A stretch of DNA of 64,000 nt from Catellatospora bangladeshensis (lineage in GTDB: Bacteria > Actinomycetota > Actinomycetes > Mycobacteriales > Micromonosporaceae): contig NZ_BONF01000008.1 of NCBI RefSeq assembly GCF_016862575.1, forward strand, positions 186,001-250,000, in the 5' to 3' direction. The position numbers and the translations under genes were made by a program. Below are positions 1 to 64,000 of this stretch, piece after piece (within the stretch, counting starts at the first letter, position 1; every line of letters begins with the position of its first letter). The notes under the pieces were generated by a model that saw only the letters and a program-made list of their open reading frames with translations, did no database searches and had not been told where the DNA came from.

Positions 1-123
<123 letters not shown>

Positions 124-147
124 CCCCGCCCCCACCCGCCTGCCGCC

Positions 148-206
148 GACGCCGGCCTGTGACATCGGGAATCCGGCACCCGGATCCGACGTCACAGGCC
201 GGCGTC
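148..206. terminator. Bidirectional hairpin between convergent genes
   Basis: A perfect 16-bp inverted repeat (GACGCCGGCCTGTGAC at 148-163 and its complement at 191-206) encloses a second small hairpin (ATCCGG/CCGGAT). It sits midway between two convergent stop codons (123 and 224), the expected place for a shared factor-independent terminator. There is no T-tract, as is usual in high-GC actinomycetes. Confidence 0.75.
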
Positions 207-223
207 CACGAGGAGCGGGACGG

Positions 224-1195
224 TCAGCGGCCGTGGTCCAGGACGATCTTGCCGAAGCCGGCCCCGGTGGCGAGGCGCTCGAACGCGGCGCGGGCGTCGG
301 CGAAGTCGAGGACGGTGTCCACCACCGGCGCGATCTTGCGGGCCGCCATCAGCTCCAGCAGCGCGGCCAGCTCGTCCCGGGTGCCCATGGTCGAGCCGAC
401 GATCTCCTGCTGCAGGAAGAACACCCGGCGCAGGTCCACCGTGGCCAGGTGGCCGGAGGTCGAGCCGGAGACCACGATGCGCCCGCCCGGCTTCGTGCTC
501 TTCACCGAGTGGTCGAAGGTGGCCTCGCCGACGGTCTCGATGACCACGTCGACCCGCTCCGGCAGCCGCTCGCCCGGCGCCAGCGCGGTCGCGCCGAGCC
601 CGGTGGCGTTCTCCCGCTTGGCCTCGTCGCGGCTGGTCGCGTAGACCCGCGCGCCCAGGGCCCCGGCCAGCACGATCGCCGCGGTGGCGACCCCGCCGCC
701 CGCGCCCTGCACCAGTACGCTGCCGCCCTCGGGCAGCCGCCCCCGCGTGGTCAGCATGCGGTACGCCGTGAGCCAGGCGGTCGGCAGGCACGCGGCGTCG
801 GTGAAGGTCATGCCCGCGGGCTTGGGCACCAGGTTGCGCCGCGGCACGGTGACCAGGTCGGCGAGCGTCCCCTGGTGGCGCTCGGACAGCAGCGAGCGCT
901 TCGGGTCGAGCGTCTCGTCGCCGCCCCCGGCGGCCGGGTCGCCGACGACGGCGTGCACGACCACCTCGTTGCCGTCCTCGTCGACGCCGGCGGCGTCGCA
1001 GCCCAGGATCATCGGGAGCTGGTCGGCGGACAAGCCCACCCCGCGCAGCGACCACAGGTCGTGGTGGTTGAGGGCGCTGGCCATCACGCGGACCGTGGCC
1101 CAGCCCTCGGGTGCCTGCGGTTCGGGCCGCTCGCCCACGGCGAGACCGGCCAGCGGGTTGTCCGGATTGATGGAATCGGCATAGACGGCACGCAT
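224..1195 (-). CDS. Zinc-type alcohol dehydrogenase-like / quinone oxidoreductase
   Basis: A 323-residue medium-chain dehydrogenase/reductase. The N-terminal GroES-like half (residues 1-110) has 'WATVRVMASALNHHDLWSLRG'. The nucleotide-binding half begins near residue 140 with 'VLVQGAGGGVATAAIVLAGALGARVYATS', the glycine-rich NADPH loop of quinone reductase/crotonyl-CoA-reductase-like members. The structural-zinc cysteines of classical alcohol dehydrogenases are missing, which favours an NADPH-dependent quinone or enone reductase. The substrate is unknown. It is a single gene on the minus strand with its promoter in the 350-bp gap upstream. Confidence 0.85.
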   Translation of the reverse strand: MRAVYADSINPDNPLAGLAVGERPEPQAPEGWATVRVMASALNHHDLWSLRGVGLSADQLPMILGCDAAGVDEDGNEVVVHAVVGDPAAGGGDETLDPKRSLLSERHQGTLADLVTVPRRNLVPKPAGMTFTDAACLPTAWLTAYRMLTTRGRLPEGGSVLVQGAGGGVATAAIVLAGALGARVYATSRDEAKRENATGLGATALAPGERLPERVDVVIETVGEATFDHSVKSTKPGGRIVVSGSTSGHLATVDLRRVFFLQQEIVGSTMGTRDELAALLELMAARKIAPVVDTVLDFADARAAFERLATGAGFGKIVLDHGR

Positions 1196-1271
1196 GGCCC
1201 GACGCTAACAGCAGCGACGCCGCCCCACCGGGCCACCCTGAGGGTTCGTTCAGCGACACAGGTCACCACGG

Positions 1272-1356
1272 GTGATCCGAGCGTCCGCAAGGGAGACCGC
1301 CACGGAAGGCCGGCACAGGCCCGGAACGCGGGTCAGCACGGTGATCCGAGCGTCCG
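1272..1356. repeat. Two direct copies of a 16-bp motif in a promoter gap
   Basis: GTGATCCGAGCGTCCG occurs exactly at 1272-1287 and again at 1341-1356, 69 bp apart. Both lie in the 350-bp gap (1196-1545) upstream of the oxidoreductase and downstream of malic enzyme. Flanking bases are also similar (CACG before each copy). They could be paired regulator sites or a decayed duplication. Nothing else was recognised in the gap apart from a GC palindrome (1529-1544) next to the malic-enzyme stop. Confidence 0.6.
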
Positions 1357-1545
1357 GAGAGAAACAGCCGCAAGAGGCCGACGCAGATCCGGTGGCGGAC
1401 TCGGGCTCGCCGCGGAGGGCCGGCGAGCACCGTCGGCGGCGGGAAAGCCCACCGGGCGGCGGCAGGAGGGCGGCGGGGAGGGGTGCCCGGAGATCGGGCC
1501 CCGGCGCGGGCGGCGCGGCGGGGCCCGACGGCCCCGCGGGGCCGG

Positions 1546-2709
<1,164 letters not shown>

Positions 2710-2892
2710 TGTGGACTCCCACTATGACAACGCACACGAGCCGAGTCGGTTCAACGACGGGTCAGCGTTGACACGGCGCGGCGAGGTCACGGGGTTCTCC
2801 CGAAGCCCGGAGTGTAGACCCGGCACTACAGATGATCAATGACCAGGGTCACGCGTTGTGGCATTTCACACCTGGTGAGGGCCGTGTCGGAT

Positions 2893-3222
2893 TCACTCAT
2901 GACCCGTCTCCCGGGCCCTCAGCAGCGCCGGGCGGGGCCAGTAGCGGCAGACCACCCGGCCCAGCACGTCGGCCACGCCGTACGCCCGCGAGTCGTCGGT
3001 GACCAGGCCGTTGTCGCCGAGCAGCCAGACGCCGCCGCCCTGGAGCCTGGCCACCCGCTTGACCACCAGCAGCTCCGGCCGCACCCGGAAGCGCGCGACG
3101 ACCACGTCACCGGGCCGGACCGGCCGCCCGCCGCGGCGTACCAGCAGCATGTCGCCGTGGCGCAGGGTCGGCGCCATGGACGGGCCGTGCACGAGGACGG
3201 GAAACAGCGGCCAGCGCAACAA
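2893..3222 (-). CDS. sodX: Nickel superoxide dismutase maturation protease (S26 family)
   Basis: A 109-residue S24/S26 signal-peptidase-like protein. It has the catalytic serine in 'HGPSMAPTL' (Ser15), the general-base lysine in 'LLVVKRVA' (Lys55) and the 'GDN' box near residue 70, as in LexA/type I signal peptidases, but without a clear membrane anchor. In actinomycetes such a protein beside sodN removes the SOD propeptide so that His1 becomes the new N-terminus and can bind nickel. The gene is divergent from sodN, 76 bp away. The start is TTG, supported by GGAGG just upstream; no better ATG exists. The assignment rests on both motifs and neighbour. Confidence 0.88.
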   Translation of the reverse strand: MLRWPLFPVLVHGPSMAPTLRHGDMLLVRRGGRPVRPGDVVVARFRVRPELLVVKRVARLQGGGVWLLGDNGLVTDDSRAYGVADVLGRVVCRYWPRPALLRARETGHE

Positions 3223-3298
3223 AGCCTCCGCGGCGGAGTAGGGTCGGCAAGGGGATCATTGTCCCGTTCAGACCTCAGTCAGCTCATGGAGGACTCCG

Positions 3299-3709
3299 AT
3301 GCAGTTCTTGAAAGGACGCAGCCTGAAGCCGCGCACGGTGGTCAGCGCTCACTGCGACCTGCCGTGTGGCGTCTACGACCCGGCGCAGGCCCGGATCGAG
3401 GCCGAGTCGATCAAGGCGATCTGCGAGAAGTACCAGGCCAACACCGACCCGGAGTTCCGGACCCGGGCGCTGGTCATCAAGGAGCAGCGGGCCGAGCTGG
3501 TCAAGCACCACCTGTGGGTGCTGTGGACCGACTACTTCAAGGCCCCGCACTTCGAGAAGTACCCGAACCTGCACCAGCTGTTCAACGAGGCCACCAAGCT
3601 CGCCGGCGCGGGCGGCGCCAAGGGCCAGGCCGACCCGGCCGTCGCCGAGCAGCTGCTGGTGAAGATCGACGAGATCGCGAAGATCTTCTGGGAGACCAAG
3701 CAGGCCTGA
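3299..3709 (+). CDS. sodN: Nickel-containing superoxide dismutase
   Basis: A 136-residue precursor of Ni-SOD, which dismutates superoxide to oxygen and peroxide in the cytoplasm. The nickel hook 'HCDLPCGVY' follows a 17-residue propeptide ending in 'VVSA'. After cleavage His18 becomes residue 1, and Cys2 and Cys6 are the nickel thiolates. The remainder is the four-helix bundle ('LVKHHLWVLWTDYFK', 'YPNLHQLFNEATKLAG'). A GGAGG ribosome site stands seven bases before the ATG. It is divergent from sodX. In Streptomyces this gene is repressed by Zn/Ni-responsive Fur-family Nur, but no convincing Nur box was found here. Confidence 0.97.
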   Translation: MQFLKGRSLKPRTVVSAHCDLPCGVYDPAQARIEAESIKAICEKYQANTDPEFRTRALVIKEQRAELVKHHLWVLWTDYFKAPHFEKYPNLHQLFNEATKLAGAGGAKGQADPAVAEQLLVKIDEIAKIFWETKQA

Positions 3710-3722
3710 TACCGCCTGCCCG

Positions 3723-3749
3723 GCCGGGTGACCGTTCCGGTCACCCGGC
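3723..3749 (+). terminator. Hairpin terminator after sodN
   Basis: A perfect 11-bp stem (GCCGGGTGACC / GGTCACCCGGC) with a 5-base loop starts 13 bases after the sodN stop. No T-run follows. Confidence 0.8.
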
Positions 3750-3817
3750 TGCACCGCACGACGAGTGCGCGCGGACGGCCGGTCATGAGCTAGGCTCCGC
3801 CCGGGGGGTTGGGCCAG

Positions 3818-4240
3818 GTGAGTCAGATTCTGCAACCGACGGCGATGTCGCTGACCGACAACGTCGTTGCCGTCACCGTGCCCGCCGACGGCGGCTGGCT
3901 GGGCGTGCTGCGTACGGCGACGGCCGGGCTGGCCGCGCGCCTGCGTTTCGCTGGTGACAAGATCGAGGACCTGCGCATCGCCGTGGACGAGGCGTGCGCG
4001 ATGCTGCTCGGGATCGCGCCCCCCGGCGCGCAGCTGCACTGCCGTTTCGAGATCGGCGCCACCGAGCTGACCGTGGCCATCTCCGCGCCGGTCAACGGCA
4101 AGAAGAAGCTCCCGGGCGACTCGGCGTTCGCGTGGAAGGTGCTCAGCGGCCTCACCTCGCGCGTCGACGCCGAGCAGGCCGACGGCGTGGCCACCATCCG
4201 CCTGGTCACCGAGCTGCCGCAGCAGCCCGCCGCGGCCTGA
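3818..4240 (+). CDS. Anti-sigma-factor-like (RsbW-type) ATP-binding protein
   Basis: About 140 residues with a histidine-kinase-like ATPase fold of the RsbW/SpoIIAB type: helix 'AATAGLAARLRFAGDKIEDLRIAVDEACAMLL', where the 'RIAVDEA' N-box resembles the Mg/ATP-binding motif, then beta strands and a short 'GLTSRVDAEQADGVATIRLVTEL' end. Such proteins bind a SigB/SigF-type sigma factor or an anti-anti-sigma partner. No sigma gene is adjacent, so its partner is unknown. The GTG at 3818 has a G-rich ribosome site at the right distance; an in-frame TTG lies nine bases upstream and an ATG at 3845. Confidence 0.7.
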   Translation: MSQILQPTAMSLTDNVVAVTVPADGGWLGVLRTATAGLAARLRFAGDKIEDLRIAVDEACAMLLGIAPPGAQLHCRFEIGATELTVAISAPVNGKKKLPGDSAFAWKVLSGLTSRVDAEQADGVATIRLVTELPQQPAAA

Positions 4241-4273
4241 CCGCCGCGGCACCGGGCCGCCGGTCGCGCCCGG

Positions 4274-4678
4274 TCAGGCGCGCTCGCGCCAGCCCAGCCA
4301 GCGGGTCGTCGCCGGGGCCAGCACCAGGCCGATGACGGCCAGCGCGCTGCCCATGACGGCCCAGCCCGCAGCGGGCATCCCGCCATTGATCATGAAGAAC
4401 GCGGGCGCCGTGATCATCAGCTCCAGCGCCAAGCCCGGACCCCGCACGCCGGGCCGGCGGCGCAGCAGCCCCCACGCCACCGCGCCCAGCCAGGCGGCGA
4501 TGGCCAGCGCGAACACGGTCACCCCGGCGGCCAGCCGAAGATCCGTGGCGCTCGCGGTGAAGTCGGCGTACACCAGCGCCGCGGCCAGCACGGTCACGGC
4601 CACGGCCTGCAGCACGACCAGCGCGACCGCGCCGTACAGCGTCGCGGGCGGCCGGGTGGCGGTGGTCTCGGCGGACAT
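4274..4678 (-). CDS. Small four-helix membrane protein of unknown function
   Basis: A 134-residue protein with four evident hydrophobic segments (about residues 14-40, 50-70, 83-100 and 104-125) and arginine-rich loops. No catalytic motif is visible and the family was not recognised. It converges with the RsbW-like gene (34-bp gap) and is divergent from the lipid kinase gene, with which it shares the 4679-4841 promoter region. Confidence 0.75.
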   Translation of the reverse strand: MSAETTATRPPATLYGAVALVVLQAVAVTVLAAALVYADFTASATDLRLAAGVTVFALAIAAWLGAVAWGLLRRRPGVRGPGLALELMITAPAFFMINGGMPAAGWAVMGSALAVIGLVLAPATTRWLGWRERA

Positions 4679-4841
4679 CGGGGACCCCTCTCACGGCTCT
4701 GCCTGGCCGCCCACCGTGCCGCGCGGGCGGCCCGCCGGGGGTCTCAGGTTCGCCAGGAACCCTAACCGAAGCACGGTGAACGCCGTCTCCCAGCGTGCGG
4801 CCCGCGTAACAGGAGGTCACCGCGCCGGGTACATTCCCGTC

Positions 4842-5783
4842 ATGCGAGGTCTGCTCGTCGTCAACCCCAAGGCGACCACCACGTCCGCCCGCACCCGCGA
4901 CGTGCTGGCCGGTGCGCTGCGCAGCGAGATGGAGCTGGCCATCGGCTTCACCCGGCGCCGCGGGCACGGCTTCGACCTGGCCCGGGACGCCGCCGCGGAC
5001 GGGGTCGACGTGGTCGTCGCGCTGGGCGGCGACGGCACCGTGAACGAGGTCGTCAACGGCCTGATGGCGGCCGGGCGCGGCGCGCAGGGTCCCGCGCTGG
5101 CCGTGGTGCCGGGCGGCTCCACCAACGTGTTCGTGCGCGCGCTGGGCCTGCCCCGCTACACGGTGGACGCCACCTCGGTCATCCTGCGCGCGTTGCGCCG
5201 GGGCAGCACCCGGACCGTCAGCCTGGGCCTGGCCGACGACCGCTACTTCACCTTCTGCGCGGGCCTGGGCCTGGACGCCGCGGTGGTGCGCCGGGTCGAG
5301 CAGGCGCGGCGCAAGGGCCGCCGCTCGACCCCGGGCCTCTACCTGCGCTCCACCCTGGGGCAGTACTTCGTCGAGGGCCGCCGCGAGCCCGGCATCACCG
5401 TGGAGGAGCCCGGCGCGGAGATCGAGGGCGGTCTGGCCAACGTGATCGTGCAGAACACCGCCCCGTGGACGTACCTCGGGGAGCGGGAGGTGCACGCGAG
5501 CCCCCGCGCGTCCTTCGACGCCGGGCTCGACGTGCTGGCATTGAGGGCCCTCCACCTGCCCTCCACCCTCCACACGGTCACCCAGATGCTGACCCATCAG
5601 CCAGACGATCCGGACGAACGGGGAGAGATGTCCGGAAAAAAGATCATGGTGCGCCACGATCTGGCGGAGTTCGTCGTCCGTTGCGCCACCCCCCAGGCGT
5701 TCCAACTAGACGGCGACTATCTAGGTGAACGCGAAAAGGTGAAATTCACCTCGGTGCCCGGGGCACTGCGCGTAATCTGCTAA
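4842..5783 (+). CDS. Diacylglycerol kinase-family lipid kinase
   Basis: A 313-residue soluble DAGK-catalytic protein. The ATP-binding signature 'VVVALGGDGTVNEVVNGL' lies near residues 60-80 and 'VVPGGSTNVFVRALGLP' near 90-105, with a C-terminal beta-sandwich. Enzymes of this DgkB/YegS group phosphorylate diacylglycerol or sphingoid-type lipids from ATP and recycle membrane lipids. The ATG at 4842 was chosen because the protein then begins at the conserved first strand 'LLVVNPKATT'; the frame is open much further upstream, but that stretch does not look like protein. Just after the stop is a small hairpin (TCGCTG/CAGCGA, 5787-5806). Confidence 0.88.
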   Translation: MRGLLVVNPKATTTSARTRDVLAGALRSEMELAIGFTRRRGHGFDLARDAAADGVDVVVALGGDGTVNEVVNGLMAAGRGAQGPALAVVPGGSTNVFVRALGLPRYTVDATSVILRALRRGSTRTVSLGLADDRYFTFCAGLGLDAAVVRRVEQARRKGRRSTPGLYLRSTLGQYFVEGRREPGITVEEPGAEIEGGLANVIVQNTAPWTYLGEREVHASPRASFDAGLDVLALRALHLPSTLHTVTQMLTHQPDDPDERGEMSGKKIMVRHDLAEFVVRCATPQAFQLDGDYLGEREKVKFTSVPGALRVIC

Positions 5784-5816
5784 GAGTCGCTGTCGAAAGG
5801 CAGCGAAATGGCGATC

Positions 5817-5832
5817 TGTGTCAATGGGCACA
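5817..5832. promoter_or_regulatory. Candidate CRP-type site upstream of whiB1
   Basis: TGTG-N8-CACA, the spacing of a Crp half-site pair, lies in the 408-bp non-coding region (5784-6191) before whiB1. In M. tuberculosis whiB1 is controlled by Crp from a long upstream region, which makes the site plausible. It has only four matching bases per arm, so it is weak. A TTGACA hexamer at 5986-5991 could be a -35 element, but no clear -10 follows. Confidence 0.3.
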
Positions 5833-6191
5833 CGTGACACACGCTGGAAATCCTGGCGACGCATTACGGCTCGTACTACATTGATCACTGACTGTCGCAT
5901 GTCGGGGTCCGGGGTCACGCCCGGTGATCCGGACAAAACGGTCGTGAGCTTGCTCACCCGTCCGTCCTAATTTCGGGCACCCCCCTTGACATCGCGGGAG
6001 TTCGTGAAAGCATTCACAAGCGTACCGAGCGCTGAACCTGTTGCGCCGACACGCGCTGCTGATTTCGGTAGCGGTCCGTAACAACTGGATCGCATCCAAA
6101 TCGCTTCACGCGCGTTCGCATACAGAGAAGCCCGAACGTACCAAACGCATCGTTAGCAATCTCCACTGCCATCACAAGGAGTGTTTCCGCC

Positions 6192-6446
6192 ATGGACTGG
6201 CGCCACCATTCAGTCTGCCGCGACGAAGACCCGGAGCTGTTCTTCCCGATCGGGACGTCCGGCCCCGCATTGCTTCAGGTCGAGCAGGCGAAGAAGGTGT
6301 GCGGGCGGTGCCCCGTCTCCAACGAGTGCCTCAAGTGGGCGCTGGAGACCGGTCAGGACGCGGGAGTCTGGGGTGGGATGAGCGAAGAGGAGCGGCGCGC
6401 CGTCAAGCGCCGTGGCGGCCTCCGGGTCCGCGCGCACTCCCTCTGA
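6192..6446 (+). CDS. whiB1: WhiB1-like iron-sulfur transcription factor
   Basis: An 84-residue WhiB protein. The four cluster-ligating cysteines are C9, C37, C40 and C46 ('CRDEDPELFFP', 'CGRCPVSNEC'), followed by the 'GVWGG' turn and a basic C-terminal helix ('EERRAVKRR'). WhiB1 (Streptomyces WblE) proteins carry a 4Fe-4S cluster that reacts with nitric oxide and act with the principal sigma factor region 4. Size and the opening 'MDWR' suit the WhiB1 class rather than WhiB3 or WhiB7. AAGGAGTG gives the ribosome site. The 408-bp upstream gap suggests complex control, and a strong terminator follows. Confidence 0.93.
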   Translation: MDWRHHSVCRDEDPELFFPIGTSGPALLQVEQAKKVCGRCPVSNECLKWALETGQDAGVWGGMSEEERRAVKRRGGLRVRAHSL

Positions 6447-6486
6447 GCACCCAGCGACACCTGCACCACAACGCCTCGCCGCACAA

Positions 6487-6530
6487 AACGTAGAAAGCCC
6501 CGAGCGCCGTAGCTCCGGGGCTTTTACGTT
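6487..6530 (+). terminator. Strong terminator after whiB1
   Basis: A long inverted repeat with an AACGTA/TACGTT outer stem and a GAAAGCCCCG/CGGGGCTTTT inner stem around a short loop; the 3' arm carries CTTTT. It is one of the few T-rich terminators in the window. Confidence 0.9.
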
Positions 6531-6603
6531 GTCCGGGCTCCGCCGGTCGCGCCGAGCCCGCCGTCCCAGGCCGGCGCGGCCTCCCCGGTGGGCAGGGCGG
6601 GAC

Positions 6604-6703
6604 TTGATCGCTGGTTCGTGTCGAAACGTGTGGCCAGCAAGATCGCGGGTTCGTGTCGAAAGGTGCGGCTGGACCGCAGGTTTGGACACGAAGCCGCGAT
6701 CTT
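6604..6703. repeat. 65-bp palindrome (family A): half copy plus full copy
   Basis: The full element is 6639-6703: arm AAGATCGCGGGTTCGTGTC, a 27-base centre, and the complementary arm with one mismatch. Directly before it, 6604-6638 holds the first 35 bases of a second copy (TTGATCGCTGGTTCGTGTC...), apparently cut off by the full one. They lie between convergent genes whiB1 and cbiX. See the family description in the findings. Confidence 0.9.
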
Positions 6704-6859
6704 CGCCGGAGGGCAGCCGTCGCGAGGGCGCGGTGTGGGCCGGGGCGCCCGACGGCGGCGCGGAAGGTGCCCGGCGGACGCCGCCCGGAGACAGACAAGA
6801 TCACGAATCTCGGCCCGTGACCAGGGAAATACGGTGCGTGAAACCGTGCGGAAACCCGC

Positions 6860-7660
6860 TCAGGCGGCCACGAGAGCGCGTTGCGGAGCGGCCGCATCCA
6901 CGCGGTGCAGAACGAGCCGAACGAGCTCTCTCGACGCTCCCAGAGGTGCCGCCGCGCCGATCGCGCCCGTGTCCCGGGCATCGGCGACGATCGCCTCGTA
7001 CAGCCGGCCGGGCGCGAGGAAGTACGACGCCACCGCCACCCGCTGCGCCCCGGCCTCCCGCAGCGCCGTCACAGCCTGCCCGCCGGTGGGCGCCGCCGCG
7101 CTGGCATACGCCGCCTGGCAGGGCACGCCCAGCCGCCGTCCCAGCTCGGCCGCGACCTCGTCGACCATGGCCCGCCCGGACGCCACGCTGGTGCCCGCCG
7201 CAGCCAGCACGACCGCGTCGTAGCCGGCACCGGCGCGCCCGGCGACGGAGGCTGCGGGCACCGCCTCGTGCAGGCGGCGCACCAGCCCCGCCAGCAGCGG
7301 CTCGGAGACCGCGCCGAGGGTGTCCGCGATCGCGCAGTCGAACCCGGCGACCTGGGCGGGCAGGTCCACCCGCCCGTGGTACGCGCGGGTCAGCAGCAGC
7401 GGCACCACCACCGGCGCGGGTGCCCCTGCGGCCCGTAGCGCGGCCAGCACGTCGGCCGGGCGCGGCTCGGCCAGCTCCAGGAACGCCACCCGGACGTCCA
7501 GGCCCGGCCGGGCGCAGGCGACCGCGCGGGCCAGCGCTCGCGTTTCCGCCTGCGCCCGCGGATCGCGCGAGCCGTGCGCGACCAGCACCACGGGCGCGAG
7601 CGCACCCGTGGGGCCGGTCGTCAGCCCGTCCCGCGGCATCGTCCGCGCGTCACGCGGCAT
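6860..7660 (-). CDS. Sirohydrochlorin chelatase (CbiX/SirB-like)
   Basis: A 266-residue protein of the CbiX class II chelatase family. The metal-binding histidine is in 'VLVAHGSRDPRAQ' (residues 27-39), with duplicated-domain features including 'VVPLLLTRAYHGRVDLP' and 'RVAVASYFLAPGRLYEAIV'. It inserts Fe2+ (or Co2+) into sirohydrochlorin. As the last gene of the sulfate-reduction operon it most likely makes siroheme for the sulfite reductase at 8616-10322. Its start overlaps the end of cysH by 11 bases, showing translational coupling. An alternative ATG lies seven codons downstream. Confidence 0.88.
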   Translation of the reverse strand: MPRDARTMPRDGLTTGPTGALAPVVLVAHGSRDPRAQAETRALARAVACARPGLDVRVAFLELAEPRPADVLAALRAAGAPAPVVVPLLLTRAYHGRVDLPAQVAGFDCAIADTLGAVSEPLLAGLVRRLHEAVPAASVAGRAGAGYDAVVLAAAGTSVASGRAMVDEVAAELGRRLGVPCQAAYASAAAPTGGQAVTALREAGAQRVAVASYFLAPGRLYEAIVADARDTGAIGAAAPLGASRELVRLVLHRVDAAAPQRALVAA

Positions 7661-8360
7661 GCAGACCGCACTCGGTCTTGTCGAACATCGCCCAGCGCCC
7701 CGAGCGCGGGTCCTCGCCCGGCTGGGTGCGCCGGGTGCACGGCCAGCAGCCGACGGAGCCGTAGCCCTGGTTCAGCAGCTGGTTGACCGGGATGTCGTGG
7801 CGGGCGATGTACGCGTCCACATCGGCCTGGGTCCAGGTCGCCAGCGGGTTGACCTTGACCTTGCCGCGGTTCTGCTCGAAGTGCACCACGGGGGTGTTGG
7901 CGCGGGTCGGCGCCTCGTCGCGGCGCAGGCCCGCGGCCCACGCCTCGTATCCGGCGAGCGCCTCCTCCAGCGGCTTCACCTTGCGCAGGTAGCAGCAGGA
8001 GTCGGGGTCGCGGGCGTAGAGCCGGGGTCCGTAGCGCTCGTCCTGCTCGGCGACGGTCAGCTCGGGGCGCACGGTCCGCACGGTCACCGGGATGGTGCGG
8101 GTGACCCGGTCTCGCACCCGCAGCGTCTCCGGGAAGTGCAGGCCGGTGTCGAGGAAGACCACCTCGATGCCGGGCACCACCCGGGCCGCCACGTGCGCCA
8201 GCACGGCGTCGGCCATCGAGCTGGTGACGCAGAAGCGCGACCCGAACGTGGCCGCCGCCCAGCCGACGATCTCCTCGGCGGGCGCGCCCTCCAGCTCGGC
8301 CCCGGCCCGGCTCGCCAGATCCATCAGTTCCGCGGTGGAACGCCGCACGTCCACGGTCAT
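7650..8360 (-). CDS. cysH: Adenylyl-sulfate (APS) reductase
   Basis: A 236-residue PAPS-reductase-family enzyme that reduces activated sulfate to sulfite with thioredoxin. It has the P-loop-like 'SSMADAVLAH' segment, 'LDTGLHFPET' and the two cysteine pairs 'DSCCYLRK' and 'GCWPC', which together bind a 4Fe-4S cluster and mark the APS-using class rather than the cluster-free PAPS class. The catalytic cysteine is in the terminal 'ECGLH'. Start: the ATG at 8360 overlaps the previous stop as ATGA; the frame is open further upstream, but that would run through the neighbour gene. Confidence 0.95.
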   Translation of the reverse strand: MTVDVRRSTAELMDLASRAGAELEGAPAEEIVGWAAATFGSRFCVTSSMADAVLAHVAARVVPGIEVVFLDTGLHFPETLRVRDRVTRTIPVTVRTVRPELTVAEQDERYGPRLYARDPDSCCYLRKVKPLEEALAGYEAWAAGLRRDEAPTRANTPVVHFEQNRGKVKVNPLATWTQADVDAYIARHDIPVNQLLNQGYGSVGCWPCTRRTQPGEDPRSGRWAMFDKTECGLHAA

Positions 8361-8554
8361 TGCGTCACCCTCCCCAGCAGTCCGATCATCTTCAGCGCGA
8401 AAACCCGTCGGCACGCTCGGCACTCCCACTGCCCGTGGGTGCCGGCGGCCGGCTCCCCTGCCTCGTTCTCCGGACCCGCGTGCGGGCGCAGGTACGCCTC
8501 CTCGCCACAGAACGGGCAGTAGTACGGCACCGCCCGTTGATTGCCGTCGCTCAT
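8357..8554 (-). CDS. Small zinc-ribbon protein in the sulfate operon
   Basis: A 65-residue protein with two knuckles, 'CPFC' (near residue 13) and 'CRAC' (near residue 46), forming a likely rubredoxin-type zinc ribbon. Its function is unknown; small proteins like this occur between sir and cysH in actinomycetes. Its ATG overlaps the stop of the 22-codon frame before it (ATGA), and its stop overlaps the cysH start the same way, so it must be translated with the operon. Confidence 0.8.
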   Translation of the reverse strand: MSDGNQRAVPYYCPFCGEEAYLRPHAGPENEAGEPAAGTHGQWECRACRRVFALKMIGLLGRVTQ

Positions 8555-8619
8555 GCCGCCGCCTCCGGCGTCGCCATGAGCCGAGCAGCGTTCATGATTC
8601 GCTCGCTGCGCTCGCTCAT
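8551..8619 (-). CDS. 22-codon micro-ORF linking sir to the zinc-ribbon gene
   Basis: The frame begins 'MSERSERIM' and ends 'ATPEAAA'. Its ATG overlaps the sir stop (ATGA, 8616-8619) and its TGA overlaps the next ATG (8551-8554), so ribosomes could pass sir - micro-ORF - zinc ribbon - cysH without a gap. The first 20 bases form the palindromic GCGAGCGCAGCGAGCG sequence. The peptide itself may have no function; it could simply carry translation across the 61-base gap. Confidence 0.5.
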   Translation of the reverse strand: MSERSERIMNAARLMATPEAAA

Positions 8620-10322
8620 CGGAGTTCTTCCTCGTCCACGCGCAGCACCCACTCGGCGAAGGGCTCCATGGCGTCCTTGCGGCCTTCGAGGTAGCGGCGG
8701 GTCAGGCGCTCGGCGTACTCCGGCAGCTCCTCGACCGTGGTCTTGAGGCCGCGCAGCTTGCGCCCGAAGTTCGGGTTCTGGCCCTGGGCCATGCTCAGCC
8801 CGCCGCCCAGGTGCACCTGGAAGCCCTCGACCAGCTCGCCGTTCGGGCCGGGCACCAGCTGGCCCTTGAGGCCGATGTCGGCGACCTGGGTGCGGGCGCA
8901 GGCGTTCGGGCAGCCGTTCACGTTGATCGAGATGGAGCCGTCGATCCGGCCGATGGTGCGCTCCAGGTGCGCCACGGTCCGTTCCGCGGTGGCCTTGGTC
9001 TCGACGATGGCCAGCTTGCAGTACTCGATGCCGGTGCAGGCCATCGTGTCGCGCCGCCAGGTGGACGGCCGGGCCTGCAGCCCGATCGCGTCCAGCGCGG
9101 CGATCAGCGACTCGACCTGCTCCTCGGCCACGTCGAGCACCAGCAGCTTCTGGTACGGCGTGAGCCGCACCCGGCCCGACCCGTGCGCCTCGGCGATGTC
9201 GGCGACCTGCGCCAGCACCGTGCCGCTGACCCGGCCCGCGACGGCCGCCGCGCCGACGTAGAACCTCCCGTCGCGCTGGCGGTGCACGCCGATGTGGTCG
9301 ATCGGGTGCTCGGGCAGCTTCGGCGCGGGGCCGTCGACCAGCTTGCGGCCGACGAACTCGTCCTCCAGGATCTGCCGGAACTTCGCCACGCCCCAGTCGG
9401 CGACCAGGAACTTGATGCGCGCCCGGTTGCGCAGGCGGCGGTAGCCGTAGTCACGGAACAGCCGGCACACGCCCAGCCACACCTCGGCCACCTCGGCCAG
9501 CGGCACCCAGACGCCCAGGCGCTGGGCCAGCATCGGGTTGGTGGACAGGCCGCCGCCGACCCACAGGTCGAAGCCGGGCCCGTGCTCCGGGTGCTCGACC
9601 CCGATGAACGAGATGTCGTTGGCCTCGTACGGCACGTCGGGCAGCCACGAGATCACGGACTTGAACTTGCGGGGCAGGTTGGACAGCGACGGGTCGCCGA
9701 TGTACTTCTCGACGATCTCGGTGATCGCCGGGGTGCCGTCCAGCACCTCGTCCTCGCTGATCCCGGCGACCGGGCTGCCGAGCACCACGCGCGGGGTATC
9801 GCCGCAGGCCTCGGTGGTGGACAGGCCCACCGCCTCGACCTCGCGCCAGATCGCCGGCACGTCCTCGATGCGCACCCAGTGCAGCTGGATGTTCTGCCGG
9901 TCGGTGATGTCGGCGGTGTCGCGGCCGTACTTCGTCGACACGTCCGCGATCGCGCGCAGCTGGGCCAGGTCGAGCTGGCCGCCGTCGACGCGGATGCGGA
10001 GCATGAAGTACTCGTCGTCGAGCTCGTGCGGCTCCAGCACCGCGGTGCGGCCGCCGTCGATCCCGGGCTTGCGCTGCGTGTAGAGGCCCCACCAGCGCAG
10101 CCGGCCGCGCAGATCGGCCGGGTCGATGGAGGCGAAGCCCCGGTGGGCGTAGATGTTCTCGACCCGGGCGCGGACGTTGAGCCCGTTGTCGTCCTTCTTG
10201 GTGCGCTCGTTCGGGTTCAGCGGCTCGCGGTGCCCGAGCGCCCACTGACCCTCGCCGCGGGGCTTGCGCGCGGCCCGGCCGGGGGTGCCTGCCGATGATG
10301 ACGGTGCTGCCGATGCTGCCAT
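8616..10322 (-). CDS. sir: Ferredoxin-dependent sulfite reductase (nitrite/sulfite reductase family)
   Basis: A 568-residue siroheme/4Fe-4S enzyme that reduces sulfite to sulfide with six electrons. Two ferredoxin-like half domains alternate with two siroheme domains. The cluster/siroheme ligands are the 'CTGIEYC' and 'NGCPNAC' motifs near residues 430-480, and 'QNIQLHWVRIEDVP' lies near 145. In actinomycetes such proteins next to cysH are sulfite reductases. It is the first gene of the operon sir - micro-ORF - zinc ribbon - cysH - cbiX and has a leader peptide 130 bp upstream. The N-terminal 30 residues are low-complexity. Confidence 0.93.
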   Translation of the reverse strand: MAASAAPSSSAGTPGRAARKPRGEGQWALGHREPLNPNERTKKDDNGLNVRARVENIYAHRGFASIDPADLRGRLRWWGLYTQRKPGIDGGRTAVLEPHELDDEYFMLRIRVDGGQLDLAQLRAIADVSTKYGRDTADITDRQNIQLHWVRIEDVPAIWREVEAVGLSTTEACGDTPRVVLGSPVAGISEDEVLDGTPAITEIVEKYIGDPSLSNLPRKFKSVISWLPDVPYEANDISFIGVEHPEHGPGFDLWVGGGLSTNPMLAQRLGVWVPLAEVAEVWLGVCRLFRDYGYRRLRNRARIKFLVADWGVAKFRQILEDEFVGRKLVDGPAPKLPEHPIDHIGVHRQRDGRFYVGAAAVAGRVSGTVLAQVADIAEAHGSGRVRLTPYQKLLVLDVAEEQVESLIAALDAIGLQARPSTWRRDTMACTGIEYCKLAIVETKATAERTVAHLERTIGRIDGSISINVNGCPNACARTQVADIGLKGQLVPGPNGELVEGFQVHLGGGLSMAQGQNPNFGRKLRGLKTTVEELPEYAERLTRRYLEGRKDAMEPFAEWVLRVDEEELR

Positions 10323-10453
10323 CGCAGCGTCCTCCTGTAGTCAGTGGAGCGAGGACGCGCCTATGCGCCAGCACCGCGGTCGAGCGCGGATTCAAGCAGA
10401 TGAATGCTCCGGCGCGTATGCGCGCCCGGGTTCAAAAAAACGGACGGGCGCGG

Positions 10454-10555
10454 TCAGCCAGCCGGACAGATGGCGCTGCGCACGCGGCCGAAATCGATGT
10501 GGCGGCGGGCGGTCAGCCCGAGCCCCATCAGGCGGCGGTTCACAGCGGCGGTCAT
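10454..10555 (-). CDS. Putative sulfur-responsive leader peptide of the sir operon
   Basis: A 33-codon frame 131 bp upstream of sir, ending 'TARRHIDFGRVRSAICPAG'. The RRHxDxxRxxSAxCP tail is that of the short leader peptides found before sulfur-assimilation genes in Streptomyces and mycobacteria, in which a cysteine codon near the end is thought to sense cysteinyl-tRNA. Here the single cysteine is fourth from the end. The 131-bp spacer could hold the attenuator; an A-run (10434-10441) follows the peptide. Regulation of sir by cysteine is inferred from the family. Confidence 0.8.
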   Translation of the reverse strand: MTAAVNRRLMGLGLTARRHIDFGRVRSAICPAG

Positions 10556-10660
10556 GCAGTCACTTTCTCACGGCGGGCAGACCCGTGCCAATCACCGATC
10601 GCGTCACGTCCCACATTCTGACGCGGACGTGACGCAGATCGCTCTTTGTTAAAACAGGGA

Positions 10661-12190
10661 CTAACGCTCGCGTTTGGCGAGCGGCACGAACAGCAGCGCC
10701 TCGGTGCCGCCCTCGGCCCGGTTGCGCAGCTCGATGCTGCCCCGCAGCTCGCCCGTGGTCAGCGTACGGATGATCTGCAGGCCCAGCCGCTTGTTCGTGG
10801 TCGGGTCGAAGTCCTCGGGCAGCCCGCGCCCGTTGTCGGCGACCGTCACGTGCAGCTCCCGCTTGGCCCGCTCCACGTGCACCACCACCTCGGCGCCGTC
10901 CACGACCTCGCCGCCCATCGAGTCGAACCCGTGCTCGACCGCGTTGAGCAGCAGCTCGTTGAGCACCATGACCAGCGGGGTGGCGATCTCGGCGGGCAGC
11001 ACGCCGAAGCTGCCCTCGCGCCGGGTGCGCACCGGCGACTCGGGCGCGGCCACCTCGGCGGCCGCGTTGGCCACCCGGTCCACGATGCCGTCGAACTCGA
11101 CCGCCTCGTCGGCGGACATCGCCAGCGTCTCGTGCACCAGCGCGATCGAGGCGACCCGCCGCACCGACTCCTCCAGCGCGGCCCGCGCCTCGGGCAGGGT
11201 GACCCGGCGCGCCTGCAGGCGCAGCAGCGCCGCGACCGTCTGCAGGTTGTTCTTCACCCGGTGGTGGATCTCCCGGATGGTCGCGTCCTTCGTGATCAGC
11301 GCGCGGTCCCGGCGCTTGACCTCGGTGATGTCGCGGACCAGCACCAGCGCGCCGATCGGCACGCCCGCCGGCATCAGCGGCAGCGCCCGGCTGAGCACGG
11401 TCGCCGTACGCGCCTCGATCTCCTTGCGGGCCGGAGCGTCGCCGCGCAGCGCGGACAGGATGCGGTTGCTGGCCTCGGAGCCCTCCAGCGGGTCCTCGGC
11501 GAGCCGGTTGAACAGCGCGGCCAGGTCCTCGCCGACCAGGTGCGCGGAGAAGCCGAGGCGGCGGATCGCGGACTGCGCGTTGGGCGAGGCGTAGGTGACC
11601 TTGCCGCTGCCGTCCAGCCGGATCAGGCCGTCCCCGACGCGCGGCGCGGAGGTGGTCTCCCCCGGGTGACGCACCGCCGGGAACGTGCCGTCGGCGATCA
11701 TCTGCGCCAGGTCGTCGGCCGTGGTCAGGTAGTTCAGCTCCAGCTGGCTGGGCGTGCGCGCGGTGGACAGGTTGGTGTCCCGGCCCACCACCGCGATCAC
11801 CGCGCCCGCCTCGCCGTCGTCGGCGCGCCGCCGCACCGGGATGGCCTCGTGCCGCGCCGGGGTGTCGCCGTACCAGACCGGGTCGCCCTCCCGCCAGATG
11901 CGGCCCTGCTCGCGCGCCACCCCCAGGTGGGCCACCTCGGCCCCGCTGGAGGTACGCCCCACCTGGTCGTCCTGATACGCGGTGGGCGCGGTGGTCGGCC
12001 GCACCTGCGCCACGCAGAGGAACGACGGTGTGCCGCCACCCGGCTCGCTCTCCACCGGCACCCACAGCAGCAGGTCGGCGAAGGAGAGGTCGGAGATCAG
12101 CTGCCAGTCGCCGGCGAGCCGGTGCAGGTGGTCGATGTCGGCCGGGCCGAGCGAGGTGTGCTCCTCGACCAGTTCACGCAGCGTTGACAC
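10661..12190 (-). CDS. pdtaS: Two-component sensor histidine kinase PdtaS
   Basis: A 509-residue cytoplasmic kinase. Residues 1-150 form a GAF-like sensor domain and about 160-290 a PAS domain ('GLIRLDGSGKVTYASPNAQSAIRRLGFSA'). A HisKA_2 dimerisation helix carries the phospho-acceptor in 'EIHHRVKNNLQTVAALLRLQ', followed by the HATPase domain with N-box 'VLNELLLNAVEHG' and 'DNGRGLPEDFD'. No membrane segments are seen. The partner in mycobacteria is PdtaR, an RNA-binding ANTAR response regulator; it is not in this window. Its closeness to whiB1 matches the mycobacterial arrangement. Confidence 0.93.
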   Translation of the reverse strand: MSTLRELVEEHTSLGPADIDHLHRLAGDWQLISDLSFADLLLWVPVESEPGGGTPSFLCVAQVRPTTAPTAYQDDQVGRTSSGAEVAHLGVAREQGRIWREGDPVWYGDTPARHEAIPVRRRADDGEAGAVIAVVGRDTNLSTARTPSQLELNYLTTADDLAQMIADGTFPAVRHPGETTSAPRVGDGLIRLDGSGKVTYASPNAQSAIRRLGFSAHLVGEDLAALFNRLAEDPLEGSEASNRILSALRGDAPARKEIEARTATVLSRALPLMPAGVPIGALVLVRDITEVKRRDRALITKDATIREIHHRVKNNLQTVAALLRLQARRVTLPEARAALEESVRRVASIALVHETLAMSADEAVEFDGIVDRVANAAAEVAAPESPVRTRREGSFGVLPAEIATPLVMVLNELLLNAVEHGFDSMGGEVVDGAEVVVHVERAKRELHVTVADNGRGLPEDFDPTTNKRLGLQIIRTLTTGELRGSIELRNRAEGGTEALLFVPLAKRER

Positions 12191-12247
12191 GCGATCAGCG
12201 TCTCACGCCCGGGTGCCCGCGCGGTCACCGCCCGCACACCCGCCCGG

Positions 12248-12324
12248 AGATCAACCGACTTGCCAGGCAGGTGTGCGTATCTTGGCGCGCGATACGCCCG
12301 TGTGCCTGGCAAGTCGATCGATCT
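12248..12324. repeat. 77-bp palindrome (family B), copy 1
   Basis: An inverted repeat with arms of about 34 bases around the shared core CGACTTGCCAGGCA...GCGTATC, beginning and ending with AGATC/GATCT. It lies between two minus-strand genes, ten bases past the stop of the SIS gene, so it could also end that transcript. The other copy is at 20175-20251 and has exactly the same length. Confidence 0.85.
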
Positions 12325-12333
12325 TGCGGGGGG

Positions 12334-13389
12334 TCAGAGGGTGGCGGTGACCTTCTTGAGGCCGCGGGGGGCGTCGGGGTCTTCGCCGCGGGCCAGGGCC
12401 AGGGAGAGGGCGAGCTGCTGGAGGGGGAGGATCTCCAGGAGGGGGGCGTAGCGCTCGTCGACGGCGGGCACGTCGAGGCGGGCCGAGGCGCCCGGGACGG
12501 ACTCGGGGCCGACCACGACGACGTCCGCGCGGCGCTCGTCGAGGCGGGTGAGCACCTCGCGCATGGCCTGGCCGCCCAGCCCGGCGCCGACCATGGCCAG
12601 CACCGGCACGTCCGGGTCGGTCATCGCCAGCGGGCCGTGCAGCAGATCCGCACCGGAGAACGCCAGCGCCGGCAGGTACGACGTCTCCATCAGCTTCAGC
12701 GCCGCCTCGCGGGCCGTCGGGTAGGCGTAGCCGCGGCCGGTGGTCACCATCCGGGCCGCGAACCGGTAGCGCGCGGCCAGCTCGGCGGCGGTCGGATCGG
12801 CCAGGGTCTGCCGGGCCAGCTCGGGCAGCCGCTCCAGCGCGGCCCGCTCGTCGGCGGGCAGCGCACCGTCGCCGGCGCGTACCCCCTCGATGAGCATCAG
12901 CAGCGCGAACAGCTCGGCGGTGTAGGTCTTGGTGGCGGCGACCGCCCGCTCGTGCCCGGCCGCGACGTCCACCGACAACTCGGCGGTCTGCGCGAGCACG
13001 GACTCGGGGTTGTTGGTCACCGCGAGGGTGAGCGCGCCGGAGCCGCGCGCCACCCGCAGCACCTCGGCCAGGTCGGGCGAGCCGCCGCTCTGCGAGACGC
13101 CGATCACCAGCGCGTGCGACAGGTCGGGGCGGGCGCCGAAGACGGTGATCGCGCTCGGCGAGGCGAGCCCGGCGGGCAGTCCCAGCCGGATCTCTGTGAG
13201 GTACGCCGCGTACAGGGCGGCGTGGTCGGACGTGCCGCGCGCGGTGAACACCACGTGCTTCGGCCTCCGCTCGGCGATCACCTTGGCGACCTGTGCGATG
13301 GCGTCGGCGTGTGCCGGCTCCAGCAGCCCGGCGTACACCTCCGGCTGCTCGGCGATGTCCGCTGCCATCCCGCTGCCGCGCTGGCCCAT
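12334..13389 (-). CDS. SIS-domain sugar-phosphate isomerase/deaminase (GlmS C-half-like)
   Basis: A 351-residue protein with two SIS domains resembling the isomerase half of glucosamine-6-phosphate synthase: 'VVFTARGTSDHAALYAAYL' (residues 45-65), 'VIGVSQSGGSPDLAEVL', 'VAATKTYTAEL' and the lysine-bearing 'REAALKLMETSYLPA'. The glutaminase half is missing, so it cannot use glutamine. Proteins of this shape act as glucosamine-6-phosphate deaminases (NagB-II) or AgaS-like isomerases. No other amino-sugar gene is nearby to choose between them. The start has a GGGAGAAGAG ribosome site; an in-frame ATG lies seven codons on. Confidence 0.83.
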   Translation of the reverse strand: MGQRGSGMAADIAEQPEVYAGLLEPAHADAIAQVAKVIAERRPKHVVFTARGTSDHAALYAAYLTEIRLGLPAGLASPSAITVFGARPDLSHALVIGVSQSGGSPDLAEVLRVARGSGALTLAVTNNPESVLAQTAELSVDVAAGHERAVAATKTYTAELFALLMLIEGVRAGDGALPADERAALERLPELARQTLADPTAAELAARYRFAARMVTTGRGYAYPTAREAALKLMETSYLPALAFSGADLLHGPLAMTDPDVPVLAMVGAGLGGQAMREVLTRLDERRADVVVVGPESVPGASARLDVPAVDERYAPLLEILPLQQLALSLALARGEDPDAPRGLKKVTATL

Positions 13390-13551
13390 CTCTTCTCCCT
13401 ACCACTTCGCCCTGCGATGCTGCGCGATACCGCGCGTTCGGTGCGCAGTCTTGCACGATAATGACCGGCAGAGCAACACTGCGCGCAGAAATGAGCAGGG
13501 GCACACAATGCCCGCGCGCGCCTCTACCCTGTGCGACCGAGGGGAGGTCAC

Positions 13552-15162
13552 ATGTCCGACGGCGTCAACGATCCACAGCAGGAGGCGCTGGGCGAACTCG
13601 CCCTCGCCACCCTCGCCCTCGACGAGCACGACGCCGAACACGCGGTGCGCCACCTCGCCGCCGCGCTCGGCCACGACCCGCGCCTGCCCGAGGCGCACGA
13701 GCTGCTCGCGAAGATCGCCGCCCGCGCCGACGACGGCGGGCTGGGCCTGTTCCACCCCGGCGAGCGCGCCACCGCGGGCCGCGTGGTCGCCTTCGCGCAC
13801 GTGCTCGCCCGGCACGGCCGCCACGCCGACGCGCTCACGCTGCTCGCCCAGGCCACCGTGCACGACCCGGCCCGCCCCTGGGCCGACGTCAGCTGGGTGC
13901 AGGCCCTCGACGCCGCCGAGATCGCCCCGGAGCACCTGCTCCGCGTGCTGCTGTCCGTGCTGGGCGCACTGCCCGACCCCGCCCCCGCGCACATCGCGCG
14001 GGCCACCCGGCCATACCTCGACCTGGCCCGCCGGGCCCTGCTCGCCCACCCCCGCGAGGCCCTGCTGCACGGCGCGGCCTCCGGGGTGGCGCGGCGGCTG
14101 CGCGAGCTGCCCCTCGCGCTGGCCTGGGCCGAGCGGGGGGTACGCCTGCAGTCCGGCAAGCTCACCGAGATGTGGTGGGGCAACGCCCTGCGCGCCGACG
14201 GGCGGCTCGACGAAGCGGTGCGAGCCATGCGAGCCGCCCAGCGGCACGACCCCGACGACCTGTCCGTCGCCTCCGACCTCGCGCTCTGGCTCACCGAGCT
14301 CGGTCACACCGCCGAAGCCCTAGCCCTCATCGAGGAGGCCACCGCCAAGGACCCGTCGTACGACTGCGCCGTGCACACCGCGCACCGGCTGCGCTTCCTC
14401 GCCGACGGCGACCCCGGCCACCTGGTCGCCCTCGCCGACTTCATGCGCGCCACCACCGACGCCAGCCACGAGCACTACGACCTGCAGCAGTGCTGCGAAC
14501 GGCTGCCCTGGCTCGGCTTCGTACCCGAGGAGGGCGACCCGGTCCCGCCCGCCGGACCCCGGCCCGACCCGCCGCAACCCGCCGCCGCCCGCGCGATCGC
14601 CGCCATGCTCCCGCTCGGCTGGGCACCCCCGCCGATGGTGTACGACGCGGCGGTGCGGCTGGCCGGCGTACCCGCCGAAGATCTGATCGCGGCGCTGTCC
14701 CACCCGCCCGTCCCGCCCGGTGTCGACCCCGACCGGGTCCCCGCCGCGCGCCGCGTCCTGCGGCTCTGGTGCTGCCTCGGCCTGCTGCACCATCGCGCGG
14801 GCGAACCCTGGTTCGGCTCCACCCGGCGGCGGTTGCTGCTGGACGTCGCCCTCGGTGCCGGGGACGGTGCCGTCGAGGCGCTGTACGCGCTGGTCGCCGC
14901 GGGCTGGGTGGACCCTGCCTGCCGCGCCGACGTCGCCGCCCTGCTGGAGGCCCGGCTGCGCGCGGTGCCGGAGGCGCGCCGGGTCCACCCGTTCACCGCG
15001 GACGTGGCCGTGGCACAGCTCGCCTACGTCACCCCGGGCATGCCCGCCGAGGCCCGCGCCCTGGCCGGCCACATCACCGGCGACGCCCTGCCCGGCCCGG
15101 CCGCCGCCGTCCCGCGTCCCCGCCGCCCGTGGCTCTCCCGCCTCCTTCGGCGGCGACCCTGA
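13552..15162 (+). CDS. TPR-repeat protein of unknown role
   Basis: A 536-residue, alanine- and histidine-rich helical protein. Repeats with tetratricopeptide spacing are clearest at residues 10-60 ('ALDEHDAEHAVRHLAAALGHDPRLPEAHELLAKI') and 215-270 ('ADGRLDEAVRAMRAAQRHDPDDLSVASDLALWLTELGHTAEALALIEEA'). The second half is helical without a recognised domain and ends in a basic tail. There is no signal peptide. It probably mediates protein contacts. It is divergent from the SIS gene. The ATG at 13552 is preferred over one 21 bases upstream because of the GGGGAGG ahead of it. Confidence 0.75.
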   Translation: MSDGVNDPQQEALGELALATLALDEHDAEHAVRHLAAALGHDPRLPEAHELLAKIAARADDGGLGLFHPGERATAGRVVAFAHVLARHGRHADALTLLAQATVHDPARPWADVSWVQALDAAEIAPEHLLRVLLSVLGALPDPAPAHIARATRPYLDLARRALLAHPREALLHGAASGVARRLRELPLALAWAERGVRLQSGKLTEMWWGNALRADGRLDEAVRAMRAAQRHDPDDLSVASDLALWLTELGHTAEALALIEEATAKDPSYDCAVHTAHRLRFLADGDPGHLVALADFMRATTDASHEHYDLQQCCERLPWLGFVPEEGDPVPPAGPRPDPPQPAAARAIAAMLPLGWAPPPMVYDAAVRLAGVPAEDLIAALSHPPVPPGVDPDRVPAARRVLRLWCCLGLLHHRAGEPWFGSTRRRLLLDVALGAGDGAVEALYALVAAGWVDPACRADVAALLEARLRAVPEARRVHPFTADVAVAQLAYVTPGMPAEARALAGHITGDALPGPAAAVPRPRRPWLSRLLRRRP

Positions 15163-15194
15163 CCTGCGCCCGAAGTCCGGTCCGCCGCCGCCGT

Positions 15195-15614
15195 CTTGTG
15201 TCACAACCTGTGGCTGAGTCCGGCCTGTGACGGGAGCCCGCACTCAACGCCCTTCCCTGAAACCCGCGCCGAGCGGAGCGGGGGTGGAGATCGCGGTCTC
15301 GTGTCCGAAAGTGTGGCTGGAGCCCAGCTTCCGACACGAGACGGCGATCTTCGCGAACGCGGCTCCACCCCAGCCCAGTCCCCGGAGGGCTTGATCGCGA
15401 CTTCGTGTCACAACCTGCGGCCCAGCCCCACTTTTCGACACCAACTCGCGATCTTCACCGCCGCCACCCGGACCGGACCGAGCACAGCCGGCCTTGATCG
15501 CGGTCGATCTCCACCCCCCACTCCCTTCGGCGCGGGTTTTAGGGGGGTGTTGATCGCGGGCTCGTGTCACGAGCCGGGCTCCAGCCACACTTTCTGACAC
15601 GAGACGGCGATCTT
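15195..15614. repeat. Cluster of three 65-bp family A palindromes plus a degenerate one
   Basis: The 542-bp gap between two convergent genes (TPR, stop 15162; MFS, stop 15705) holds full copies at 15287-15351, 15391-15455 and 15550-15614, each exactly 65 bp with TTGATCGC/AGATCGC...TCGTGTC arms. A degenerate copy sits around 15195-15230 (TTGTGTCACAACCTGTGG...). The spaces between copies are also partly similar (GGAGATCGCGGTC, GATCGCGGTCGATCTCC). No gene was seen here. Confidence 0.88.
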
Positions 15615-15641
15615 CGCGGGGCAGGGCGGGGCCGGACATGG

Positions 15642-15689
15642 CGAGGCCCCGACGACGCAGCCGGGGAACGGCGGCGGGGCGGGGCCTCG
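15642..15689 (-). terminator. Hairpin terminator of the MFS gene
   Basis: A perfect 10-bp inverted repeat CGAGGCCCCG (15642-15651) / CGGGGCCTCG (15680-15689) lies just past the minus-strand stop at 15705. Confidence 0.7.
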
Positions 15690-15704
15690 ACGGTGGTGCG
15701 GTGG

Positions 15705-17294
15705 TTACTCGACGGCGACCAGGGGCCGGGCCTCGGCGCCTTCGGCGGTGGGCTCACCGCCGCGCAGCGGGACCTCCTTGATGAACCAGGCCGCGATCGG
15801 AACCAGAATCGCGAAGCCCAGCGCCCACCAGAACAGACCCGAGGTGGCGTACGCGATGCCGTGCAGCACCGCCTCCTTCATCGGCGCGGGCAGCAGGTCG
15901 AGCTTGTCCGGCTGCAGCCCGCCGACGTTGAACTCCATGTTGCCGCCAGGCGCACCCGCGGGCATCACGCTGCCGAGGTCGTCCTTGAGCCGGTCGACGA
16001 ACACCGCACCGAAGATCGACACACCGAACGAACCGCCGATGGACCGCACGAACGTCGCGGTCGAGCTGGACACGCCCAGGTCCTTCTGCTCCACGCTGTT
16101 CTGCGCGATGAGCATCGTGGTCTGCATGAGGAAGCCCATGCCGACGCCGAGCACCACCATGTAGATCGAGGACTCGGTGATGCTGGTGTCCACGTCGAGG
16201 CGGGTGAGCAGCACCATCGCCAGGGCGAGGGTGACACCGCCGAGGATCGGGAAGATCCGGTAGCGGCCGGTCTTGGTGATGGTCCGGCCCGCGACGATCG
16301 AGGTGACCATCATGCCGAGCATCATCGGCAGCAGCAGCAGGCCGCTGTTGGTGGCCGAGGCGCCCTGCACGGTCTGGATGTAGAGCGGCAGGAACGAGAT
16401 CGCGCCGAACATCGCGAAACCGACCATGAACCCGATGACCGAGACCAGGCTGAAGTTGCGGTTGCGGAAGATGCCCAGCGGCAGGATCGGCTCGGCGACC
16501 CGGGTCTGCGTCCACAGGAAGATGCCCAGCAGCACCACACCGGCCACGCCCATGCCAAGGATCTCCGGCGAGTCCCACGCGTACTTGTTGCCGCCCCAGG
16601 TGGTGATGAGGACGAGCGCGGTGACGCCGAGGCTGAGCAGGGCGGCGCCGATCCAGTCGATGCGGTGCTCGGTGCGGTACTTCGGCAGGTGCAGGGTGGT
16701 GGCCAGCACGAACAGGGCGATGCCGCCGATCGGCAGGTTCACGTAGAAGGCCCAGCGCCAGTCGGCGTGGTCGGTGATCAGGCCGCCGACGAGCGGGCCG
16801 GCGATCATCGCGACGGCCATGATGGCGGCCATCATGCCCTGGTACTTGCCGCGCTCGCGGGGCGGGACGAGGTCGCCGATGATGGCCATCGCGCCGACCA
16901 TCAGACCGCCCGCGCCGAGGCCCTGCAGCGCCCGGAAGGCGATCAGCTGGTTCATGCCCGAGGCGGGGTCGATCTCACCGGCCGCGCCGGACAGCGCCGA
17001 GCCGACGAGGAAGATGATGATCGATACCAGGAAGATGGTCTTGCGTCCGTAGAGGTCGCCCAGCTTGCCCCAGATGGGGGTCGAGATCGTGGTGCCGAGC
17101 ACGTACGCCGTGACCACCCAGGACAGCTTGTCGAGTCCGCCCAGCTCGCCGACGATGCGCGGCATGGCCGTACCGATGATCATGTTGTCGAGCATGGCCA
17201 GCAGGATGGCGAGCATCAGGCCGGGCAGCACAACGCGGAGGTTCGGTTTGGGGATTTCGGGGGACGACGTCGTCCGGTCCAGGACTTCAGTCAT
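15705..17294 (-). CDS. MFS drug-efflux transporter, 14-helix DHA2 (EmrB/QacA) family
   Basis: A 529-residue integral membrane protein with about fourteen hydrophobic segments. Typical DHA2 motifs are 'MLDNMIIGTAMPRIVGELGG' in helix 1, 'GKLGDLYGRKTIFLVSI' (motif A) after helix 2, 'RALQGLGAGGLMVGAMAIIGDLVPPRERGKYQG' (motifs B/C region) and 'LVGGLITDHADWRWAFYVNLPIG'. It should export hydrophobic toxic compounds using the proton gradient. It is divergent from a TetR repressor gene, and three operator-like palindromes occupy the space between them. Substrate-induced derepression is therefore expected. Confidence 0.93.
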   Translation of the reverse strand: MTEVLDRTTSSPEIPKPNLRVVLPGLMLAILLAMLDNMIIGTAMPRIVGELGGLDKLSWVVTAYVLGTTISTPIWGKLGDLYGRKTIFLVSIIIFLVGSALSGAAGEIDPASGMNQLIAFRALQGLGAGGLMVGAMAIIGDLVPPRERGKYQGMMAAIMAVAMIAGPLVGGLITDHADWRWAFYVNLPIGGIALFVLATTLHLPKYRTEHRIDWIGAALLSLGVTALVLITTWGGNKYAWDSPEILGMGVAGVVLLGIFLWTQTRVAEPILPLGIFRNRNFSLVSVIGFMVGFAMFGAISFLPLYIQTVQGASATNSGLLLLPMMLGMMVTSIVAGRTITKTGRYRIFPILGGVTLALAMVLLTRLDVDTSITESSIYMVVLGVGMGFLMQTTMLIAQNSVEQKDLGVSSSTATFVRSIGGSFGVSIFGAVFVDRLKDDLGSVMPAGAPGGNMEFNVGGLQPDKLDLLPAPMKEAVLHGIAYATSGLFWWALGFAILVPIAAWFIKEVPLRGGEPTAEGAEARPLVAVE

Positions 17295-17324
17295 GGGGGC
17301 TCCGCTCGTTCACCGGCGACCTTA

Positions 17325-17387
17325 CTTGCCGCCCGGCTAGAATATTTACTAGCCGTACGGTAAGTTCCCTACTTGCCGGCCGTCAAG
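17325..17387. promoter_or_regulatory. Three evenly spaced TetR-type operators
   Basis: Three 16-bp imperfect palindromes of the form CTwGCCGn-nCGGywAG: CTTGCCGCCCGGCTAG (17325-17340), CTAGCCGTACGGTAAG (17349-17364) and CTTGCCGGCCGTCAAG (17372-17387). Their starts are 24 and 23 bp apart. They fill the divergent promoter between the MFS transporter and the TetR gene, the expected target of the TetR protein at 17438-18022. Confidence 0.75.
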
Positions 17388-17437
17388 TTGGTTACCCCGC
17401 CCGGCTGACAGTGTGATCCAGGGAACACGGAGCAGCG

Positions 17438-18022
17438 ATGAACGACGACCTCGCCGGTGGCCGGGCCGACGCCCGGCCCGACACGCGCGCCCGCATCCAG
17501 GCCGTCGCCCTCGACCTCTTCACCGAGCAGGGCTACGAGGGCACGTCGCTGCGGGAGATCGCCGAACGGCTCGGCGTCACCAAGGCGGCCCTCTACTACC
17601 ACTTCAAGAGCAAAGAGGAGATCGTCGACAGCTTCAGCGCCGACCGCCTCGCGCGGATGGACATGCTGATCGAGTGGGGCCGCAGCCAGCCGGAGCCGCA
17701 CTCGGCCGGGTTCCGGCGCGAGCTGCTCGCCCGCTACGCCGACGAGCTGCACAGCGGCCCGTTCCTCAAGGTGATGCGCTTCTTCCACCAGAACCAGCTG
17801 GCGTTCAAGAACCAGCCGGCCGGGGCGAAGATGCGCGACGCCATCATCGACATCATCGGCCTGCTCGCCGAGCCCGGTTCGGCGCCGACCGCACGGCTGC
17901 GCGCGGGTATGGCGGTGTTCGCGCTCAACACGAGCTGGCTGCTGCTGCAGGGTGAGGACATCAGCGACGAGCAGCGGCGGGAGGCGGCGATGGAGGTCGC
18001 CCTCGACCTCATCCGCGACTGA
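17438..18022 (+). CDS. TetR/AcrR-family transcriptional repressor
   Basis: A 194-residue repressor. The N-terminal helix-turn-helix spans residues 18-64 ('TRARIQAVALDLFTEQGYEGTSLREIAERLGVTKAALYYHFKSKEEIV'), an almost canonical TetR signature. The C-terminal ligand-binding part is helical. It probably represses the divergent MFS transporter and itself through the three palindromes in the 143-bp gap, and is released by a substrate of the pump. The inducer cannot be told. Confidence 0.93.
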   Translation: MNDDLAGGRADARPDTRARIQAVALDLFTEQGYEGTSLREIAERLGVTKAALYYHFKSKEEIVDSFSADRLARMDMLIEWGRSQPEPHSAGFRRELLARYADELHSGPFLKVMRFFHQNQLAFKNQPAGAKMRDAIIDIIGLLAEPGSAPTARLRAGMAVFALNTSWLLLQGEDISDEQRREAAMEVALDLIRD

Positions 18023-18038
18023 GCGGCCGCGGTGGCGC

Positions 18039-18539
18039 TCAGGCCAGCGGGTAGCGCAGGGCGAGCAGGGTGACCCCGGGCAGCGGCGACCAGTCGCGCT
18101 CGGGCAGCCGCTCGAAGCCCATCCGGGCGTAGAGGCGGCGCGCGTCGGCGGCGAAGTCGCGTACGCAGATCACGACGCTGCGGCAGCCGTGGGCGGCGGC
18201 GCGCTCCAGGCACGCGCGGGCCAGCGCCTCGCCCGCGCCCCGGCCCTGGGCCTGCGGCGACACGGCGAGCATGCGGAACTCGGCCTCACCCTCGCGGGCC
18301 AGGTCGGCCAGCGGGCTGCCGGGCAGCACGAACGTCACCGAGCCGAGCACGGCCCCGGTGGTCTCGTCCACGGCGACCAGCACCTCGGCGGCGCGGGCGC
18401 GGGCGGCGGCGTCGGACAGGTGCGCCTCGTACGGGTGGCCGTCCGCGGTCTGCCCGTCGCCCCGGTAGGCGGCGACGGACAGCGCACCGATCGCGTCGTA
18501 GTCGGCCGGCAGCGCCGGCCGGACGAGGATCTCGGTCAT
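18039..18539 (-). CDS. GNAT-family N-acetyltransferase
   Basis: A 166-residue single-domain GNAT protein. The acetyl-CoA pyrophosphate loop is 'VSPQAQGRGAGEALARACLERA' (Q/RxxGxG/A), followed by 'RLYARMGFERLPERDW', the usual end of the fold. It has 'VLVAVDETTGAVLGSVTFVLPGS' before the loop. The substrate is unknown. It ends 16 bp from the stop of the TetR gene and starts 15 bp upstream of nothing but the carrier gene stop, so its promoter may overlap that region. Confidence 0.88.
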   Translation of the reverse strand: MTEILVRPALPADYDAIGALSVAAYRGDGQTADGHPYEAHLSDAAARARAAEVLVAVDETTGAVLGSVTFVLPGSPLADLAREGEAEFRMLAVSPQAQGRGAGEALARACLERAAAHGCRSVVICVRDFAADARRLYARMGFERLPERDWSPLPGVTLLALRYPLA

Positions 18540-18553
18540 GCGGGGTGCCGCTA

Positions 18554-18769
18554 CTACTCGATGACGGCGATGAGGTCGCCCTCCTGGACGACGTCACCCT
18601 CGTTCACGGCGATCTTGGAGACCACGCCGTCCGACTCGGCGATCACGGGGATCTCCATCTTCATCGATTCCAGGATGACCAGGGTGTCACCCTCGGCGAC
18701 CTCGTCCCCCGCCGCCGCCACGACCTTCCACACGTTCGCCACCATCTCGGCCTTGATCTCCTCGGCCAT
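18554..18769 (-). CDS. Biotin/lipoyl-attachment carrier protein (TB7.3-like)
   Basis: A 71-residue single biotinyl/lipoyl domain with the modified lysine in 'LESMKMEIPV' (Lys37); the M-K-M triplet indicates biotin. It matches the size of mycobacterial TB7.3 (Rv3221c), which also lies between pdtaS and the rshA/sigH pair. It could carry biotin for an acyl-CoA carboxylase encoded elsewhere. The start was placed at 18769 because 'MAEEIKAEMVANVWKV' is the normal domain start; the open frame continues upstream without protein-like content. Confidence 0.92.
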   Translation of the reverse strand: MAEEIKAEMVANVWKVVAAAGDEVAEGDTLVILESMKMEIPVIAESDGVVSKIAVNEGDVVQEGDLIAVIE

Positions 18770-18898
18770 CAGCCGGCCCCTTCCCCTGACTCGCGTGCAA
18801 GACGACCGTATCCAATCACGGAGCGCCGGTCCGGTGACGCTCAACCGGCGCATAGGATTTGTCCCTGACTGAGCGCCGTTACCGGAAGGGGTGTGTCC

Positions 18899-18973
18899 AT
18901 GGGCAAGCGTGCTCGCAAGAAGAAGTCCCGCAAGGGCTCGAAGGCCAACCACGGCAAGCGACCCAACAGCTAA
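18899..18973 (+). CDS. Ribosomal protein bL37
   Basis: A 24-residue, extremely basic protein: 'MGKRARKKKSRKG' then 'KANHGKRPNS'. The 'KANHGKRPN' ending is that of bL37, the tiny 50S protein found in mycobacterial ribosome structures and restricted to actinobacteria. A GGAAGGGG ribosome site stands before the ATG. It is divergent from the biotinyl carrier gene and 42 bp ahead of the moxR-like gene. It is easily missed because of its size. Confidence 0.9.
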   Translation: MGKRARKKKSRKGSKANHGKRPNS

Positions 18974-19015
18974 TCCCGTTGCCGGGGTGCACCTCGGGGC
19001 GGATCATTTCCCGGC

Positions 19016-20077
19016 GTGCACTCCGCGCTCACCCTCACCCCGGCCCAGCTGCCCGACCTGCTGCTGCACGTCGCGGTGGTCCGGCCCGTGTTCGTGTGGG
19101 GCGCGCCGGGCATCGGCAAGAGCTCGCTGGTCCGCGCGTTCGCCGACTCGCTCGGCCTGCCCTGCGTCACCCTCGTGGGCACCCAGCTCGCCGCCGAGGA
19201 CCTGATCGGCGTGCCCGAGCTGCGCGACGGCCGCAGCCGCTTCGCGCCGCCCGAGATGATCGCCCGCAGCGAGCCCTACTGCCTGTTCCTCGACGAGCTG
19301 AACGCGTCCTCGCCCGAGGTGCAGAAGGCCTTCTACTCCCTCATCCTGGACCGCCGCATCGGCGCGTACGAGCTGCCGGCCGGTTCGATCGTGATCGGTG
19401 CGGGCAACCGCGCCACCGACAACGCGCTCGCCCGCCCGATGGCGTCCGCGCTGGTCAACCGCCTGCTGCACCTGCATCTGCGGGCGTCGGCAGTGGACTG
19501 GCTGGGCTGGGCGGGCGGCGCGGGCGTGCACCCGTGGGTGCTGGACTACCTCACCCAGCGCCCGGACCACCTGTGGGTGCAGCCGCCCAAGACCGAGGAG
19601 CCGTTCTCCACCCCGCGCGCCTGGCACATGCTGTCCGACGCGCTGCACTCCTACGGCGAGGACATCGTCGAGGAGACGCTGCGGCTGCTGGCGTACGGAA
19701 CGCTCACCCCGGCGCATGCGTCGGGTTTCTGCGCGTACGTCAAGACGGTCCGGCATCGGTACGGCCTGGACGCGATCATCCGCGGCGACGCCTCGTGGCC
19801 GCGCGCCGCGACCGACCGCGACCTGCTCTACTTCTTCGCCGAGACGTTCCGGGCCCGGCTGGTCAAGGACCTGCCGGACAGCCGCGAGCACGCGAGCCGT
19901 GCCGTGCGCGAGTTCGCTCTGCGCGCCAAGGGCCTGCTGGTCGAGCTGGCCGAGATCTCGCTGGAGTGCGCGCAGCTCGTGGTCGCCGCCGACGCCGAGG
20001 GCAAGCCGGTGCTGCCCGCCTGGTTCCTCGTCGAGGTCACCCGCGACCTGCCGCGCCTGGTCGCGGCCCGCACATGA
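19016..20077 (+). CDS. MoxR-type AAA+ ATPase
   Basis: A 353-residue AAA+ protein. Walker A is 'GAPGIGKSS' (29-37), Walker B 'LFLDEL' (90-95), sensor 1 'GAGNRATDN', and an arginine-finger region is 'SALVNRLLHLHL'. The C-terminal half is helical. MoxR ATPases act as chaperones that load metal or remodel a von Willebrand-A partner. The next gene on the same strand is exactly such a VWA protein (217 bp on, with a palindrome between them), so the two probably form a MoxR-VWA system. GTG start. Confidence 0.87.
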   Translation: MHSALTLTPAQLPDLLLHVAVVRPVFVWGAPGIGKSSLVRAFADSLGLPCVTLVGTQLAAEDLIGVPELRDGRSRFAPPEMIARSEPYCLFLDELNASSPEVQKAFYSLILDRRIGAYELPAGSIVIGAGNRATDNALARPMASALVNRLLHLHLRASAVDWLGWAGGAGVHPWVLDYLTQRPDHLWVQPPKTEEPFSTPRAWHMLSDALHSYGEDIVEETLRLLAYGTLTPAHASGFCAYVKTVRHRYGLDAIIRGDASWPRAATDRDLLYFFAETFRARLVKDLPDSREHASRAVREFALRAKGLLVELAEISLECAQLVVAADAEGKPVLPAWFLVEVTRDLPRLVAART

Positions 20078-20174
20078 CCACCCACCCGCCACGAACCCGC
20101 GCCCCACGGTCCGCCACCACACAGCCCGCCACCACGCGGACCGCCACCACGCGGACCGAGGCGGGCGTGGCCGT

Positions 20175-20251
20175 TGATCGTCCGATTTGCCTGGCACCTG
20201 GGCGAAAGCGAGCTCAAGATACGCCCATGTGCCAGGCAAGTCGGACGATCA
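20175..20251. repeat. 77-bp palindrome (family B), copy 2
   Basis: The arms read TGATCGTCCGAyTTGCCTGGCAC.TGGGCG; the core TTGCCtGGCA and the length of 77 bp match the copy at 12248-12324. It lies in the 217-bp space between the moxR-like and VWA genes, which run in the same direction; transcription through it would make a long hairpin. Confidence 0.85.
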
Positions 20252-20294
20252 GGGTGGCGCGAGGCGCATCGGCACGGGATGTGGGAGGGCGGCG

Positions 20295-22136
20295 GTGAGC
20301 CGGCGCGGCGGGGAGAAGCGTAAGGACCCGCGCAAGGAGGCGTTCGACGCGGCGGTGCAGGCGGTGTTCGGGGAGCGCATCTTCAGCGCGATGCGCGACT
20401 CGCCGCACGGCGACCGCTGGCTGTCCACCGACTGGGCCGAGCACCCGGAGCTGGGCCGCGCCCGCGGCTGGGCGCGGGTGCGCCGGGACGGCCGGATCAC
20501 CGTCAACCGCAACGCGCCCGCCGAGCCGGCCGAGTGGATCTGGGTGCTCACCCACTGCGCGCTGCACCTCGGCTTCGGCCACCTGGAGCCCGGCCGGCGC
20601 GCCGACCACGCCGCGCAGGCGGCGGCGTGCCTGGTGGTGGCCCGCTTCCAGCAGCAGCTGCGGCTGGGCACGCCGCCGTTCCAGGTGCCCGCCGACCTGC
20701 CCGGCACCGACGAGGACCGGCTGGCCGACCTGTGGCGCGACACCGGCGTGCCGCCCGAGTACGCCGCGCTCGGCTGCGGCGGCGCGCTCGGCGACCTGGA
20801 CGTCGCCGAGCCCGACGAGACGCGCCCGCCCCGGCACCTGCGCCAGGCGACCAGCGTGCCGACGCTGACCTGGCCGGAGCTGTTCGCGATCGGGCTGGCC
20901 GCCGCCGCGACCGCCGCGGTCGAGGACGCGGGCCAGGCCCGCCGCCCCGACGGCGAGATCGACCCGGACAGCCCGTGGGAGAAGGCGCGGCGCTGGTTCG
21001 TGTCGTCGTACCCGCTGCTCGGAGCGCTGGCCGCGGGCTTCCGCATCGTCGCCGACGCGGAGCTGGCCCGCGCCTGGCAGATCTCGATCGCGGCGGTGGA
21101 CGCCGCGGCGGGCGAGATCTACGTGAACCCGCTGCGGCGGATGCCGGAGCCGCACTGCCGCTTCGTGCTGGCGCACGAGATGCTGCATGCCGCGCTGCGG
21201 CACGGGCAGCGGGTCGGCCCGCGCGACCCGTACCTGTGGAACATCGCCACCGACTACGTGATCAACGGCTGGCTGGTGCAGATGGGCGTCGGCGAGCTGC
21301 CCGAGGACGTGCTCTACGACCCGGCGCTCAAGGACCACTCCAGCGAGGAGGTGTACGACCTCATCACCGCGAACCTGCGCCGCTACCGCAAGCTGGCCAC
21401 GCTGCGCGGGCGCGGCCTGGGCGACATGCTGGACCGGCCGGTGGGCGGCGCGGACGAGGCGCGGCGCGCGGGCGACGTCGACGACTTCTGCCGCCGCGCG
21501 CTGGCCGGCGGCCTGGCGTACCACGAGCAGCACGGCCGGGGTTACCTGCCGGCGGGCCTGGTCGCCGAGATCCGGGTGCTGGACAACCCGCCGCCGCCGT
21601 GGGACGTGCAGCTGGCCCGCTGGTTCGACCGCTACTTCACGCCGCTGGAGCCGACCCGGTCGTACGCGCGCGCCTCGCGCCGCCAGGCGGCCACCCCGGA
21701 CATCCCGCGGCCCGGCCGGGTGCGGCCGGAGCTGGTCGAGAAGCAGCGCACGTTCGGCGTCGTGCTGGACACCTCGGGCTCGATGAACCACGAGCTGATG
21801 GGCCGGGCGCTGGGCGCGATCGCCGCGTACGCGCTGGCCCGCGACGTGCCCGCGGCCCGCGTGGTGTTCTGCGACGCGGCCGCGTACGACGCGGGTTACC
21901 TGCCGGTCGAGGAGATCGCCGGCCGGGTGAAGGTGCGCGGCCGCGGCGGCACCGAGCTGCAGCCCGGCATCCGCCTGCTGGAGCGGGCCGAGGACTTCCC
22001 CGCCGACGGCCCGATCCTGATCATCACGGACGGCGACTGCGACGTGCTGCGTGTCCGCCGCGAGCACGCATACCTGATGCCCGAGCGTGGCAGGCTGCCC
22101 TTCACCCCGCGCGGCGAGGTCTTCCGGCTCCGCTGA
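20295..22136 (+). CDS. VWA-like predicted metallopeptidase (DUF2201 family)
   Basis: A 613-residue protein. Residues 80-330 form a putative metallopeptidase domain: a zincin-like motif 'HEMLHAALRH' near residue 293 and, earlier, a look-alike 'HCALHLGFGH' near residue 88 in which the catalytic glutamate position is cysteine. From about residue 480 there is a von Willebrand A domain with the metal-binding 'VVLDTSGSMN' and 'GRGGTELQPG', and 'IITDGDCD' further on. Such proteins pair with MoxR ATPases, as here. The biological target is unknown. The GTG start at 20295 was chosen because it lies after the palindrome and has GGGAGGGCGG ahead of it. Confidence 0.83.
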   Translation: MSRRGGEKRKDPRKEAFDAAVQAVFGERIFSAMRDSPHGDRWLSTDWAEHPELGRARGWARVRRDGRITVNRNAPAEPAEWIWVLTHCALHLGFGHLEPGRRADHAAQAAACLVVARFQQQLRLGTPPFQVPADLPGTDEDRLADLWRDTGVPPEYAALGCGGALGDLDVAEPDETRPPRHLRQATSVPTLTWPELFAIGLAAAATAAVEDAGQARRPDGEIDPDSPWEKARRWFVSSYPLLGALAAGFRIVADAELARAWQISIAAVDAAAGEIYVNPLRRMPEPHCRFVLAHEMLHAALRHGQRVGPRDPYLWNIATDYVINGWLVQMGVGELPEDVLYDPALKDHSSEEVYDLITANLRRYRKLATLRGRGLGDMLDRPVGGADEARRAGDVDDFCRRALAGGLAYHEQHGRGYLPAGLVAEIRVLDNPPPPWDVQLARWFDRYFTPLEPTRSYARASRRQAATPDIPRPGRVRPELVEKQRTFGVVLDTSGSMNHELMGRALGAIAAYALARDVPAARVVFCDAAAYDAGYLPVEEIAGRVKVRGRGGTELQPGIRLLERAEDFPADGPILIITDGDCDVLRVRREHAYLMPERGRLPFTPRGEVFRLR

Positions 22137-22159
22137 GCCGCGCGCGGCGGTGACAAACG

Positions 22160-22224
22160 AAGATCGCCGTCTCGTGTCACATCCTGCGGTGTGGCCGCAG
22201 ATCATGACACGAGACGGCGATCTT
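22160..22224. repeat. 65-bp palindrome (family A), perfect-arm copy
   Basis: AAGATCGCCGTCTCGTGTC at 22160-22178 and its exact complement at 22206-22224 (19/19) flank a 27-base centre. It sits between convergent genes (VWA stop 22136, rsrA stop 22265). Confidence 0.92.
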
Positions 22225-22264
22225 CACGCGAAGCGAGCAGCCGACGCGATCAGCCCGAAGGCGA

Positions 22265-22540
22265 TCAGCCCAGCTCCCGCGTGGCCTCGACCTCGACCAC
22301 CAGCTCGGAGAGCTTCGCGCGGAGCCGGTCCTTGAGCTCGGCCGGGGCCTGCTCCTGGCCGCAGCAGCGGTTGACCAGGGCCTTGACCTCCTGCTCGATG
22401 CCGTACTCGCGCAGGCACGGCGAGCACTCGTCGAGATGCTGCTTGATCAGCGTCCGCCGGTCGTCGGAGCACTCGAGGTCCAGGTAGAGGTAGACCTCGG
22501 TGAGCACCTCGCGGCAGTCGTTGTCCTCGTGTTCGCTCAT
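22265..22540 (-). CDS. rsrA: Zinc-binding anti-sigma factor (RsrA/RshA-like)
   Basis: A 91-residue ZAS-family anti-sigma factor. It has Cys9, the motif H35-x3-C39-x2-C42 ('QHLDECSPC') and the 'RCCGQ' pair at 59-60, the layout of Streptomyces RsrA and mycobacterial RshA. Oxidation of the zinc-site thiols releases the bound sigma factor, turning on thiol-stress genes. Its ATG overlaps the TGA of the sigma gene (TGATG), which keeps the two proteins in balance. An additional cysteine (Cys24) is present. Confidence 0.94.
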   Translation of the reverse strand: MSEHEDNDCREVLTEVYLYLDLECSDDRRTLIKQHLDECSPCLREYGIEQEVKALVNRCCGQEQAPAELKDRLRAKLSELVVEVEATRELG

Positions 22541-23367
22541 CACGCCTCCCGAGCGCTGGTCTGGCCCGAGAATCCGCGCTCCGCGGCATAGCCCTCCAGG
22601 AGCTTGCGCAGGTTGCGTCGGCCACGGTGCAGCCTGGACATCACGGTGCCGATGGGCGTGTTCATGATGTCCGCGATCTCCTTGTAGGAGAAGCCTTCCA
22701 CGTCGGCGAGGTAGACCGCCAGCCGGAACTCCTCCGGCAGCGACTGGAGCGCGTCCTTGACGTCGCTGTCGGGCAGCCGGTCCAGCGCCTCGGTCTCGGC
22801 CGAGCGCAGACCGGTGGAGGTGTGCGACTCCGCCTCGGCCAGCTGCCAGTCGGTGATCTCGTCCGTCGGCGCCTGGATGGGCTGCCGTTGCCTCTTGCGG
22901 TACGAGTTGATGAAGGTGTTCGTGAGGATGCGGTAGAGCCACGCCTTCAGGTTCGTGCCGTCCTCGAACTGGTGGAACGCGGCGTACGCCTTCAGGAAGG
23001 TCTCCTGCAGCAGGTCCTCGGCGTCGGCCGGGTTGCGCGTCATCCGCAGTGCGGCCGCGTAGAGCTGGTCGAGGAAGGGCATCGCGTCCCGCTCGAAGCG
23101 GGAACGACGCTCTTCGACGCTGTCGGTGCTGGTCAAGCGCGAGACCACCCTCGAAGATCGGCCGGTCCGCGACTCCCTCTGCGCGGTTCGCGGCACTGAG
23201 GCTGACTCTACCGATGCCAGGTGCACCCGCGGGGCGGGCACCGCGGTAATGCCGGACACGGCTTCGCCGTCCAGCGCCGCGGGCCACTCGGGCGCCGCCA
23301 GCAGCCGCTCCACCGCCTGCACCGCAGGGTCCTCGCCCGACCGCGTCAGGTAACGCGTCCGCACCAT
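22540..23367 (-). CDS. sigR: ECF sigma factor SigR/SigH, with a long N-terminal extension
   Basis: A 275-residue ECF sigma factor. Region 2 starts near residue 90 ('[38 protein letters not shown]... [20 protein letters not shown]') and region 4 follows ('[48 protein letters not shown]'). The sequence is very like SigR/SigH, controllers of the thiol-oxidative stress response. About 80 residues precede the usual start; an internal TTG at 23136, with GGTGG ahead of it, would give a normal 198-residue protein. Two forms may be made, as for SigR and the longer, unstable SigR' of Streptomyces. The ATG at 23367 lies just downstream of a SigR-type promoter. Confidence 0.93.
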
Positions 23368-23418
23368 GAGACCACCTCTCGCCGAGGGCCGAGGTCGATC
23401 GGCCCATCCGCGGGGAAC

Positions 23419-23445
23419 AACGCCGTCCGGCGGCCGTCGCATTCC
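23419..23445 (-). promoter_or_regulatory. SigR-dependent promoter for sigR-rsrA
   Basis: Reading the minus strand, GGAAT (23445-23441) and GTT (23421-23419) are separated by 19 bases, close to the SigR/SigH consensus GGAAT-N18-GTT. It stands about 50 bp before the ATG at 23367, giving the autoregulation expected of this system. It also argues against any start upstream of the promoter. Confidence 0.75.
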
Positions 23446-23472
23446 GTGGGACGCCCCGGACGGTGACCACCG

Positions 23473-24153
23473 TCACTCCGGGCGGGCCCAGCCTCGGGCG
23501 GCCAGCCAGGTAACGACCGCCCGGCCCGCATCCTCCCGGCCGCCGCGCAGGTCGTGCCGCTGGCCGGGCAGCACGACGACCTCCACCCCGGCGGTGGCCT
23601 CGGGCACGCCGAAGGGATCGCGGTCGCCGTTGACGACCAGCGTGGGCAGGCCGGTGAGCAGCTCACCGGCCCGGCTGCGGTCCGGCTTGCCCGGCGGGTG
23701 CAGCGGGAAGGCCAGCGCGACGATGCCTGACGCGCCGACGTCGCCGGCCGTACGGCAGGCCACCCGCGCGCCGCTGGAGCGCCCGCCGACGATCAGCGGC
23801 AGCCCCGCGAACTCGGCGGTGAGCACGGCAAGCACGTCGCGCCATGCCTCGTCGAGGTGACCCGCCGGAGCTGGCGCACGCCGCCCGGCCACCCGGTACG
23901 GCTGGGTGACCAGCGCGACCGCGACCCCGGCCGCGAGCGCGGCGTCGCGGGTGGCGACCAGATCGGGTGCGTCGACGTCACCGCCCGCGCCGTGCCCGAG
24001 CACGAGCAGCGCGGCCGGGGCGGGACGCCGTGCGCCCGCCCCGGACCGCCGCTGTGCTCGATCGTCGGCTGCCCCGGCGCCGTCGCCGGGAAGGGTGACT
24101 TCGATACGGGCCGGGCCACGCCCGGTCTCCACCGATCGGGGACCGCCTCGCAT
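23473..24153 (-). CDS. Alpha/beta-hydrolase, KANL3/Tex30-like
   Basis: A 226-residue alpha/beta-hydrolase. It has the oxyanion strand 'LLVLGHGAGGDVDAPDL', the nucleophile elbow 'GGRSSGARVA' and near the end 'TLVVNGDRDPFG' (acid) and 'LPGQRHDLRGGRED' (histidine). The substrate is unknown. The start at 24153 ('MRGGPRSVETGRG') was chosen over an open but non-protein-like upstream extension that overlaps the WhiB gene. It lies seven bases after that WhiB stop, so the two probably share a transcript. Confidence 0.82.
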   Translation of the reverse strand: MRGGPRSVETGRGPARIEVTLPGDGAGAADDRAQRRSGAGARRPAPAALLVLGHGAGGDVDAPDLVATRDAALAAGVAVALVTQPYRVAGRRAPAPAGHLDEAWRDVLAVLTAEFAGLPLIVGGRSSGARVACRTAGDVGASGIVALAFPLHPPGKPDRSRAGELLTGLPTLVVNGDRDPFGVPEATAGVEVVVLPGQRHDLRGGREDAGRAVVTWLAARGWARPE

Positions 24154-24160
24154 CAGGCGA

Positions 24161-24700
24161 TCATCCGGCGTGGACGGGCTCCCTGGCCAGTAACGGCACG
24201 CCGTGCAGCACGGAGTCGCGCTCCGTGTCGCCCAGCGCGCGCAGGGCCAGCCCGGTGCGCTGCATCGGGATCCGCGGCACCTGGCGGGTCGCCCCGGCCG
24301 CCGGACGCTGCGGCGCGCGCAGCTCCCCGGCCGAGACCACCAGGTCCGCCTGTGGCCCGTAGGCCGCGTACGGCAGCTCCTCCTGTTGCTCCTCGGTGCG
24401 CCAGGCGACCAGCATGGCCCGCCTCTCGCGGGCGGTCGTGCCGCCCCATACGCCATGACAGTCGCCGACGCTCAGCGCCCAGGCCAGACAGGCCCCCGAC
24501 ACCGGACACCGCCCGCACAGCTGGACGGCCGCGTCGGCGGGCTCCAGCGGTGCCGGAAAGAACGTCTCCGGATCGACGGCCTGGCAGGCACCTCTGGTGC
24601 GCCAGGCGTTGTCGTGACGCTCCCGCACGGCCCGCACCAAGCGCGGGTCCCTGCGAGCAGCGGCGACTTCATGCGGGCGTGGAATCCGCGCCCGGGTCAT
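24161..24700 (-). CDS. WhiB-family regulator with long tail
   Basis: A 179-residue WhiB-like protein. The cluster cysteines are C39, C62, C65 and C71 ('GACQAVDPETFFP', 'CGRCPVSGAC'), followed by 'GDCHGVWGG' with an extra cysteine and 'ARERRAM'. The 90-residue C-terminal tail after the WhiB core is unusual; it is rich in Q/P/A and has no AT-hook, so it is not WhiB7. It presumably binds a 4Fe-4S cluster and a sigma factor. GGGAGGTGG precedes the ATG. It lies upstream of the hydrolase gene in the same direction. The 178-bp gap beyond 24700 holds its promoter; nothing else was seen in it. Confidence 0.87.
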   Translation of the reverse strand: MTRARIPRPHEVAAARRDPRLVRAVRERHDNAWRTRGACQAVDPETFFPAPLEPADAAVQLCGRCPVSGACLAWALSVGDCHGVWGGTTARERRAMLVAWRTEEQQEELPYAAYGPQADLVVSAGELRAPQRPAAGATRQVPRIPMQRTGLALRALGDTERDSVLHGVPLLAREPVHAG

Positions 24701-24878
24701 CCACCCACCTCCCCCGTGGGTCGGTCCCCCCGGCCAGCGGGGGGATCCGGCTCAGACAGACGGTGACGCGCGGGCGAACCGCTTACCACCGACGCTGTGT
24801 CTTACCGCACCTTACGAGGTTCAGACAAGTGTTTACCCGCAAACTGGTGGCACAAATTGCCACGTTCCAGCGCAAAAA

Positions 24879-25565
24879 TCAGAAGAGGCCGGGCTGGGCA
24901 GCCGGGTCGGCCAGGCGCGCGGTCAATTCAGGGCCATCGTTGTATACGTTACCGACCGCGGCGCCCACCGGACGGATCTCCAGAGTGGACAGGTACGCCT
25001 CGGCGGGCGGCGCGAGCAGCGCCGGGTCGGCGGGCGCGTGCAGCCACTCCGCCCAGCGCGCCGGCTCCAGCAGCAGCGGCATGCGGTCGTGCACCCGGGC
25101 CAGCTCGCCGAGCGCGGCCGTGGTGACGATGGTGCAGGTCAGACCGTGCTTCGAGGCGGCCCACAGGCCCGCGAAGGCCAGCCCGGCGCCCTCGGCCGGG
25201 TCGGTCATGTAGTACGCCTGGCGGCCCTTGTCGGTGCGCAGCCACTCGTACCAGCCGTCGGCCGGCACGATGCAGCGCTTGCCCGCGAACGACGGGCCGA
25301 AGGCGCGCGAGGTGGCCAGCGTCTCCGACCGCGCGTTGATCATCCTGAGGCCGGTGCGGGCGTCGGCGGCCCACGGCGGCACCAGGCCCCAGCGCGCCAC
25401 GCTCAGCACCCGGCCCCCGCCGGACGCGGAGACCCGCACGATCGGGGCGGGGTCGGTGGGCGCCAGGTTGTAGTCGGGGGCCAGCGACTCGGCGGTCTCG
25501 TCCGCCGCGGCGAAGATCTGGGACAGATCAGCCGCCGTACGAGTCGTCGCGTACCGCCCACACAT
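24879..25565 (-). CDS. SRAP-domain protein (HMCES/YedK-like abasic-site crosslinker)
   Basis: A 228-residue SOS-response-associated peptidase. After removal of Met1 the catalytic Cys2 is in 'MCGRYA', with 'NLAPTDPAPIVR', 'NARSETLATSRAF', 'RCIVPADGWYEW' (the conserved Glu) and 'RMPLLL' following; the active-site histidine is the 'VHDRMPLLL' one. Proteins of this family form a thiazolidine crosslink with abasic sites in single-stranded DNA and protect replication forks. The start at 25565 is fixed by the need for Cys2. It is divergent from aroA, as in the mycobacterial neighbourhood. Confidence 0.93.
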   Translation of the reverse strand: MCGRYATTRTAADLSQIFAAADETAESLAPDYNLAPTDPAPIVRVSASGGGRVLSVARWGLVPPWAADARTGLRMINARSETLATSRAFGPSFAGKRCIVPADGWYEWLRTDKGRQAYYMTDPAEGAGLAFAGLWAASKHGLTCTIVTTAALGELARVHDRMPLLLEPARWAEWLHAPADPALLAPPAEAYLSTLEIRPVGAAVGNVYNDGPELTARLADPAAQPGLF

Positions 25566-25672
25566 GGCGGTCACCATACGCCACCGCACGCTGACGGCTC
25601 GTCCCGGCGGTCCATCCGGGCGGCGGACCACCGGCGCTCCCCCACCGGGGTCCATCAGGCAGACTGTGAGGC

Positions 25673-26959
25673 GTGAGCAGACCACTCGTGCCGTGGACCG
25701 CGCCTACCGCCGTCGATGCCGTGGACGCCGTCGTCCGCCTGCCGGGTTCGAAGTCCATGACCGCGCGGGCGCTCGTGCTGTCCGCACTCGGACTGGGGCC
25801 GTCGACGCTGCTGGCCCCGCTGCGCGCCCGCGACACCGAGCTGATGGCAGCCGGGTTGCGCGCGCTCGGCTCGCACGTGTCCACCTCGGACGACGAGCGC
25901 TGGGAGGTGCGGCCCCGGCCGCTGGCCGGCCCCGCGCACATCGACGTCGGCCTGGCCGGCACCGTGATGCGCTTCCTCCCCCCGGTCGCCGCGCTGGCCA
26001 ACGGCCCGGTCACCTTCGACGGCGACCCGCGCGCCCGGCAGCGCCCGCTCGGCCCGCTGCTCAAGGCGCTGCGTGAGCTGGGCGCGCAGATCGAGGCGTC
26101 GGCCATCGACGGCCTGCCGCTGACCGTGCACGGCAAGGGCGCGTTGCGCGGCGGCGAGGTCGCCGTCGACGCGTCGCTGTCCAGCCAGCTCATCTCCGGC
26201 CTGCTGCTGGCCGCGGCCGACTTCGACGAGGGCATCACCGTCCGCCACGTCGGCGACAACCCGGTGCCCAGCGCCCCGCACCTGCGGATGACCGTGCAGA
26301 TGCTGCGCGCCGCCGGCGCGGCCGTGGACGACGGCCAGCGCGACGTGTGGCACGTGGCCCCCGGGCGGCTGTCCGGCCGGGCCTGGCAGATCGAGCCCGA
26401 CCTGTCCGGCGCGGCGCCGTTCTTCGCGGCGGCGCTGGTCACCGGCGGCAGCGTCACCCTCACCGGCTGGCCGCGCAGCAGCGTGCAGCCGGTGGGCCGG
26501 GTACGCGAGCTGCTCGGCGCGCTGGGCGGCGGGGTGACCCTGTCCGAGCACGGGCTGACCGTGACCGGCACCGGCGCGGTCAAGGGCATCGACGCGGACC
26601 TGTCCGAGGTGGGCGAGCTGACCCCGGTCATCGCGGCGCTGGCCGCGCTCGCCGACGGCCCGTCCACGCTGCGCGGCGTCGGCCACATCCGCACCCACGA
26701 GACCGACCGGCTCGCCGCGCTGGCCCGGGAGCTGACCGCGCTCGGCGCGCGGGTCGAGGAGACCCCGGACGGCCTGTCCATCACGCCCGGCCCGCTGACC
26801 GGCACGGTCTTCGAGACGTACGACGACCACCGGATGGCGCACGCCGCGGCGGTCATCGGCCTGCGGGTGCCCGGCGTGCAGCTCAGCGACGTGGCGTGTA
26901 CCGCCAAGACGCTGCCCGAGTTCCCGGCACTATGGAGCGCGGTGGTCGCCGGACGATGA
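25673..26959 (+). CDS. aroA: 3-phosphoshikimate 1-carboxyvinyltransferase (EPSP synthase)
   Basis: A 428-residue EPSP synthase, the sixth step of the shikimate pathway: shikimate-3-phosphate plus PEP gives EPSP. Visible motifs are 'VRLPGSKSMTARALVL' at the start, 'VGLAGTVMRFLPPVAAL' (the PEP-binding LxGxxxR loop), 'SSQLISGLLLAAA', 'EVGELTPVIAALAALAD', 'RTHETDRLAALARELTALG' and 'YDDHRMAHAAAV'. The GTG start gives normal length. The first of two genes with rsgA, 10 bp apart, so probably co-transcribed. Confidence 0.97.
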   Translation: MSRPLVPWTAPTAVDAVDAVVRLPGSKSMTARALVLSALGLGPSTLLAPLRARDTELMAAGLRALGSHVSTSDDERWEVRPRPLAGPAHIDVGLAGTVMRFLPPVAALANGPVTFDGDPRARQRPLGPLLKALRELGAQIEASAIDGLPLTVHGKGALRGGEVAVDASLSSQLISGLLLAAADFDEGITVRHVGDNPVPSAPHLRMTVQMLRAAGAAVDDGQRDVWHVAPGRLSGRAWQIEPDLSGAAPFFAAALVTGGSVTLTGWPRSSVQPVGRVRELLGALGGGVTLSEHGLTVTGTGAVKGIDADLSEVGELTPVIAALAALADGPSTLRGVGHIRTHETDRLAALARELTALGARVEETPDGLSITPGPLTGTVFETYDDHRMAHAAAVIGLRVPGVQLSDVACTAKTLPEFPALWSAVVAGR

Positions 26960-26969
26960 GGGTGCAGCC

Positions 26970-28028
26970 GTGAAGCGCAAGCGGGAGTACGACGAGGACG
27001 ACGTGAAGGTGCGGGCCACCAAGTCGTCCCGCTCGCGTCCGCGCACCCGCACCCGCCCGAAGCACGACGACGCGGTGACCGGCTTCGTGGTGGCCGTCGA
27101 CCGCGGCCGCTACACCTGCGTGGTGACCGAGGGGCGCAAGACGTTCGAGGTCACCGCGATGCGCGCCCGCGAGCTGGGCCGCAAGTCGGTGGTCGTCGGT
27201 GACGACGTCGGCCTGGTCGGCGATGTCACCGGCGACCCGGGCAGCCTGGCCCGGATCGTGCGGATCGAGGAGCGCCGGTCGGTGCTGCGGCGCACCGCCG
27301 ACGACGACGACACCACGGCCGAGGGGCGCATCGAGCGGGTGGTGGTGGCCAACGCCGACCAGCTGGTCATCGTGAGCGCGCTGGCCGACCCGCCCCCGCG
27401 CGCGGGCTTCATCGACCGCTGCCTGGTCGCCGCGTACGCTGCCGACATCGAGCCGCTGCTGTGCCTGACCAAGGCGGACCTGGCCGGGCCGGAGCAGCTG
27501 CTGAGCTACTACACCGAGCTGGACCTGGACTACGTGCTGACCCGCCCCGACGGCGACCTGGACGAGCTGCGCGAGAAGCTGTCCGGCCGGGTGTCGGTGC
27601 TGGTCGGGCACTCCGGGGTGGGCAAGTCGACGCTGGTCAACCGGCTGATCCCGGACGCGGGCCGGGCGGTGGGCGTGGTCAGCGCGATCGGCAAGGGCAG
27701 GCACACCTCGACCAGCGCGGTCGCGCTGCGCCTGCCGGACAGGCGCGAGTCCTGGATCATCGACACGCCGGGCGTACGCAGCTTCGGCCTGGCCCTGGTC
27801 TCCTCCGACGACCTGCTGCACGGCTTCCCCGACCTGGTCGAGGGCACGGTCGACTGCCCGCCGAACTGCGAGCACGGCGGCGGCGAGTGCGCGCTGGACG
27901 CCTGGGTGGCGCAGGGCAAGGCGGACCCGCGGCGGCTGGCGTCGTTCCGCCGGCTGCTCGCGTCCCGTTCCGGCGACGCCGAGCCCGGCCCGGCCGACGA
28001 TCGCGGCTCGTCCGCTCCGCGCCCGTGA
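26970..28028 (+). CDS. rsgA: Ribosome small-subunit biogenesis GTPase RsgA
   Basis: A 352-residue circularly permuted GTPase. An OB-like N-terminal part precedes the G4 'LTKADL', then G1 'VGHSGVGKST', G2 region 'GRHTST' and G3 'DTPGVRSFG'. The C-terminal zinc site is seen in 'CPPNCEHGGGEC'. RsgA checks late 30S maturation and binds the decoding centre. A basic, disordered stretch ('RATKSSRSRPRTRTRPKHDD') opens the protein. It follows aroA by 10 bp and starts at GTG. It converges with the DUF2087 gene. Confidence 0.94.
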   Translation: MKRKREYDEDDVKVRATKSSRSRPRTRTRPKHDDAVTGFVVAVDRGRYTCVVTEGRKTFEVTAMRARELGRKSVVVGDDVGLVGDVTGDPGSLARIVRIEERRSVLRRTADDDDTTAEGRIERVVVANADQLVIVSALADPPPRAGFIDRCLVAAYAADIEPLLCLTKADLAGPEQLLSYYTELDLDYVLTRPDGDLDELREKLSGRVSVLVGHSGVGKSTLVNRLIPDAGRAVGVVSAIGKGRHTSTSAVALRLPDRRESWIIDTPGVRSFGLALVSSDDLLHGFPDLVEGTVDCPPNCEHGGGECALDAWVAQGKADPRRLASFRRLLASRSGDAEPGPADDRGSSAPRP

Positions 28029-28041
28029 CCGGGGCGGCCGG

Positions 28042-28353
28042 TCAGACCTCGACGTAGCCGCCGGTGCGCCAGTAGACGCCGTCGGCGCGGGCCATCAGGC
28101 CGGTGTCGATCAGGTAGCGCCGCAGCGACACCCAGTCCGGCTCGTAGAACGCCCGCAGCACCGCGTCGACCTCGCGCTCGGTCATCTTCACGCCGGGCTC
28201 GAACGCCGCCACGATGTGCTCCAGCAGCACCCGCCGCTTGCCCGCCTTCGCGGGGAGCGCCGAGATCCGCCCGTGCTCGTCGAGGAACGTCCGCAGCACC
28301 TTCTCCGCATCCGCGCCCATGGGGTGGAAGGTACCCCGTACGCGCTGATCCAC
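28042..28353 (-). CDS. DUF2087-domain protein
   Basis: A 92- to 103-residue protein. The body from 'EKVLRTFLDEHGRISALPAKAGKRRVLLEHIVAAFEPGVKMTEREVDAVLRAFYEPDWVSLRRYLIDTGLM' is the DUF2087 winged-helix-like domain, usually a stand-alone or C-terminal nucleic-acid-binding unit in regulators. It ends 'ADGVYWRTGGYVEV'. Start is uncertain: GTG at 28353, or ATG at 28320 with no good ribosome site at either. It converges with rsgA (13 bp) and is divergent from hisN. Confidence 0.8.
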   Translation of the reverse strand: MDQRVRGTFHPMGADAEKVLRTFLDEHGRISALPAKAGKRRVLLEHIVAAFEPGVKMTEREVDAVLRAFYEPDWVSLRRYLIDTGLMARADGVYWRTGGYVEV

Positions 28354-28422
28354 GCGTTCTCATTTCGGGCGGGTCGGCCAACCCGGTACCGGGGACGTGC
28401 GGAGATCCGATAAGTTCTCGCC

Positions 28423-29226
28423 ATGGCCCGCTACTCCGATGACCTTGGGCTTGCCCATGTGCTGGCGGACACCGCCGACAGCATCTCCATGTCCCGGTTC
28501 AAGGCGCTCGACCTGTACGTCGAGAGCAAGCCGGACCTGACCCCGGTCTCGGACGCGGACACGGCGGTGGAGAAGGCGCTGCGCTCGACGCTGGCCCGCA
28601 CCCGATCGCGGGACGGGGTGCTGGGCGAGGAGTTCGGGGTGACCGGGGCCAGCGGCAGCCGGCAGTGGGTCATCGACCCGATCGACGGCACCAAGAACTT
28701 CATCCGCGGGGTGCCGATCTGGGGCACGCTGATCGCGCTGATGGAGGGCGACGAGCCGGTCGTCGGCATGGTGTCGGCGCCCGCGCTGGGCCGCCGCTGG
28801 TGGGCCGCGCGCGGGCTGGGCGCGTTCGCGGGCCGCCACCAGGCCGCCGCGCAGCCGATCCGGGTCTCCGGCGTGCGCCGCCTGGCCGACGCGAGCTTCT
28901 GCTACTCCTCCCTGGACGGCTGGGAGCAGACCGGCCGCCTGGCCTCGGTGCTCGACCTGATGCGCAAGACCTGGCGCAGCCGCGCGTACGGCGACTTCTA
29001 CGGCTACATGCTGCTGGCCGAGGGCGCGCTGGACATCATGATCGAGCCCGAGCTGATGCTGTGGGACACCGCCGCGCTGGTGCCGATCGTGACCGAGGCG
29101 GGCGGCACCTTCACCGACCTCTCCGGCCGTCCGGGCGCCGCCGGAGGCTCCGCGGTGGCCACCAACGGTCTGCTGCACGACGACGTGCTGGAGCGGCTGA
29201 GCCCGGCCGGTCTTCGCGCTCTGTAG
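28423..29226 (+). CDS. hisN: Histidinol-phosphatase, inositol-monophosphatase family
   Basis: A 267-residue Mg-dependent phosphatase of the IMPase superfamily. The metal sites are 'GEEFG' (near 70), 'WVIDPIDGTKNFIRGVPIWGTLIAL' (near 82-105) and 'LMLWDTAALVPIVTEAGG' (near 208). In actinomycetes the member close to aroA/sigR is HisN, which dephosphorylates histidinol phosphate in histidine synthesis. General inositol-phosphate activity cannot be excluded by sequence. The next gene starts 72 bp on. Confidence 0.88.
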   Translation: MARYSDDLGLAHVLADTADSISMSRFKALDLYVESKPDLTPVSDADTAVEKALRSTLARTRSRDGVLGEEFGVTGASGSRQWVIDPIDGTKNFIRGVPIWGTLIALMEGDEPVVGMVSAPALGRRWWAARGLGAFAGRHQAAAQPIRVSGVRRLADASFCYSSLDGWEQTGRLASVLDLMRKTWRSRAYGDFYGYMLLAEGALDIMIEPELMLWDTAALVPIVTEAGGTFTDLSGRPGAAGGSAVATNGLLHDDVLERLSPAGLRAL

Positions 29227-29298
29227 TCAGCATCATTCACTCGGTTAAGTCGGCTCCGGGTAGGGCGCTGCCGACCCCTAAGGGTCTAAGCTGCGTGG

Positions 29299-30567
29299 GT
29301 GGTGTCCTCTGGCTGGTGGTTCCTGGCGGCGATGATCGCCGCGTACGGCATCGCCAACCTGCTGCAGTCCGTCGCGGCGACACGCACAGCGACGACCGAG
29401 AACCTTGATCCGGGTCTGCTGCTGCGGCTGTTCGGCAACCGTACGTACCTGCTCGGTCTCGGCTGCCAGATCCTCGGCTTCATCCTCGCCCTGGGCGCGC
29501 GGCGCGACCTGCCGCTGTTCCTGGTGCAGTCGGCGGTGACCGCGGGCCTGTGCGTCACCGCGTTCGCCGGGGTGCTGGTGCTCAAGTGGAAGCTGCCACC
29601 CGCGGAGATCCTGCTGCTCACGGCGGTGGTGGCGGGCATCGGCATGCTGGCCGCGTCGGCCAAGCCGGGCCACGCCGAGCCGCTGGACGCCAAGGGCATC
29701 ATCTCGCTGGTCGTGGCGCTGGCCGTGATCGCGGGGGTGAGCACCTTCGCGGGCAAGGTGAAGGGCGTGCTCGGCTCGGTGGTGCTGGGCTCGCTCGCGG
29801 GCCTCTGCTTCGCCTCCGCCGCGATCGCCGCCCGGCCGCTCGCCTCGGCGCAGAGCATCGTCGAATTCGGCCTGAATCCGCTGCTCTATCTAGTCATCGC
29901 ACATTCACTCACGGGCCAGCTGCTGCTGGGTCTCGCCATGCAGCGCGGCTCCACCAACGCCGCGGTCGCCGCGATGGACGCCGCCGGTGCGGCGCCCGCC
30001 GCCGCGATCGGCATGCTGCTGCTCGGCGACCAGATCCGGCCCGGCATGGCCTGGGTCGCCGCGCTGGGCTTCGTGGTCACCCTGGGCGCTGTCATCGCGC
30101 TCACCAGGTACGCCGAGCCGCAGCACGACCTGGTGGCCGAGCCGGTGCCGCTGCCGGTGCGGTTCACCTCCGTCTCGGTGCCCGGCCTGCCCGACCACCC
30201 GGCCCGCGGCGTGTTCCAGGTGCCCGGCGCGTCCCAGCCCGGCCCGCGCACCGGCGCGATCCCCACCACCGCCATCCCGGTGCCCGCCGCGGCCGCCGAG
30301 CCGGAGCCCGCGACCGGCGGATACTTGCCGGTCATGGTCCCGATCGCCACCACCCAGCCGCCCGCGGCCACCGGCCCCGCCGCATCGAACGGGCACCCCG
30401 CCGCCAACGGGCACCCGATCGCCAACGGCCACCCCGTGGCCAACGGGCACCACGGCTACCTGCCGGCGACCGCCTCGGGCCAGGTGCCGCTGCCGCCCGG
30501 CCAGGCGTCCGCCAACGGGCACGTGCCCGCGCCGGCCCGCCGCCCGCTGCGCGCGGTCGCCGAATAA
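29299..30567 (+). CDS. Multi-pass DMT/EamA-like membrane protein with repetitive tail
   Basis: A 422-residue protein. Residues 1-280 have about nine hydrophobic helices of the drug/metabolite-transporter type (including 'LLLTAVVAGIGMLAAS', 'SLVVALAVIAGVSTFAG' and 'AWVAALGFVVTLGAVIALT'). The final 140 residues are hydrophilic and disordered, with repeats of NGHP[A/I/V]ANGHP between residues 360 and 385. The substrate is unknown. GTG start; a second GTG follows at once. The tail looks cytoplasmic and is unusual for the family. Confidence 0.75.
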   Translation: MVSSGWWFLAAMIAAYGIANLLQSVAATRTATTENLDPGLLLRLFGNRTYLLGLGCQILGFILALGARRDLPLFLVQSAVTAGLCVTAFAGVLVLKWKLPPAEILLLTAVVAGIGMLAASAKPGHAEPLDAKGIISLVVALAVIAGVSTFAGKVKGVLGSVVLGSLAGLCFASAAIAARPLASAQSIVEFGLNPLLYLVIAHSLTGQLLLGLAMQRGSTNAAVAAMDAAGAAPAAAIGMLLLGDQIRPGMAWVAALGFVVTLGAVIALTRYAEPQHDLVAEPVPLPVRFTSVSVPGLPDHPARGVFQVPGASQPGPRTGAIPTTAIPVPAAAAEPEPATGGYLPVMVPIATTQPPAATGPAASNGHPAANGHPIANGHPVANGHHGYLPATASGQVPLPPGQASANGHVPAPARRPLRAVAE

Positions 30568-30642
30568 CGCGATCGCCGGACGGGCCTCTCCTTCTGCGCA
30601 TACCGTGCGATAAGGCGCGGACGTGGGGACAGGAGGCCGGAG

Positions 30643-32052
30643 TTGTCCATCCCGAAGGAGATCCTGGCGTCGCTCGGCGTGCCGGATCAGCTGAACACGC
30701 CGCTCGGCCGGTTCGCGTTCGCCGACGGCCTGCCCGCGCCCGACAGCGTCGCCGGACTGTACGACGCGCTCGACCTGATGCGCGCGGTCGAGGCGTTCCT
30801 GGTGGCCATGCCCGCCGCGTCGCTGGCCGCGATGCGGGCCGGGCTGCGCAACATCGGCGTCACCTCGGCCCGCCAGATCGCGATCACCGGCCCGCGCCCC
30901 GAGTCGGCCAGCCTGTATCTGACACCCGACACCGACACCGCGTTCGCCCACACGTTCCTCGACCTGAACCGGGACGGCCCGACCGTGGTCGAGGCCCCGC
31001 CGAACTCGCGCTGCGTGGTGGACGACTTCTGGTTCCGGCACGTCACCGACCTGGGCCTGGCCGGTCCCGACGAGGGCCGGGGCGGCAAGTACCTGTTCCT
31101 GCCGCCCGATCACGAGGGCGAGTTCCCGGACGGCTACTACGTGTTCCGCTGCCCGACGTACACCAACTGGGCGGTGTTCCGCGCCCTCGACGGCGCCGAC
31201 ACCATCCGGCAGGTCCGCGTCCACCCCCTCGACCAGGCCGCCTACCCGCCGCCCAACGAGTTCGTCGACGTCGCCGGGCGGCCGCACGACACCGTGTTCG
31301 CCAGCGACGCGACCTTCTACGAGCAGGTCGACACCGTGGTGCAGGAGGAGCCGCTCGACTCGCTCGATCCCGAGCGGCGCGGCGTGCTGGCCGCCGTCGG
31401 CATCGTCAAGGACGACCTGTTCGCCCCCGACGACCGGATGCGGGCGATCCTCGGCCGGGCGGCGCCGCTGGCCGCGGGCATGGCGCGGGCGCTGGCGTTC
31501 CGGCCGCGCGCCGCCGAGGCGTACTACCTTCCCGGTTCCTCCTGGAAGCGGCTGTTCTACGGCGGCAGCCACGAGTTCCTGCACGCCGGTGCCCGGCTGC
31601 TCGACGCCCGCGCGGCCTTCCACTACCTGGCCACCGTGATCACGCCGGCCATGGCCGATCCGCCGGCCGGGACCGGTTCGGTGTACGCGTACACCGCCGA
31701 GGACGGCACCGGCGAGTGGCTCGACGGCGGGCGCTCCTACGTGCTGCGGCTGCCCCGGCGGGTGCCCGCGAAGGCGTTCTGGTCGGTCACCGCGTACGAC
31801 ACGCAGACCCGCTCGCTGCTGGTCACCGACCAGCCGCAGCCGAGCGTGAGCAGCCTGTCCGGCACCGTCGCCGCGAACGAGGACGGCAGCACCGACGTCT
31901 GCTTCGGCCCGGAGCCGTCGCCCGGAGGCGGGTCGAACTGGATCCAGACCGTGCCCGGCGGGCACTGGTTCGCCATGCTCCGCCTCCACGACCCGACGCA
32001 GCCCTGGTACGACCAGACCTGGCGCCCCGGCGAGATCGAGCCCCGCGGCTGA
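30643..32052 (+). CDS. DUF1254/DUF1214-domain protein
   Basis: A 469-residue protein of the DUF1254-DUF1214 family. The first half contains 'RAVEAFLVAMPAAS', 'LYLTPDTDTAFAHTFLDLNRDGPTVVEAPP' and 'VDDFWFRHVTDLGLAGPD'; the second contains 'YTAEDGTGEWLDGGRSYVLRLPRRVPAKAFWSVTAYDTQTRSLL' and 'PGGGSNWIQTVPGGHWFAMLRLHDP', typical DUF1214 text. The family's function is unknown. No signal peptide is seen, unlike many relatives. TTG start with GGAGG close upstream. It ends at a shared hairpin with the GH42 gene. Confidence 0.82.
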   Translation: MSIPKEILASLGVPDQLNTPLGRFAFADGLPAPDSVAGLYDALDLMRAVEAFLVAMPAASLAAMRAGLRNIGVTSARQIAITGPRPESASLYLTPDTDTAFAHTFLDLNRDGPTVVEAPPNSRCVVDDFWFRHVTDLGLAGPDEGRGGKYLFLPPDHEGEFPDGYYVFRCPTYTNWAVFRALDGADTIRQVRVHPLDQAAYPPPNEFVDVAGRPHDTVFASDATFYEQVDTVVQEEPLDSLDPERRGVLAAVGIVKDDLFAPDDRMRAILGRAAPLAAGMARALAFRPRAAEAYYLPGSSWKRLFYGGSHEFLHAGARLLDARAAFHYLATVITPAMADPPAGTGSVYAYTAEDGTGEWLDGGRSYVLRLPRRVPAKAFWSVTAYDTQTRSLLVTDQPQPSVSSLSGTVAANEDGSTDVCFGPEPSPGGGSNWIQTVPGGHWFAMLRLHDPTQPWYDQTWRPGEIEPRG

Positions 32053-32114
32053 CCTACCCCGCCGGGCCGCACACCCGGCCGTTCCCGTCCAGCCGTGCGC
32101 CACGCCCACCAGAT

Positions 32115-32156
32115 CTTGTGCGGTTCGTGCTGCCGGGACGACACGAACTGCACAAG
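32115..32156. terminator. Bidirectional terminator hairpin
   Basis: A 15-bp stem with one mismatch (CTTGTGCGGTTCGTG / CACGAACTGCACAAG) and a 12-base loop lies between the convergent DUF1254 and GH42 stops; T's and A's flank each side. Confidence 0.85.
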
Positions 32157-32158
32157 TT

Positions 32159-34117
32159 TCAGTCCGGCGACGGTGCGCCGGGCGAGGCGGCGAGCGCGGC
32201 CTCCCCCGGTGCGACGTCACGGCCTCCGATCACATGGACCAGGTCGGTGTGGTTGAACAGCCACAGCCCCTGCGGTGTGGCCACCGCCTCCACACCCTCC
32301 GGCAGGTCCGGCACCAGGGGCTCGGCTCCGGCCGCCGCGCACACCGCGGCGAGCAGCCGTGCCGTCGCGGCGTCGTCCAGGCCGCACGAGACGTAGTACG
32401 CGACCCCCGCGCCGTGCTCGCGCCTGGTCACGGCCGGTCTGCCGTCCGGATACGCGGCGAGCACCGCGGCGTCCGGCGCGGTGAGGTGTTCCGTCCACGC
32501 CGCCGCGACGTCGCCCGAGTCCAGGACCAGTGACTCCCCCGCGGACAGCGGGTCGAACTCCTCCACCCGCACGCCGAGCAGGTCACGCAGCGCGCCCGGG
32601 TGGCCGCCGGTGCGGACCCGTGCGTGCTCGTCCACGATCCCCGACAGGTACGTCACCACCAGGTGCCCGCCGTCGCGTACGTATTCGGCGAGCCGCCGCG
32701 CCGAGGTGTCCGTGAGCAGGTACGCAGCCGGGACGACGAGCACCCGGTAACCGCCCAGCCGCGCGGCGGGCGGCACCACGTCGACGGCGTGGCCCCGCCG
32801 CCACAGCGCCCGGTGCCACCCTTCGACGATGCCCTGATAGTCCACCGGCGCGGGCAGGTGCGATGCCCCGATCGCCCACCCGCACACCTCGTCGAACCAC
32901 ACCGCGACCTGCGAGGGGTTAAGAGGGGCACCTTCCTCTACCGATGGCGTTAAGAAGGTGCCCTTCCTTTCGAGGTCGGCGAGGCGGGTGCCGAGGGCGG
33001 TGGCTTCGCGGAAGAGGCGGGTGCCGGGGCCGGGGTGGTCGACCAGGGCGGAGTGCCACTGTTCGGCGCCGCCGCGGCCGGCACGCCACTGGAAGTACAT
33101 GGCGCCGCGGGAGCCGCGGGCGATGTGGGCCAGCGCGATGCGGGCGAGCATGCCGGGTGGTTTGCGGCGCTGTACGCCGTTTTCGGTGACGTGCGCCGGG
33201 GCGTGCTCCATGAGCAGCCACTCCCCGCCGTGGCCGGCCGCGGCGGACCAGCCGCGCGCGGCGTCGGCGGCGAACGCGCTCTGCGCCGGGGCGCCGTCCA
33301 GCGAGGACGGGTAGTGGTCGATGGCGACCATGTCCACCTGCCCCGACCAGCGGGCGTGGTCGACCGGCACCCACCCGCCGAGCACGAAGTTCGTGGTGAC
33401 CTGCGCCTCCGGCGCGACCGCCTTGATCACGTCCCGCTGCTCGGCGTACGCGGCCAGCAGGCTGTCGGACAGGAAGCGCCGGTAGTCCAGCTCGTGCGCG
33501 GGGTTGGTCAGGTACTGCGTGGCGCGGGGCGGCAGCACCTGCGCCCAGTCGCCGTAGCGCTGGCTCCAGAAGTCGGTGCACCACGCCTCGTTGAGCGCGG
33601 CGAGATCACCGTGGCGGGCGCGCAGCCAGCCCCGGAACGCCGCCGCACAGTGATCGCAGAAACACCAGGTGCCGTACTCGTTGTGCACGTGCCAGAGCAC
33701 CACGGCCGGGTGGTGGGCGTAGCGGGAGGCCAGCGCGGCGGCGACGCCGCGGCTCGCGGCCCGGTACGCGGGCGCGTTCACGCAGTACGTGTCGCGTGAG
33801 CCGTGCACCAGGCGTACGCCGTCGCGCCGCTGGGCCAGCGCGTCCGGGTGGGCGAGGGTGAACCAGGGCGGCGGCGAGGCGGTCGGGGTGGCGAGCACCG
33901 CCCCGATCCCGGCCGCGTGCAGCCCGTCGAGGACGCGGTCGAGCCAGCTGAAGTCGTACGCCCCGGGCGCGGGCTCCAGCCGCGACCAGCTGAACACGCC
34001 GACGGTGGCGGCGGTGACCCCGGCCTGGCGCATCAGGTCGAGGTCGGCGGCGCGGACGGATTCGGGCCACTGCTCCGGATTCCAGTCGGCACCGTAGAAG
34101 TACGGGTGGTTCGGCAC
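32159..34117 (-). CDS. GH42 beta-galactosidase carrying an in-frame repeat insertion
   Basis: A 652-residue GH42 enzyme that releases terminal beta-galactose, here probably from plant polymers taken up as oligosaccharides. It has 'YFYGADWNPEQWP' at the start, the acid/base glutamate in 'HVHNEYGTW' (near 146), the zinc-site cysteines in 'CFCDHC', and the nucleophile in 'LLMEHAPAHVTENG' (near 310). The beta-galactosidase trimerisation domain begins near 400. Around residues 382-399 the peptide 'RKGTFLTPSVEEGAPLNP' is encoded by a family C palindrome, not by family sequence. GTG start at 34117 was chosen since the protein then begins 'VPNHPYFYG'; an upstream TTG (34153) overlaps a palindromic operator. 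No signal peptide. Confidence 0.9.
   Translation of the reverse strand: MPNHPYFYGADWNPEQWPESVRAADLDLMRQAGVTAATVGVFSWSRLEPAPGAYDFSWLDRVLDGLHAAGIGAVLATPTASPPPWFTLAHPDALAQRRDGVRLVHGSRDTYCVNAPAYRAASRGVAAALASRYAHHPAVVLWHVHNEYGTWCFCDHCAAAFRGWLRARHGDLAALNEAWCTDFWSQRYGDWAQVLPPRATQYLTNPAHELDYRRFLSDSLLAAYAEQRDVIKAVAPEAQVTTNFVLGGWVPVDHARWSGQVDMVAIDHYPSSLDGAPAQSAFAADAARGWSAAAGHGGEWLLMEHAPAHVTENGVQRRKPPGMLARIALAHIARGSRGAMYFQWRAGRGGAEQWHSALVDHPGPGTRLFREATALGTRLADLERKGTFLTPSVEEGAPLNPSQVAVWFDEVCGWAIGASHLPAPVDYQGIVEGWHRALWRRGHAVDVVPPAARLGGYRVLVVPAAYLLTDTSARRLAEYVRDGGHLVVTYLSGIVDEHARVRTGGHPGALRDLLGVRVEEFDPLSAGESLVLDSGDVAAAWTEHLTAPDAAVLAAYPDGRPAVTRREHGAGVAYYVSCGLDDAATARLLAAVCAAAGAEPLVPDLPEGVEAVATPQGLWLFNHTDLVHVIGGRDVAPGEAALAASPGAPSPD
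32918..32972. repeat. Family C palindrome inside the GH42 coding region
   Basis: GTTAAGAGGGGCACCTTCC ... AAGAAGGTGCCCTTCCTTTC, about 54 bp. It is read through in frame on the minus strand as about 18 codons, one of them TTA. It separates the catalytic barrel from the next domain of the beta-galactosidase. Confidence 0.9.
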
Positions 34118-34147
34118 GGCGGCCAAATTAGAGGCCCCTCTCGCGAG

Positions 34148-34187
34148 CGTCAACCGTTGACGTTTGTTTGGCTACACGGAAAACTAA
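34148..34187. promoter_or_regulatory. Divergent GH42/GH31 control region: palindrome plus ROK-type site
   Basis: Two sites: CGTCAACCGTTGACG (about 34148-34162), a 15-base near-perfect palindrome of LacI-like look; and GTTTGTTT-N12-AACTAA (about 34162-34187). The second is the exact complement pattern of TTAGTT-N12-AAACAAAC seen before the ROK gene at 43022-43047. Both lie between the start of GH42 and that of GH31. Coordinates may be off by one. Confidence 0.65.
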
Positions 34188-34226
34188 AACAGGTTATATC
34201 TGCAGTAGACGCCGTACAGGGAGCCG

Positions 34227-36590
34227 ATGATGCCGTTCCGCCCGCCGCTGGTGGCTCACGAGTATTTCTCCGCCGACCCACCCGAGCTGCCGCGCCGCGC
34301 CTACGGCGAACCCGGCCCGGAGTGCGTGGTCCGGGCCGAGCTGACCGGCAAGGACTCGGCCGGCGCGACGTTCCAGGCCCGCACCGACGCGGGCAACACG
34401 CTGCACATCCAGGTCGGCGCCGCGGGCGACGGCGTGCTGCGGGTGCGCCTGTCCGAGGACCCGTCCGCGCGCAGCCGCTCGGCCCGCCTGCTGCCGCTCA
34501 CCCAGCCCGACCCGGGTGCCGTGGCCACCGTATCCGCGGGCGAGAACACGGTCACCATCACCAGCGGCCCGCTCACCGCCGAGATCACGCTGAGCCCGTG
34601 GCGGCTGTCGTTCCACGACGCGGACGGCAGGCTGCTGCTGCGCAGCGACCCGGGCCTGACCGACATCTCCGGCCGGATGCGCAACCTGCCGCTGGGCTGC
34701 TCGCGGGTGGACGGCCGCATCGTGGCGTTCCATGAAAGTTTCAGCCTGCCCGCCGACGAGGTCCTGTCGGGCACGGGAGAGCGCTTCACCGCGCTGAACC
34801 TGCGCGGCCAGCGCCCGGTGATGTGGAACTTCGACGCGTTCGGCAGCGAGTCCGACCGGGCGTACAAGAACATCCCGTTCTACCAGTCCAGCCGCGGCTA
34901 CGGCCTCGTGGTCGACTCGGGCATGCCGGTCGAGTTCGACTTCGGCGCGTCCACCGGCAGCGTCACCCAGCTGCTCGTCCCCGACGACCTGGTCGAGTAC
35001 TACGTGCTGGCCGGCCCCGGCCCCGCCGACGTGATCGACCGCTACCACGCCCTCACCGGGCGGCCCGTCTGCCCGCCGAAGTGGGCGTTCGGCTCCTGGA
35101 TCTCGTCCGGCTTCTTCCGCGACAGCCAGCGGGCGGTGCTGGAGCGGGCGGCGACCATCCGCGCCCACGGCATCCCCTGCGACGTGCTGCACCTGGACTG
35201 CTACTGGCAGGCCGAGGGCACCTGGTCCGGGATGAGCTGGGACGCCAAGGCCTTCCCCGACCCGGACGCGATGCTGGCCGAGCTGCGCGAGCAGGGCTTC
35301 CGGGTGTGCCTGTGGATGAACCCCTACCTGTCGGCGAAGTCGGCGCGCTTCGCCGAGGCCGCCGAGCTGGGCTACCTGCTGCGCCGTGCGGACGGCGGCG
35401 TGTACGTCGCCGACTCCTGGCACGGCTCGTTCCCGGCGGGCGGCATCGTCGACTTCACCAACCCCGAGGCGACCGCCTGGTTCCAGGGGCTGCTGCGGCC
35501 GCTACTGGAGCAGGGCGTGGCGGTGTTCAAGACCGACTTCGCCGAGGGGGTGCCCGCCGACGCCGTCGCGCACAACGGCATGACCGGCACCGAGCTGCAC
35601 AACGTCTACACGCTGCTGTTCAACGACGCGGTCGTCGCGGTCACCCGCGAGGTGCACGGGCGCGACCTGGTCTGGGCGCGCTCCTCCTACCTCGGCGGGC
35701 AGCGCCACGCGGCCCAGTGGGGCGGCGACACCATGTGCACGTACGAGGCGCTGGCCTCCTCGATGAACGGCGGGCTCGCGCACGGGCTGTCGGGCGTGCC
35801 GTACTGGTCGCACGACACCGGCGGCTTCTGCGGCGTCCCCAGCGACGACCTGTTCCTGCGCTGGGCCCAGTTCGGGGCGCTGTCGCCGCTGCTGCGCTTC
35901 CACGGCACCACCACCCGCGAGCCGTGGCGCTTCCCCGAGGTCGAGCCGGCCGTCATCGAGACGCTGCGGCTGCGCTACCGGATCATGCCGTACCTGTACT
36001 CGCTCGCGCTGCGCGCCGCCGAGACCGGCGAGCCGATGATGCGGGCGCTGGCCGTCGACTCCCCCGCCGACCCGGGCTCCTGGCGCGCCGAGCACGTCTA
36101 CCGCCTCGGGACGGATCTGCTGGTCGCCCCCATGATCAGCGAGACCCAGCAGCGCGACGTGTACCTGCCGCCGGGCGAGTGGGTCGACTGGTGGACCGGC
36201 GACGCGGTGACCGGCGGCCGCACGCTGCGGGTGTCCCCGCCGCTGGAGCAGCTCCCGCTGTGGGTGCGCCGCGACGCTCTGCTGCCCGTGACCGCGCCCG
36301 CCGACCGCCTGGCCGACGGGCCGTGGGAGCGGCTCACCCTGCTCAGCTTCGGCGGCGGCGACGGGCACTGCGAGATCCGCGACGACGGTTACGCAAGCAC
36401 TGTCGCGGCACGCCGGGACGGGGATACGCTCTCGGTGACCATCGCCGGGCCTGCCCGGGTCACGGCGATCGCTTTCCCCACCGTCGCCGGCGGCACCCCT
36501 CCGGCCACCGTGCTGGTCAACGGCGACGAGGCCACGCTCAGCATGGTGGACGGCCTGCTCACGGCGACCTGGCAGGCACCGGGAGACTGA
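34227..36590 (+). CDS. GH31 alpha-xylosidase (YicI-like)
   Basis: A 787-residue GH31 enzyme. The nucleophile is in '[11 protein letters not shown]' (Asp near residue 436), where 'KTDFxE' is the YicI-type alpha-xylosidase signature; the acid/base region is '[13 protein letters not shown]'. 'HLDCYWQ' near 327 and 'WMNPYLS' follow the usual pattern. It should remove alpha-1,6-xylose from xyloglucan oligosaccharides (isoprimeverose units) inside the cell, as there is no signal peptide. The following xylulokinase gene begins five bases after the stop, so xylose is passed straight into metabolism. It is controlled from the divergent region with GH42. Confidence 0.93.
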
Positions 36591-36594
36591 ACCC

Positions 36595-37989
36595 ATGGCA
36601 CTCGTCGCCGGCATCGACTCCTCCACCCAGTCGTGCAAGGTGGTGGTACGCGACGCCGGCACCGGCGCGCTCGTCCGCCAGGGCCGCGCCGCCCACCCCG
36701 ACGGCACGTCCTGCCCGCCCGAGGCCTGGTGGCAGGCCCTCCAGACGGCGATCGCCGAGGCGGGCGGGCTGGACGACGTCGCGGCGGTCTCGGTCGGCGC
36801 GCAGCAGCACGGCATGGTCTGCCTGGACGCGAACGGCGCGGTCGTGCGCGACGCCCTGCTGTGGAACGACACCCGCTCGGCCCCGGACGCCGCCGACCTG
36901 GTCGCGGAGCTGGGGCCGGGCGAGGCGGGCCCGCGCGCCTGGGCCGAGGGCATCGGCAGCGTGCCGGTCGCCTCGTTCACCGTGACGAAGCTGCGCTGGC
37001 TGGCCCGTAACGAGCCGGCCAACGCGGCCCGCACTGAGGCCGTGTGCCTGCCGCACGACTGGCTGACCTGGCGCCTGGGCGGCAGCGGCGACCTCGCCGC
37101 GCTGGCCACCGACCGCAGCGACGCCTCCGGCACCGGCTACTGGTCCCCCGCCACCGGTGAATACCGCCGCGACCTGCTCAAGCTCGCCTTCGGCAAGGAC
37201 GTGCTGCTGCCCGTCGTGCTCGGCCCCGCCGACTCGGCCGGCCGCACCGCCTCGGGCGCGCTGCTCGGCCCCGGCGCCGGGGACAACGCCGCCGCCGCGC
37301 TCGGCGTCGGCGCCCGCCCCGGCGACGTGGTCGTCTCCATCGGCACCTCCGGCACCGTGTTCAGCGTGGCCACCGTGCCCGCCGCCGACCCCACCGGCAC
37401 GGTCGCCGGGTTCGCCGACGCCAGCGGCCACTTCCTGCCGCTGGTCTGCACCCTCAACGCGGCCCGCGTGCTGGACGCCGCCGCCACCATGCTCGGCGTC
37501 GACCACGCCCGCCTCGCCGAGCTGGCCCTGTCCGCCCCCGCCGGAGCGGGCGGCCTGGTCCTCGTCCCCTACCTGGAGGGCGAGCGCACCCCGAACAAGC
37601 CCGACGCCACCGGCTCCCTGCACGGCCTGACCCTGGGCACGTCCACCCCCGCCCACCTGGCCCGCGCCGCGGTCGAGGGCATGCTCTGCGCCCTGGCCGA
37701 CGGCCTCGACGCCCTGCGCGGCCAGGGCGCCACCGTCAACCGCGTGGTGCTGGTCGGCGGCGGCGCCCGCTCCGAGGCGGTCCGCCGCATCGCCCCCTCG
37801 GTCTTCGGCTGCCCCGTCCTGGTCCCGCCGCCCGGCGAGTACGTCGCCGACGGCGCCGCCCGCCAGGCCGCCTGGCTCACCACCGGCCAGGCCCCCGACT
37901 GGACCCTCACCGGCGCCGAACTCTTCGAGTCCGACCCCGCCCCCACGGTCCGCGCCCGCTACGCCGAAGCCCGCGACCTCACCCTCTGA
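36595..37989 (+). CDS. xylB: Xylulokinase
   Basis: A 464-residue FGGY-family kinase that phosphorylates xylulose. The phosphate loops are '[13 protein letters not shown]' (residues 6-18) and '[12 protein letters not shown]' (near 245), with substrate-side motifs '[11 protein letters not shown]', 'LLWNDTRS' and '[12 protein letters not shown]'. The xylose isomerase needed before it is not in the window. The ATG is four bases after the GH31 stop: a two-gene operon. A family C palindrome overlaps its stop codon and may terminate the transcript. Confidence 0.95.
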
Positions 37990-38040
37990 AAGAAGGGCAC
38001 CTTCTTATCGTTTTCCGATGTAGAAGGTGCCCTTCCTAAC
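37988..38040. repeat. Family C palindrome at the xylB 3' end
   Basis: AAAGAAGGGCACCTTCTTA ... TAGAAGGTGCCCTTCCTAAC, starting within the xylB stop codon. It forms a 13-bp or longer stem and would work as a terminator. No gene is seen in the 139-bp stretch that follows before the hydrolase. Confidence 0.88.
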
Positions 38041-38179
38041 GCCGTCTCGGCAGACCGGTGAAATCGCCGATGCCCAGGCCGGTGGGGGTACGGAGACTGA
38101 TCACGGAGCGCCGCGCGCGCGGCGGCGTGCCGATCGAGTGCAGCGGACCCGCAGTCCCTGACCTGATCGGAGAGCCGCC

Positions 38180-38944
38180 ATGCACACCTTCACCTCGTAC
38201 GACGGCACCACCCTGGCCTACTACACCTGGGGCGAGACCACCGGCGACCTGCCCACCGTCGTGCTGCACCACGGCTTCAGCTCGTCCGCCCTCGGCAACT
38301 GGCACCTGCCCGGCGTGGTGGACGCGCTGGTCGCGGCGGGCCGCCACGTCGTCGCGATCGACGCCCGCGGTCACGGCGCGTCAGAGAAGCACACCGACCC
38401 CGACCGGTACGGCGAGGACAAGATGGCCCGCGACCTCGGCGTCCTCGTCGACCTGCTCGGGCTGGCCCGGTACGACCTGGCCGGCTACTCGATGGGCGGC
38501 ATCGTCGCGCTGCTCGCCACGGCGGGCGACCACCGGGTCCGGCGCCTGGTCACGGGCGGGATCGGCGCGAGCGTCGTCGAACAGGGCGGCCTGGACCGCG
38601 CGGCGCTGCCCGGCCGCGAGCTGATCGACGGCCTGCTCACCGACGACCCCGCGACCATCACCGACGAGCGGGTCATGGGCTTCCGCATGTTCGCCGAGGC
38701 GACGGGCGCCGACCGGCGGGCACTGGCGGCACAGGCGCAGGCGAGCCACCGCACGCCGATCCCGCTGGACCGGATCACCGTCCCCGCGCTGGTCCTCGCG
38801 GGCACGGACGACTGGCTCGCGCGGCGGCCAGAGGTGCTCGCGGCCGGGCTGCCCGACGCGCGCTGGAAGGTCCTGGCCGGTGATCACTTGACCGTCGTCC
38901 GCAACCCGGAGTTCGCCGCCGCGCTCACCGCCTTCCTGGCCTGA
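38180..38944 (+). CDS. Alpha/beta-fold hydrolase
   Basis: A 254-residue canonical alpha/beta-hydrolase: 'VVLHHGFSSSALGNWHLPG' (oxyanion hole), 'VVAIDARGHGASEKH', the nucleophile in 'LAGYSMGGIVALL' (Ser near 101), the acid in 'VLAGTDDWLARRP' (Asp) and histidine in 'VLAGDHLTVVRNPEF'. Typical of esterases or C-C hydrolases acting on small molecules; the substrate is unknown. A GGAGAG site precedes the ATG. It stands alone between xylB and the repeats. Confidence 0.87.
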   Translation: MHTFTSYDGTTLAYYTWGETTGDLPTVVLHHGFSSSALGNWHLPGVVDALVAAGRHVVAIDARGHGASEKHTDPDRYGEDKMARDLGVLVDLLGLARYDLAGYSMGGIVALLATAGDHRVRRLVTGGIGASVVEQGGLDRAALPGRELIDGLLTDDPATITDERVMGFRMFAEATGADRRALAAQAQASHRTPIPLDRITVPALVLAGTDDWLARRPEVLAAGLPDARWKVLAGDHLTVVRNPEFAAALTAFLA

Positions 38945-38964
38945 CCCTCGCCGCCCGGCCGACA

Positions 38965-39020
38965 GCGGCTGGCGGCTGGCGGCTGGCGGCTGGCGGCTGG
39001 CGGCTGGCGGCTGGCGGCTG
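38965..39020. repeat. Tandem repeat, eight units of 7 bp
   Basis: Eight perfect copies of GCGGCTG in a row, 21 bp after the hydrolase stop and directly ahead of a family A palindrome. A 7-bp unit in non-coding DNA is prone to slippage and may vary in number between strains. Confidence 0.92.
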
Positions 39021-39024
39021 GGCC

Positions 39025-39195
39025 ATGATCGCGAGTTCGTGTCGAAACCTCTGGTAGGACCGCAGATCTTGACACGAACCCGCGATCTTCACCCCGTGAC
39101 GGCAGCGACCCCGGCCCTTGGGCGGGAAGAAAGATCGCCGTTTCGTGTCAGAACCTCGGCTAGGACCGCAGGTTTGGACACGAAACGGCGATCTT
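39025..39195. repeat. Two 65-bp family A palindromes
   Basis: Copies at 39025-39089 and 39131-39195. The second has perfectly complementary 19-bp arms (AAGATCGCCGTTTCGTGTC). Both lie in the gap between convergent genes (hydrolase stop 38944; permease stop 39308). Apart from these and the tandem repeat, nothing is seen in this 363-bp gap. Confidence 0.92.
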
Positions 39196-39307
39196 GGCGC
39201 TTGGCGTCGCGCGGCGGGGCGGCGCCGGCGGGCAGGACGGCTACCGCCCGGGGACGGTCGTGGGCCGGGGACGGCTGATCGCCGCGGCGAAGGGAGTGCC
39301 GCGGCGA

Positions 39308-40240
39308 TCAGCCCTTGAGGGCGCCGGTGATGACGCCCTTGGTGAAGTGGCGCTGGATGAACGGGTACACGATGACGATCGGGATCAGCACCACGACCAC
39401 GACCGCCATCTTGACGGCGAGGCTGGGCGGGGCGTTGAAGCCGAGCGCCGGCGGCGAGCCGATGCCCGCCGGGCTCTGTCCGGCCAGGATGTACGCCTGC
39501 AGCACCTGCTGCACGACGTGGTCCTCGGAGTTGTTGAGGTAGAGCACCGCGTTGAAGTACATGTTCCAGTAGCCGACCGCGTAGAACAGCCCGACGACGG
39601 CGACCACGGCCTTGGACAGCGGCAGCACGATCCGGGTCAGGATGCGCCACTCCCCCGCCCCGTCGATGCGCGCGCTGTCGATCAGCTCGCCGGGTATGCC
39701 CATGAAGAACTGCCGCACCACGATCAGGTTGAACGCGTTGACCGCGGCGGGCAGGATCAGCGACCAGTGCGAGTCCTTCAGCCCGAGACTGGTCACCACC
39801 ACGTAGCTCGGGATCAGGCCGGGCCCGATCAGGAACGTGATCAGGAAGAACAGCAGCAGCGGCCGGTGGAACAGGCTGCCCGGCCGGGACAGCCCGTACG
39901 CGGCGAGCACGGTGCAGACCAGGGCGAGCAGGGTGCCCGTGACGGTGACGAACATGCTGTTCCAGACCGCGCGGGACACCTCGCCCCGCGTGAAGATCAG
40001 CACGTACGCCGAGAGGTCGAAGTCCCGCGGCCGGAACACCATGCCGCCCGCGTCGGCGATGGCCTGGCGGGACGAGAAGCTGGTCACGAGGATCGACCAC
40101 ACCGGGATCAGCACGGCCAGCACCACGCCGGTGAGCACGGCGCCCTTGACGAGCTGCCCGGCGACGGTGGGCGGCTCCTCCCACGCGGGCCGCCGGTTGC
40201 GCCGCCGGGCACGGGCGCTCGGGTTCAGCAGAGCGGTCAT
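39308..40240 (-). CDS. Sugar ABC transporter permease, YtcP/AraQ type
   Basis: A 310-residue inner-membrane permease with six helices and the ABC-binding EAA-like loop 'GIPGELIDSARIDGAGEWRILTRIVLPLSKA' (residues 190-220). It belongs to the carbohydrate-uptake-1 group that takes up oligosaccharides. No ATPase gene is present; in actinomycetes a shared MsiK-type ATPase commonly serves. The ATG overlaps the stop of the previous permease gene (ATGA). The C-terminus ends 'FTKGVITGALKG', typical for the last permease of a CUT1 operon. Confidence 0.94.
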   Translation of the reverse strand: MTALLNPSARARRRNRRPAWEEPPTVAGQLVKGAVLTGVVLAVLIPVWSILVTSFSSRQAIADAGGMVFRPRDFDLSAYVLIFTRGEVSRAVWNSMFVTVTGTLLALVCTVLAAYGLSRPGSLFHRPLLLFFLITFLIGPGLIPSYVVVTSLGLKDSHWSLILPAAVNAFNLIVVRQFFMGIPGELIDSARIDGAGEWRILTRIVLPLSKAVVAVVGLFYAVGYWNMYFNAVLYLNNSEDHVVQQVLQAYILAGQSPAGIGSPPALGFNAPPSLAVKMAVVVVVLIPIVIVYPFIQRHFTKGVITGALKG

Positions 40241-41265
40241 GAGCGGACGAACACCCCCTCCTCGCCGAAGCGCCGGGCCAGCCGGTTGGCGATCAGGATC
40301 AGGAACAGGCCGATGACCGCCTTGAACAGGCCGGCCGCCGTGCCGACGCCGTAGTCCTGGGTGGCCAGGCCGAGGTAGTACACGTACGTGTCGAGCACCT
40401 CGGCGGCCTGCCGGCCGACGGCCTCGCGCTGCAGGTAGAACTGCTCGAAGCCGACGGTGAGCGCGTTGCCGAGCTGGAGGATGAGCAGCAGCACCACGAC
40501 CGGGCGCAGGCCGGGCAGCGTGACGTGCCACAGCCGCCGCCAGCGGGTGGCGCCGTCGGAGGCGGCCGCCTCGTACAGGCTCTGGTCGATCGCGGTGAGC
40601 GCGGCGAGGAAGATGATGGTGCCCCAGCCGACGTCCTTCCACAGCCCCTGCGTGCTCACCAGGAGGATGAACGTGTCGGGGTTGCCCATGATGTTCCACG
40701 GCTCCATGCCGTTGTCGCGCAGCACCGTGGCGAGCAGGCCCGCCCCGCCGAGCATCTGCACGAAGAACGTCACCACCAGCACCCAGCTGAAGAAGTGCGG
40801 CAGGTAGACGACGGTCTGGATGAAGCCGCGCAGCCGCGGCGACAGCACGCTGTTGAGCAGGATGGCCAGCGCGATCGGCAGCGGGAAGAAGAAGACGAGC
40901 TGGAACGCGGTCAGCGTGAGGGTGTTGCGCAGCGCGTCCCAGAACTGCGAGTCCTCGAACAGCTCGGCGAAGTTGGTGAAGCCGATGAACGGGCTGTTCA
41001 CGATGGCCTCGACGGCGCTGTCCCCGGCCCACTGGTCGTAGTCCATGAAGGCCACCACGTTGCCCAGCAGGGGCAGGTAGTGGAAGACCGTGAGCAGCAG
41101 CACCGCGGGCACGGTCATCAGCAGCAGCGCGCGGTCGCGGTGGAACTTCGCGCGCAGCGTCATGCCGCGCCGGGCGGGCGGCGGGGCCGCCTGCGGCTCG
41201 GGTGTCGCCTGGACGGGGAGGGGCCGGGCCTGCGCGGGCCCGGCCACCCCGGTCTTGCCTGTCAT
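40237..41265 (-). CDS. Sugar ABC transporter permease, LplB type
   Basis: A 342-residue permease. A 35-residue proline-rich N-terminal stretch is followed by six membrane segments ('LLLMTVPAVLLLTVFHYLPLLGNVVAF' first) and the EAA loop 'IDQSLYEAAASDGATRWRRLWHVTLPGLRP'. Partner of the permease at 39308-40240 (4-bp overlap) and the lipoprotein at 41276-42946 (10-bp gap). The LplB/YtcP/LplA composition matches importers of complex plant oligosaccharides. Confidence 0.94.
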   Translation of the reverse strand: MTGKTGVAGPAQARPLPVQATPEPQAAPPPARRGMTLRAKFHRDRALLLMTVPAVLLLTVFHYLPLLGNVVAFMDYDQWAGDSAVEAIVNSPFIGFTNFAELFEDSQFWDALRNTLTLTAFQLVFFFPLPIALAILLNSVLSPRLRGFIQTVVYLPHFFSWVLVVTFFVQMLGGAGLLATVLRDNGMEPWNIMGNPDTFILLVSTQGLWKDVGWGTIIFLAALTAIDQSLYEAAASDGATRWRRLWHVTLPGLRPVVVLLLILQLGNALTVGFEQFYLQREAVGRQAAEVLDTYVYYLGLATQDYGVGTAAGLFKAVIGLFLILIANRLARRFGEEGVFVRS

Positions 41266-41275
41266 GCGGTCGTCC

Positions 41276-42946
41276 TCATCGGCCTGCGTCGGACAGCGCC
41301 TTGGCCAAGAAGGTACGCCCCTCCTCGCCGCCCCCGTCGCGCCACTCCTTCAGCACGACGTCGAGGTCGGACAGCGGACGCCGGCCGCGCGCGATGTCAG
41401 TGATCTTGTCCTCGGTCGGCTGCTTCACCTTCACGTAACCGGCCGGCATCTCGATCTTGATGCCCGACCACGGATCCTTCTCCAGGAAGCCCACCGCGGC
41501 GTTCTCCCAGTTGATCAGGTCGTTGACGTACGTGGGGACGCGCGCGTCGTACTTGATGGTCGGCGCCGTCCCGGCCAGGAACCGGAACTGGTCCGCCTTC
41601 TCCTTGGCCTGCAGGTCGGTGCCCTGCGGCCAGCCGCCCTCGCCCCGGGTGAAGTGCTTGCCCTCGACGCCGTACTCGATGAGCTCGAACTCCTTCGTGC
41701 CCAGCGGCGCGGCGGCGAAGTTGAGCACGCCCAGGATCTCCGCGATCTTCTCCTTGGGCAGGCCCTTCTTGACGAAGGTGTAGAAGATCGGGTCGCCCGA
41801 GCCGTGCACCAGCGGCTGCCCGCCGTCGGCGGCGAAGTAGGGCACCGGCTGCATGTTGAAGCCCTGGGTGACCTTCTGCTGCTCGGCCTGCACGCCGAGC
41901 CACGAGCCCACGCCGTCCTGTACCATGACGATCTTGCCGCTGGAGAACAGCAGCTTGGCGTCGGCGCCCTTGCTCGCCACCACCTCGGGGTGGACCAGGC
42001 CCTCCTTGTAGAGGCGGGCCATGAACTCCAGCGCGGCCTTGAACTCGGCGGTCTCGTACTTGAACTCGACCTTGCCGTCCTTGTACCGCCAGCCCTCCTT
42101 GGCGCCGGGCACCCGGAAGATCATCTCGACCATGGCCAGGATGTTGTTGAAGGCCCACACGCCCTTGTCGGGGCTGGTCACCTTCTTGCCGAACTGGTAC
42201 AGCTCCTCGGCGGTCTTGGGCACGGCCGCGCCGAGGACGTCGGTGATGTCCTTGCGGTAGAACAGCGCCCACGGGTACGGGCCGTCGGTGGGCCACGGCA
42301 CCGCCATCAGGCGCTGGTTCCAGATCGCGTTCGACCAGGCCACCGTGGGCAGGTTGGCCAGCATCGCGTACGGCTTGACCTTGTCCCCGGCCAGGTGGTC
42401 GGACAGGTCCTCGAACAGGGCCTTGACCGCCTCGGAGAAGTTCGGGATCTTCGGGATCTCCCAGCTGGGGATGCACAGCACGTCCGGGATGTCCCGGGCG
42501 GGCAGGATCGCGTTCAGCTTGTCGGCGTAGGTGTTGCCGTCCTGGATGCCCGGGGTGACCACGGCGCCCAGCTCCGCGTTGATCGCGTCGAGGTAGGCGT
42601 TCTGACCGGGACCGGCCGGCACCTGGCCCCAGTACGGCGTCATCGTGGTGATGGTGCTGCCCCGGCCGGGCTTCTCGGTGATCGCGTCGACCAGCGAGGC
42701 AGGGTACTTGGTGAACCCGTTGGCGACCGGCGAGACGCCCTTGATGTCCGGCTGGACCAGCTCAAGCGGCTGGTACTTCGGCAGGACCGCGGACAGCTGG
42801 TCGACCTGCTGCGCGGTGCCCTCGTTCGCCGCCTTCTCGCCACAGCCGGCGAGCGTGCCGCCGCCGGCCACGGCGATCGCGCCCAGGCCCATCAGGCTCA
42901 GGAACGACCGGCGGTTCGCCGCCGCGCCCGCGAGGGGGTTGTCCAC
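41276..42946 (-). CDS. Sugar-binding lipoprotein of the ABC importer (LplA type)
   Basis: A 556-residue extracellular solute-binding protein. It has a twin-arginine-like signal 'NRRSFLSL' and lipobox 'TLAGC' with the lipidated Cys35, then a large two-domain sugar-binding protein. It should hold the oligosaccharide outside the membrane and hand it to the two permeases downstream. It is first in a three-gene operon with the ROK-type operator upstream, and divergent from the ROK regulator gene. Neighbouring alpha-xylosidase and beta-galactosidase suggest xyloglucan oligosaccharides as ligands (inference). Confidence 0.93.
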   Translation of the reverse strand: MDNPLAGAAANRRSFLSLMGLGAIAVAGGGTLAGCGEKAANEGTAQQVDQLSAVLPKYQPLELVQPDIKGVSPVANGFTKYPASLVDAITEKPGRGSTITTMTPYWGQVPAGPGQNAYLDAINAELGAVVTPGIQDGNTYADKLNAILPARDIPDVLCIPSWEIPKIPNFSEAVKALFEDLSDHLAGDKVKPYAMLANLPTVAWSNAIWNQRLMAVPWPTDGPYPWALFYRKDITDVLGAAVPKTAEELYQFGKKVTSPDKGVWAFNNILAMVEMIFRVPGAKEGWRYKDGKVEFKYETAEFKAALEFMARLYKEGLVHPEVVASKGADAKLLFSSGKIVMVQDGVGSWLGVQAEQQKVTQGFNMQPVPYFAADGGQPLVHGSGDPIFYTFVKKGLPKEKIAEILGVLNFAAAPLGTKEFELIEYGVEGKHFTRGEGGWPQGTDLQAKEKADQFRFLAGTAPTIKYDARVPTYVNDLINWENAAVGFLEKDPWSGIKIEMPAGYVKVKQPTEDKITDIARGRRPLSDLDVVLKEWRDGGGEEGRTFLAKALSDAGR

Positions 42947-43020
42947 GGCGTGCTCCCTTCGTCATTTGTCAAGCTCAGGATCAGGGAAAGGGGTGTGTGT
43001 GGAGCGGGGTACGCGGTACA

Positions 43021-43051
43021 GTTAGTTCGTCTTTCGACTAAACAAACTAAC
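43021..43051. promoter_or_regulatory. ROK/XylR-type operator between transporter and regulator
   Basis: A 31-bp region with perfect outer inverted repeats GTTAGTT and AACTAAC; within it TTAGTT-N12-AAACAAAC (43022-43047). It resembles Bacillus XylR sites (TTAGTTTGTTT type). The same bipartite pattern lies before the GH31/GH42 pair. It lies 75 bp before the binding-protein start and about 115 bp before the ROK start. Confidence 0.75.
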
Positions 43052-43166
43052 CCATGGTCCTGCCGACCACAAGGGAGCGTTCCCACGCCGGGTCCGCACC
43101 CGTGCCGCCGGATGTGCGGATACGGCATGATGGTGCGACCAGTGCAGTCACACCGGAGGGCAGACG

Positions 43167-44387
43167 GTGATCACGATGCAGCGCGGCCCTCAGCCGGCGG
43201 ACTTCGCCGACGTCAGGGCCACGAACCTCGCCGTCGTGCTGCGCTACGTACGCGGCCACGCGCCCTGCTCGCGTGCCGAGATCGCGGCGGCCACCGGCCT
43301 GAACAAGGCCACCGTGTCCAGCCTCGTCGCCGATCTCATCGACCGGCGGCTGCTGCGCGAGACCGGGCTGACCGAGCACCGCATCGGCCGCCCGGCCACC
43401 ATGCTGGTCCTCGACGGCTCACCGTACGCCGCGATCGGCATCGAGGTGAACGCCGACTACCTCACCGCGGTGGCCATCGACCTCGCCGGGCAGCAGGTGC
43501 TGTCCTGGCGGCGCTCGTTCGCGGGGCTCGCGTCCAGCCCGGCCCAGGCCGCCACCGCGATCGCCGCGCTGGGCCGCCGCGCGGTCAACCGCGTGCTCAA
43601 GGAGGAGCGGCGGGTGCTGGGCCTGACCATCGGCGTGCCCGGCCTGGTCGACCCGGACGGCGTCGTGATCATGGCCCCCAACCTGGGCTGGCACGACGTC
43701 AACCTGCGCGACATCGTCAACCGCGCGCTCGGCGAGCCCGGCTTCCCGGTCGCCGTCGACAACGACGCCAACCTCGCGGTGCTGGCCGAGTCGCGCTACG
43801 GCGAGTTCGCCGGCGCGCAGAACCTCGTCTACCTGACCGGCGAGGTCGGCATCGGCGCGGGCATCATCAGCGACGGCCGCCCGCTGCGCGGCCACCGCGG
43901 CTTCCCCGGCGAGATCGGCCACCTCACCGTCGACCCGCAGGGCCCGCCGTGCGGCTGCGGCCGCCGCGGCTGCCTGGAGGCCATCGCCGGCATCTCCGCG
44001 ATCATCGCGCGGGTCCTGCCCGAGGTCGCGGGCGACGGCGACATCACCGACCTGCAGCCCGAGGTCGACGAGGTGGTACGCCGAGCCCGCGGCAACGACC
44101 CGGCGGCGCTGCGGGCGCTGGACGAGGTCGGCCGGGCGCTCGGCATCGGCGTCGCCATCCTGGCCAACCTGCTCGACCCGGAGGTCGTGGTGCTCGGCGG
44201 GTACTTCGTGCCGCTCGCGCCGTGGCTGCTGCCCGCCGTCGAGGCCGAGCTGCGCGACCGCCGCATCGGCCCGGAGCAGGGCGGCGCACGTGTCTCCGCG
44301 TCCATCCTGGACCACGGCGCGGCGGCCACCGGCGGCGCCGCCACCGTCCTCGACCACGTCGACGCGGGGCGGCTCCCCCGCCTCTGA
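43167..44387 (+). CDS. ROK-family transcriptional regulator (XylR/NagC-like)
   Basis: A 406-residue repressor. A winged helix-turn-helix ('CSRAEIAAATGLNKATVSSLVADLIDRRLL', residues 31-60) precedes a ROK sugar-kinase-like domain with 'GIEVNADYLTAVAIDLAG', 'VDNDANLAVLAESRYG', 'GEIGHLTVD' and the zinc motif 'CGCGRRGCLEA'. Divergent from the sugar importer; the shared motif in the gap and before GH31 marks its probable targets. The inducer is likely xylose or a derivative, by analogy with XylR and from the neighbours. Confidence 0.92.
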   Translation: MITMQRGPQPADFADVRATNLAVVLRYVRGHAPCSRAEIAAATGLNKATVSSLVADLIDRRLLRETGLTEHRIGRPATMLVLDGSPYAAIGIEVNADYLTAVAIDLAGQQVLSWRRSFAGLASSPAQAATAIAALGRRAVNRVLKEERRVLGLTIGVPGLVDPDGVVIMAPNLGWHDVNLRDIVNRALGEPGFPVAVDNDANLAVLAESRYGEFAGAQNLVYLTGEVGIGAGIISDGRPLRGHRGFPGEIGHLTVDPQGPPCGCGRRGCLEAIAGISAIIARVLPEVAGDGDITDLQPEVDEVVRRARGNDPAALRALDEVGRALGIGVAILANLLDPEVVVLGGYFVPLAPWLLPAVEAELRDRRIGPEQGGARVSASILDHGAAATGGAATVLDHVDAGRLPRL

Positions 44388-44459
44388 GCCGCGCATCGTT
44401 ATCCGTTCGCGGGGCGTTAATACGGGTGTAATCCGGATTAACTGGACGGAGCGATAGCC

Positions 44460-45479
44460 GTGGGCAGTGACCGGCCGGTGTTCGTGGTGGGCTGCCCGCG
44501 GTCGGGCACGACGATGCTGCAGCTGATGCTGCACGCGCACCCCCGCATCGCGATCCCCCCGGAGACCCGGTTCCTGCTGGCCGCGTATGCCAACCGGCGC
44601 TCCTACGGCGACCTGGCCGAGCCCGCCAACCGCCGCCGCCTGGCCGAGTGGATCGTGGAGGGCAAGACCGCGTTCGGCGACCTCGGCCTCGACGCGGACG
44701 TGGTGATCGAGGAGATCGCGGCGGGGCCGCCGACCCTGGGATCGGCGATGGGCATCGTGTTCCAGGCGTACGCCCGCCGCTTCGACCGGCCGCGCTGGGG
44801 TGACAAGCGCCCGGCCTATCTGAACAACCTCGGCCCGCTGTTGCGGCTGTTCCCGGACGCGCAGATCGTGAACATCGTGCGCGACGGGCGCGACTGCGTG
44901 GCCTCGCTGAGCGAGACGCCGTGGCAGCAGGGCAAGGACGTGTGCCACGCGATCTCGGACTGGGCGCGGGCGATGGACAGCTCCGCCCGCGCGCGCCGGA
45001 GCCTGGCCGCCGACAGCTACCACGAGGTCCGCTACGAGCGGCTGGTCGCCGACCCGGAGCCGGAGCTGCGCGCGATCTGCCGCTTCCTGGGCGAGGAGTA
45101 CGACCCGGCGATGGCCGAGCCGGCCCGGGTGGCCGACGTGGCGGTGCCGAGCCGCAAGAGCTGGCACAAGCTGACCCACGAGCCGGTGACCACGGACCGG
45201 GTCGGCAGCTGGCGGGAGCGGCTGGCGCCGTGGCAGATCACGCTGTGCGAGGCGAAGCTCGGCCGCCACCTGCGCGAGCTGGGCTACCCGCTGTCGGGAG
45301 CGGGCTCGCCCTGGTGGAAGGGGCCCGGCCGGGTGCACTACCTGCACTACCCGCGGCTCGACGGTCCGCGCCGCACCGTCGGCGTCCGCCGTGCCTTCAG
45401 CGGGCTGCGCGACCGGATGCGGCCCGCCGAGTCGCTCGCCTACCGGCCCGCCGAGCCTCGCGAGCTGCTCTCCCGCTGA
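44460..45479 (+). CDS. PAPS-dependent sulfotransferase family protein
   Basis: A 339-residue sulfotransferase. The 5'-phosphosulfate loop is 'VGCPRSGTTMLQLMLHAHP' (residues 10-28) and the 3'-phosphate region is 'IVRDGRDCVASLS' near 140; 'WGDKRPAYLNNL' lies near 118. Proteins like this sulfate carbohydrates, lipids or natural products using PAPS. The acceptor is unknown, and no biosynthetic cluster surrounds the gene. GTG start; a second candidate GTG lies a few codons on. It sits alone between the ROK and GH3 genes. Confidence 0.87.
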   Translation: MGSDRPVFVVGCPRSGTTMLQLMLHAHPRIAIPPETRFLLAAYANRRSYGDLAEPANRRRLAEWIVEGKTAFGDLGLDADVVIEEIAAGPPTLGSAMGIVFQAYARRFDRPRWGDKRPAYLNNLGPLLRLFPDAQIVNIVRDGRDCVASLSETPWQQGKDVCHAISDWARAMDSSARARRSLAADSYHEVRYERLVADPEPELRAICRFLGEEYDPAMAEPARVADVAVPSRKSWHKLTHEPVTTDRVGSWRERLAPWQITLCEAKLGRHLRELGYPLSGAGSPWWKGPGRVHYLHYPRLDGPRRTVGVRRAFSGLRDRMRPAESLAYRPAEPRELLSR

Positions 45480-45672
45480 CGATCCACAAAGCATGATCGA
45501 TTCATCCGTTCGCGCTGCTGGAGCGCTGCGCGAAGCGTGGCGGCCGGAGACCCCCCAAGATCGTATGGGAACGCTCCCTTGACGACCGGGCGCCGCGCGC
45601 GGTAAACCTCTGGCGTACTCCGTTGCGAAATCAGGTGGAAACAGCGCCGGGCGGAGTATTTTTCGGCCGATC

Positions 45673-45738
45673 GTCGAAGCGCTTCGACTGTGGATCAGGG
45701 GACCCTCCATCCTCGATCCATTGTCGAAGCGCTTCGAC
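45673..45738. promoter_or_regulatory. Two perfect 16-bp LacI-type operators before GH3
   Basis: GTCGAAGCGCTTCGAC occurs at 45673-45688 and 45723-45738, each a perfect palindrome, with 50 bp between centres (about five helical turns). They are the only recognised elements of the 327-bp gap 45480-45806 besides the GH3 promoter. Same-face placement suits repression by DNA looping. Confidence 0.85.
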
Positions 45739-45806
45739 TACCACTCCAGAGCTGCCCGTACTCCACGCACTCTTCCGACCGTCCGCCCAGACGAAGGAAC
45801 CCGGCG

Positions 45807-48644
45807 ATGAACTTCCGCGACCCCAGCGCTCCCCTGCCCGATCGCGTCGACGACCTGCTCGCCCAGCTCACGCTGCATGAGAAGGTGTCCCTGCTGCACC
45901 AGCACCAGCCCCCGATCCCCCGGCTCGGGCTCGGCCCGTTCCGCACCGGCACCGAGGCCCTGCACGGCCTGGCCTGGCTCGGTGAGGCGACGGTGTTCCC
46001 GCAGGCTGTCGGGCTCGGCGCGAGCTGGGACCCGGAGCTGGCGCGCCGGGTCGGCGCGGCCACCGGCGACGAGGTCCGGGCCAGCCACCACAAGGACCCG
46101 TCCGGCGCCCAGCTCAACGTGTGGGCCCCGGTGGTCAACCCGCTGCGCGATCCGCGCTGGGGCCGCAACGAGGAGGGGTACAGCGAGGACGCCTGGCTGA
46201 CCGGGATCATGGGTGAGGCGTACGCGCGCGGCCTGCGCGGCGACCACCCCGTCTACCTGAAGACCGCCCCGACGCTGAAGCACTTCCTCGGCTACAACAA
46301 CGAGAACGACCGCTGCGTCAGCTCCAGCAACCTCGGGCCCCGCGTGCTGCACGAGTACGAGCTGCCCGCGTACCGCCCGGCGATCGAAAGCGGCGCGGCG
46401 GTCGCGGTGATGGCGTCGTACAACCTGGTCAACGGGCGGCCCGCGCACGTCAGTCCGCACCTGGCCGACGACCTGCGGTCGTGGACCGCCGACGAGGTGC
46501 TGGTGGTGTCGGACGCCTACGCGCCCAGCAACCTCGCCGACCCGGCACAACAGGCGTACTTCCCCGATCACGCGACCAGCCATGCCGCGTCGCTCAAGGC
46601 GGGCGTCGACAGCTTCACCGACGCCGACGCGCGCTCGCACGTCACCATCGAGCGGCTGACCGAGGCGCTGGAGCGCGGGCTGATCGCCGAGGCGGACGTG
46701 GACCGCGCGGTGCGCCGCATCCTGACGATCCGGCTGCGGCTGGGCGAGTTCGATCCGGCGGAGGAGAACCCGTACACCCGGATCGACCCTGACGTGGTGA
46801 ACTGCCCGGCCCACCAGGCGCTGGCCCACGAGGCGGCCACCCGCAGCATGGTGCTGCTCAAGCAGGAGTGCCGGCTGCTGCCGTTCGACTCCGCCGAGGT
46901 CCGCCGGGTCGCGGTGATCGGGCCGCTGGGCGACCAGCTGATGGCCGACTGGTACAGCGGCACCCTGCCCTACCAGGTCACCGCCCGGGACGGGCTGGCC
47001 GCGCGGCTCGGCGCGGACAACGTGGACTTCGCCGACGGCGCGGACCGCATCGCGCTGCGCCTGGCCGGTGGGGGTTTCCTGGCGGTCGCCGACGGCGACG
47101 CGGGGGCGGCCGGGCTGCGGCGGGCGTTCGCCGACCCGCACGGCTTCGACGTGTTCGACTGGGGCAGCCACCCCGGCCGGGGCGGGCACCAGGGCACCAG
47201 CGTGCTCGCCCTGCGCTCGGCCGCCAACGGCAGGCACGTGACGGTCCGGGACGGGGTGCTGGTCGCCGACGCGCCCGGCCCGCACGGCTGGGACGTGCAC
47301 GAGACGTTCCGCCTGATCGAGCGGGCCGACGGGACGCTGTCGCTGCACCACGAGCTGAGCCAGAGCTACCTCACCGTGGGCGAGGACGGCGTCGCCGCCG
47401 TGGGCGCGGCGTACGAGCAGGCCGCCCGGCTGACCGTGGAGCTGCGGCGCAGCGGCGTCGAGCAGGCCGCGGCCGCCGCCGCCGAGGCCGACGCGGTGGT
47501 GGTGGTGCTCGGCAACCACCCGCTGGTCAACGGCCGGGAGACCGAGGACCGGGAGAACCTGGCCCTGCCGCCCGCGCAGGAGGCGCTGCTGCGCGCCGTG
47601 TACGCCGCCAACCCGCGCACCGCCCTGGTGCTGACCAGCAGCTACCCGTACGCGATCAGCTGGGCCGACGTGCACCTGCCCGCGATCCTGTGGAGCTCGC
47701 ACGGCGGCCAGGAGTACGGCCACGCCCTGGCCGACGTGCTGTTCGGCGACGCCGAGCCGGCCGGGCGGCTGCCGCAGACCTGGTACCGCAGCCACTGCGA
47801 GCTGCCCGACCTCTACGACTACGACATCATCACCAGCGACGCGACGTACCTCTACTACCGCGGCACCCCGCTCTACCCGTTCGGGCACGGCCTGAGCTGG
47901 GGCGAGTTCGAGTACGGCGCGGTCACCCTGGACACCGACGCGGTGGACGCCGACGGCGTGGTCACGGTGCGGGTCGAGGTGACCAACGCCGGGGAGCGCC
48001 CCGGAGAGGAGGTCGTCCAGCTCTACACCCACCAGCAGCGCTCGCGGGTCAAGCAGCCGCTGCGCCGCCTGCGCGGCTTCCAGCGCATCGCGCTCGCGCC
48101 CGGTGAGAAGACCGTGGTCACCATCGAGCTGAAGGCCGCCGACCTGGCGTTCTGGGATGTGACCACAAGCCGGTTCGTGGTCGAGGCGGCCCGGCACAAG
48201 GTCATGGTCGGCCGCTCGGCCACCGACATCCGCGGCTGCGCCACGCTGACCGTGCGCGGCGAGCGCATCGGCCCGCGCCGCCTGCCCGGCGTGCTGCGCG
48301 CCATCGACCACGACGAGGCGTGCGCGGTGGCGCTGGTGGACACCGCCCCGGAGCGGGGCGACTCGGTGCGGGCCGCCGACGCCGGGGCGTGGCTGTCGTT
48401 CGGCGCGACGGACCTGTCCGGCTGCTCGGCGGTCGAGTTCGCGGTCACCGGCGCGCCGGGCCGGGTGGCGCTGCTGGACGGCGACCCGCTGGACGGCGAG
48501 GTGCTGGCCGAGGCGGTCTCGGCGGGCGGGGAGCGTTACGCGTACACGAAGATCAGCCGGGAGCTGGCCCTGACCGGCCGGACCGACCTATACCTGGTCT
48601 GTGACGCGCCCGGCATCATCGTGAGCGAGCTGCGGTTCTCGTGA
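45807..48644 (+). CDS. GH3 beta-xylosidase/beta-glucosidase with inserted and C-terminal accessory domains
   Basis: A 945-residue GH3 enzyme. The TIM-barrel half has 'GTEALHGLAW', 'NVWAPVVNPLRDPRWGRNEEGYSED', 'LKHFLGYNNENDR' and the nucleophile Asp236 in 'LVVSDAY'. The second half includes 'VLGNHPLVNGRETEDRENLALPPAQEALLRAV', and a fibronectin-like domain follows. Between these a beta-trefoil/fascin-like insert occurs (about residues 410-530, 'GGGFLAVADGD'...'SYLTVGEDG'), and the last 110 residues look like a CBM6-type domain. No signal peptide, so it acts on imported oligosaccharides. The start at 45807 lies after the operators; an earlier open frame would run through them. Confidence 0.88.
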   Translation: MNFRDPSAPLPDRVDDLLAQLTLHEKVSLLHQHQPPIPRLGLGPFRTGTEALHGLAWLGEATVFPQAVGLGASWDPELARRVGAATGDEVRASHHKDPSGAQLNVWAPVVNPLRDPRWGRNEEGYSEDAWLTGIMGEAYARGLRGDHPVYLKTAPTLKHFLGYNNENDRCVSSSNLGPRVLHEYELPAYRPAIESGAAVAVMASYNLVNGRPAHVSPHLADDLRSWTADEVLVVSDAYAPSNLADPAQQAYFPDHATSHAASLKAGVDSFTDADARSHVTIERLTEALERGLIAEADVDRAVRRILTIRLRLGEFDPAEENPYTRIDPDVVNCPAHQALAHEAATRSMVLLKQECRLLPFDSAEVRRVAVIGPLGDQLMADWYSGTLPYQVTARDGLAARLGADNVDFADGADRIALRLAGGGFLAVADGDAGAAGLRRAFADPHGFDVFDWGSHPGRGGHQGTSVLALRSAANGRHVTVRDGVLVADAPGPHGWDVHETFRLIERADGTLSLHHELSQSYLTVGEDGVAAVGAAYEQAARLTVELRRSGVEQAAAAAAEADAVVVVLGNHPLVNGRETEDRENLALPPAQEALLRAVYAANPRTALVLTSSYPYAISWADVHLPAILWSSHGGQEYGHALADVLFGDAEPAGRLPQTWYRSHCELPDLYDYDIITSDATYLYYRGTPLYPFGHGLSWGEFEYGAVTLDTDAVDADGVVTVRVEVTNAGERPGEEVVQLYTHQQRSRVKQPLRRLRGFQRIALAPGEKTVVTIELKAADLAFWDVTTSRFVVEAARHKVMVGRSATDIRGCATLTVRGERIGPRRLPGVLRAIDHDEACAVALVDTAPERGDSVRAADAGAWLSFGATDLSGCSAVEFAVTGAPGRVALLDGDPLDGEVLAEAVSAGGERYAYTKISRELALTGRTDLYLVCDAPGIIVSELRFS

Positions 48645-48702
48645 TCGGGTACGGCGGACGGCGGGTATGACCGCGCGGGGAGAACAGGCGGGAGCAGCCA
48701 TG

Positions 48703-49749
48703 AACGGCAGGACGCGGCGATCGGCGCAGCGCGACAGCGTGGTGACGATCGCCGACGTGGCCAGGCACGCGGGCGTGTCCACGAGCACGGTGTCGTACGT
48801 GCTCAGCGGCAAGCGGGCCATCTCCGCCTCGACCAGCGCCCGGGTGCACGCCAGCATCCGCGCGCTGGGCTTCCACCCGCACGCGGGAGCCCGTTCCCTG
48901 GCCAGCAACCGGTCCAGCGTGATCGCGCTGGTGCTGCCGCTGCGCCAGGGCATGCACCTGCCGGTGCTGATGCAGTTCGCCACCGCGGTGGTGACCAGCG
49001 CCCGGATGCACCACCACGACGTGCTGCTGGTGACCGCCGACGAGGGCCCGGCCGGGCTGCGCCGGGTCGCCGCGGGGGCGCTGGTGGACGGCCTGGTGCT
49101 GATGGACGTGGAGATGCACGACCCGCGCGTGCCCACCCTGCGACGGCTGGAGCGGCCCAGCGTGCTGATCGGCCTGCCCGCCGACTCCGCCGGGCTTACC
49201 TGCGTCGACCTCGACTTCCACCGGGCCGGCGCGGTGTGCGTGGAGCACCTCGCCGCGCTCGGCCACCGGGAGGTGGCGCTGCTCGGCGCGCCGCGCGTGG
49301 TGTACGACCGGGACACCGGCTTCGCGCACCGCACCCGGGACGGCTTCCTGGAGGCCGCGAAGCGGCTGAAGCTGACCGCGTACGCGCAGCCGTTCGAGGA
49401 GCACCCGGACGCGGTGCTGACCTCGCTGACCCAGCTGCTGGACCACCACCCGGCGCTGACCGGCCTGGTGGTGCACAACGAGGCGGCCGTCGGGCACGTG
49501 CTGGCCGCGTTGCGCACGCTCGGCCGCCGGGTGCCCGAGGACGTGTCGGTGGTCGCCATCTGCCCCGACGAGCTGGCCGAACGCTCCTCCCCCGTGCTCA
49601 GCTCGGTGCAGATACCGGCCGAGGACGTGGGCCGCTACGCCGTGGAGCTGCTGATGCAGAAGCTCGACGGGGTGCCCGTGCCCGACTCGACGCTGCTCGC
49701 CCCGAAGCTCACCGCCCGCGCCAGCACCGCCGCGCCCGCGCGCCCCTGA
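48703..49749 (+). CDS. LacI-family regulator of the CebR group
   Basis: A 348-residue LacI repressor. The HTH and hinge are 'VTIADVARHAGVSTSTVSYVLSGKRAISASTSARV' (residues 15-49), then 'GARSLASNRSSVIALVLPLR' and a sugar-binding domain with 'LVLMDVEMHD', 'GLPADSAGLTCVDLDF' and 'VAICPDELAERSS', wording very near CebR, the cellobiose-responsive repressor of cellulase genes in Streptomyces. It follows the GH3 gene by 58 bp. Its recognised box type (TGGGAGCGCTCCCA) occurs with one mismatch downstream at 49830; the GH3 boxes share the GAAGCGCTTC centre. ATG at 48703 has GGGAG at the right distance; an ATG lies 36 bases upstream. Confidence 0.88.
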   Translation, partial: NGRTRRSAQRDSVVTIADVARHAGVSTSTVSYVLSGKRAISASTSARVHASIRALGFHPHAGARSLASNRSSVIALVLPLRQGMHLPVLMQFATAVVTSARMHHHDVLLVTADEGPAGLRRVAAGALVDGLVLMDVEMHDPRVPTLRRLERPSVLIGLPADSAGLTCVDLDFHRAGAVCVEHLAALGHREVALLGAPRVVYDRDTGFAHRTRDGFLEAAKRLKLTAYAQPFEEHPDAVLTSLTQLLDHHPALTGLVVHNEAAVGHVLAALRTLGRRVPEDVSVVAICPDELAERSSPVLSSVQIPAEDVGRYAVELLMQKLDGVPVPDSTLLAPKLTARASTAAPARP

Positions 49750-49829
49750 TCGCCTGCGCGGTAAGGGTTTTCCCGGAAATCGGGACTTCACAAGACGGCA
49801 ACCGCGCGGTTAAATCGTGCTGACAGAGG

Positions 49830-49843
49830 TGGGAGCGCTTCCA
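49830..49843 (+). promoter_or_regulatory. CebR-type operator
   Basis: TGGGAGCGCTTCCA differs by one base from the palindromic CebR box of Streptomyces. It sits 146 bp before a truncated cellulose-binding gene, the kind of gene CebR normally controls. The rest of the 239-bp gap shows a ribosome site (AGGAGA) and no gene. Confidence 0.75.
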
Positions 49844-49988
49844 TCGATGTACGCCGAAACGCCTGGAAATCCCTGACACCCCCGCACGCGATACGAGGTA
49901 GCGACGGGGCGGATGCGCCCACATCCGCCCCGTCAGTGCCCTACCGCGGCGACTCGCGTCGCGCGGCTCCACGGACAGGAGAATCCTA

Positions 49989-50304
49989 GTGCCTACCCAC
50001 AGTGACGCCATCCGCCCTCCGGGCCGGTGGCGCCGGTTGTTCGCCGGGCTTGACCTACCCGTTCCCGGCCTCCGGCCTGGCCGTCACCAGCGGCCACAGC
50101 GCCACCTGGACCCAGTCCGGCGCGAACGTCACCGCCGTCGCCCTCTCCTGGAACGCCAACCTGGCCCCCGGCGCCTCGGCCACGATCGGCTACAACGGCG
50201 CCTGGACCACCACCAACCCCGAACCCACCGCCTTCAAGCTCAACGGCTCCACCTGCACCGTCAGCCAGGAAAGGAAGGGCACCTTCTTAACGCTATGCGT
50301 ATAG
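49989..50304 (+). pseudogene. Remnant of a secreted CBM2-carrying glycoside hydrolase
   Basis: Start, ribosome site and the first signal-peptide residues ('MPTHSDAIRPPGRWRRLFAG') are intact. Right after them, in another frame, comes the last 70 residues of a family 2 carbohydrate-binding module ('WTQSGANVTAVALSWNANLAPGASATIGYNG', 'PTAFKLNGSTCTV'). The catalytic domain, linker and half the CBM are missing and the frame is broken at the junction, so a deletion fused the two ends of the gene. The stop region is replaced by a family C palindrome. It was probably a cellulase or xylanase. Confidence 0.85.
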
Positions 50305-50323
50305 GAAGGTGCCCTTCTTAACC
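50270..50323. repeat. Family C palindrome replacing the end of the CBM2 remnant
   Basis: AAAGGAAGGGCACCTTCTTA ... GGAAGGTGCCCTTCTTAAC, starting exactly where the CBM2 stop codon would be expected. In the opposite orientation to the copy at 50511-50565. Confidence 0.9.
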
Positions 50324-50367
50324 CTCCCCTGCTGGACTGCCCCGGTCCGCACCGGCGGGAGGTCACG

Positions 50368-50432
50368 AAGATCGCTGTTTCGTGTCAATTCGCCAGGTAG
50401 AACCGCAGATCTTGACACAAGACAGCGATCAT
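50368..50432. repeat. 65-bp palindrome (family A)
   Basis: AAGATCGCTGTTTCGTGTC at 50368-50386 and a near complement (GACACAAGACAGCGATCAT) at 50414-50432. It lies between the family C copies and between convergent genes. More diverged than the other copies. Confidence 0.88.
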
Positions 50433-50510
50433 GCGTGCCCAGCCGGGCACATCCACTGCCGCTCGAACCGCTCCGGCCATGCGGCCGGTCGTCCCTGGTT
50501 CCCGGGGCGC

Positions 50511-50565
50511 GTTAAGAAGGGCACCTTCTTCTACGCATAGCGTTAAGAAGGTGCCCTTCCTTTCC
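50511..50565. repeat. Family C palindrome at a pectate lyase 3' end
   Basis: GTTAAGAAGGGCACCTTCTT ... GTTAAGAAGGTGCCCTTCC, 55 bp, ending five bases before the stop codon (minus strand) of the pectate lyase at 50571. Confidence 0.92.
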
Positions 50566-50570
50566 TCCGG

Positions 50571-52163
50571 TCAGAGCTTGCCGACGCCCGCGCCGGCGGC
50601 GACCTTCGCCGGGATCGTGGACGCGGCATCCAGGGTGTACGAGTAGAACGTCCCCGGCTCGATCACCGACCCGTTCGCCTCGCAGGCGCCGGAGTTGACG
50701 AACGCGTTCGCGCGCTGGACCAGGCGGCCGGGGGCGCTGTCGGCGTAGCCGTTCGTCGAGTAGCACGGGTAGGCCGTGTTCTCGAAGTAGTTGCCCTCGA
50801 CGACCACGCCCGCGTTCTCCGTGGACGCCACGCCGTAGAGCCCGATGTTGCGGTAGTGGTTGTTGTACACGTGCACCGGCTCACCGAAGCGCACCCGCGG
50901 ATGCCGCTGGTTCGACCCGTCGAACAGGTTGTGGTGATAGGTCACCTTCAGATAGCCGGTGTCGGCCGGGTACGAGTCCGAGTGCCCGAGCAGCATCGAC
51001 TTGTCCGTCCCGTGGAACACGTTCCAGGACACGGTCACGTAGTTGGACTGCCGCTTCACGTCGACCGAGCCGTCGTAGCCCGGCCAGAACTCGTTGTGGT
51101 CGATCCACACGTGGTGCGAGCCGTTGTGCACGCTCACCGAGTCGTCGGACGGGTTGCGGAAGGTGATGTTGCGGATGATCACGTTGTTGCCGGGCCGCGT
51201 GGTCGAGCCCATCTGCAGCCCGCCGTCCACGATCTCGGCCGTGCTGCCGACGCCGATGATGCTCTTGTTCGCCACCACGAGGATCATGTCGCTGACCGTG
51301 ATCCGGCCGGAGACCATGATGATGTACGGCTCCGCCCGTCCCGCATAGTCGGCCAGTTGCGCCGCGGACGTGACGGTGACGGTCTGGCCGCCCGCGCCGC
51401 CGTACGTGCCGTTCTGCCCCTGCCCGCTGACGGAGGCATACCCGTCGGCCTGTCCCGGCGGGGGCGGTGGCGGCGGGCTGCCGCTCGGCGACGGCGAGGC
51501 CGACGCGGAGGCGGTGGGCGAGGCGGGCGCGGACGGGTCCGGCCCAGGACCGGTGAACACCTGCACGTCGTCGAAGGACGCGCTCGCGTACTGCCCGACG
51601 AGCCCGATCCGCCCGGTGCTGAACGCCGCATCGGTGGCGGTGACCAGCTGGGTGCCGTTCACCGCGCCCCGCAGCGTGGTGCCGGAGACCGACAGCGCGA
51701 GGGTGTACCAGGTGCCGGGGGCGACCGCGGTCGCCGCCTGGGCGAGCACGGTCACCCCGCCGCCGCTGGTCCGGCGCAGCTCGGCCCGACCGGCGCCGAC
51801 CAGCACGAACGAGTAGAAGCTGGACGTGCTCTGCGCGCGGGCGGCGACGCCGGTGCTGCGCGCGGAGCTGCCGAAGGCGATCGGTTTGACCCGGGCCGAC
51901 ACGGTGTAGTCGGTCCAGGTCGTGGTGCCGGACAGGGACTTCGCGTCGGCGCTGGTGCTGGACTGGCGGTACGCGCGTGAGCCGTCGGTGACCACCGACC
52001 AGCTCCCGCCGGAGCTGCTCCAGCCTGAGGCGTTGCCGTCCTCGTAGTCGTCGGTGAACAGGGTGGCCGCCGAGGCGGCCGTGGTGAGGCCGACCGCCAG
52101 GGCGAGGGCGGTGGCGGTGGTGCCGGCCAGGATCGCGAGGCGCCGGCGGTGCGTTGTCGACAT
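50571..52163 (-). CDS. Secreted pectate lyase, PL1 family
   Basis: A 530-residue secreted enzyme. The signal peptide covers residues 1-33 ('RRLAILAGTTATALALAVGLTTAASA'), then a 190-residue beta-sandwich (LamG/3-keto-disaccharide-hydrolase-like) module from 'ATLFTDDYEDGN', a Ser/Pro linker and the PL1 parallel beta-helix: 'HHVWIDHNEFWPGYDGSVDVKRQSNYVTVSWNVFHGTDKSMLLG' with Ca-binding Asp residues, and catalytic Arg in 'HPRVRFGEPVHVYNN'. Cleaves polygalacturonate by beta-elimination outside the cell. GGAGGAGAG stands before the ATG at 52163. Confidence 0.94.
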   Translation of the reverse strand: MSTTHRRRLAILAGTTATALALAVGLTTAASAATLFTDDYEDGNASGWSSSGGSWSVVTDGSRAYRQSSTSADAKSLSGTTTWTDYTVSARVKPIAFGSSARSTGVAARAQSTSSFYSFVLVGAGRAELRRTSGGGVTVLAQAATAVAPGTWYTLALSVSGTTLRGAVNGTQLVTATDAAFSTGRIGLVGQYASASFDDVQVFTGPGPDPSAPASPTASASASPSPSGSPPPPPPPGQADGYASVSGQGQNGTYGGAGGQTVTVTSAAQLADYAGRAEPYIIMVSGRITVSDMILVVANKSIIGVGSTAEIVDGGLQMGSTTRPGNNVIIRNITFRNPSDDSVSVHNGSHHVWIDHNEFWPGYDGSVDVKRQSNYVTVSWNVFHGTDKSMLLGHSDSYPADTGYLKVTYHHNLFDGSNQRHPRVRFGEPVHVYNNHYRNIGLYGVASTENAGVVVEGNYFENTAYPCYSTNGYADSAPGRLVQRANAFVNSGACEANGSVIEPGTFYSYTLDAASTIPAKVAAGAGVGKL

Positions 52164-52209
52164 CTCTCCTCCGTTAGGGACGGTGCCGGAAGGGGACGGT
52201 GCGATGAGC

Positions 52210-52264
52210 GTTAAGAAGGGCACCTTCCTATACGAATAGCGTTAAGAAGGTGCCCTTCCTTCGG
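52210..52264. repeat. Family C palindrome between two pectate lyase genes
   Basis: GTTAAGAAGGGCACCTTCCT ... GTTAAGAAGGTGCCCTTCC, 55 bp, ending three bases before the stop codon (minus strand) of the PL9-like gene at 52267. Same orientation as the copy at 50511. Confidence 0.92.
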
Positions 52265-52266
52265 AA

Positions 52267-54129
52267 CTAGAGGACTACGACGCGGCCGCCGAGGGTGACG
52301 ATGAGCGCGCCGGTGGAGTTGAAGGACCAGCCGAGGGAGCCGGTGAAGGAGGAGCAGCGGGAGCCGTTGCTGCCCATCCACCACTGGTTGGAGCTGTCCG
52401 TGTTGCCGACGATCTTGTCGTTGGTGCCGCTGGAGCTGCGGCAGGACGTGTTGTTGCGGAAGACCGACGAGCCGGCCTCGAAGGTGAAGTTGCGCTCGGT
52501 GTTGTTGATGCTCAGGTTGTTCGAGATCGTCATCGAGCCGTTGTTGCGGTTGTACGTGAAGCCGTGCTTGCCGTTGCTGACGGCGATCGTGCGGCGCACG
52601 GTGTGGTTCACGCCGATGTCCTCGCCGCCCAGCTTGAAGCCGTTGCGGTCGCCGTTGCCGGCCTGGCCGCCGTTGCTCAGCGTGCCGTTGTTGTAGGCGA
52701 GGGAGTCCTCGATGGTGACCGCGCCGATCGGGCCGGTGTCGGTCTTGGTGTAGAGGTCCCAGCCGTCGTCGATGTTGTTGTGGGACACGCAGTAGCGGAA
52801 GACGTTGCCGGAGCCGACGGTCAGCTTGGCGGCGAACCCGTCCGCGTCCTCACCGTCGGAGTCGGCGTTGTCGTGCGACTCCGCGCTGAGGATCAGGTTG
52901 TTGGCCGGCCACTGGCTGTTGGGCGTGTCGGACGCGATGCGCGACAGCTGCAGGCCGGTGTCCCGGTTGTAGCGGGTGATGGTGCGCTCGAGGATGTTGT
53001 TGCTGCCGCCGACGAAGATGCCGTTGTCCCCGGCGCGCTCCACGATCAGGCCGTAGACGTGCCAGTAGTTGCCGTTGACGGCCAGGCCGCGGTTGGCCGG
53101 GTCCTCCGCCTGCGCCGAGAAGTTCAGCACGGGCGTCTCGCCGGGGTACGCGGACAGCTTCTTGCGGGCACTGGAGGTGCCGTTGTTGCCCGGCGCGATG
53201 GTCACCGTCGAGGAGTAGTTGTAGGTGCCGGCGCGCATGTAGATCGTCCCGCCCGCCGCGATCCGGGTGATCGCCGAGGTGAGCGTGGTCGGGTTCGACT
53301 GCGTGCCGGACGCGCCGTCGGTGCCGCCCGGCGCCACGTACAGCGCGCTGCTGGGCGGGGTGCTCGGGCTCGCGCTCGGGCTGGCCGGGGCGCTGGGCGA
53401 CGCGCTCGGGCTCGCCGGGGCGCTCGGCGAGGCGCTGGGGCTCGCCGGGGTGCTCGGGCTGGCCGGGGCGCTCGGCGACGGCGCGGCTCCGTCGGAGACC
53501 ACCACGTCGTCGAACCGTGCGGCGGCGTACGACGTCGCCAGCACGATCCGGCCCGCGCTGAACAGGCTGCTGCTGCCGGTGGCGACCTGCGCGCCGTTGA
53601 CCCAGCCGGTCAGCGTGTTGCCGCTGACGCTGAGCTGCAGGCTGTACCAGGTGCCGGTGGTCACGGACAGGTTCATGCCGCCGATGACGGTGACGGCGCT
53701 GCCGTTGACCGCCTGCAGCTCGGCCCGCCCGGTGTTGAGCAGGGCGAGCTGGTAGCGGGTCGAGCTGCCGGTGGACCGGGCGCCCAGCGACACGTAGCGG
53801 CCGGAGCCGTTGAACGCGGTCGGCTTGACCCGGGCGGTGACCGTGTAGTTGGTCCACGAGCTGCTGCCCGCGAACTGCCGGGCCAGCTCGCTGTCGGTCT
53901 TGCTCTGCTGGAACACGCCGGTGCCGTCGGTGACCACCGTCCAGTCGCCGCCGGACTTGGACCAGCCGGTGGCCGTGCCGCTGTTGAAGTTGTCGGAGAA
54001 CAGTGTCGCGGCCATGGCCACGCCGCCGGTGAGGTTGATCAGGACCGTCATCACCATGGCGAGCAGCGCGGTGACCGCCGCCGTGACGAGGCCGGCGCGC
54101 CGGGCGCGACCGGATCGAGGGGTACGCAT
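52267..54129 (-). CDS. Secreted PL9-like pectate lyase
   Basis: A 620-residue secreted protein. A signal peptide (residues 1-40) is followed by the same beta-sandwich module as its neighbours ('ATLFSDNFNSGTATGWSKSGGDW'), a 60-residue linker of PASPSASPSAP repeats, and a right-handed parallel beta-helix with 'GLAVNGNYWHVYGLIVERAGDNGIFVGGSNNILERTITRYNRDTGLQLSRI' and 'DGEDADGFAAKLTVGSGNVFRYCVSHNNIDDGWDLYTK', wording of the PL9 family (PelL/PelX), whose catalytic base is a lysine and Ca ligands are aspartates. It attacks polygalacturonate in the medium. The linker's high-repeat DNA may slip. Confidence 0.88.
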   Translation of the reverse strand: MRTPRSGRARRAGLVTAAVTALLAMVMTVLINLTGGVAMAATLFSDNFNSGTATGWSKSGGDWTVVTDGTGVFQQSKTDSELARQFAGSSSWTNYTVTARVKPTAFNGSGRYVSLGARSTGSSTRYQLALLNTGRAELQAVNGSAVTVIGGMNLSVTTGTWYSLQLSVSGNTLTGWVNGAQVATGSSSLFSAGRIVLATSYAAARFDDVVVSDGAAPSPSAPASPSTPASPSASPSAPASPSASPSAPASPSASPSTPPSSALYVAPGGTDGASGTQSNPTTLTSAITRIAAGGTIYMRAGTYNYSSTVTIAPGNNGTSSARKKLSAYPGETPVLNFSAQAEDPANRGLAVNGNYWHVYGLIVERAGDNGIFVGGSNNILERTITRYNRDTGLQLSRIASDTPNSQWPANNLILSAESHDNADSDGEDADGFAAKLTVGSGNVFRYCVSHNNIDDGWDLYTKTDTGPIGAVTIEDSLAYNNGTLSNGGQAGNGDRNGFKLGGEDIGVNHTVRRTIAVSNGKHGFTYNRNNGSMTISNNLSINNTERNFTFEAGSSVFRNNTSCRSSSGTNDKIVGNTDSSNQWWMGSNGSRCSSFTGSLGWSFNSTGALIVTLGGRVVVL

Positions 54130-54137
54130 GGAGTCTC

Positions 54138-55793
54138 CTAGATCTTGCCGACACCCGCGCCGGCCATGACGATGGCCTTGACGTCGTTCGGGTTGTCGAG
54201 CACGTAGCTGTAGTAGTCGCCCGGCTCCTCGACGGAGCCCGAGCAATCGGGCGCACCGGGTTCGGTGCCGGTGAACACGTTGTTGCGCGCGACGCAGCGG
54301 CCGGACGGGCCGGCGTAGCTGTTGGTGATCGGCTCCTCGACGCTCTCGAAGTAGTTGCCCTCGACCATGCAGCCGGCATTGGTCTGGCAGGCCACGCCCG
54401 CGTCGGTGTTGTGGAAGTAGTAGTTGTTGTAGATGTGCACCGGCTCGCCGTAGCGGACCCGCGGGTTACGCTGCGGGGTCTCGTCGAACCAGTTGTGGTG
54501 GTAGCTGACCTTCAGCCGGCCGGTGTCCTGCTCGTCGTCGGCGTCGTCCCGGCCCAGCAGCATGTTCTTGCTGTGGTGGTGGGTGTGGTTCCACGAGATG
54601 GTCACGTACGACGAGCCGCGCTTGACGTCGATCAGGCCGTCGTAGCCCTGTGCCAGGTCGTTGTGGTCGAGCCAGACGTGGTGCGAGAACATCTGCACGT
54701 TGATCGAGTCGTCGCTGGCGTTGCGGAACACCAGGTTGCGGATGATCACGTTCTGCACCGCGTTCGCCGGTGGCGACGTGATCACGTCGTCGATCGGCAG
54801 GCCGATGTTGAAGCCGCCGCCGGTGACCCCGGAGTTCGACCCCACGCCGATGATCGACTTGTGTGAGGCCACGTTGTACATGCCGGCGGGCAGCGCGATC
54901 ATGCCCTTCACGCAGATGTTCAGCGCGCCGGCCTGGCCGATCGCCGAGATCAGCTCATTCGCGGTGTCGACCTCGATGGTCGGGCCGCCCGCGCCGCCGG
55001 TGGTGCCGTTGCGGCCCCAGGCGTTCACGGCCGCGAAGCCGGTGGGACTGCCGCCGGTGTTGCAGGTGCCGGGTGGCGGCGGGGAGGTGCTCGGCGACGG
55101 CGGCACCGAGGGCGTCGGCGGGTACGGCGACGGGCTGCCGGGATTGCCCGGTCCCGCCGTGTCGGACACCGTGACGTCGTCGAAGGACGCGCTGGCGTAC
55201 GACGCCATCAGGCCGATCTTCCCCGAGGAGAAGGTCGTGTCCGTGGCCGTGAGCACCTGCGTGTTGTTGACGAACCCGGTCAGCGTCGAGCCGAACACGT
55301 CCAGCCGCAGCGTGTACCAGGTGTTCGTGGCCACCGGAAACACCAGCGTGGCCAGGTTGGTGACGCCGCCGCCGGAGACCCGGCGCAGCTGCACCGCGCC
55401 GCTGCCGGTCAGCACCAGCGAGTAGTGGTTGGACAGGCTCTGCAGCCGGGCGGCGACGCCGACCGAGCGGGACGGGCTGCCGAAGGCGATCGGCTTGACC
55501 CGTGCCGAGACGGACTGGCCGGTCCAGGACGAGCCGGCCTGTGCCTTGGCGTCGGCGCCGGTGCTGGTCTGCCGCCAGACCTGGCTGCCGTCGGAGACCA
55601 CCGACCAGCTGCCGCCGGACTTCGACCAGCCGGTCGAGTTGCCGTCCTCGAAGTCGTCCGAGAACAGGGTCGCCGCGTACGCGGTGCCGCCGAACCAGGT
55701 CGCGCCGAGGGCGACGACGAGGGCGGTCAGGCTCGCGCCGAGAGCGGCGGCGATACGTGTGCGCCGTGGAGCCGCGCGCATGGATACGGACAT
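54138..55793 (-). CDS. Secreted pectate lyase, PL1 family, second copy
   Basis: A 551-residue secreted enzyme with the same plan as the one at 50571: signal peptide (1-40), beta-sandwich module ('ATLFSDDFEDGNSTGWSKSGGSW'), a linker of P/S, and a PL1 beta-helix ('HHVWLDHNDLAQGYDGLIDVKRGSSYVTISWNHTHHHSKNMLLG', 'NPRVRYGEPVHIYNNYY'). It has more cysteines (four in the C-terminal 100 residues) than its relatives, perhaps two disulfides. AAGGAGGT precedes the ATG at 55793. The next gene ends eight bases away, so the PL9 gene follows closely. Confidence 0.94.
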   Translation of the reverse strand: MSVSMRAAPRRTRIAAALGASLTALVVALGATWFGGTAYAATLFSDDFEDGNSTGWSKSGGSWSVVSDGSQVWRQTSTGADAKAQAGSSWTGQSVSARVKPIAFGSPSRSVGVAARLQSLSNHYSLVLTGSGAVQLRRVSGGGVTNLATLVFPVATNTWYTLRLDVFGSTLTGFVNNTQVLTATDTTFSSGKIGLMASYASASFDDVTVSDTAGPGNPGSPSPYPPTPSVPPSPSTSPPPPGTCNTGGSPTGFAAVNAWGRNGTTGGAGGPTIEVDTANELISAIGQAGALNICVKGMIALPAGMYNVASHKSIIGVGSNSGVTGGGFNIGLPIDDVITSPPANAVQNVIIRNLVFRNASDDSINVQMFSHHVWLDHNDLAQGYDGLIDVKRGSSYVTISWNHTHHHSKNMLLGRDDADDEQDTGRLKVSYHHNWFDETPQRNPRVRYGEPVHIYNNYYFHNTDAGVACQTNAGCMVEGNYFESVEEPITNSYAGPSGRCVARNNVFTGTEPGAPDCSGSVEEPGDYYSYVLDNPNDVKAIVMAGAGVGKI

Positions 55794-55816
55794 GTGCGGA
55801 ACCTCCTTGGGAGGGA

Positions 55817-55867
55817 CCGCACCCGGTGGTCCGCTGCGGGCGCAACGGAGGGCGCCACCGGGTGCGG
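55817..55867 (-). terminator. Hairpin between two pectate lyase genes
   Basis: A perfect 13-bp inverted repeat CCGCACCCGGTGG (55817-55829) / CCACCGGGTGCGG (55855-55867) follows the stop at 55891 and precedes the next gene's ribosome site. It is likely a terminator of the upstream PL1 gene, or a leader structure for the next. Confidence 0.75.
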
Positions 55868-55890
55868 GAGTTCGCACGGTGCGGGGTGGC

Positions 55891-57240
55891 TCAGTGGAGG
55901 CCGAGCCTCCCCGCGCCGGAGAGCAGGGTGACCAGCGGGACCGCGTAGGCGGGCAGCGGCGTGCTCCGGCGCAGGGCGGGCGTCCAGCCCGCGTCGGCGC
56001 CGAAGTCCGGGTCGTGGGTGGCGTTGTACGCGTCGAGCAGGCTCACCGGCCCGACCTTGCGGCCGTCCTTGACCCAGCTGCCGCGCTCGGTGACGGCGGT
56101 GCCCTTCCAGTCCTTCAGGATCCGGTCGGCGGTGATGCCGTCCTGCAGCACGAAGAAGTTGTTCTCCGCGACGACGGCGGACTGGATGCCCAGGCCGATG
56201 CTGTAGTCGTAGAACTCGGCGATCCGGAAGAAGTTGTTGTACACGTCGACCTGGCCGAAGCGGACCCGCGGCGCGCGCTGGCCGACCCCGTCGAACACGT
56301 TGTCGCGCAGCGTGACGCGCAGCTTGCCGACGTCCGGGCCGACCGTGTCCGAGGAGCCGATCAGCATGGTCTTGTCGTGGTGGGTGAACACGTTCGCCGA
56401 CACGGTGACCAGGTCTGAGGTGTGCGTGATGTCGAGCGCGCCGTCGTGCACCTGCCACGGGCGGCCGAAGTACACCGGCTGGTTGGAGTCGGGGTTGTCG
56501 CCGTCGCTGAACGTGTTGTGGTCGATCCACACGTTGGTCGAGCGCCGCACCGAGACCAGGTCGTACTCGGAGTTCCAGTTGCCCTCGGCGCCGTCAGTGG
56601 GGCGCCAGCGCGGGAAGCAGTCGGCGGCGTCCTGGAAGTTCAGGTTGCGCACGATCACGTTCGGCGCACCGTCGATCATCAGGGTGACGTGCTTCAGGGT
56701 GGCGTCGCCCAGGCCGACGATGGTGGTGTTGGCGCCCACCTTGATCTCGGTACGGGCCCGCTGGGCGGCCACCGAGCGCACCCGGGCCTGCTCGATCGGG
56801 CCGCTCGGGTCGGCCGCCCGGCCCCACACCGCCGGGTCGTACGCGGCCAGGTAGCTCTCCAGCGTGTAGCCGGGGTCGGTGAGGTCCGCGCAGGTGATCG
56901 GGTTGCCCTCGGCGGAGGTGAACCCGTCGACGACGCCCTCCACGAAGACGATCTTCGGGTCGGTGCCGGTGACCGCCGCGGCGAAGGCGTTGCGGTCGCG
57001 CACCACGAACACGTGGGCGTCGTCGGCGGCCGAGCCGCCCGTGGTGCCGGTGCCGGAGGCGGCCCAGCCGTCGTTCGCGGCGAGCGGCTGCCGGGCGAGC
57101 TGGCTGGCCCACCAGCCGGGGCCGCTCGGGTCGCCGGTGGCCGCCGCGGGCGTCGCGCCCGCCACCAGCAGCAACGCGCCCAGGGCGCCCCCGGCGGCGA
57201 CCCCCCGCAGCCGCCGGCCGACCACGTCGTCTATTCGCAT
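55891..57240 (-). CDS. Secreted pectate lyase, PL1 family, single-domain
   Basis: A 449-residue secreted PL1 enzyme without the beta-sandwich module. After a signal peptide (about residues 1-35) comes the beta-helix with 'VIVRNLNFQDAADCFPRW', 'NVWIDHNTFSDGDNPDSNQPVYFGRPWQVHDGALDITHTSDLVTVSANVFTHHDKTMLIG' and 'APRVRFGQVDVYNNFF'. It is related to larger pectate/pectin lyases of the PL1_2 type ('WASQLARQPLAANDGWAASGTGTTGGSAADDAHVFVV'). Together with the other three lyases it forms a tandem pectinase block. The 182-bp gap beyond 57240 must hold its promoter. Confidence 0.92.
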   Translation of the reverse strand: MRIDDVVGRRLRGVAAGGALGALLLVAGATPAAATGDPSGPGWWASQLARQPLAANDGWAASGTGTTGGSAADDAHVFVVRDRNAFAAAVTGTDPKIVFVEGVVDGFTSAEGNPITCADLTDPGYTLESYLAAYDPAVWGRAADPSGPIEQARVRSVAAQRARTEIKVGANTTIVGLGDATLKHVTLMIDGAPNVIVRNLNFQDAADCFPRWRPTDGAEGNWNSEYDLVSVRRSTNVWIDHNTFSDGDNPDSNQPVYFGRPWQVHDGALDITHTSDLVTVSANVFTHHDKTMLIGSSDTVGPDVGKLRVTLRDNVFDGVGQRAPRVRFGQVDVYNNFFRIAEFYDYSIGLGIQSAVVAENNFFVLQDGITADRILKDWKGTAVTERGSWVKDGRKVGPVSLLDAYNATHDPDFGADAGWTPALRRSTPLPAYAVPLVTLLSGAGRLGLH

Positions 57241-57422
57241 CGCGCTCTCCAAAGAATGTGTCCGATGTGTTACGTCATCAGACAACGTAGAAAAGCGCGA
57301 ACAGTGAAGTCAATGGATCGGAATAGCAGGTTTGTTGCAGCAATTCTCGAACAGTATGCGCTGCTCCAGCCCCCCGTAAGGCTGGATTCAGCGACTATTC
57401 AGGTCGGCATTCGAATGCGATG

Positions 57423-58541
57423 TCAGCCGTTTGCAGTCCCGTCCGGAACCGTTGCAGACCAGGGCCGGGAAAGCTCGTTCATAAGGGCTCCCCGAGCGGC
57501 GCAGCGGGCCAGTACGGTGTTCACGCCGCGCAGCGTCCGGTGCCCGTCGGCCACGTCGAGCGCCTCCTCCGCGACCTGGTACGGCGGCGGCGCCGCCCGC
57601 AGCTGCTCGATCACCGTGGTGAACGGCGCGGTGCGCGACAGCGGCGCCAGCAGCGGCTCCCCCTCCGCCCGGTGGGCCAGCAGGTTCTCCAGCAGCGTGC
57701 GGCGGCCCGCGACAGGCGTCGCCGCCGCCTCCCCCGGCAGCCGCAGCAGGTCCTCGCGGAAGCCCAGCTCGGCGTCCCCGCGCTCGCCGTACACGGTGAG
57801 GTCGCCGTCGACGAAGCCCTCGCCCGCCAGCGTCACCGCGACGAGCACCGTCACCCCGCCGGACAGGGTGATACGCAGCGTCGCGGTGTCCTCGACCTCG
57901 ATCGGGCGCACCCGCAGCCAGTCCACCTCGACCCGCTCGACCGGCGCGTCCAGCACGGACAGCGCCTGCATCACCGCGTGCGCGAACGGGTTGGCCAGCG
58001 CGCCGTCCAGCGACGGGCGGCCGTCCACGGTGCGCCGGCCCGACCACGGCGAGCGGGCCCAGTAGGCGTCGTCACGCTTCCAGCAGCCGAGCACGGAGAT
58101 GTGCCGGACCGCGCCGAGCGCGCCGCCCGCGACCGCCGCGCGCAGGCGGACCAGCGCCGGCGAGGCCAGTGCCTGGAAGCCCACCTGGACCACCCGGCCG
58201 GTCTCCGCCTCCGCCGCCACCAGCGCCTCGTGCTCCGCCCTGTCGAGCACGGGCGGCTTCTCCAGCAGCACGTCCGCCCCGGCCCGCAGCGCGTCCCGGG
58301 TCAGCGCGAGATGCGTGTGCGGCGGCGTGCACACGATGACCACCTGCGGCTTGACCTCCACCAGCAGCGCCACATGGTCGGTGTAGACCGGCACGCCGTC
58401 CGGTGGGTCCACCACCTCGCGCGTGTCGGCCAGCGCGACCAGCCGCACCGCGCCGGTCTGCTCCGCCAGCTCCGCGAGCTGCCGCCGGTGGTACATCCCG
58501 TGCCCGTTCGCGCCGATCAGCGCGACCGTCGTCGCCGTCAT
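57423..58541 (-). CDS. Gfo/Idh/MocA-family oxidoreductase
   Basis: A 372-residue NAD(P)-dependent dehydrogenase. The Rossmann loop is 'VALIGANGHGMYHRRQL' (residues 5-21) and the family motif is 'LLEKPP' (near 93), 'EKP' being the substrate/cofactor lysine site. The C-terminal alpha/beta domain follows. The substrate, by location, is a uronate- or aldonate-related sugar. It is the last gene of the uronate operon, 41 bp after the oxidoreductase gene at 58582. Confidence 0.88.
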   Translation of the reverse strand: MTATTVALIGANGHGMYHRRQLAELAEQTGAVRLVALADTREVVDPPDGVPVYTDHVALLVEVKPQVVIVCTPPHTHLALTRDALRAGADVLLEKPPVLDRAEHEALVAAEAETGRVVQVGFQALASPALVRLRAAVAGGALGAVRHISVLGCWKRDDAYWARSPWSGRRTVDGRPSLDGALANPFAHAVMQALSVLDAPVERVEVDWLRVRPIEVEDTATLRITLSGGVTVLVAVTLAGEGFVDGDLTVYGERGDAELGFREDLLRLPGEAAATPVAGRRTLLENLLAHRAEGEPLLAPLSRTAPFTTVIEQLRAAPPPYQVAEEALDVADGHRTLRGVNTVLARCAARGALMNELSRPWSATVPDGTANG

Positions 58542-58581
58542 CGAACCTTCCTCTCCGCACCGGGCCGCGCCGCACCCCGCG

Positions 58582-59940
58582 TCATGCCACGGTCCTCCGG
58601 ACCAGGTCCGCCGCGCCGTGGGTGGCCAGCTCGGCGCGCCACAAGTCGATCATCCGCCGCCGGGCCGGATCGGGCACCGGGAGCACTCCGGACTCGCCGA
58701 ACAGCGCCTCGGTGCTCAGGTCCGCGCGGACCTCGGCGGCGCGCGGGTCGTTCAGCGGCAGCTCCTGCCCGCTGTCGGACCGGCCCTCGGCGAACCTCGC
58801 CCAGGCGGCCAGGATCAGCGTGGCCAGAGCCGGGTCGGGGACCGTGTTGAGCACGGACAGCGCCCGCTGCGGCAGCTTCTGCGTGCCGTCCATGGCCACC
58901 TGCAGGCAGCGGTGGCCCAGGGCGGCGTTGGCGAAGCGCTCCAGCGCGGCGTCGCCGTACCCGGCCACGGTGACCCCTTCCGGCGGGGTCATCGACGCCG
59001 CGACCTCGGTGGCGACGTAGCGGCGCAGCAGGTCGGTCATGCCGGGCAGGGCCAGCGCGTCGGCGATGTACTCGCAGCCGGCCAGCGCGCCCAGGTACGC
59101 CAGGGTGCTGTGCACGCCGTTGAGGGCGCGCAGTTTCAGGTGCTCCCACGGCGTGACGTCGCCGGTGAGCACCGCGCCCGCCGCCGCCCAGTCCGGGCGG
59201 GCCCCGGCGAAGTCGTCCTCGATCACCCACTGGGAGAACGGCTCCCCCACGACGGCGGCGAGGTCGGCCACGCCGAGGTCGCGCTGCGCCGTGGCCAGCA
59301 GGGCGGGCGTGGTGGCGGGCACGATCCGGTCGACCATGCTGGACGGGCAGCGCACCGACGCGGCGTACCAGTCGCGCAGCTCGCCGGGGATCACCCCGGC
59401 CAGCAGGCGGCCCAGCACCACCCCGTTGGACGGCAGGTTGTCGCAGCTGAGCAGAGTGATCGGCCCCGCGTCGGCGCGGCGGCGCGCGGCCAGCCCGGCG
59501 ACCAGCAACCGCGTCACCGCCGAGTCGGGCGCGTACGCCTTCTCGGTCACGGTCATCGTCACCACCCGGATCGCCGGGTCGGCCAGGTGCGCGACGACCG
59601 AGTCGGGGTCGCTCGCGGCGTGCACCGTGCCGGTCAGCGCGCCCACCGCGCGGGTCCGCGAGGCGGCGCCGTCGAGCGTGACCACGCTGTAGAGGTGGTC
59701 CTGCGCGCGCAGCGCCTCCAGCACGTCCCGCGAGCGCGGCGCGACCGCGACGATGCCCCAGTCCCCGCCGGAGGCGGCCATCGCGGCCTCGACGTAGAGG
59801 GCCTGGTGGGCGCGGAAGAAGGCGCCCAGGCCGAGGTGCAGCACCCCGGCCCGGACGGAGCCCGGCAGCACGGCCGGGCGGCTGTCGGCGGGCAGCCGCG
59901 ACAGCGTCGCCCGGCCGAGCCGGGTCGCGGAGGTGGTCAT
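58582..59940 (-). CDS. Mannitol-dehydrogenase-family fructuronate/tagaturonate reductase
   Basis: A 452-residue long-chain polyol dehydrogenase of the UxuB/MtlK type: 'VLHLGLGAFFRAHQALYVE' (nucleotide loop), 'VTMTVTEKAY', 'LLSCDNLPSNGVVLGRLL' and the catalytic 'HLKLRALNGVHSTLAYLG' (Lys and Asn/His). With the uronate isomerase it converts D-fructuronate to D-mannonate, or tagaturonate to altronate. Its ATG overlaps the stop of the dehydratase gene (ATGA). The frame is open far upstream, but that overlaps the neighbour, so 59940 is the start (an ATG lies six bases before it). Confidence 0.88.
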   Translation of the reverse strand: MTTSATRLGRATLSRLPADSRPAVLPGSVRAGVLHLGLGAFFRAHQALYVEAAMAASGGDWGIVAVAPRSRDVLEALRAQDHLYSVVTLDGAASRTRAVGALTGTVHAASDPDSVVAHLADPAIRVVTMTVTEKAYAPDSAVTRLLVAGLAARRRADAGPITLLSCDNLPSNGVVLGRLLAGVIPGELRDWYAASVRCPSSMVDRIVPATTPALLATAQRDLGVADLAAVVGEPFSQWVIEDDFAGARPDWAAAGAVLTGDVTPWEHLKLRALNGVHSTLAYLGALAGCEYIADALALPGMTDLLRRYVATEVAASMTPPEGVTVAGYGDAALERFANAALGHRCLQVAMDGTQKLPQRALSVLNTVPDPALATLILAAWARFAEGRSDSGQELPLNDPRAAEVRADLSTEALFGESGVLPVPDPARRRMIDLWRAELATHGAADLVRRTVA

Positions 59941-61223
59941 CGCCATACGGGGCCGTCCGGGAAGCTGTACTGGGCGATCGACTCCGGCTTGAAGGTCACC
60001 GAGTAGCCGGGCTGCGCCGGGAGCCGGTAACGCCCGTCCACCACGGTGATCGGGTCCTCGAAGTGCTCGTGCAGGTGCGCGACGTACTCCACCATGCGGC
60101 CGTCGAGCGAGCGGCCCAGCCGCAGGTAGTCGAAGACCGACAGGTGCTGCACGTACTCGCACAGCCCGACGCCGCCCGCGTGCGGGCACACCGGCACGCC
60201 GAACTTGGCCGCCATCAGCAGGATCGACAGCACCTCGTTGACGCCGCCGACCCGGCACGCGTCGATCTGGCACACCTGGATCGCGTTCGCCTGCATGAGC
60301 TGCTTGAAGATGACCCGGTTGGCGGCGACCTCGCCGGTGGCGACGCGGATGGGATTGACTGCGCGCGCCACGGCCGCGTGGCCGAGCACGTCGTCGGCGT
60401 GCGTCGGCTCCTCGATCCAGTACGGGTCCACCTCCGCCAGCACCTTCATGTTGGCGATCGCCTCGTCCACGTCCCAGACCTGGTTGGCGTCCATCATCAG
60501 CAGCGCGTCCGGGCCGATCTCCTCGCGGATCAGCCGGGCGCGGCGGAGGTCGTCCTCGATCGGGCCGCCGACCTTCATCTTCATCGCCCGCCAGCCCTGC
60601 GCGTACGCCGCCCGGGTCAGCTCCCGCACCTGCTCGTCGGGGTAGCCCAGCCAGCCCACAGAGGTGGTGTACGACGGGAACCCGTCGCGCTCCAGCACCG
60701 CCAGCCGCTCGGCGTAGCCGCCGTCGTCGGCGAGCAGCGCCAGCGCCTCCTCGCGGGTGATCGCGTCGCTGATGTGGTGGAAGTCGACGTTGTTCACCAG
60801 CTCCTCGGCCGGCATCTCGGCCAGCAGGCGCCACATCGGCTTGCCCTCGGCCTTGGCCCGCAGGTCCCACACCGCGTTGACCAGCGCGCCGGTCGCCATG
60901 TGGATGACGCCCTTCTCCGGCCCGAGCCAGCGCAGCTGCACGTCGGCCGACAGCGAGCGCCAGAACGTCACCGGGTCGGCGAACAGCTCCTCCAGGGTCT
61001 TCCCCACGACGTGGTGGGACAGCGCCTGGATCGCCGCGCAGGCGATCTCGTTGCCACGCCCGTTGGTGAAGGTGAAGCCCGCGCCGAAGAGTCCGGCGTC
61101 GGTGTGCAGCTCCACATAGGCGGCGGAGTAGTCACCCCGGTTGATCGCGTCGGAGCCGTCGCCGGCCGCCGCGGTCGGGAAGCGTACGTCGTGCACCTTG
61201 GCGTCGATGATTTTCATGGTCAT
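59937..61223 (-). CDS. Enolase-superfamily sugar-acid dehydratase (L-fuconate-dehydratase-like)
   Basis: A 428-residue mandelate-racemase/enolase superfamily member. 'GSDAINRGDYSAAYVEL', 'LRWLGPEKGVIHMATGALVNAVWDL' and 'YTTSVGWLGYPDEQV' closely follow fuconate dehydratase/ENOSF1. Acid-base and Mg residues: 'MKMKVGG' (KxK), 'MDANQVWD', 'WIEEPT', 'ATGEV' and 'CPHAGGVGLCEYVQH'. It removes water from a sugar acid to give a 2-keto-3-deoxy acid. Between an isomerase and a reductase of the uronate route it may serve as mannonate or altronate dehydratase (inference). The ATG overlaps the stop of uxaC. Confidence 0.86.
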   Translation of the reverse strand: MTMKIIDAKVHDVRFPTAAAGDGSDAINRGDYSAAYVELHTDAGLFGAGFTFTNGRGNEIACAAIQALSHHVVGKTLEELFADPVTFWRSLSADVQLRWLGPEKGVIHMATGALVNAVWDLRAKAEGKPMWRLLAEMPAEELVNNVDFHHISDAITREEALALLADDGGYAERLAVLERDGFPSYTTSVGWLGYPDEQVRELTRAAYAQGWRAMKMKVGGPIEDDLRRARLIREEIGPDALLMMDANQVWDVDEAIANMKVLAEVDPYWIEEPTHADDVLGHAAVARAVNPIRVATGEVAANRVIFKQLMQANAIQVCQIDACRVGGVNEVLSILLMAAKFGVPVCPHAGGVGLCEYVQHLSVFDYLRLGRSLDGRMVEYVAHLHEHFEDPITVVDGRYRLPAQPGYSVTFKPESIAQYSFPDGPVWR

Positions 61224-62638
61224 CCTACTCGGAAGATCTTCTTGGGCAGGTGGTACGCCAGGTCGGCGATGGTCTCGGCGGCCTCGTCCAGGCCGAGGCG
61301 GTGCTCGGCGACCAGGCGCGCGAGGAAGCCCGCGTCGACCCGCCGGGCCACGTCGTGCCGGACCGGGATCGAGCAGTACGCGCGGGTGTCGTCGACGAAC
61401 CCGGCGGTGTTGTAGAAGCCCGCGGTCTCGGTGACCGCCTCCCGCCAGCGGCGCAGCGCCTCCGGAGCGTCGAGGAACCACCACGGGGCGCCGATGAACA
61501 TGGCCGGGTAGCCGCCGGCCAGCGGGGCCAGCTCGCGGCTGAACGTGTACTCGTCCAGCGTGTACACGACCACCCGGAAGCGCGGGTCGTGCCCGAACTC
61601 CTCCAGCAGCGGCCGCAGCGCGTTGGTGTACTCGGTGGCCACCGGGATGTCTCCGCCGACGTCGCGCCCGTGGGTGCGGAACAGCGTCGCGTTGTGGTTG
61701 CGCGACGAGCCCGGGTGCAGCTGCATCACCAGCCCGTCGTCCAGCGACATCCGGGCGAACTCCATCAGCATGTGCGCCCGGAACGCCTCGGCCTCGGCCG
61801 CCGTCGCGCCGCCGTGCACCACCCGCTCGAACAGCGACTTCGCCTCGGCCGCGGTCATCCCGCCGGTCGCGGCGGTCGGGTGCCCGTGGTCGGAGCAGGT
61901 GGCCCCGGCCGCGATGAAGTCGCGCCGCCGCTGCGCCAGCGCGTGCAGGAAGCCCTCGTACGTCGCGGTGTCCTGCCCGGTGATCTCACCGAGCTTGACC
62001 ACCCGGTCGGGCCAGCCGGGCCAGTCCATGTCCACCAGGTCGTCCGGGCGGAACGTGGTGATCACGCGCCCACCGGGGCCGCCCCAGCCGTCCGCCGCGA
62101 GCTTCGCGTGGCGGGACAGGTCGTCCAGCGGCGACTCGGTGGTGGCCAGCACCTCCAGGTTGAACCGCTGGAACAGCGCGCGCGGCCGGTACTGCGGCTC
62201 GGCCAGCTTCGCGGCCAGCTCGTCGTAGACCCGGTCCGCCGTCTGCCCGTTGAACGGGGTCTCGATGCCGAAGACCGTGCGGAAGGTCTGCTCCAGCCAC
62301 AGCCGCGACGGCGTGCCCCGGAACAGGTGCCAGTTCTCGGCCAGGCGGCGCCAGATCAGGCGCGGATCGGTCTCCGACTCGCCGCCGTCGATCCGCGGCA
62401 CGCCCAGCTCGCTCGGCGGGATGCCCTGGCTGAGCAGCATCCGGGTGACGTAGTGGTCGGGCACCACGATCAGCCGCGCCGGGTCCGGGAACGGCGCGTC
62501 GTCGGCCAGGATGCCCGGGTCCACGTGACCGTGCGGGCTGATCAGCGGCAGGTTCCGCGCGTGCGTGTACAGCTCGCGGGCGATCGCCCGGGTGCGCGCC
62601 TCCGCCGGGAACAGCAGGTCGTCCACGGTCACTCCCAT
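61220..62638 (-). CDS. uxaC: Glucuronate/galacturonate isomerase
   Basis: A 472-residue uronate isomerase of the amidohydrolase superfamily: 'ISPHGHVDPGILA' (metal site), 'VPDHYVTRMLLSQG', 'FNGQTADRVYDEL', 'DDGLVMQLHPGSSRNHN' and 'DEYTFSRELAPLAGGYPAMFIGAPWWFLDAPEAL'. It converts D-glucuronate to D-fructuronate and D-galacturonate to D-tagaturonate, the first step after pectin breakdown. The ATG at 62638 overlaps the preceding stop by ten bases. First enzyme of the coupled set uxaC - dehydratase - reductase. Confidence 0.95.
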   Translation of the reverse strand: MGVTVDDLLFPAEARTRAIARELYTHARNLPLISPHGHVDPGILADDAPFPDPARLIVVPDHYVTRMLLSQGIPPSELGVPRIDGGESETDPRLIWRRLAENWHLFRGTPSRLWLEQTFRTVFGIETPFNGQTADRVYDELAAKLAEPQYRPRALFQRFNLEVLATTESPLDDLSRHAKLAADGWGGPGGRVITTFRPDDLVDMDWPGWPDRVVKLGEITGQDTATYEGFLHALAQRRRDFIAAGATCSDHGHPTAATGGMTAAEAKSLFERVVHGGATAAEAEAFRAHMLMEFARMSLDDGLVMQLHPGSSRNHNATLFRTHGRDVGGDIPVATEYTNALRPLLEEFGHDPRFRVVVYTLDEYTFSRELAPLAGGYPAMFIGAPWWFLDAPEALRRWREAVTETAGFYNTAGFVDDTRAYCSIPVRHDVARRVDAGFLARLVAEHRLGLDEAAETIADLAYHLPKKIFRVG

Positions 62639-63942
62639 TCTGAAAGATCGAGCAGGGCGGCCACGTCCACGCTGCGCCCGGAGGCGATCGAGGCGTTGGC
62701 GGCCAGACCGGTCAGCAGCGAGCGCGCGCCGTCGAGCGCCGTGGCCGAGCGGTGCAGCGGGTCGGTGTCGCCGTTGAAGAGCACCCCGGTCATCCGGGCG
62801 TCCGCGCCGCCGTGCCCCTGCCGGTCGTACGCGGCGACGGGCACGTCCACCGGCGGCTCCCAGTAGCGGCGCAGGCGCAGCGAGACGCCGCCCTGCTCGG
62901 CGGCGGCCTCCACGCCGTGCAGCGCCGCCGAGTGCCCCTTGACCGCGCCGGCCACCCCCGGCGCGACGTGGTCGGACTCGACGATCTCCAGCTCCAGGCG
63001 GCCCCGGCTGCCGTTGAAGGCGATCCGGTAGCCCTCCCAGGGCGCGTACGCGGTGAGGTGGTAGCTCATCGTCGCGCCGGAGGCGTAGCGGACCAGCACC
63101 GCCATGTCGTCCTCGATGTCGGTGCCGGGAGCGAACACGTTGACGTCGCGGTGGTAGCCGTCGTGCCGCTCGGCGTCGAGGTACAGCTCGGCGAGGTTCG
63201 GGTTGTCCGCCAGGTGCAGCGCGAACGGGTCGCCCTGCGCCTCCGGGGAGCCGTGGGCGCGGGTGTAGTCGCGGGCGTAGCCGTGGCGGGCGCCGTCCGC
63301 GCCGTACAGGAACAGCCGTCCCTCGGCGGTGACCCGCACCGGGGTGCTGCCCAGCCACCAGTTGACCAGGTCGAAGTGGTGCGTCGCCTTGTGCACCAGC
63401 AGGCCGCCGGAGTGCGCCCGGTCGCGGTGCCAGCGGCGGAAGTAGTCCGCGCCGTGCCGCACGTCGAGCAGCCACTCGAAGTGCACCGAGCCGATCTCGC
63501 CGATGGCGCCCTCCGCCAGCAGCGTGCGCACCTGCTCGTGCACCGGGTGGAAGCGGTAGTTGAAGGCGACCTTGACGTCGCCGCCGGTGCGCCGCACGGC
63601 CTCCAGGATGCGGCGGCACTTCGGCACGTCGACCGTCATCGGCTTCTCGGTGACCACGGCGCAGCCGGCGTCGAGCGCCGCCACGATGTACTCGTCGTGG
63701 GTCGCGTCGACGCTGCACACCACGAGCGTGTCGACGCGCTCCTCGGCCAGCATCTTCGGCACGGCTGCGGCGTCGTATGCGACAGCGGGCGGCGCGCCCG
63801 CGGCCTGCAGCCGGCGCTGCTGCGCGGCGATCCGTGCGGGGTTGACGTCGGCGAGCGCCACCAGCTCGCCGTACCGGGTCAGGACCTGCGCGAACATCTG
63901 CGCACGAGCCCCGGTCCCCACGATCGCGTACCGCGTGGTCAT
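62629..63942 (-). CDS. Gfo/Idh/MocA-family oxidoreductase, operon head
   Basis: A 437-residue NAD(P)-dependent oxidoreductase with 'YAIVGTGARAQMFAQVL' (nucleotide loop), 'VVTEKPMTVD' and the C-terminal 'SGGLLVHKATHHFDLVNWWLG' motif. Likely acts on a uronic-acid-derived glycoside or sugar acid. It begins the uronate operon: downstream genes overlap by 10, 4 and 4 bp, then a 41-bp gap. A LacI-type operator lies 26 bp ahead of the start. The gene is complete; the window ends 58 bp beyond. Confidence 0.88.
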   Translation of the reverse strand: MTTRYAIVGTGARAQMFAQVLTRYGELVALADVNPARIAAQQRRLQAAGAPPAVAYDAAAVPKMLAEERVDTLVVCSVDATHDEYIVAALDAGCAVVTEKPMTVDVPKCRRILEAVRRTGGDVKVAFNYRFHPVHEQVRTLLAEGAIGEIGSVHFEWLLDVRHGADYFRRWHRDRAHSGGLLVHKATHHFDLVNWWLGSTPVRVTAEGRLFLYGADGARHGYARDYTRAHGSPEAQGDPFALHLADNPNLAELYLDAERHDGYHRDVNVFAPGTDIEDDMAVLVRYASGATMSYHLTAYAPWEGYRIAFNGSRGRLELEIVESDHVAPGVAGAVKGHSAALHGVEAAAEQGGVSLRLRRYWEPPVDVPVAAYDRQGHGGADARMTGVLFNGDTDPLHRSATALDGARSLLTGLAANASIASGRSVDVAALLDLSEWE

Positions 63943-63967
63943 CCGGCCTCCTGGGCCTCAGGGACTA

Positions 63968-63977
63968 CAAACGTTTG
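63968..63977. promoter_or_regulatory. LacI-type operator of the uronate operon
   Basis: CAAACGTTTG, a perfect 10-bp palindrome with the LacI central CG, 26 bp ahead of the oxidoreductase start; flanking bases extend it (TACAAACGTTTGCAG). The cognate regulator must lie beyond the window. Confidence 0.65.
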
Positions 63978-64000
63978 CAGCAGAACTAACCATCGCGTTT

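Follow-up and report, generated by a model that had tools for sequence, protein, structure and literature searches.

A conserved 65-bp palindrome of Catellatospora bangladeshensis is a gene-end element, and copies of it that share an intergenic gap mostly lie whole helical turns apart. The explanation that we favour, with slightly less than even confidence, is that the copies are Catellatospora-specific, REP-like two-way terminators which are also bound as DNA by a putative protein. To our knowledge, transcription termination with few U residues in high-GC actinobacteria, and the avoidance of collisions between convergent genes, are poorly understood. With a family that is conserved in sequence, searchable and present at 100–200 gene ends, and whose spacing varies naturally between sister species, two long-standing questions become testable: whether repeated gene-end palindromes are terminators, DNA sites or passengers, and whether the helical register is of importance. 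The helical spacing of neighbouring copies is new and was absent from the first-pass annotation of this DNA.

Eight palindromes in the window

The window, that is, the whole stretch of 64,000 nucleotides that was analysed, contains the eight palindromes reported by the first-pass annotation, all of which were recovered and are listed below with the genes bounding their gaps (no strand is assigned to the copies). The pattern GATCGC-N4-TCGTGTC...GACACGA-N4-GCGATC is present exactly in six of the eight and did not occur in 100 dinucleotide shuffles; the remaining two copies, at 15391 and 50368, have a single arm mismatch apiece. In a gap-free alignment of the eight copies, each 65 bp long, 31 of the 65 columns are invariant. 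No further full copies were found in the window at up to six arm mismatches.

6604–6638: truncated half copy (left arm and half of the centre) adjoining the next copy, with a mismatch-free arm match at 6606–6622 and without a right arm of its own
6639–6703: 65-bp palindrome, gap between a DAGK-domain gene (+, ends 5783) and a CbiX gene (-, ends 6860)
15287–15351: 65-bp palindrome, first of three in the convergent gap 15162 (+) / 15705 (-)
15391–15455: 65-bp palindrome, second of three, 104 bp from the 15287 copy, one arm mismatch
15550–15614: 65-bp palindrome, third of three, 159 bp from the 15391 copy
22160–22224: 65-bp palindrome with perfect arms, 128-bp convergent gap 22136 (+) / 22265 (-)
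39025–39089: 65-bp palindrome, first of two in the convergent gap 38944 (+) / 39308 (-)
39131–39195: 65-bp palindrome with perfect arms, 106 bp from the 39025 copy
50368–50432: 65-bp palindrome with one arm mismatch, convergent gap between a LacI gene (+, ends 49749) and a pectate-lyase gene (-, ends 50571)

Perfect arms had been claimed for two copies, and those at 22160 and 39131 indeed pair perfectly. The centre of the copy at 15550 resembles the reverse complement of the centre of the copy at 15287. All five copy-bearing gaps are convergent according to the gene caller used in this analysis, and Pfam matches were obtained for all ten flanking genes (DAGK / CbiX, TPR / MFS, DUF2201 / zf-HC2, alpha-beta hydrolase / ABC permease, and LacI / pectate lyase). 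The minus-strand gene of the first gap scored 23.6, below the cut-off of 25 applied later, and its call rests on the CbiX match. The other convergent gaps of about 100 bp had been described as holding unrelated hairpins; this is true of 32053–32158, which is the single such gap in the window, so that the plural does not stand.

Placement at gene ends and hairpin formation

The first-pass annotation placed the family only between convergent genes, which holds for the five gaps of the window but not for the genome. Roughly 0.97 Mb of the Catellatospora genome yielded 160 copies: convergent gaps hold 63, tandem gaps 77 and divergent gaps 6, with a further 13 lacking an assignable gap and 1 within a gene call. 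This distribution rules out exclusivity to convergent gaps. When the sister genome and four named species are added, the total of 252 copies comprises 98 in convergent, 120 in tandem and 7 in divergent gaps, and the 24 unassigned copies and 3 inside gene calls were excluded from the ratios. Counts throughout cover copies with at most 5 or 6 arm mismatches.

The strong enrichment in convergent gaps expected by the annotation was found. Among gaps of 90–800 bp in this genome, the numbers with and without a copy were 44 and 30 (convergent), 47 and 161 (tandem), and 5 and 87 (divergent), which gives an odds ratio of 5 for convergent against tandem gaps (Fisher p = 1.7e-8) and of 25 against divergent gaps (p = 6.5e-15). 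Random placement with respect to gene orientation, named beforehand as a refuting result, was not observed, convergent gaps being enriched and divergent ones depleted. For gaps of 90–200 bp, a size at which tandem gaps often lie inside operons, the proportion holding a copy was 19 of 40 (convergent), 8 of 110 (tandem) and 0 of 42 (divergent). These gap statistics are of the case-control type, since the copies were fetched around listed matches; genes were called by the simple caller of this analysis at a cut-off score of 25, and each p value is a single test taken on its own. Of the 120 copies in tandem gaps, 100 lay closer to the upstream stop codon than to the start codon of the following gene, and the median distance was 49 bp to the nearer stop codon in convergent gaps and 91 bp to the upstream stop in tandem gaps. 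Because convergent gaps are enriched and most tandem copies lie close to the upstream stop, the palindromes are gene-end elements. Copies initially seemed to take the place of other hairpins in convergent gaps, where other strong hairpins occurred in 10 of 17 gaps with a copy versus 35 of 41 without (p = 0.016); the difference vanished in a control with one random cut per copy-free gap (57% with a strong hairpin, p = 0.48) and is explained by gap splitting.

Folding of both strands of the eight window copies yielded hairpins of -23.9 to -51.8 kcal/mol, and a GC-rich stable hairpin is present 3' of the stop codon, as in a canonical intrinsic terminator. The U-rich tract that directly follows the stem in such a terminator is lacking: the 10 nt after the stem contain 2.1 T on average, with at least four T at 47 of 420 ends. 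An excess of T on the sense side of the 120 tandem copies (2.48 versus 1.91, p = 9e-5) was rejected as a terminator signal, being unspecific because the same excess occurs 20–40 nt away. A terminator scan of positions 1–20000 reported 0 of the 4 copies there, which is a weak test as the scan permits only loops of 3–8, and no Rfam match above the gathering score was obtained in the window. Mismatches on the transcribed strand showed no asymmetry of G.U over A.C (77 versus 68), and this comparison therefore lends no support to selection at the RNA level. The palindrome sequence is conserved far beyond the requirements of a hairpin.

It had further been proposed that arm pairing is maintained despite sequence differences. 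Within the eight copies the effect only weakly exceeds shuffles, with 90.8% of cells paired versus 87.4% in shuffles, 10 of 500 of which were as high; across the genus, joint changes in the two arms bear the proposal out. Both arms carry the same N4 segment in 43 of 159 copies of this genome (14.4 expected), and in 23 of 51 (4.1 expected) and 27 of 37 (13.4 expected) copies of two further sets. In five other genomes the two inner variable bases, which are GT, GG, CG, AG or GC, are the same in both arms in 63 of the 94 61-bp copies among the matches listed. Copies of any length other than 61 bp were left out of the arm-covariation and conservation sets; 103 exact-arm 61-bp copies are among the 159 collected, and the genome has 135 exact-arm copies. 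Covariation rises above the shuffled level in both sets at position 13 and in one of them at position 14, and is lower in this genome than elsewhere. The centre was rejected as a conserved stem in this genome, where the arm pairs covary but the inner centre pairs do not, being slightly anti-correlated at positions 22, 23 and 30; some centre positions covary in other species. Covariation could also arise through cellular correction of quasi-palindromes.

Helical spacing and competing explanations

Copies sharing a gap are mostly 94, 105, 115, 126 or 157 bp apart, corresponding to whole helical turns, and the spacers between neighbours are mostly unrelated. Of 41 non-redundant pairs, 36 deviate by no more than 1.5 bp from a multiple of 10.5 bp, similar spacers having been removed by a rough similarity cut that leaves diverged relatives in the set. 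When each array was counted once, 27 of 31 were in phase (vector length 0.83), as were 15 of 17 after removal of the 102–108 class. In the sister species 11 of 12 arrays are in phase, these arrays being partly of common ancestry with those studied here and therefore non-independent. A whole-genome pattern scan found 22 of 25 pairs in phase in this genome and 11 of 12 in the sister, and no pairs by pattern in the remaining nine Catellatospora genomes. The repeated sites at integral helical turns that characterise a rotationally phased protein-binding array are present. Three arrays have spacings that differ between the two sister species by over 1 bp, and phase is kept in one of them (94 versus 116) and lost in two (110 versus 105; 125 versus 113). 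Phasing is not a general trait of palindromes here, as two other families show no such array spacing: in the AGGTGCCCTT family, with 94 arm sites, the arms are 31–32 bp apart and just three neighbour distances are larger (158, 202 and 210), and the GCAGTTTC family has no neighbour distance above 31.

Within a copy, conservation is strongest at a period of 11–11.5 bp in a descriptive comparison of periods from 4 to 19.5. The half-sites of this genome and its sister carry a pyrimidine at position 10 in 419 of 420 cases and a purine at position 8 in 416 of 420. Whole-turn spacing combined with mostly unrelated spacers suggests that the copies are recognised as double-stranded DNA in addition to their role as hairpins, and to judge from the sequences they are probably read in this form by a putative protein in this species and its sister. 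The pattern suggests that gene-end repeats may carry a DNA-level grammar concealed in their spacing.

A different origin would be that of REP- or MITE-like, possibly formerly mobile repeats, which spread by transposition or local duplication and survived only where harmless, at gene ends, their position and hairpins being by-products of selection against insertion into genes and promoters; we regard this as unlikely. Consistent with mobility, the family is nearly restricted to the genus, with copies in 11 of 11 Catellatospora genomes searched and in 1 of the 139 genomes from elsewhere in the family, and copy numbers by a relaxed pattern range from 2 to 146 among sister species. Copies are present or absent at matched gaps (L028/L094 and L031/L084), two of the three copies of L079 are identical over 61 bp through local duplication, and the cleanest difference, L164 versus L128, reads as a deletion that left an arm-end remnant in L128. 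Promoter avoidance would also yield the depletion of divergent gaps. The inverted arms expected of a MITE or insertion element are present, but the copy-less matched gaps are not clean, and no clean empty site with a target duplication was seen in the matched pairs read. The association with a REP/RAYT transposase suggested by the first-pass annotation was not borne out by the transposase search, which covered Y1 only: Y1_Tnp (PF01797) has 0 matches in the host genome (G000) and is absent from G010, with its 64 copies, and from G007–G009. Six of the 11 genus genomes have 1–3 matches, and none of nine Y1 loci in other Catellatospora (match plus about 1.5 kb on either side) contains the palindrome. 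A plasmid, phage or virus was likewise rejected as the vehicle, as one copy used as query matched no plasmid or phage and the exact pattern matched no viral contig. Moreover, avoidance leaves the covarying arms and the helical spacing unexplained.

Less likely still is that the copies are purely DNA-level, operator-like sites of a nucleoid, topology or chromosome-organising protein (e.g. with a gyrase-type role at gene ends) and that the hairpin is irrelevant. The phased arrays and the conservation period of about 11 bp would agree with such sites, as would the strand-specific degeneracy at positions 10 and 8, which is superfluous for a hairpin, and positive supercoils gather at gene ends; however, the arms covary at several variable positions, which is needless for a dimeric site, no pairs were found by pattern in 9 of the 11 genomes, and the partner protein is still hypothetical. 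The spacing itself might reflect arrays growing from an ancestral unit of about 105 bp by tandem duplication rather than selection or binding, which would be compatible with terminators but appears improbable. Although the 102–108 class is the most frequent, spacers are related in some arrays (L011 and L083; L079 by eye) and two of the three sister spacing differences are out of phase, the distinct modes of 94, 115, 126 and 157 bp stay in phase without that class, and 41 pairs remain after the rough removal of similar spacers.

For REP-like terminators that are also bound as DNA, a 65-nt RNA from either strand would form a long, stable hairpin that lacks a strong U-tract and most likely would end or trim transcripts, two-way in convergent gaps and one-way at operon ends in tandem gaps. 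Such two-way termination is a predicted role that agrees with the position and the hairpins. The putative protein would bind the copies as double-stranded DNA in this species and its sister; because copies mostly lie at whole helical turns, proteins on phased copies would occupy the same face of the helix and might cooperate, and the cooperating complexes may act as a roadblock or boundary or handle supercoils. It is conceivable, if rather doubtful, that the copies are sites of a putative lineage-specific protein building a nucleoprotein boundary at gene ends, which would block RNA polymerase or handle supercoils from both sides, the helical register letting neighbours cooperate. If true, one bacterium would have a sequence-specific, protein-assisted two-way terminator or insulator at 100–200 of its gene ends.

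Comparison with known systems

REP and BIME elements, known from E. coli, Pseudomonas and other bacteria, are described as high-copy extragenic palindromes, mainly in convergent or unidirectional gaps and 3' of coding regions (PMC3733652), which often form regularly spaced clusters, have several binding proteins, show complementary changes in the palindrome and have been proposed to act in termination (PMC2817692). REP doublet spacings of 71 and 110 bp are given in the REPIN paper, the main text of which does not contain the words helical, helix or periodic (PMC3116915). The Catellatospora palindromes are also high-copy and extragenic and lie mainly in convergent and tandem gaps. They differ from REPs in their length (65 bp versus 20–40 bp), in the lack of a GTAG or CGTC head, their ends being mostly A-W-GATCGC and CGTC occurring only as one N4 variant within the arm, in the absence of a Y1/RAYT transposase from the host genome, and in the mostly helical-turn spacing of neighbours.

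In Neisseria and Haemophilus, inverted pairs of uptake signals serve as terminators. Like these, the Catellatospora palindrome is a short conserved sequence, inverted and located at gene ends, with a proposed terminator role, but its variable bases change jointly in both halves.

Streptomyces intrinsic terminators mapped by Term-seq are long stable hairpins with few U (3–4 in the first 10 nt), whose consensus covaries and whose transcript ends lie a median of 66–76 nt past the coding sequence (PMC12207403). The distances of the Catellatospora copies from stop codons are similar, with medians of 49 bp in convergent and 91 bp in tandem gaps. In contrast to the Streptomyces terminators, the Catellatospora stems are followed by fewer T (mean 2.1), and the copies represent one conserved sequence repeated 100–200 times per genome.

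Occurrence of the 65-bp element

All eight copies of the 65-bp near-palindrome (19-bp arms around a 27-base centre) that the first-pass annotation described in the window are present, and they align without gaps over 65 columns, of which 31 are invariant. The exact arms GATCGC-N4-TCGTGTC are found in six of the eight and did not occur in 100 shuffles. These copies occupy five convergent gaps, with a Pfam match for all ten flanking genes, and the copy at 6639 is adjoined by a half copy.

Among 11 Catellatospora genomes, exact-arm copies number 135 in the host genome (8.83 Mb, 115 contigs), 125 in its sister species, 31, 11, 8, 7 and 7 in five others and none in four, while reversed control patterns gave no match in the same scan. 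With relaxed arms, all 11 genomes carry copies (range 2-146). The named species carrying the pattern, among the matches listed, are Catellatospora vulcania, C. paridis, C. sichuanensis and C. methionotrophica. Outside the genus, exact arms were found in none of 289 genomes of the same family, relaxed arms in one of 139 family genomes (one copy), and a class-wide search revealed no copies in 295 genomes, two of them from the host's family. Plasmids and phages gave no match with one copy as the query, and the exact pattern was absent from viral contigs. Host contigs C7, C9, C10, C12, C40, C48, C60 and C67 terminate no more than about 150 bp from a copy or an arm; the hairpins therefore probably break the draft assembly, and copies in this genome may be undercounted.

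Other repeats were also observed. A second palindrome family (AAGGGCACCT...AGGTGCCCTT) occurs in the window at 32916, 37985, 50267, 50509 and 52208, and about 0.97 Mb of the host genome contains 94 of its arm sites where 1.6 would be expected; in most cases the arm distance is fixed at 31-32 bp. A third intergenic family, around GCAGTTTC/GAAACTGC, was found at four of the loci fetched around copies (L128, L130, L032 and L157). The region at about 50571-57285 of the window comprises four called genes on the - strand, a pectate-lyase gene first, and contains three 300-nt stretches that are 61-68% alike.

Placement relative to genes

Gap statistics were obtained from stretches fetched around listed matches, with genes predicted by a purpose-written simple dicodon caller. 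The 160 host copies comprise 77 in tandem, 63 in convergent and 6 in divergent gaps, 1 within a gene call and 13 at a stretch edge. The corresponding numbers are 26, 19, 1, 0 and 6 for 52 copies of the sister species, and 17, 16, 0, 2 and 5 for 40 copies at loci of the four named species. The proposed restriction to convergent gaps thus fails, since tandem copies outnumber convergent ones in the host, and the pattern seen in the window reflects its small number of copies. The convergent enrichment itself is real: among gaps of 90-800 bp, those with and without a copy number 44 and 30 (convergent), 47 and 161 (tandem), and 5 and 87 (divergent). Tandem copies lie closer to the upstream stop than to the downstream start in 62/77 cases in the host, 23/26 in the sister and 15/17 in the named species.

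Copies occur in 19/40 convergent and 8/110 tandem gaps of 90-200 bp, and in none of the 42 divergent gaps of this size. This distribution is as expected for an element poorly tolerated inside operons, although part of it could be due to copies avoiding promoters and ribosome-binding sites. An initial signal that convergent gaps with a copy are depleted of other hairpins disappeared after a gap-splitting control. In the window, a single convergent gap near 100 bp in length lacks a copy (32053-32158), and it contains a different hairpin, CTTGTGCGGTTCGTG...CACGAACTGCACAAG.

Spacing of neighbouring copies

Centre-to-centre distances within one gap are mostly 94-95, 102-106, 115-116, 125-127 and 157-159 bp; outliers are 81.5, 108 and 110 bp, and the first set of 33 pairs has none at 160-600 bp. 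After removal of redundant pairs 41 remain, and in 36 of them the distance deviates by no more than 1.5 bp from an integral multiple of 10.5 bp. The best period for the 41 pairs is 10.7, and their vector length of 0.80 was not reached by any of 5000 equally large random sets (maximum 0.53). When one pair per array is counted, 27/31 host and 11/12 sister arrays are in phase, and 15/17 host arrays remain so after removal of the commonest spacing class. A whole-genome pair scan requiring exact fixed bases, independent of the fetched stretches, gave 22/25 and 11/12 in-phase pairs, respectively. It revealed no true pairs in nine other genomes of the genus, seven of which had no match at all; the sole matches in G007 (C1:1694860-1694903) and G009 (C1:345751-345794) are inside-out palindromes, right arm then left, with 10 bases between. 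No comparable arrays were found in two other palindrome families of the host.

Spacer sequences are mostly unrelated, with clear duplications in a few arrays; one spacer includes sequence similar to the GCAGTTTC/GAAACTGC family. In three arrays the spacings of the two sister species are more than 1 bp apart: 94 versus 116 bp, a two-turn difference with a repeat of about 22 bp within the longer spacer, 125 versus 113 and 110 versus 105. The evolutionary test of helical phase is therefore mixed. Where loci L030 and L038 are compared, C. paridis has about 1.2 kb, by eye including a gene, flanked by a copy on one side and a degenerate copy on the other. C. vulcania carries a single copy there, a difference that resembles the outcome of recombination between copies.

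Hairpin, arm covariation and relation to known elements

The window copies fold from both strands (-23.9 to -51.8 kcal/mol; z -4.5 to -11.6), and median folding energies of 61-bp copies are -35.9 (host), -41.2 (sister) and -42.8 (named species). The compensatory arm changes anticipated by the first-pass annotation were found, as variable arm positions covary. N4 is the same in both arms in 43/159 host copies (14.4 expected), 23/51 sister copies (4.1) and 27/37 copies of the named species (13.4). Elsewhere in the genus, the inner block TCGTGTC can be replaced by TCGGGTC, TCCGGTC, TCAGGTC or TCGCGTC, and its two variable bases match between arms in 63 of 94 copies typed in five genomes, the remainder being mixed; in another Catellatospora genome, G003 (n=42), mixed copies include 7 AG/GG and 6 GG/GT. 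At position 13, covariation exceeds shuffles in each of the two sets (p 0.001 and 0.003); at position 14 it does so in one (0.94 vs 0.48, p 0.0005) and shows no excess in G003 (0.83 vs 0.77, p 0.12).

The hairpin, the covariation and the placement at gene ends speak for a putative two-way terminator or 3'-end element. A U-tract 3' of the stem is absent (mean 2.1 T per 10 nt); few U and long stems also occur in Streptomyces terminators, according to an excerpt of PMC12207403. A wobble asymmetry test for an RNA-level effect was null, and a sense-side T excess is present but unspecific. Strand-specific degeneracy, the helical spacing and a conservation rhythm of about 11 bp speak for possible recognition as DNA in this lineage.

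Among the open-access papers listed, judged by titles and opening lines of abstracts, none deals with this family or with helical phasing in repeats of this type. The words helical, helix and periodic are absent from the main text of PMC3116915, as is 'helical' from PMC2817692, and PMC12306157 mentions neither Catellatospora nor Streptomyces. The family resembles REP elements in place and number but lacks their GTAG/CGTC head, and a second REP feature, a RAYT gene in the host, is missing, as none was found in the host genome when the suggested REP/RAYT link was followed up. REP-like place and number, combined with hairpin and DNA traits and with these two features missing, therefore make the 65-bp family a new variant of REP-like/terminator elements.
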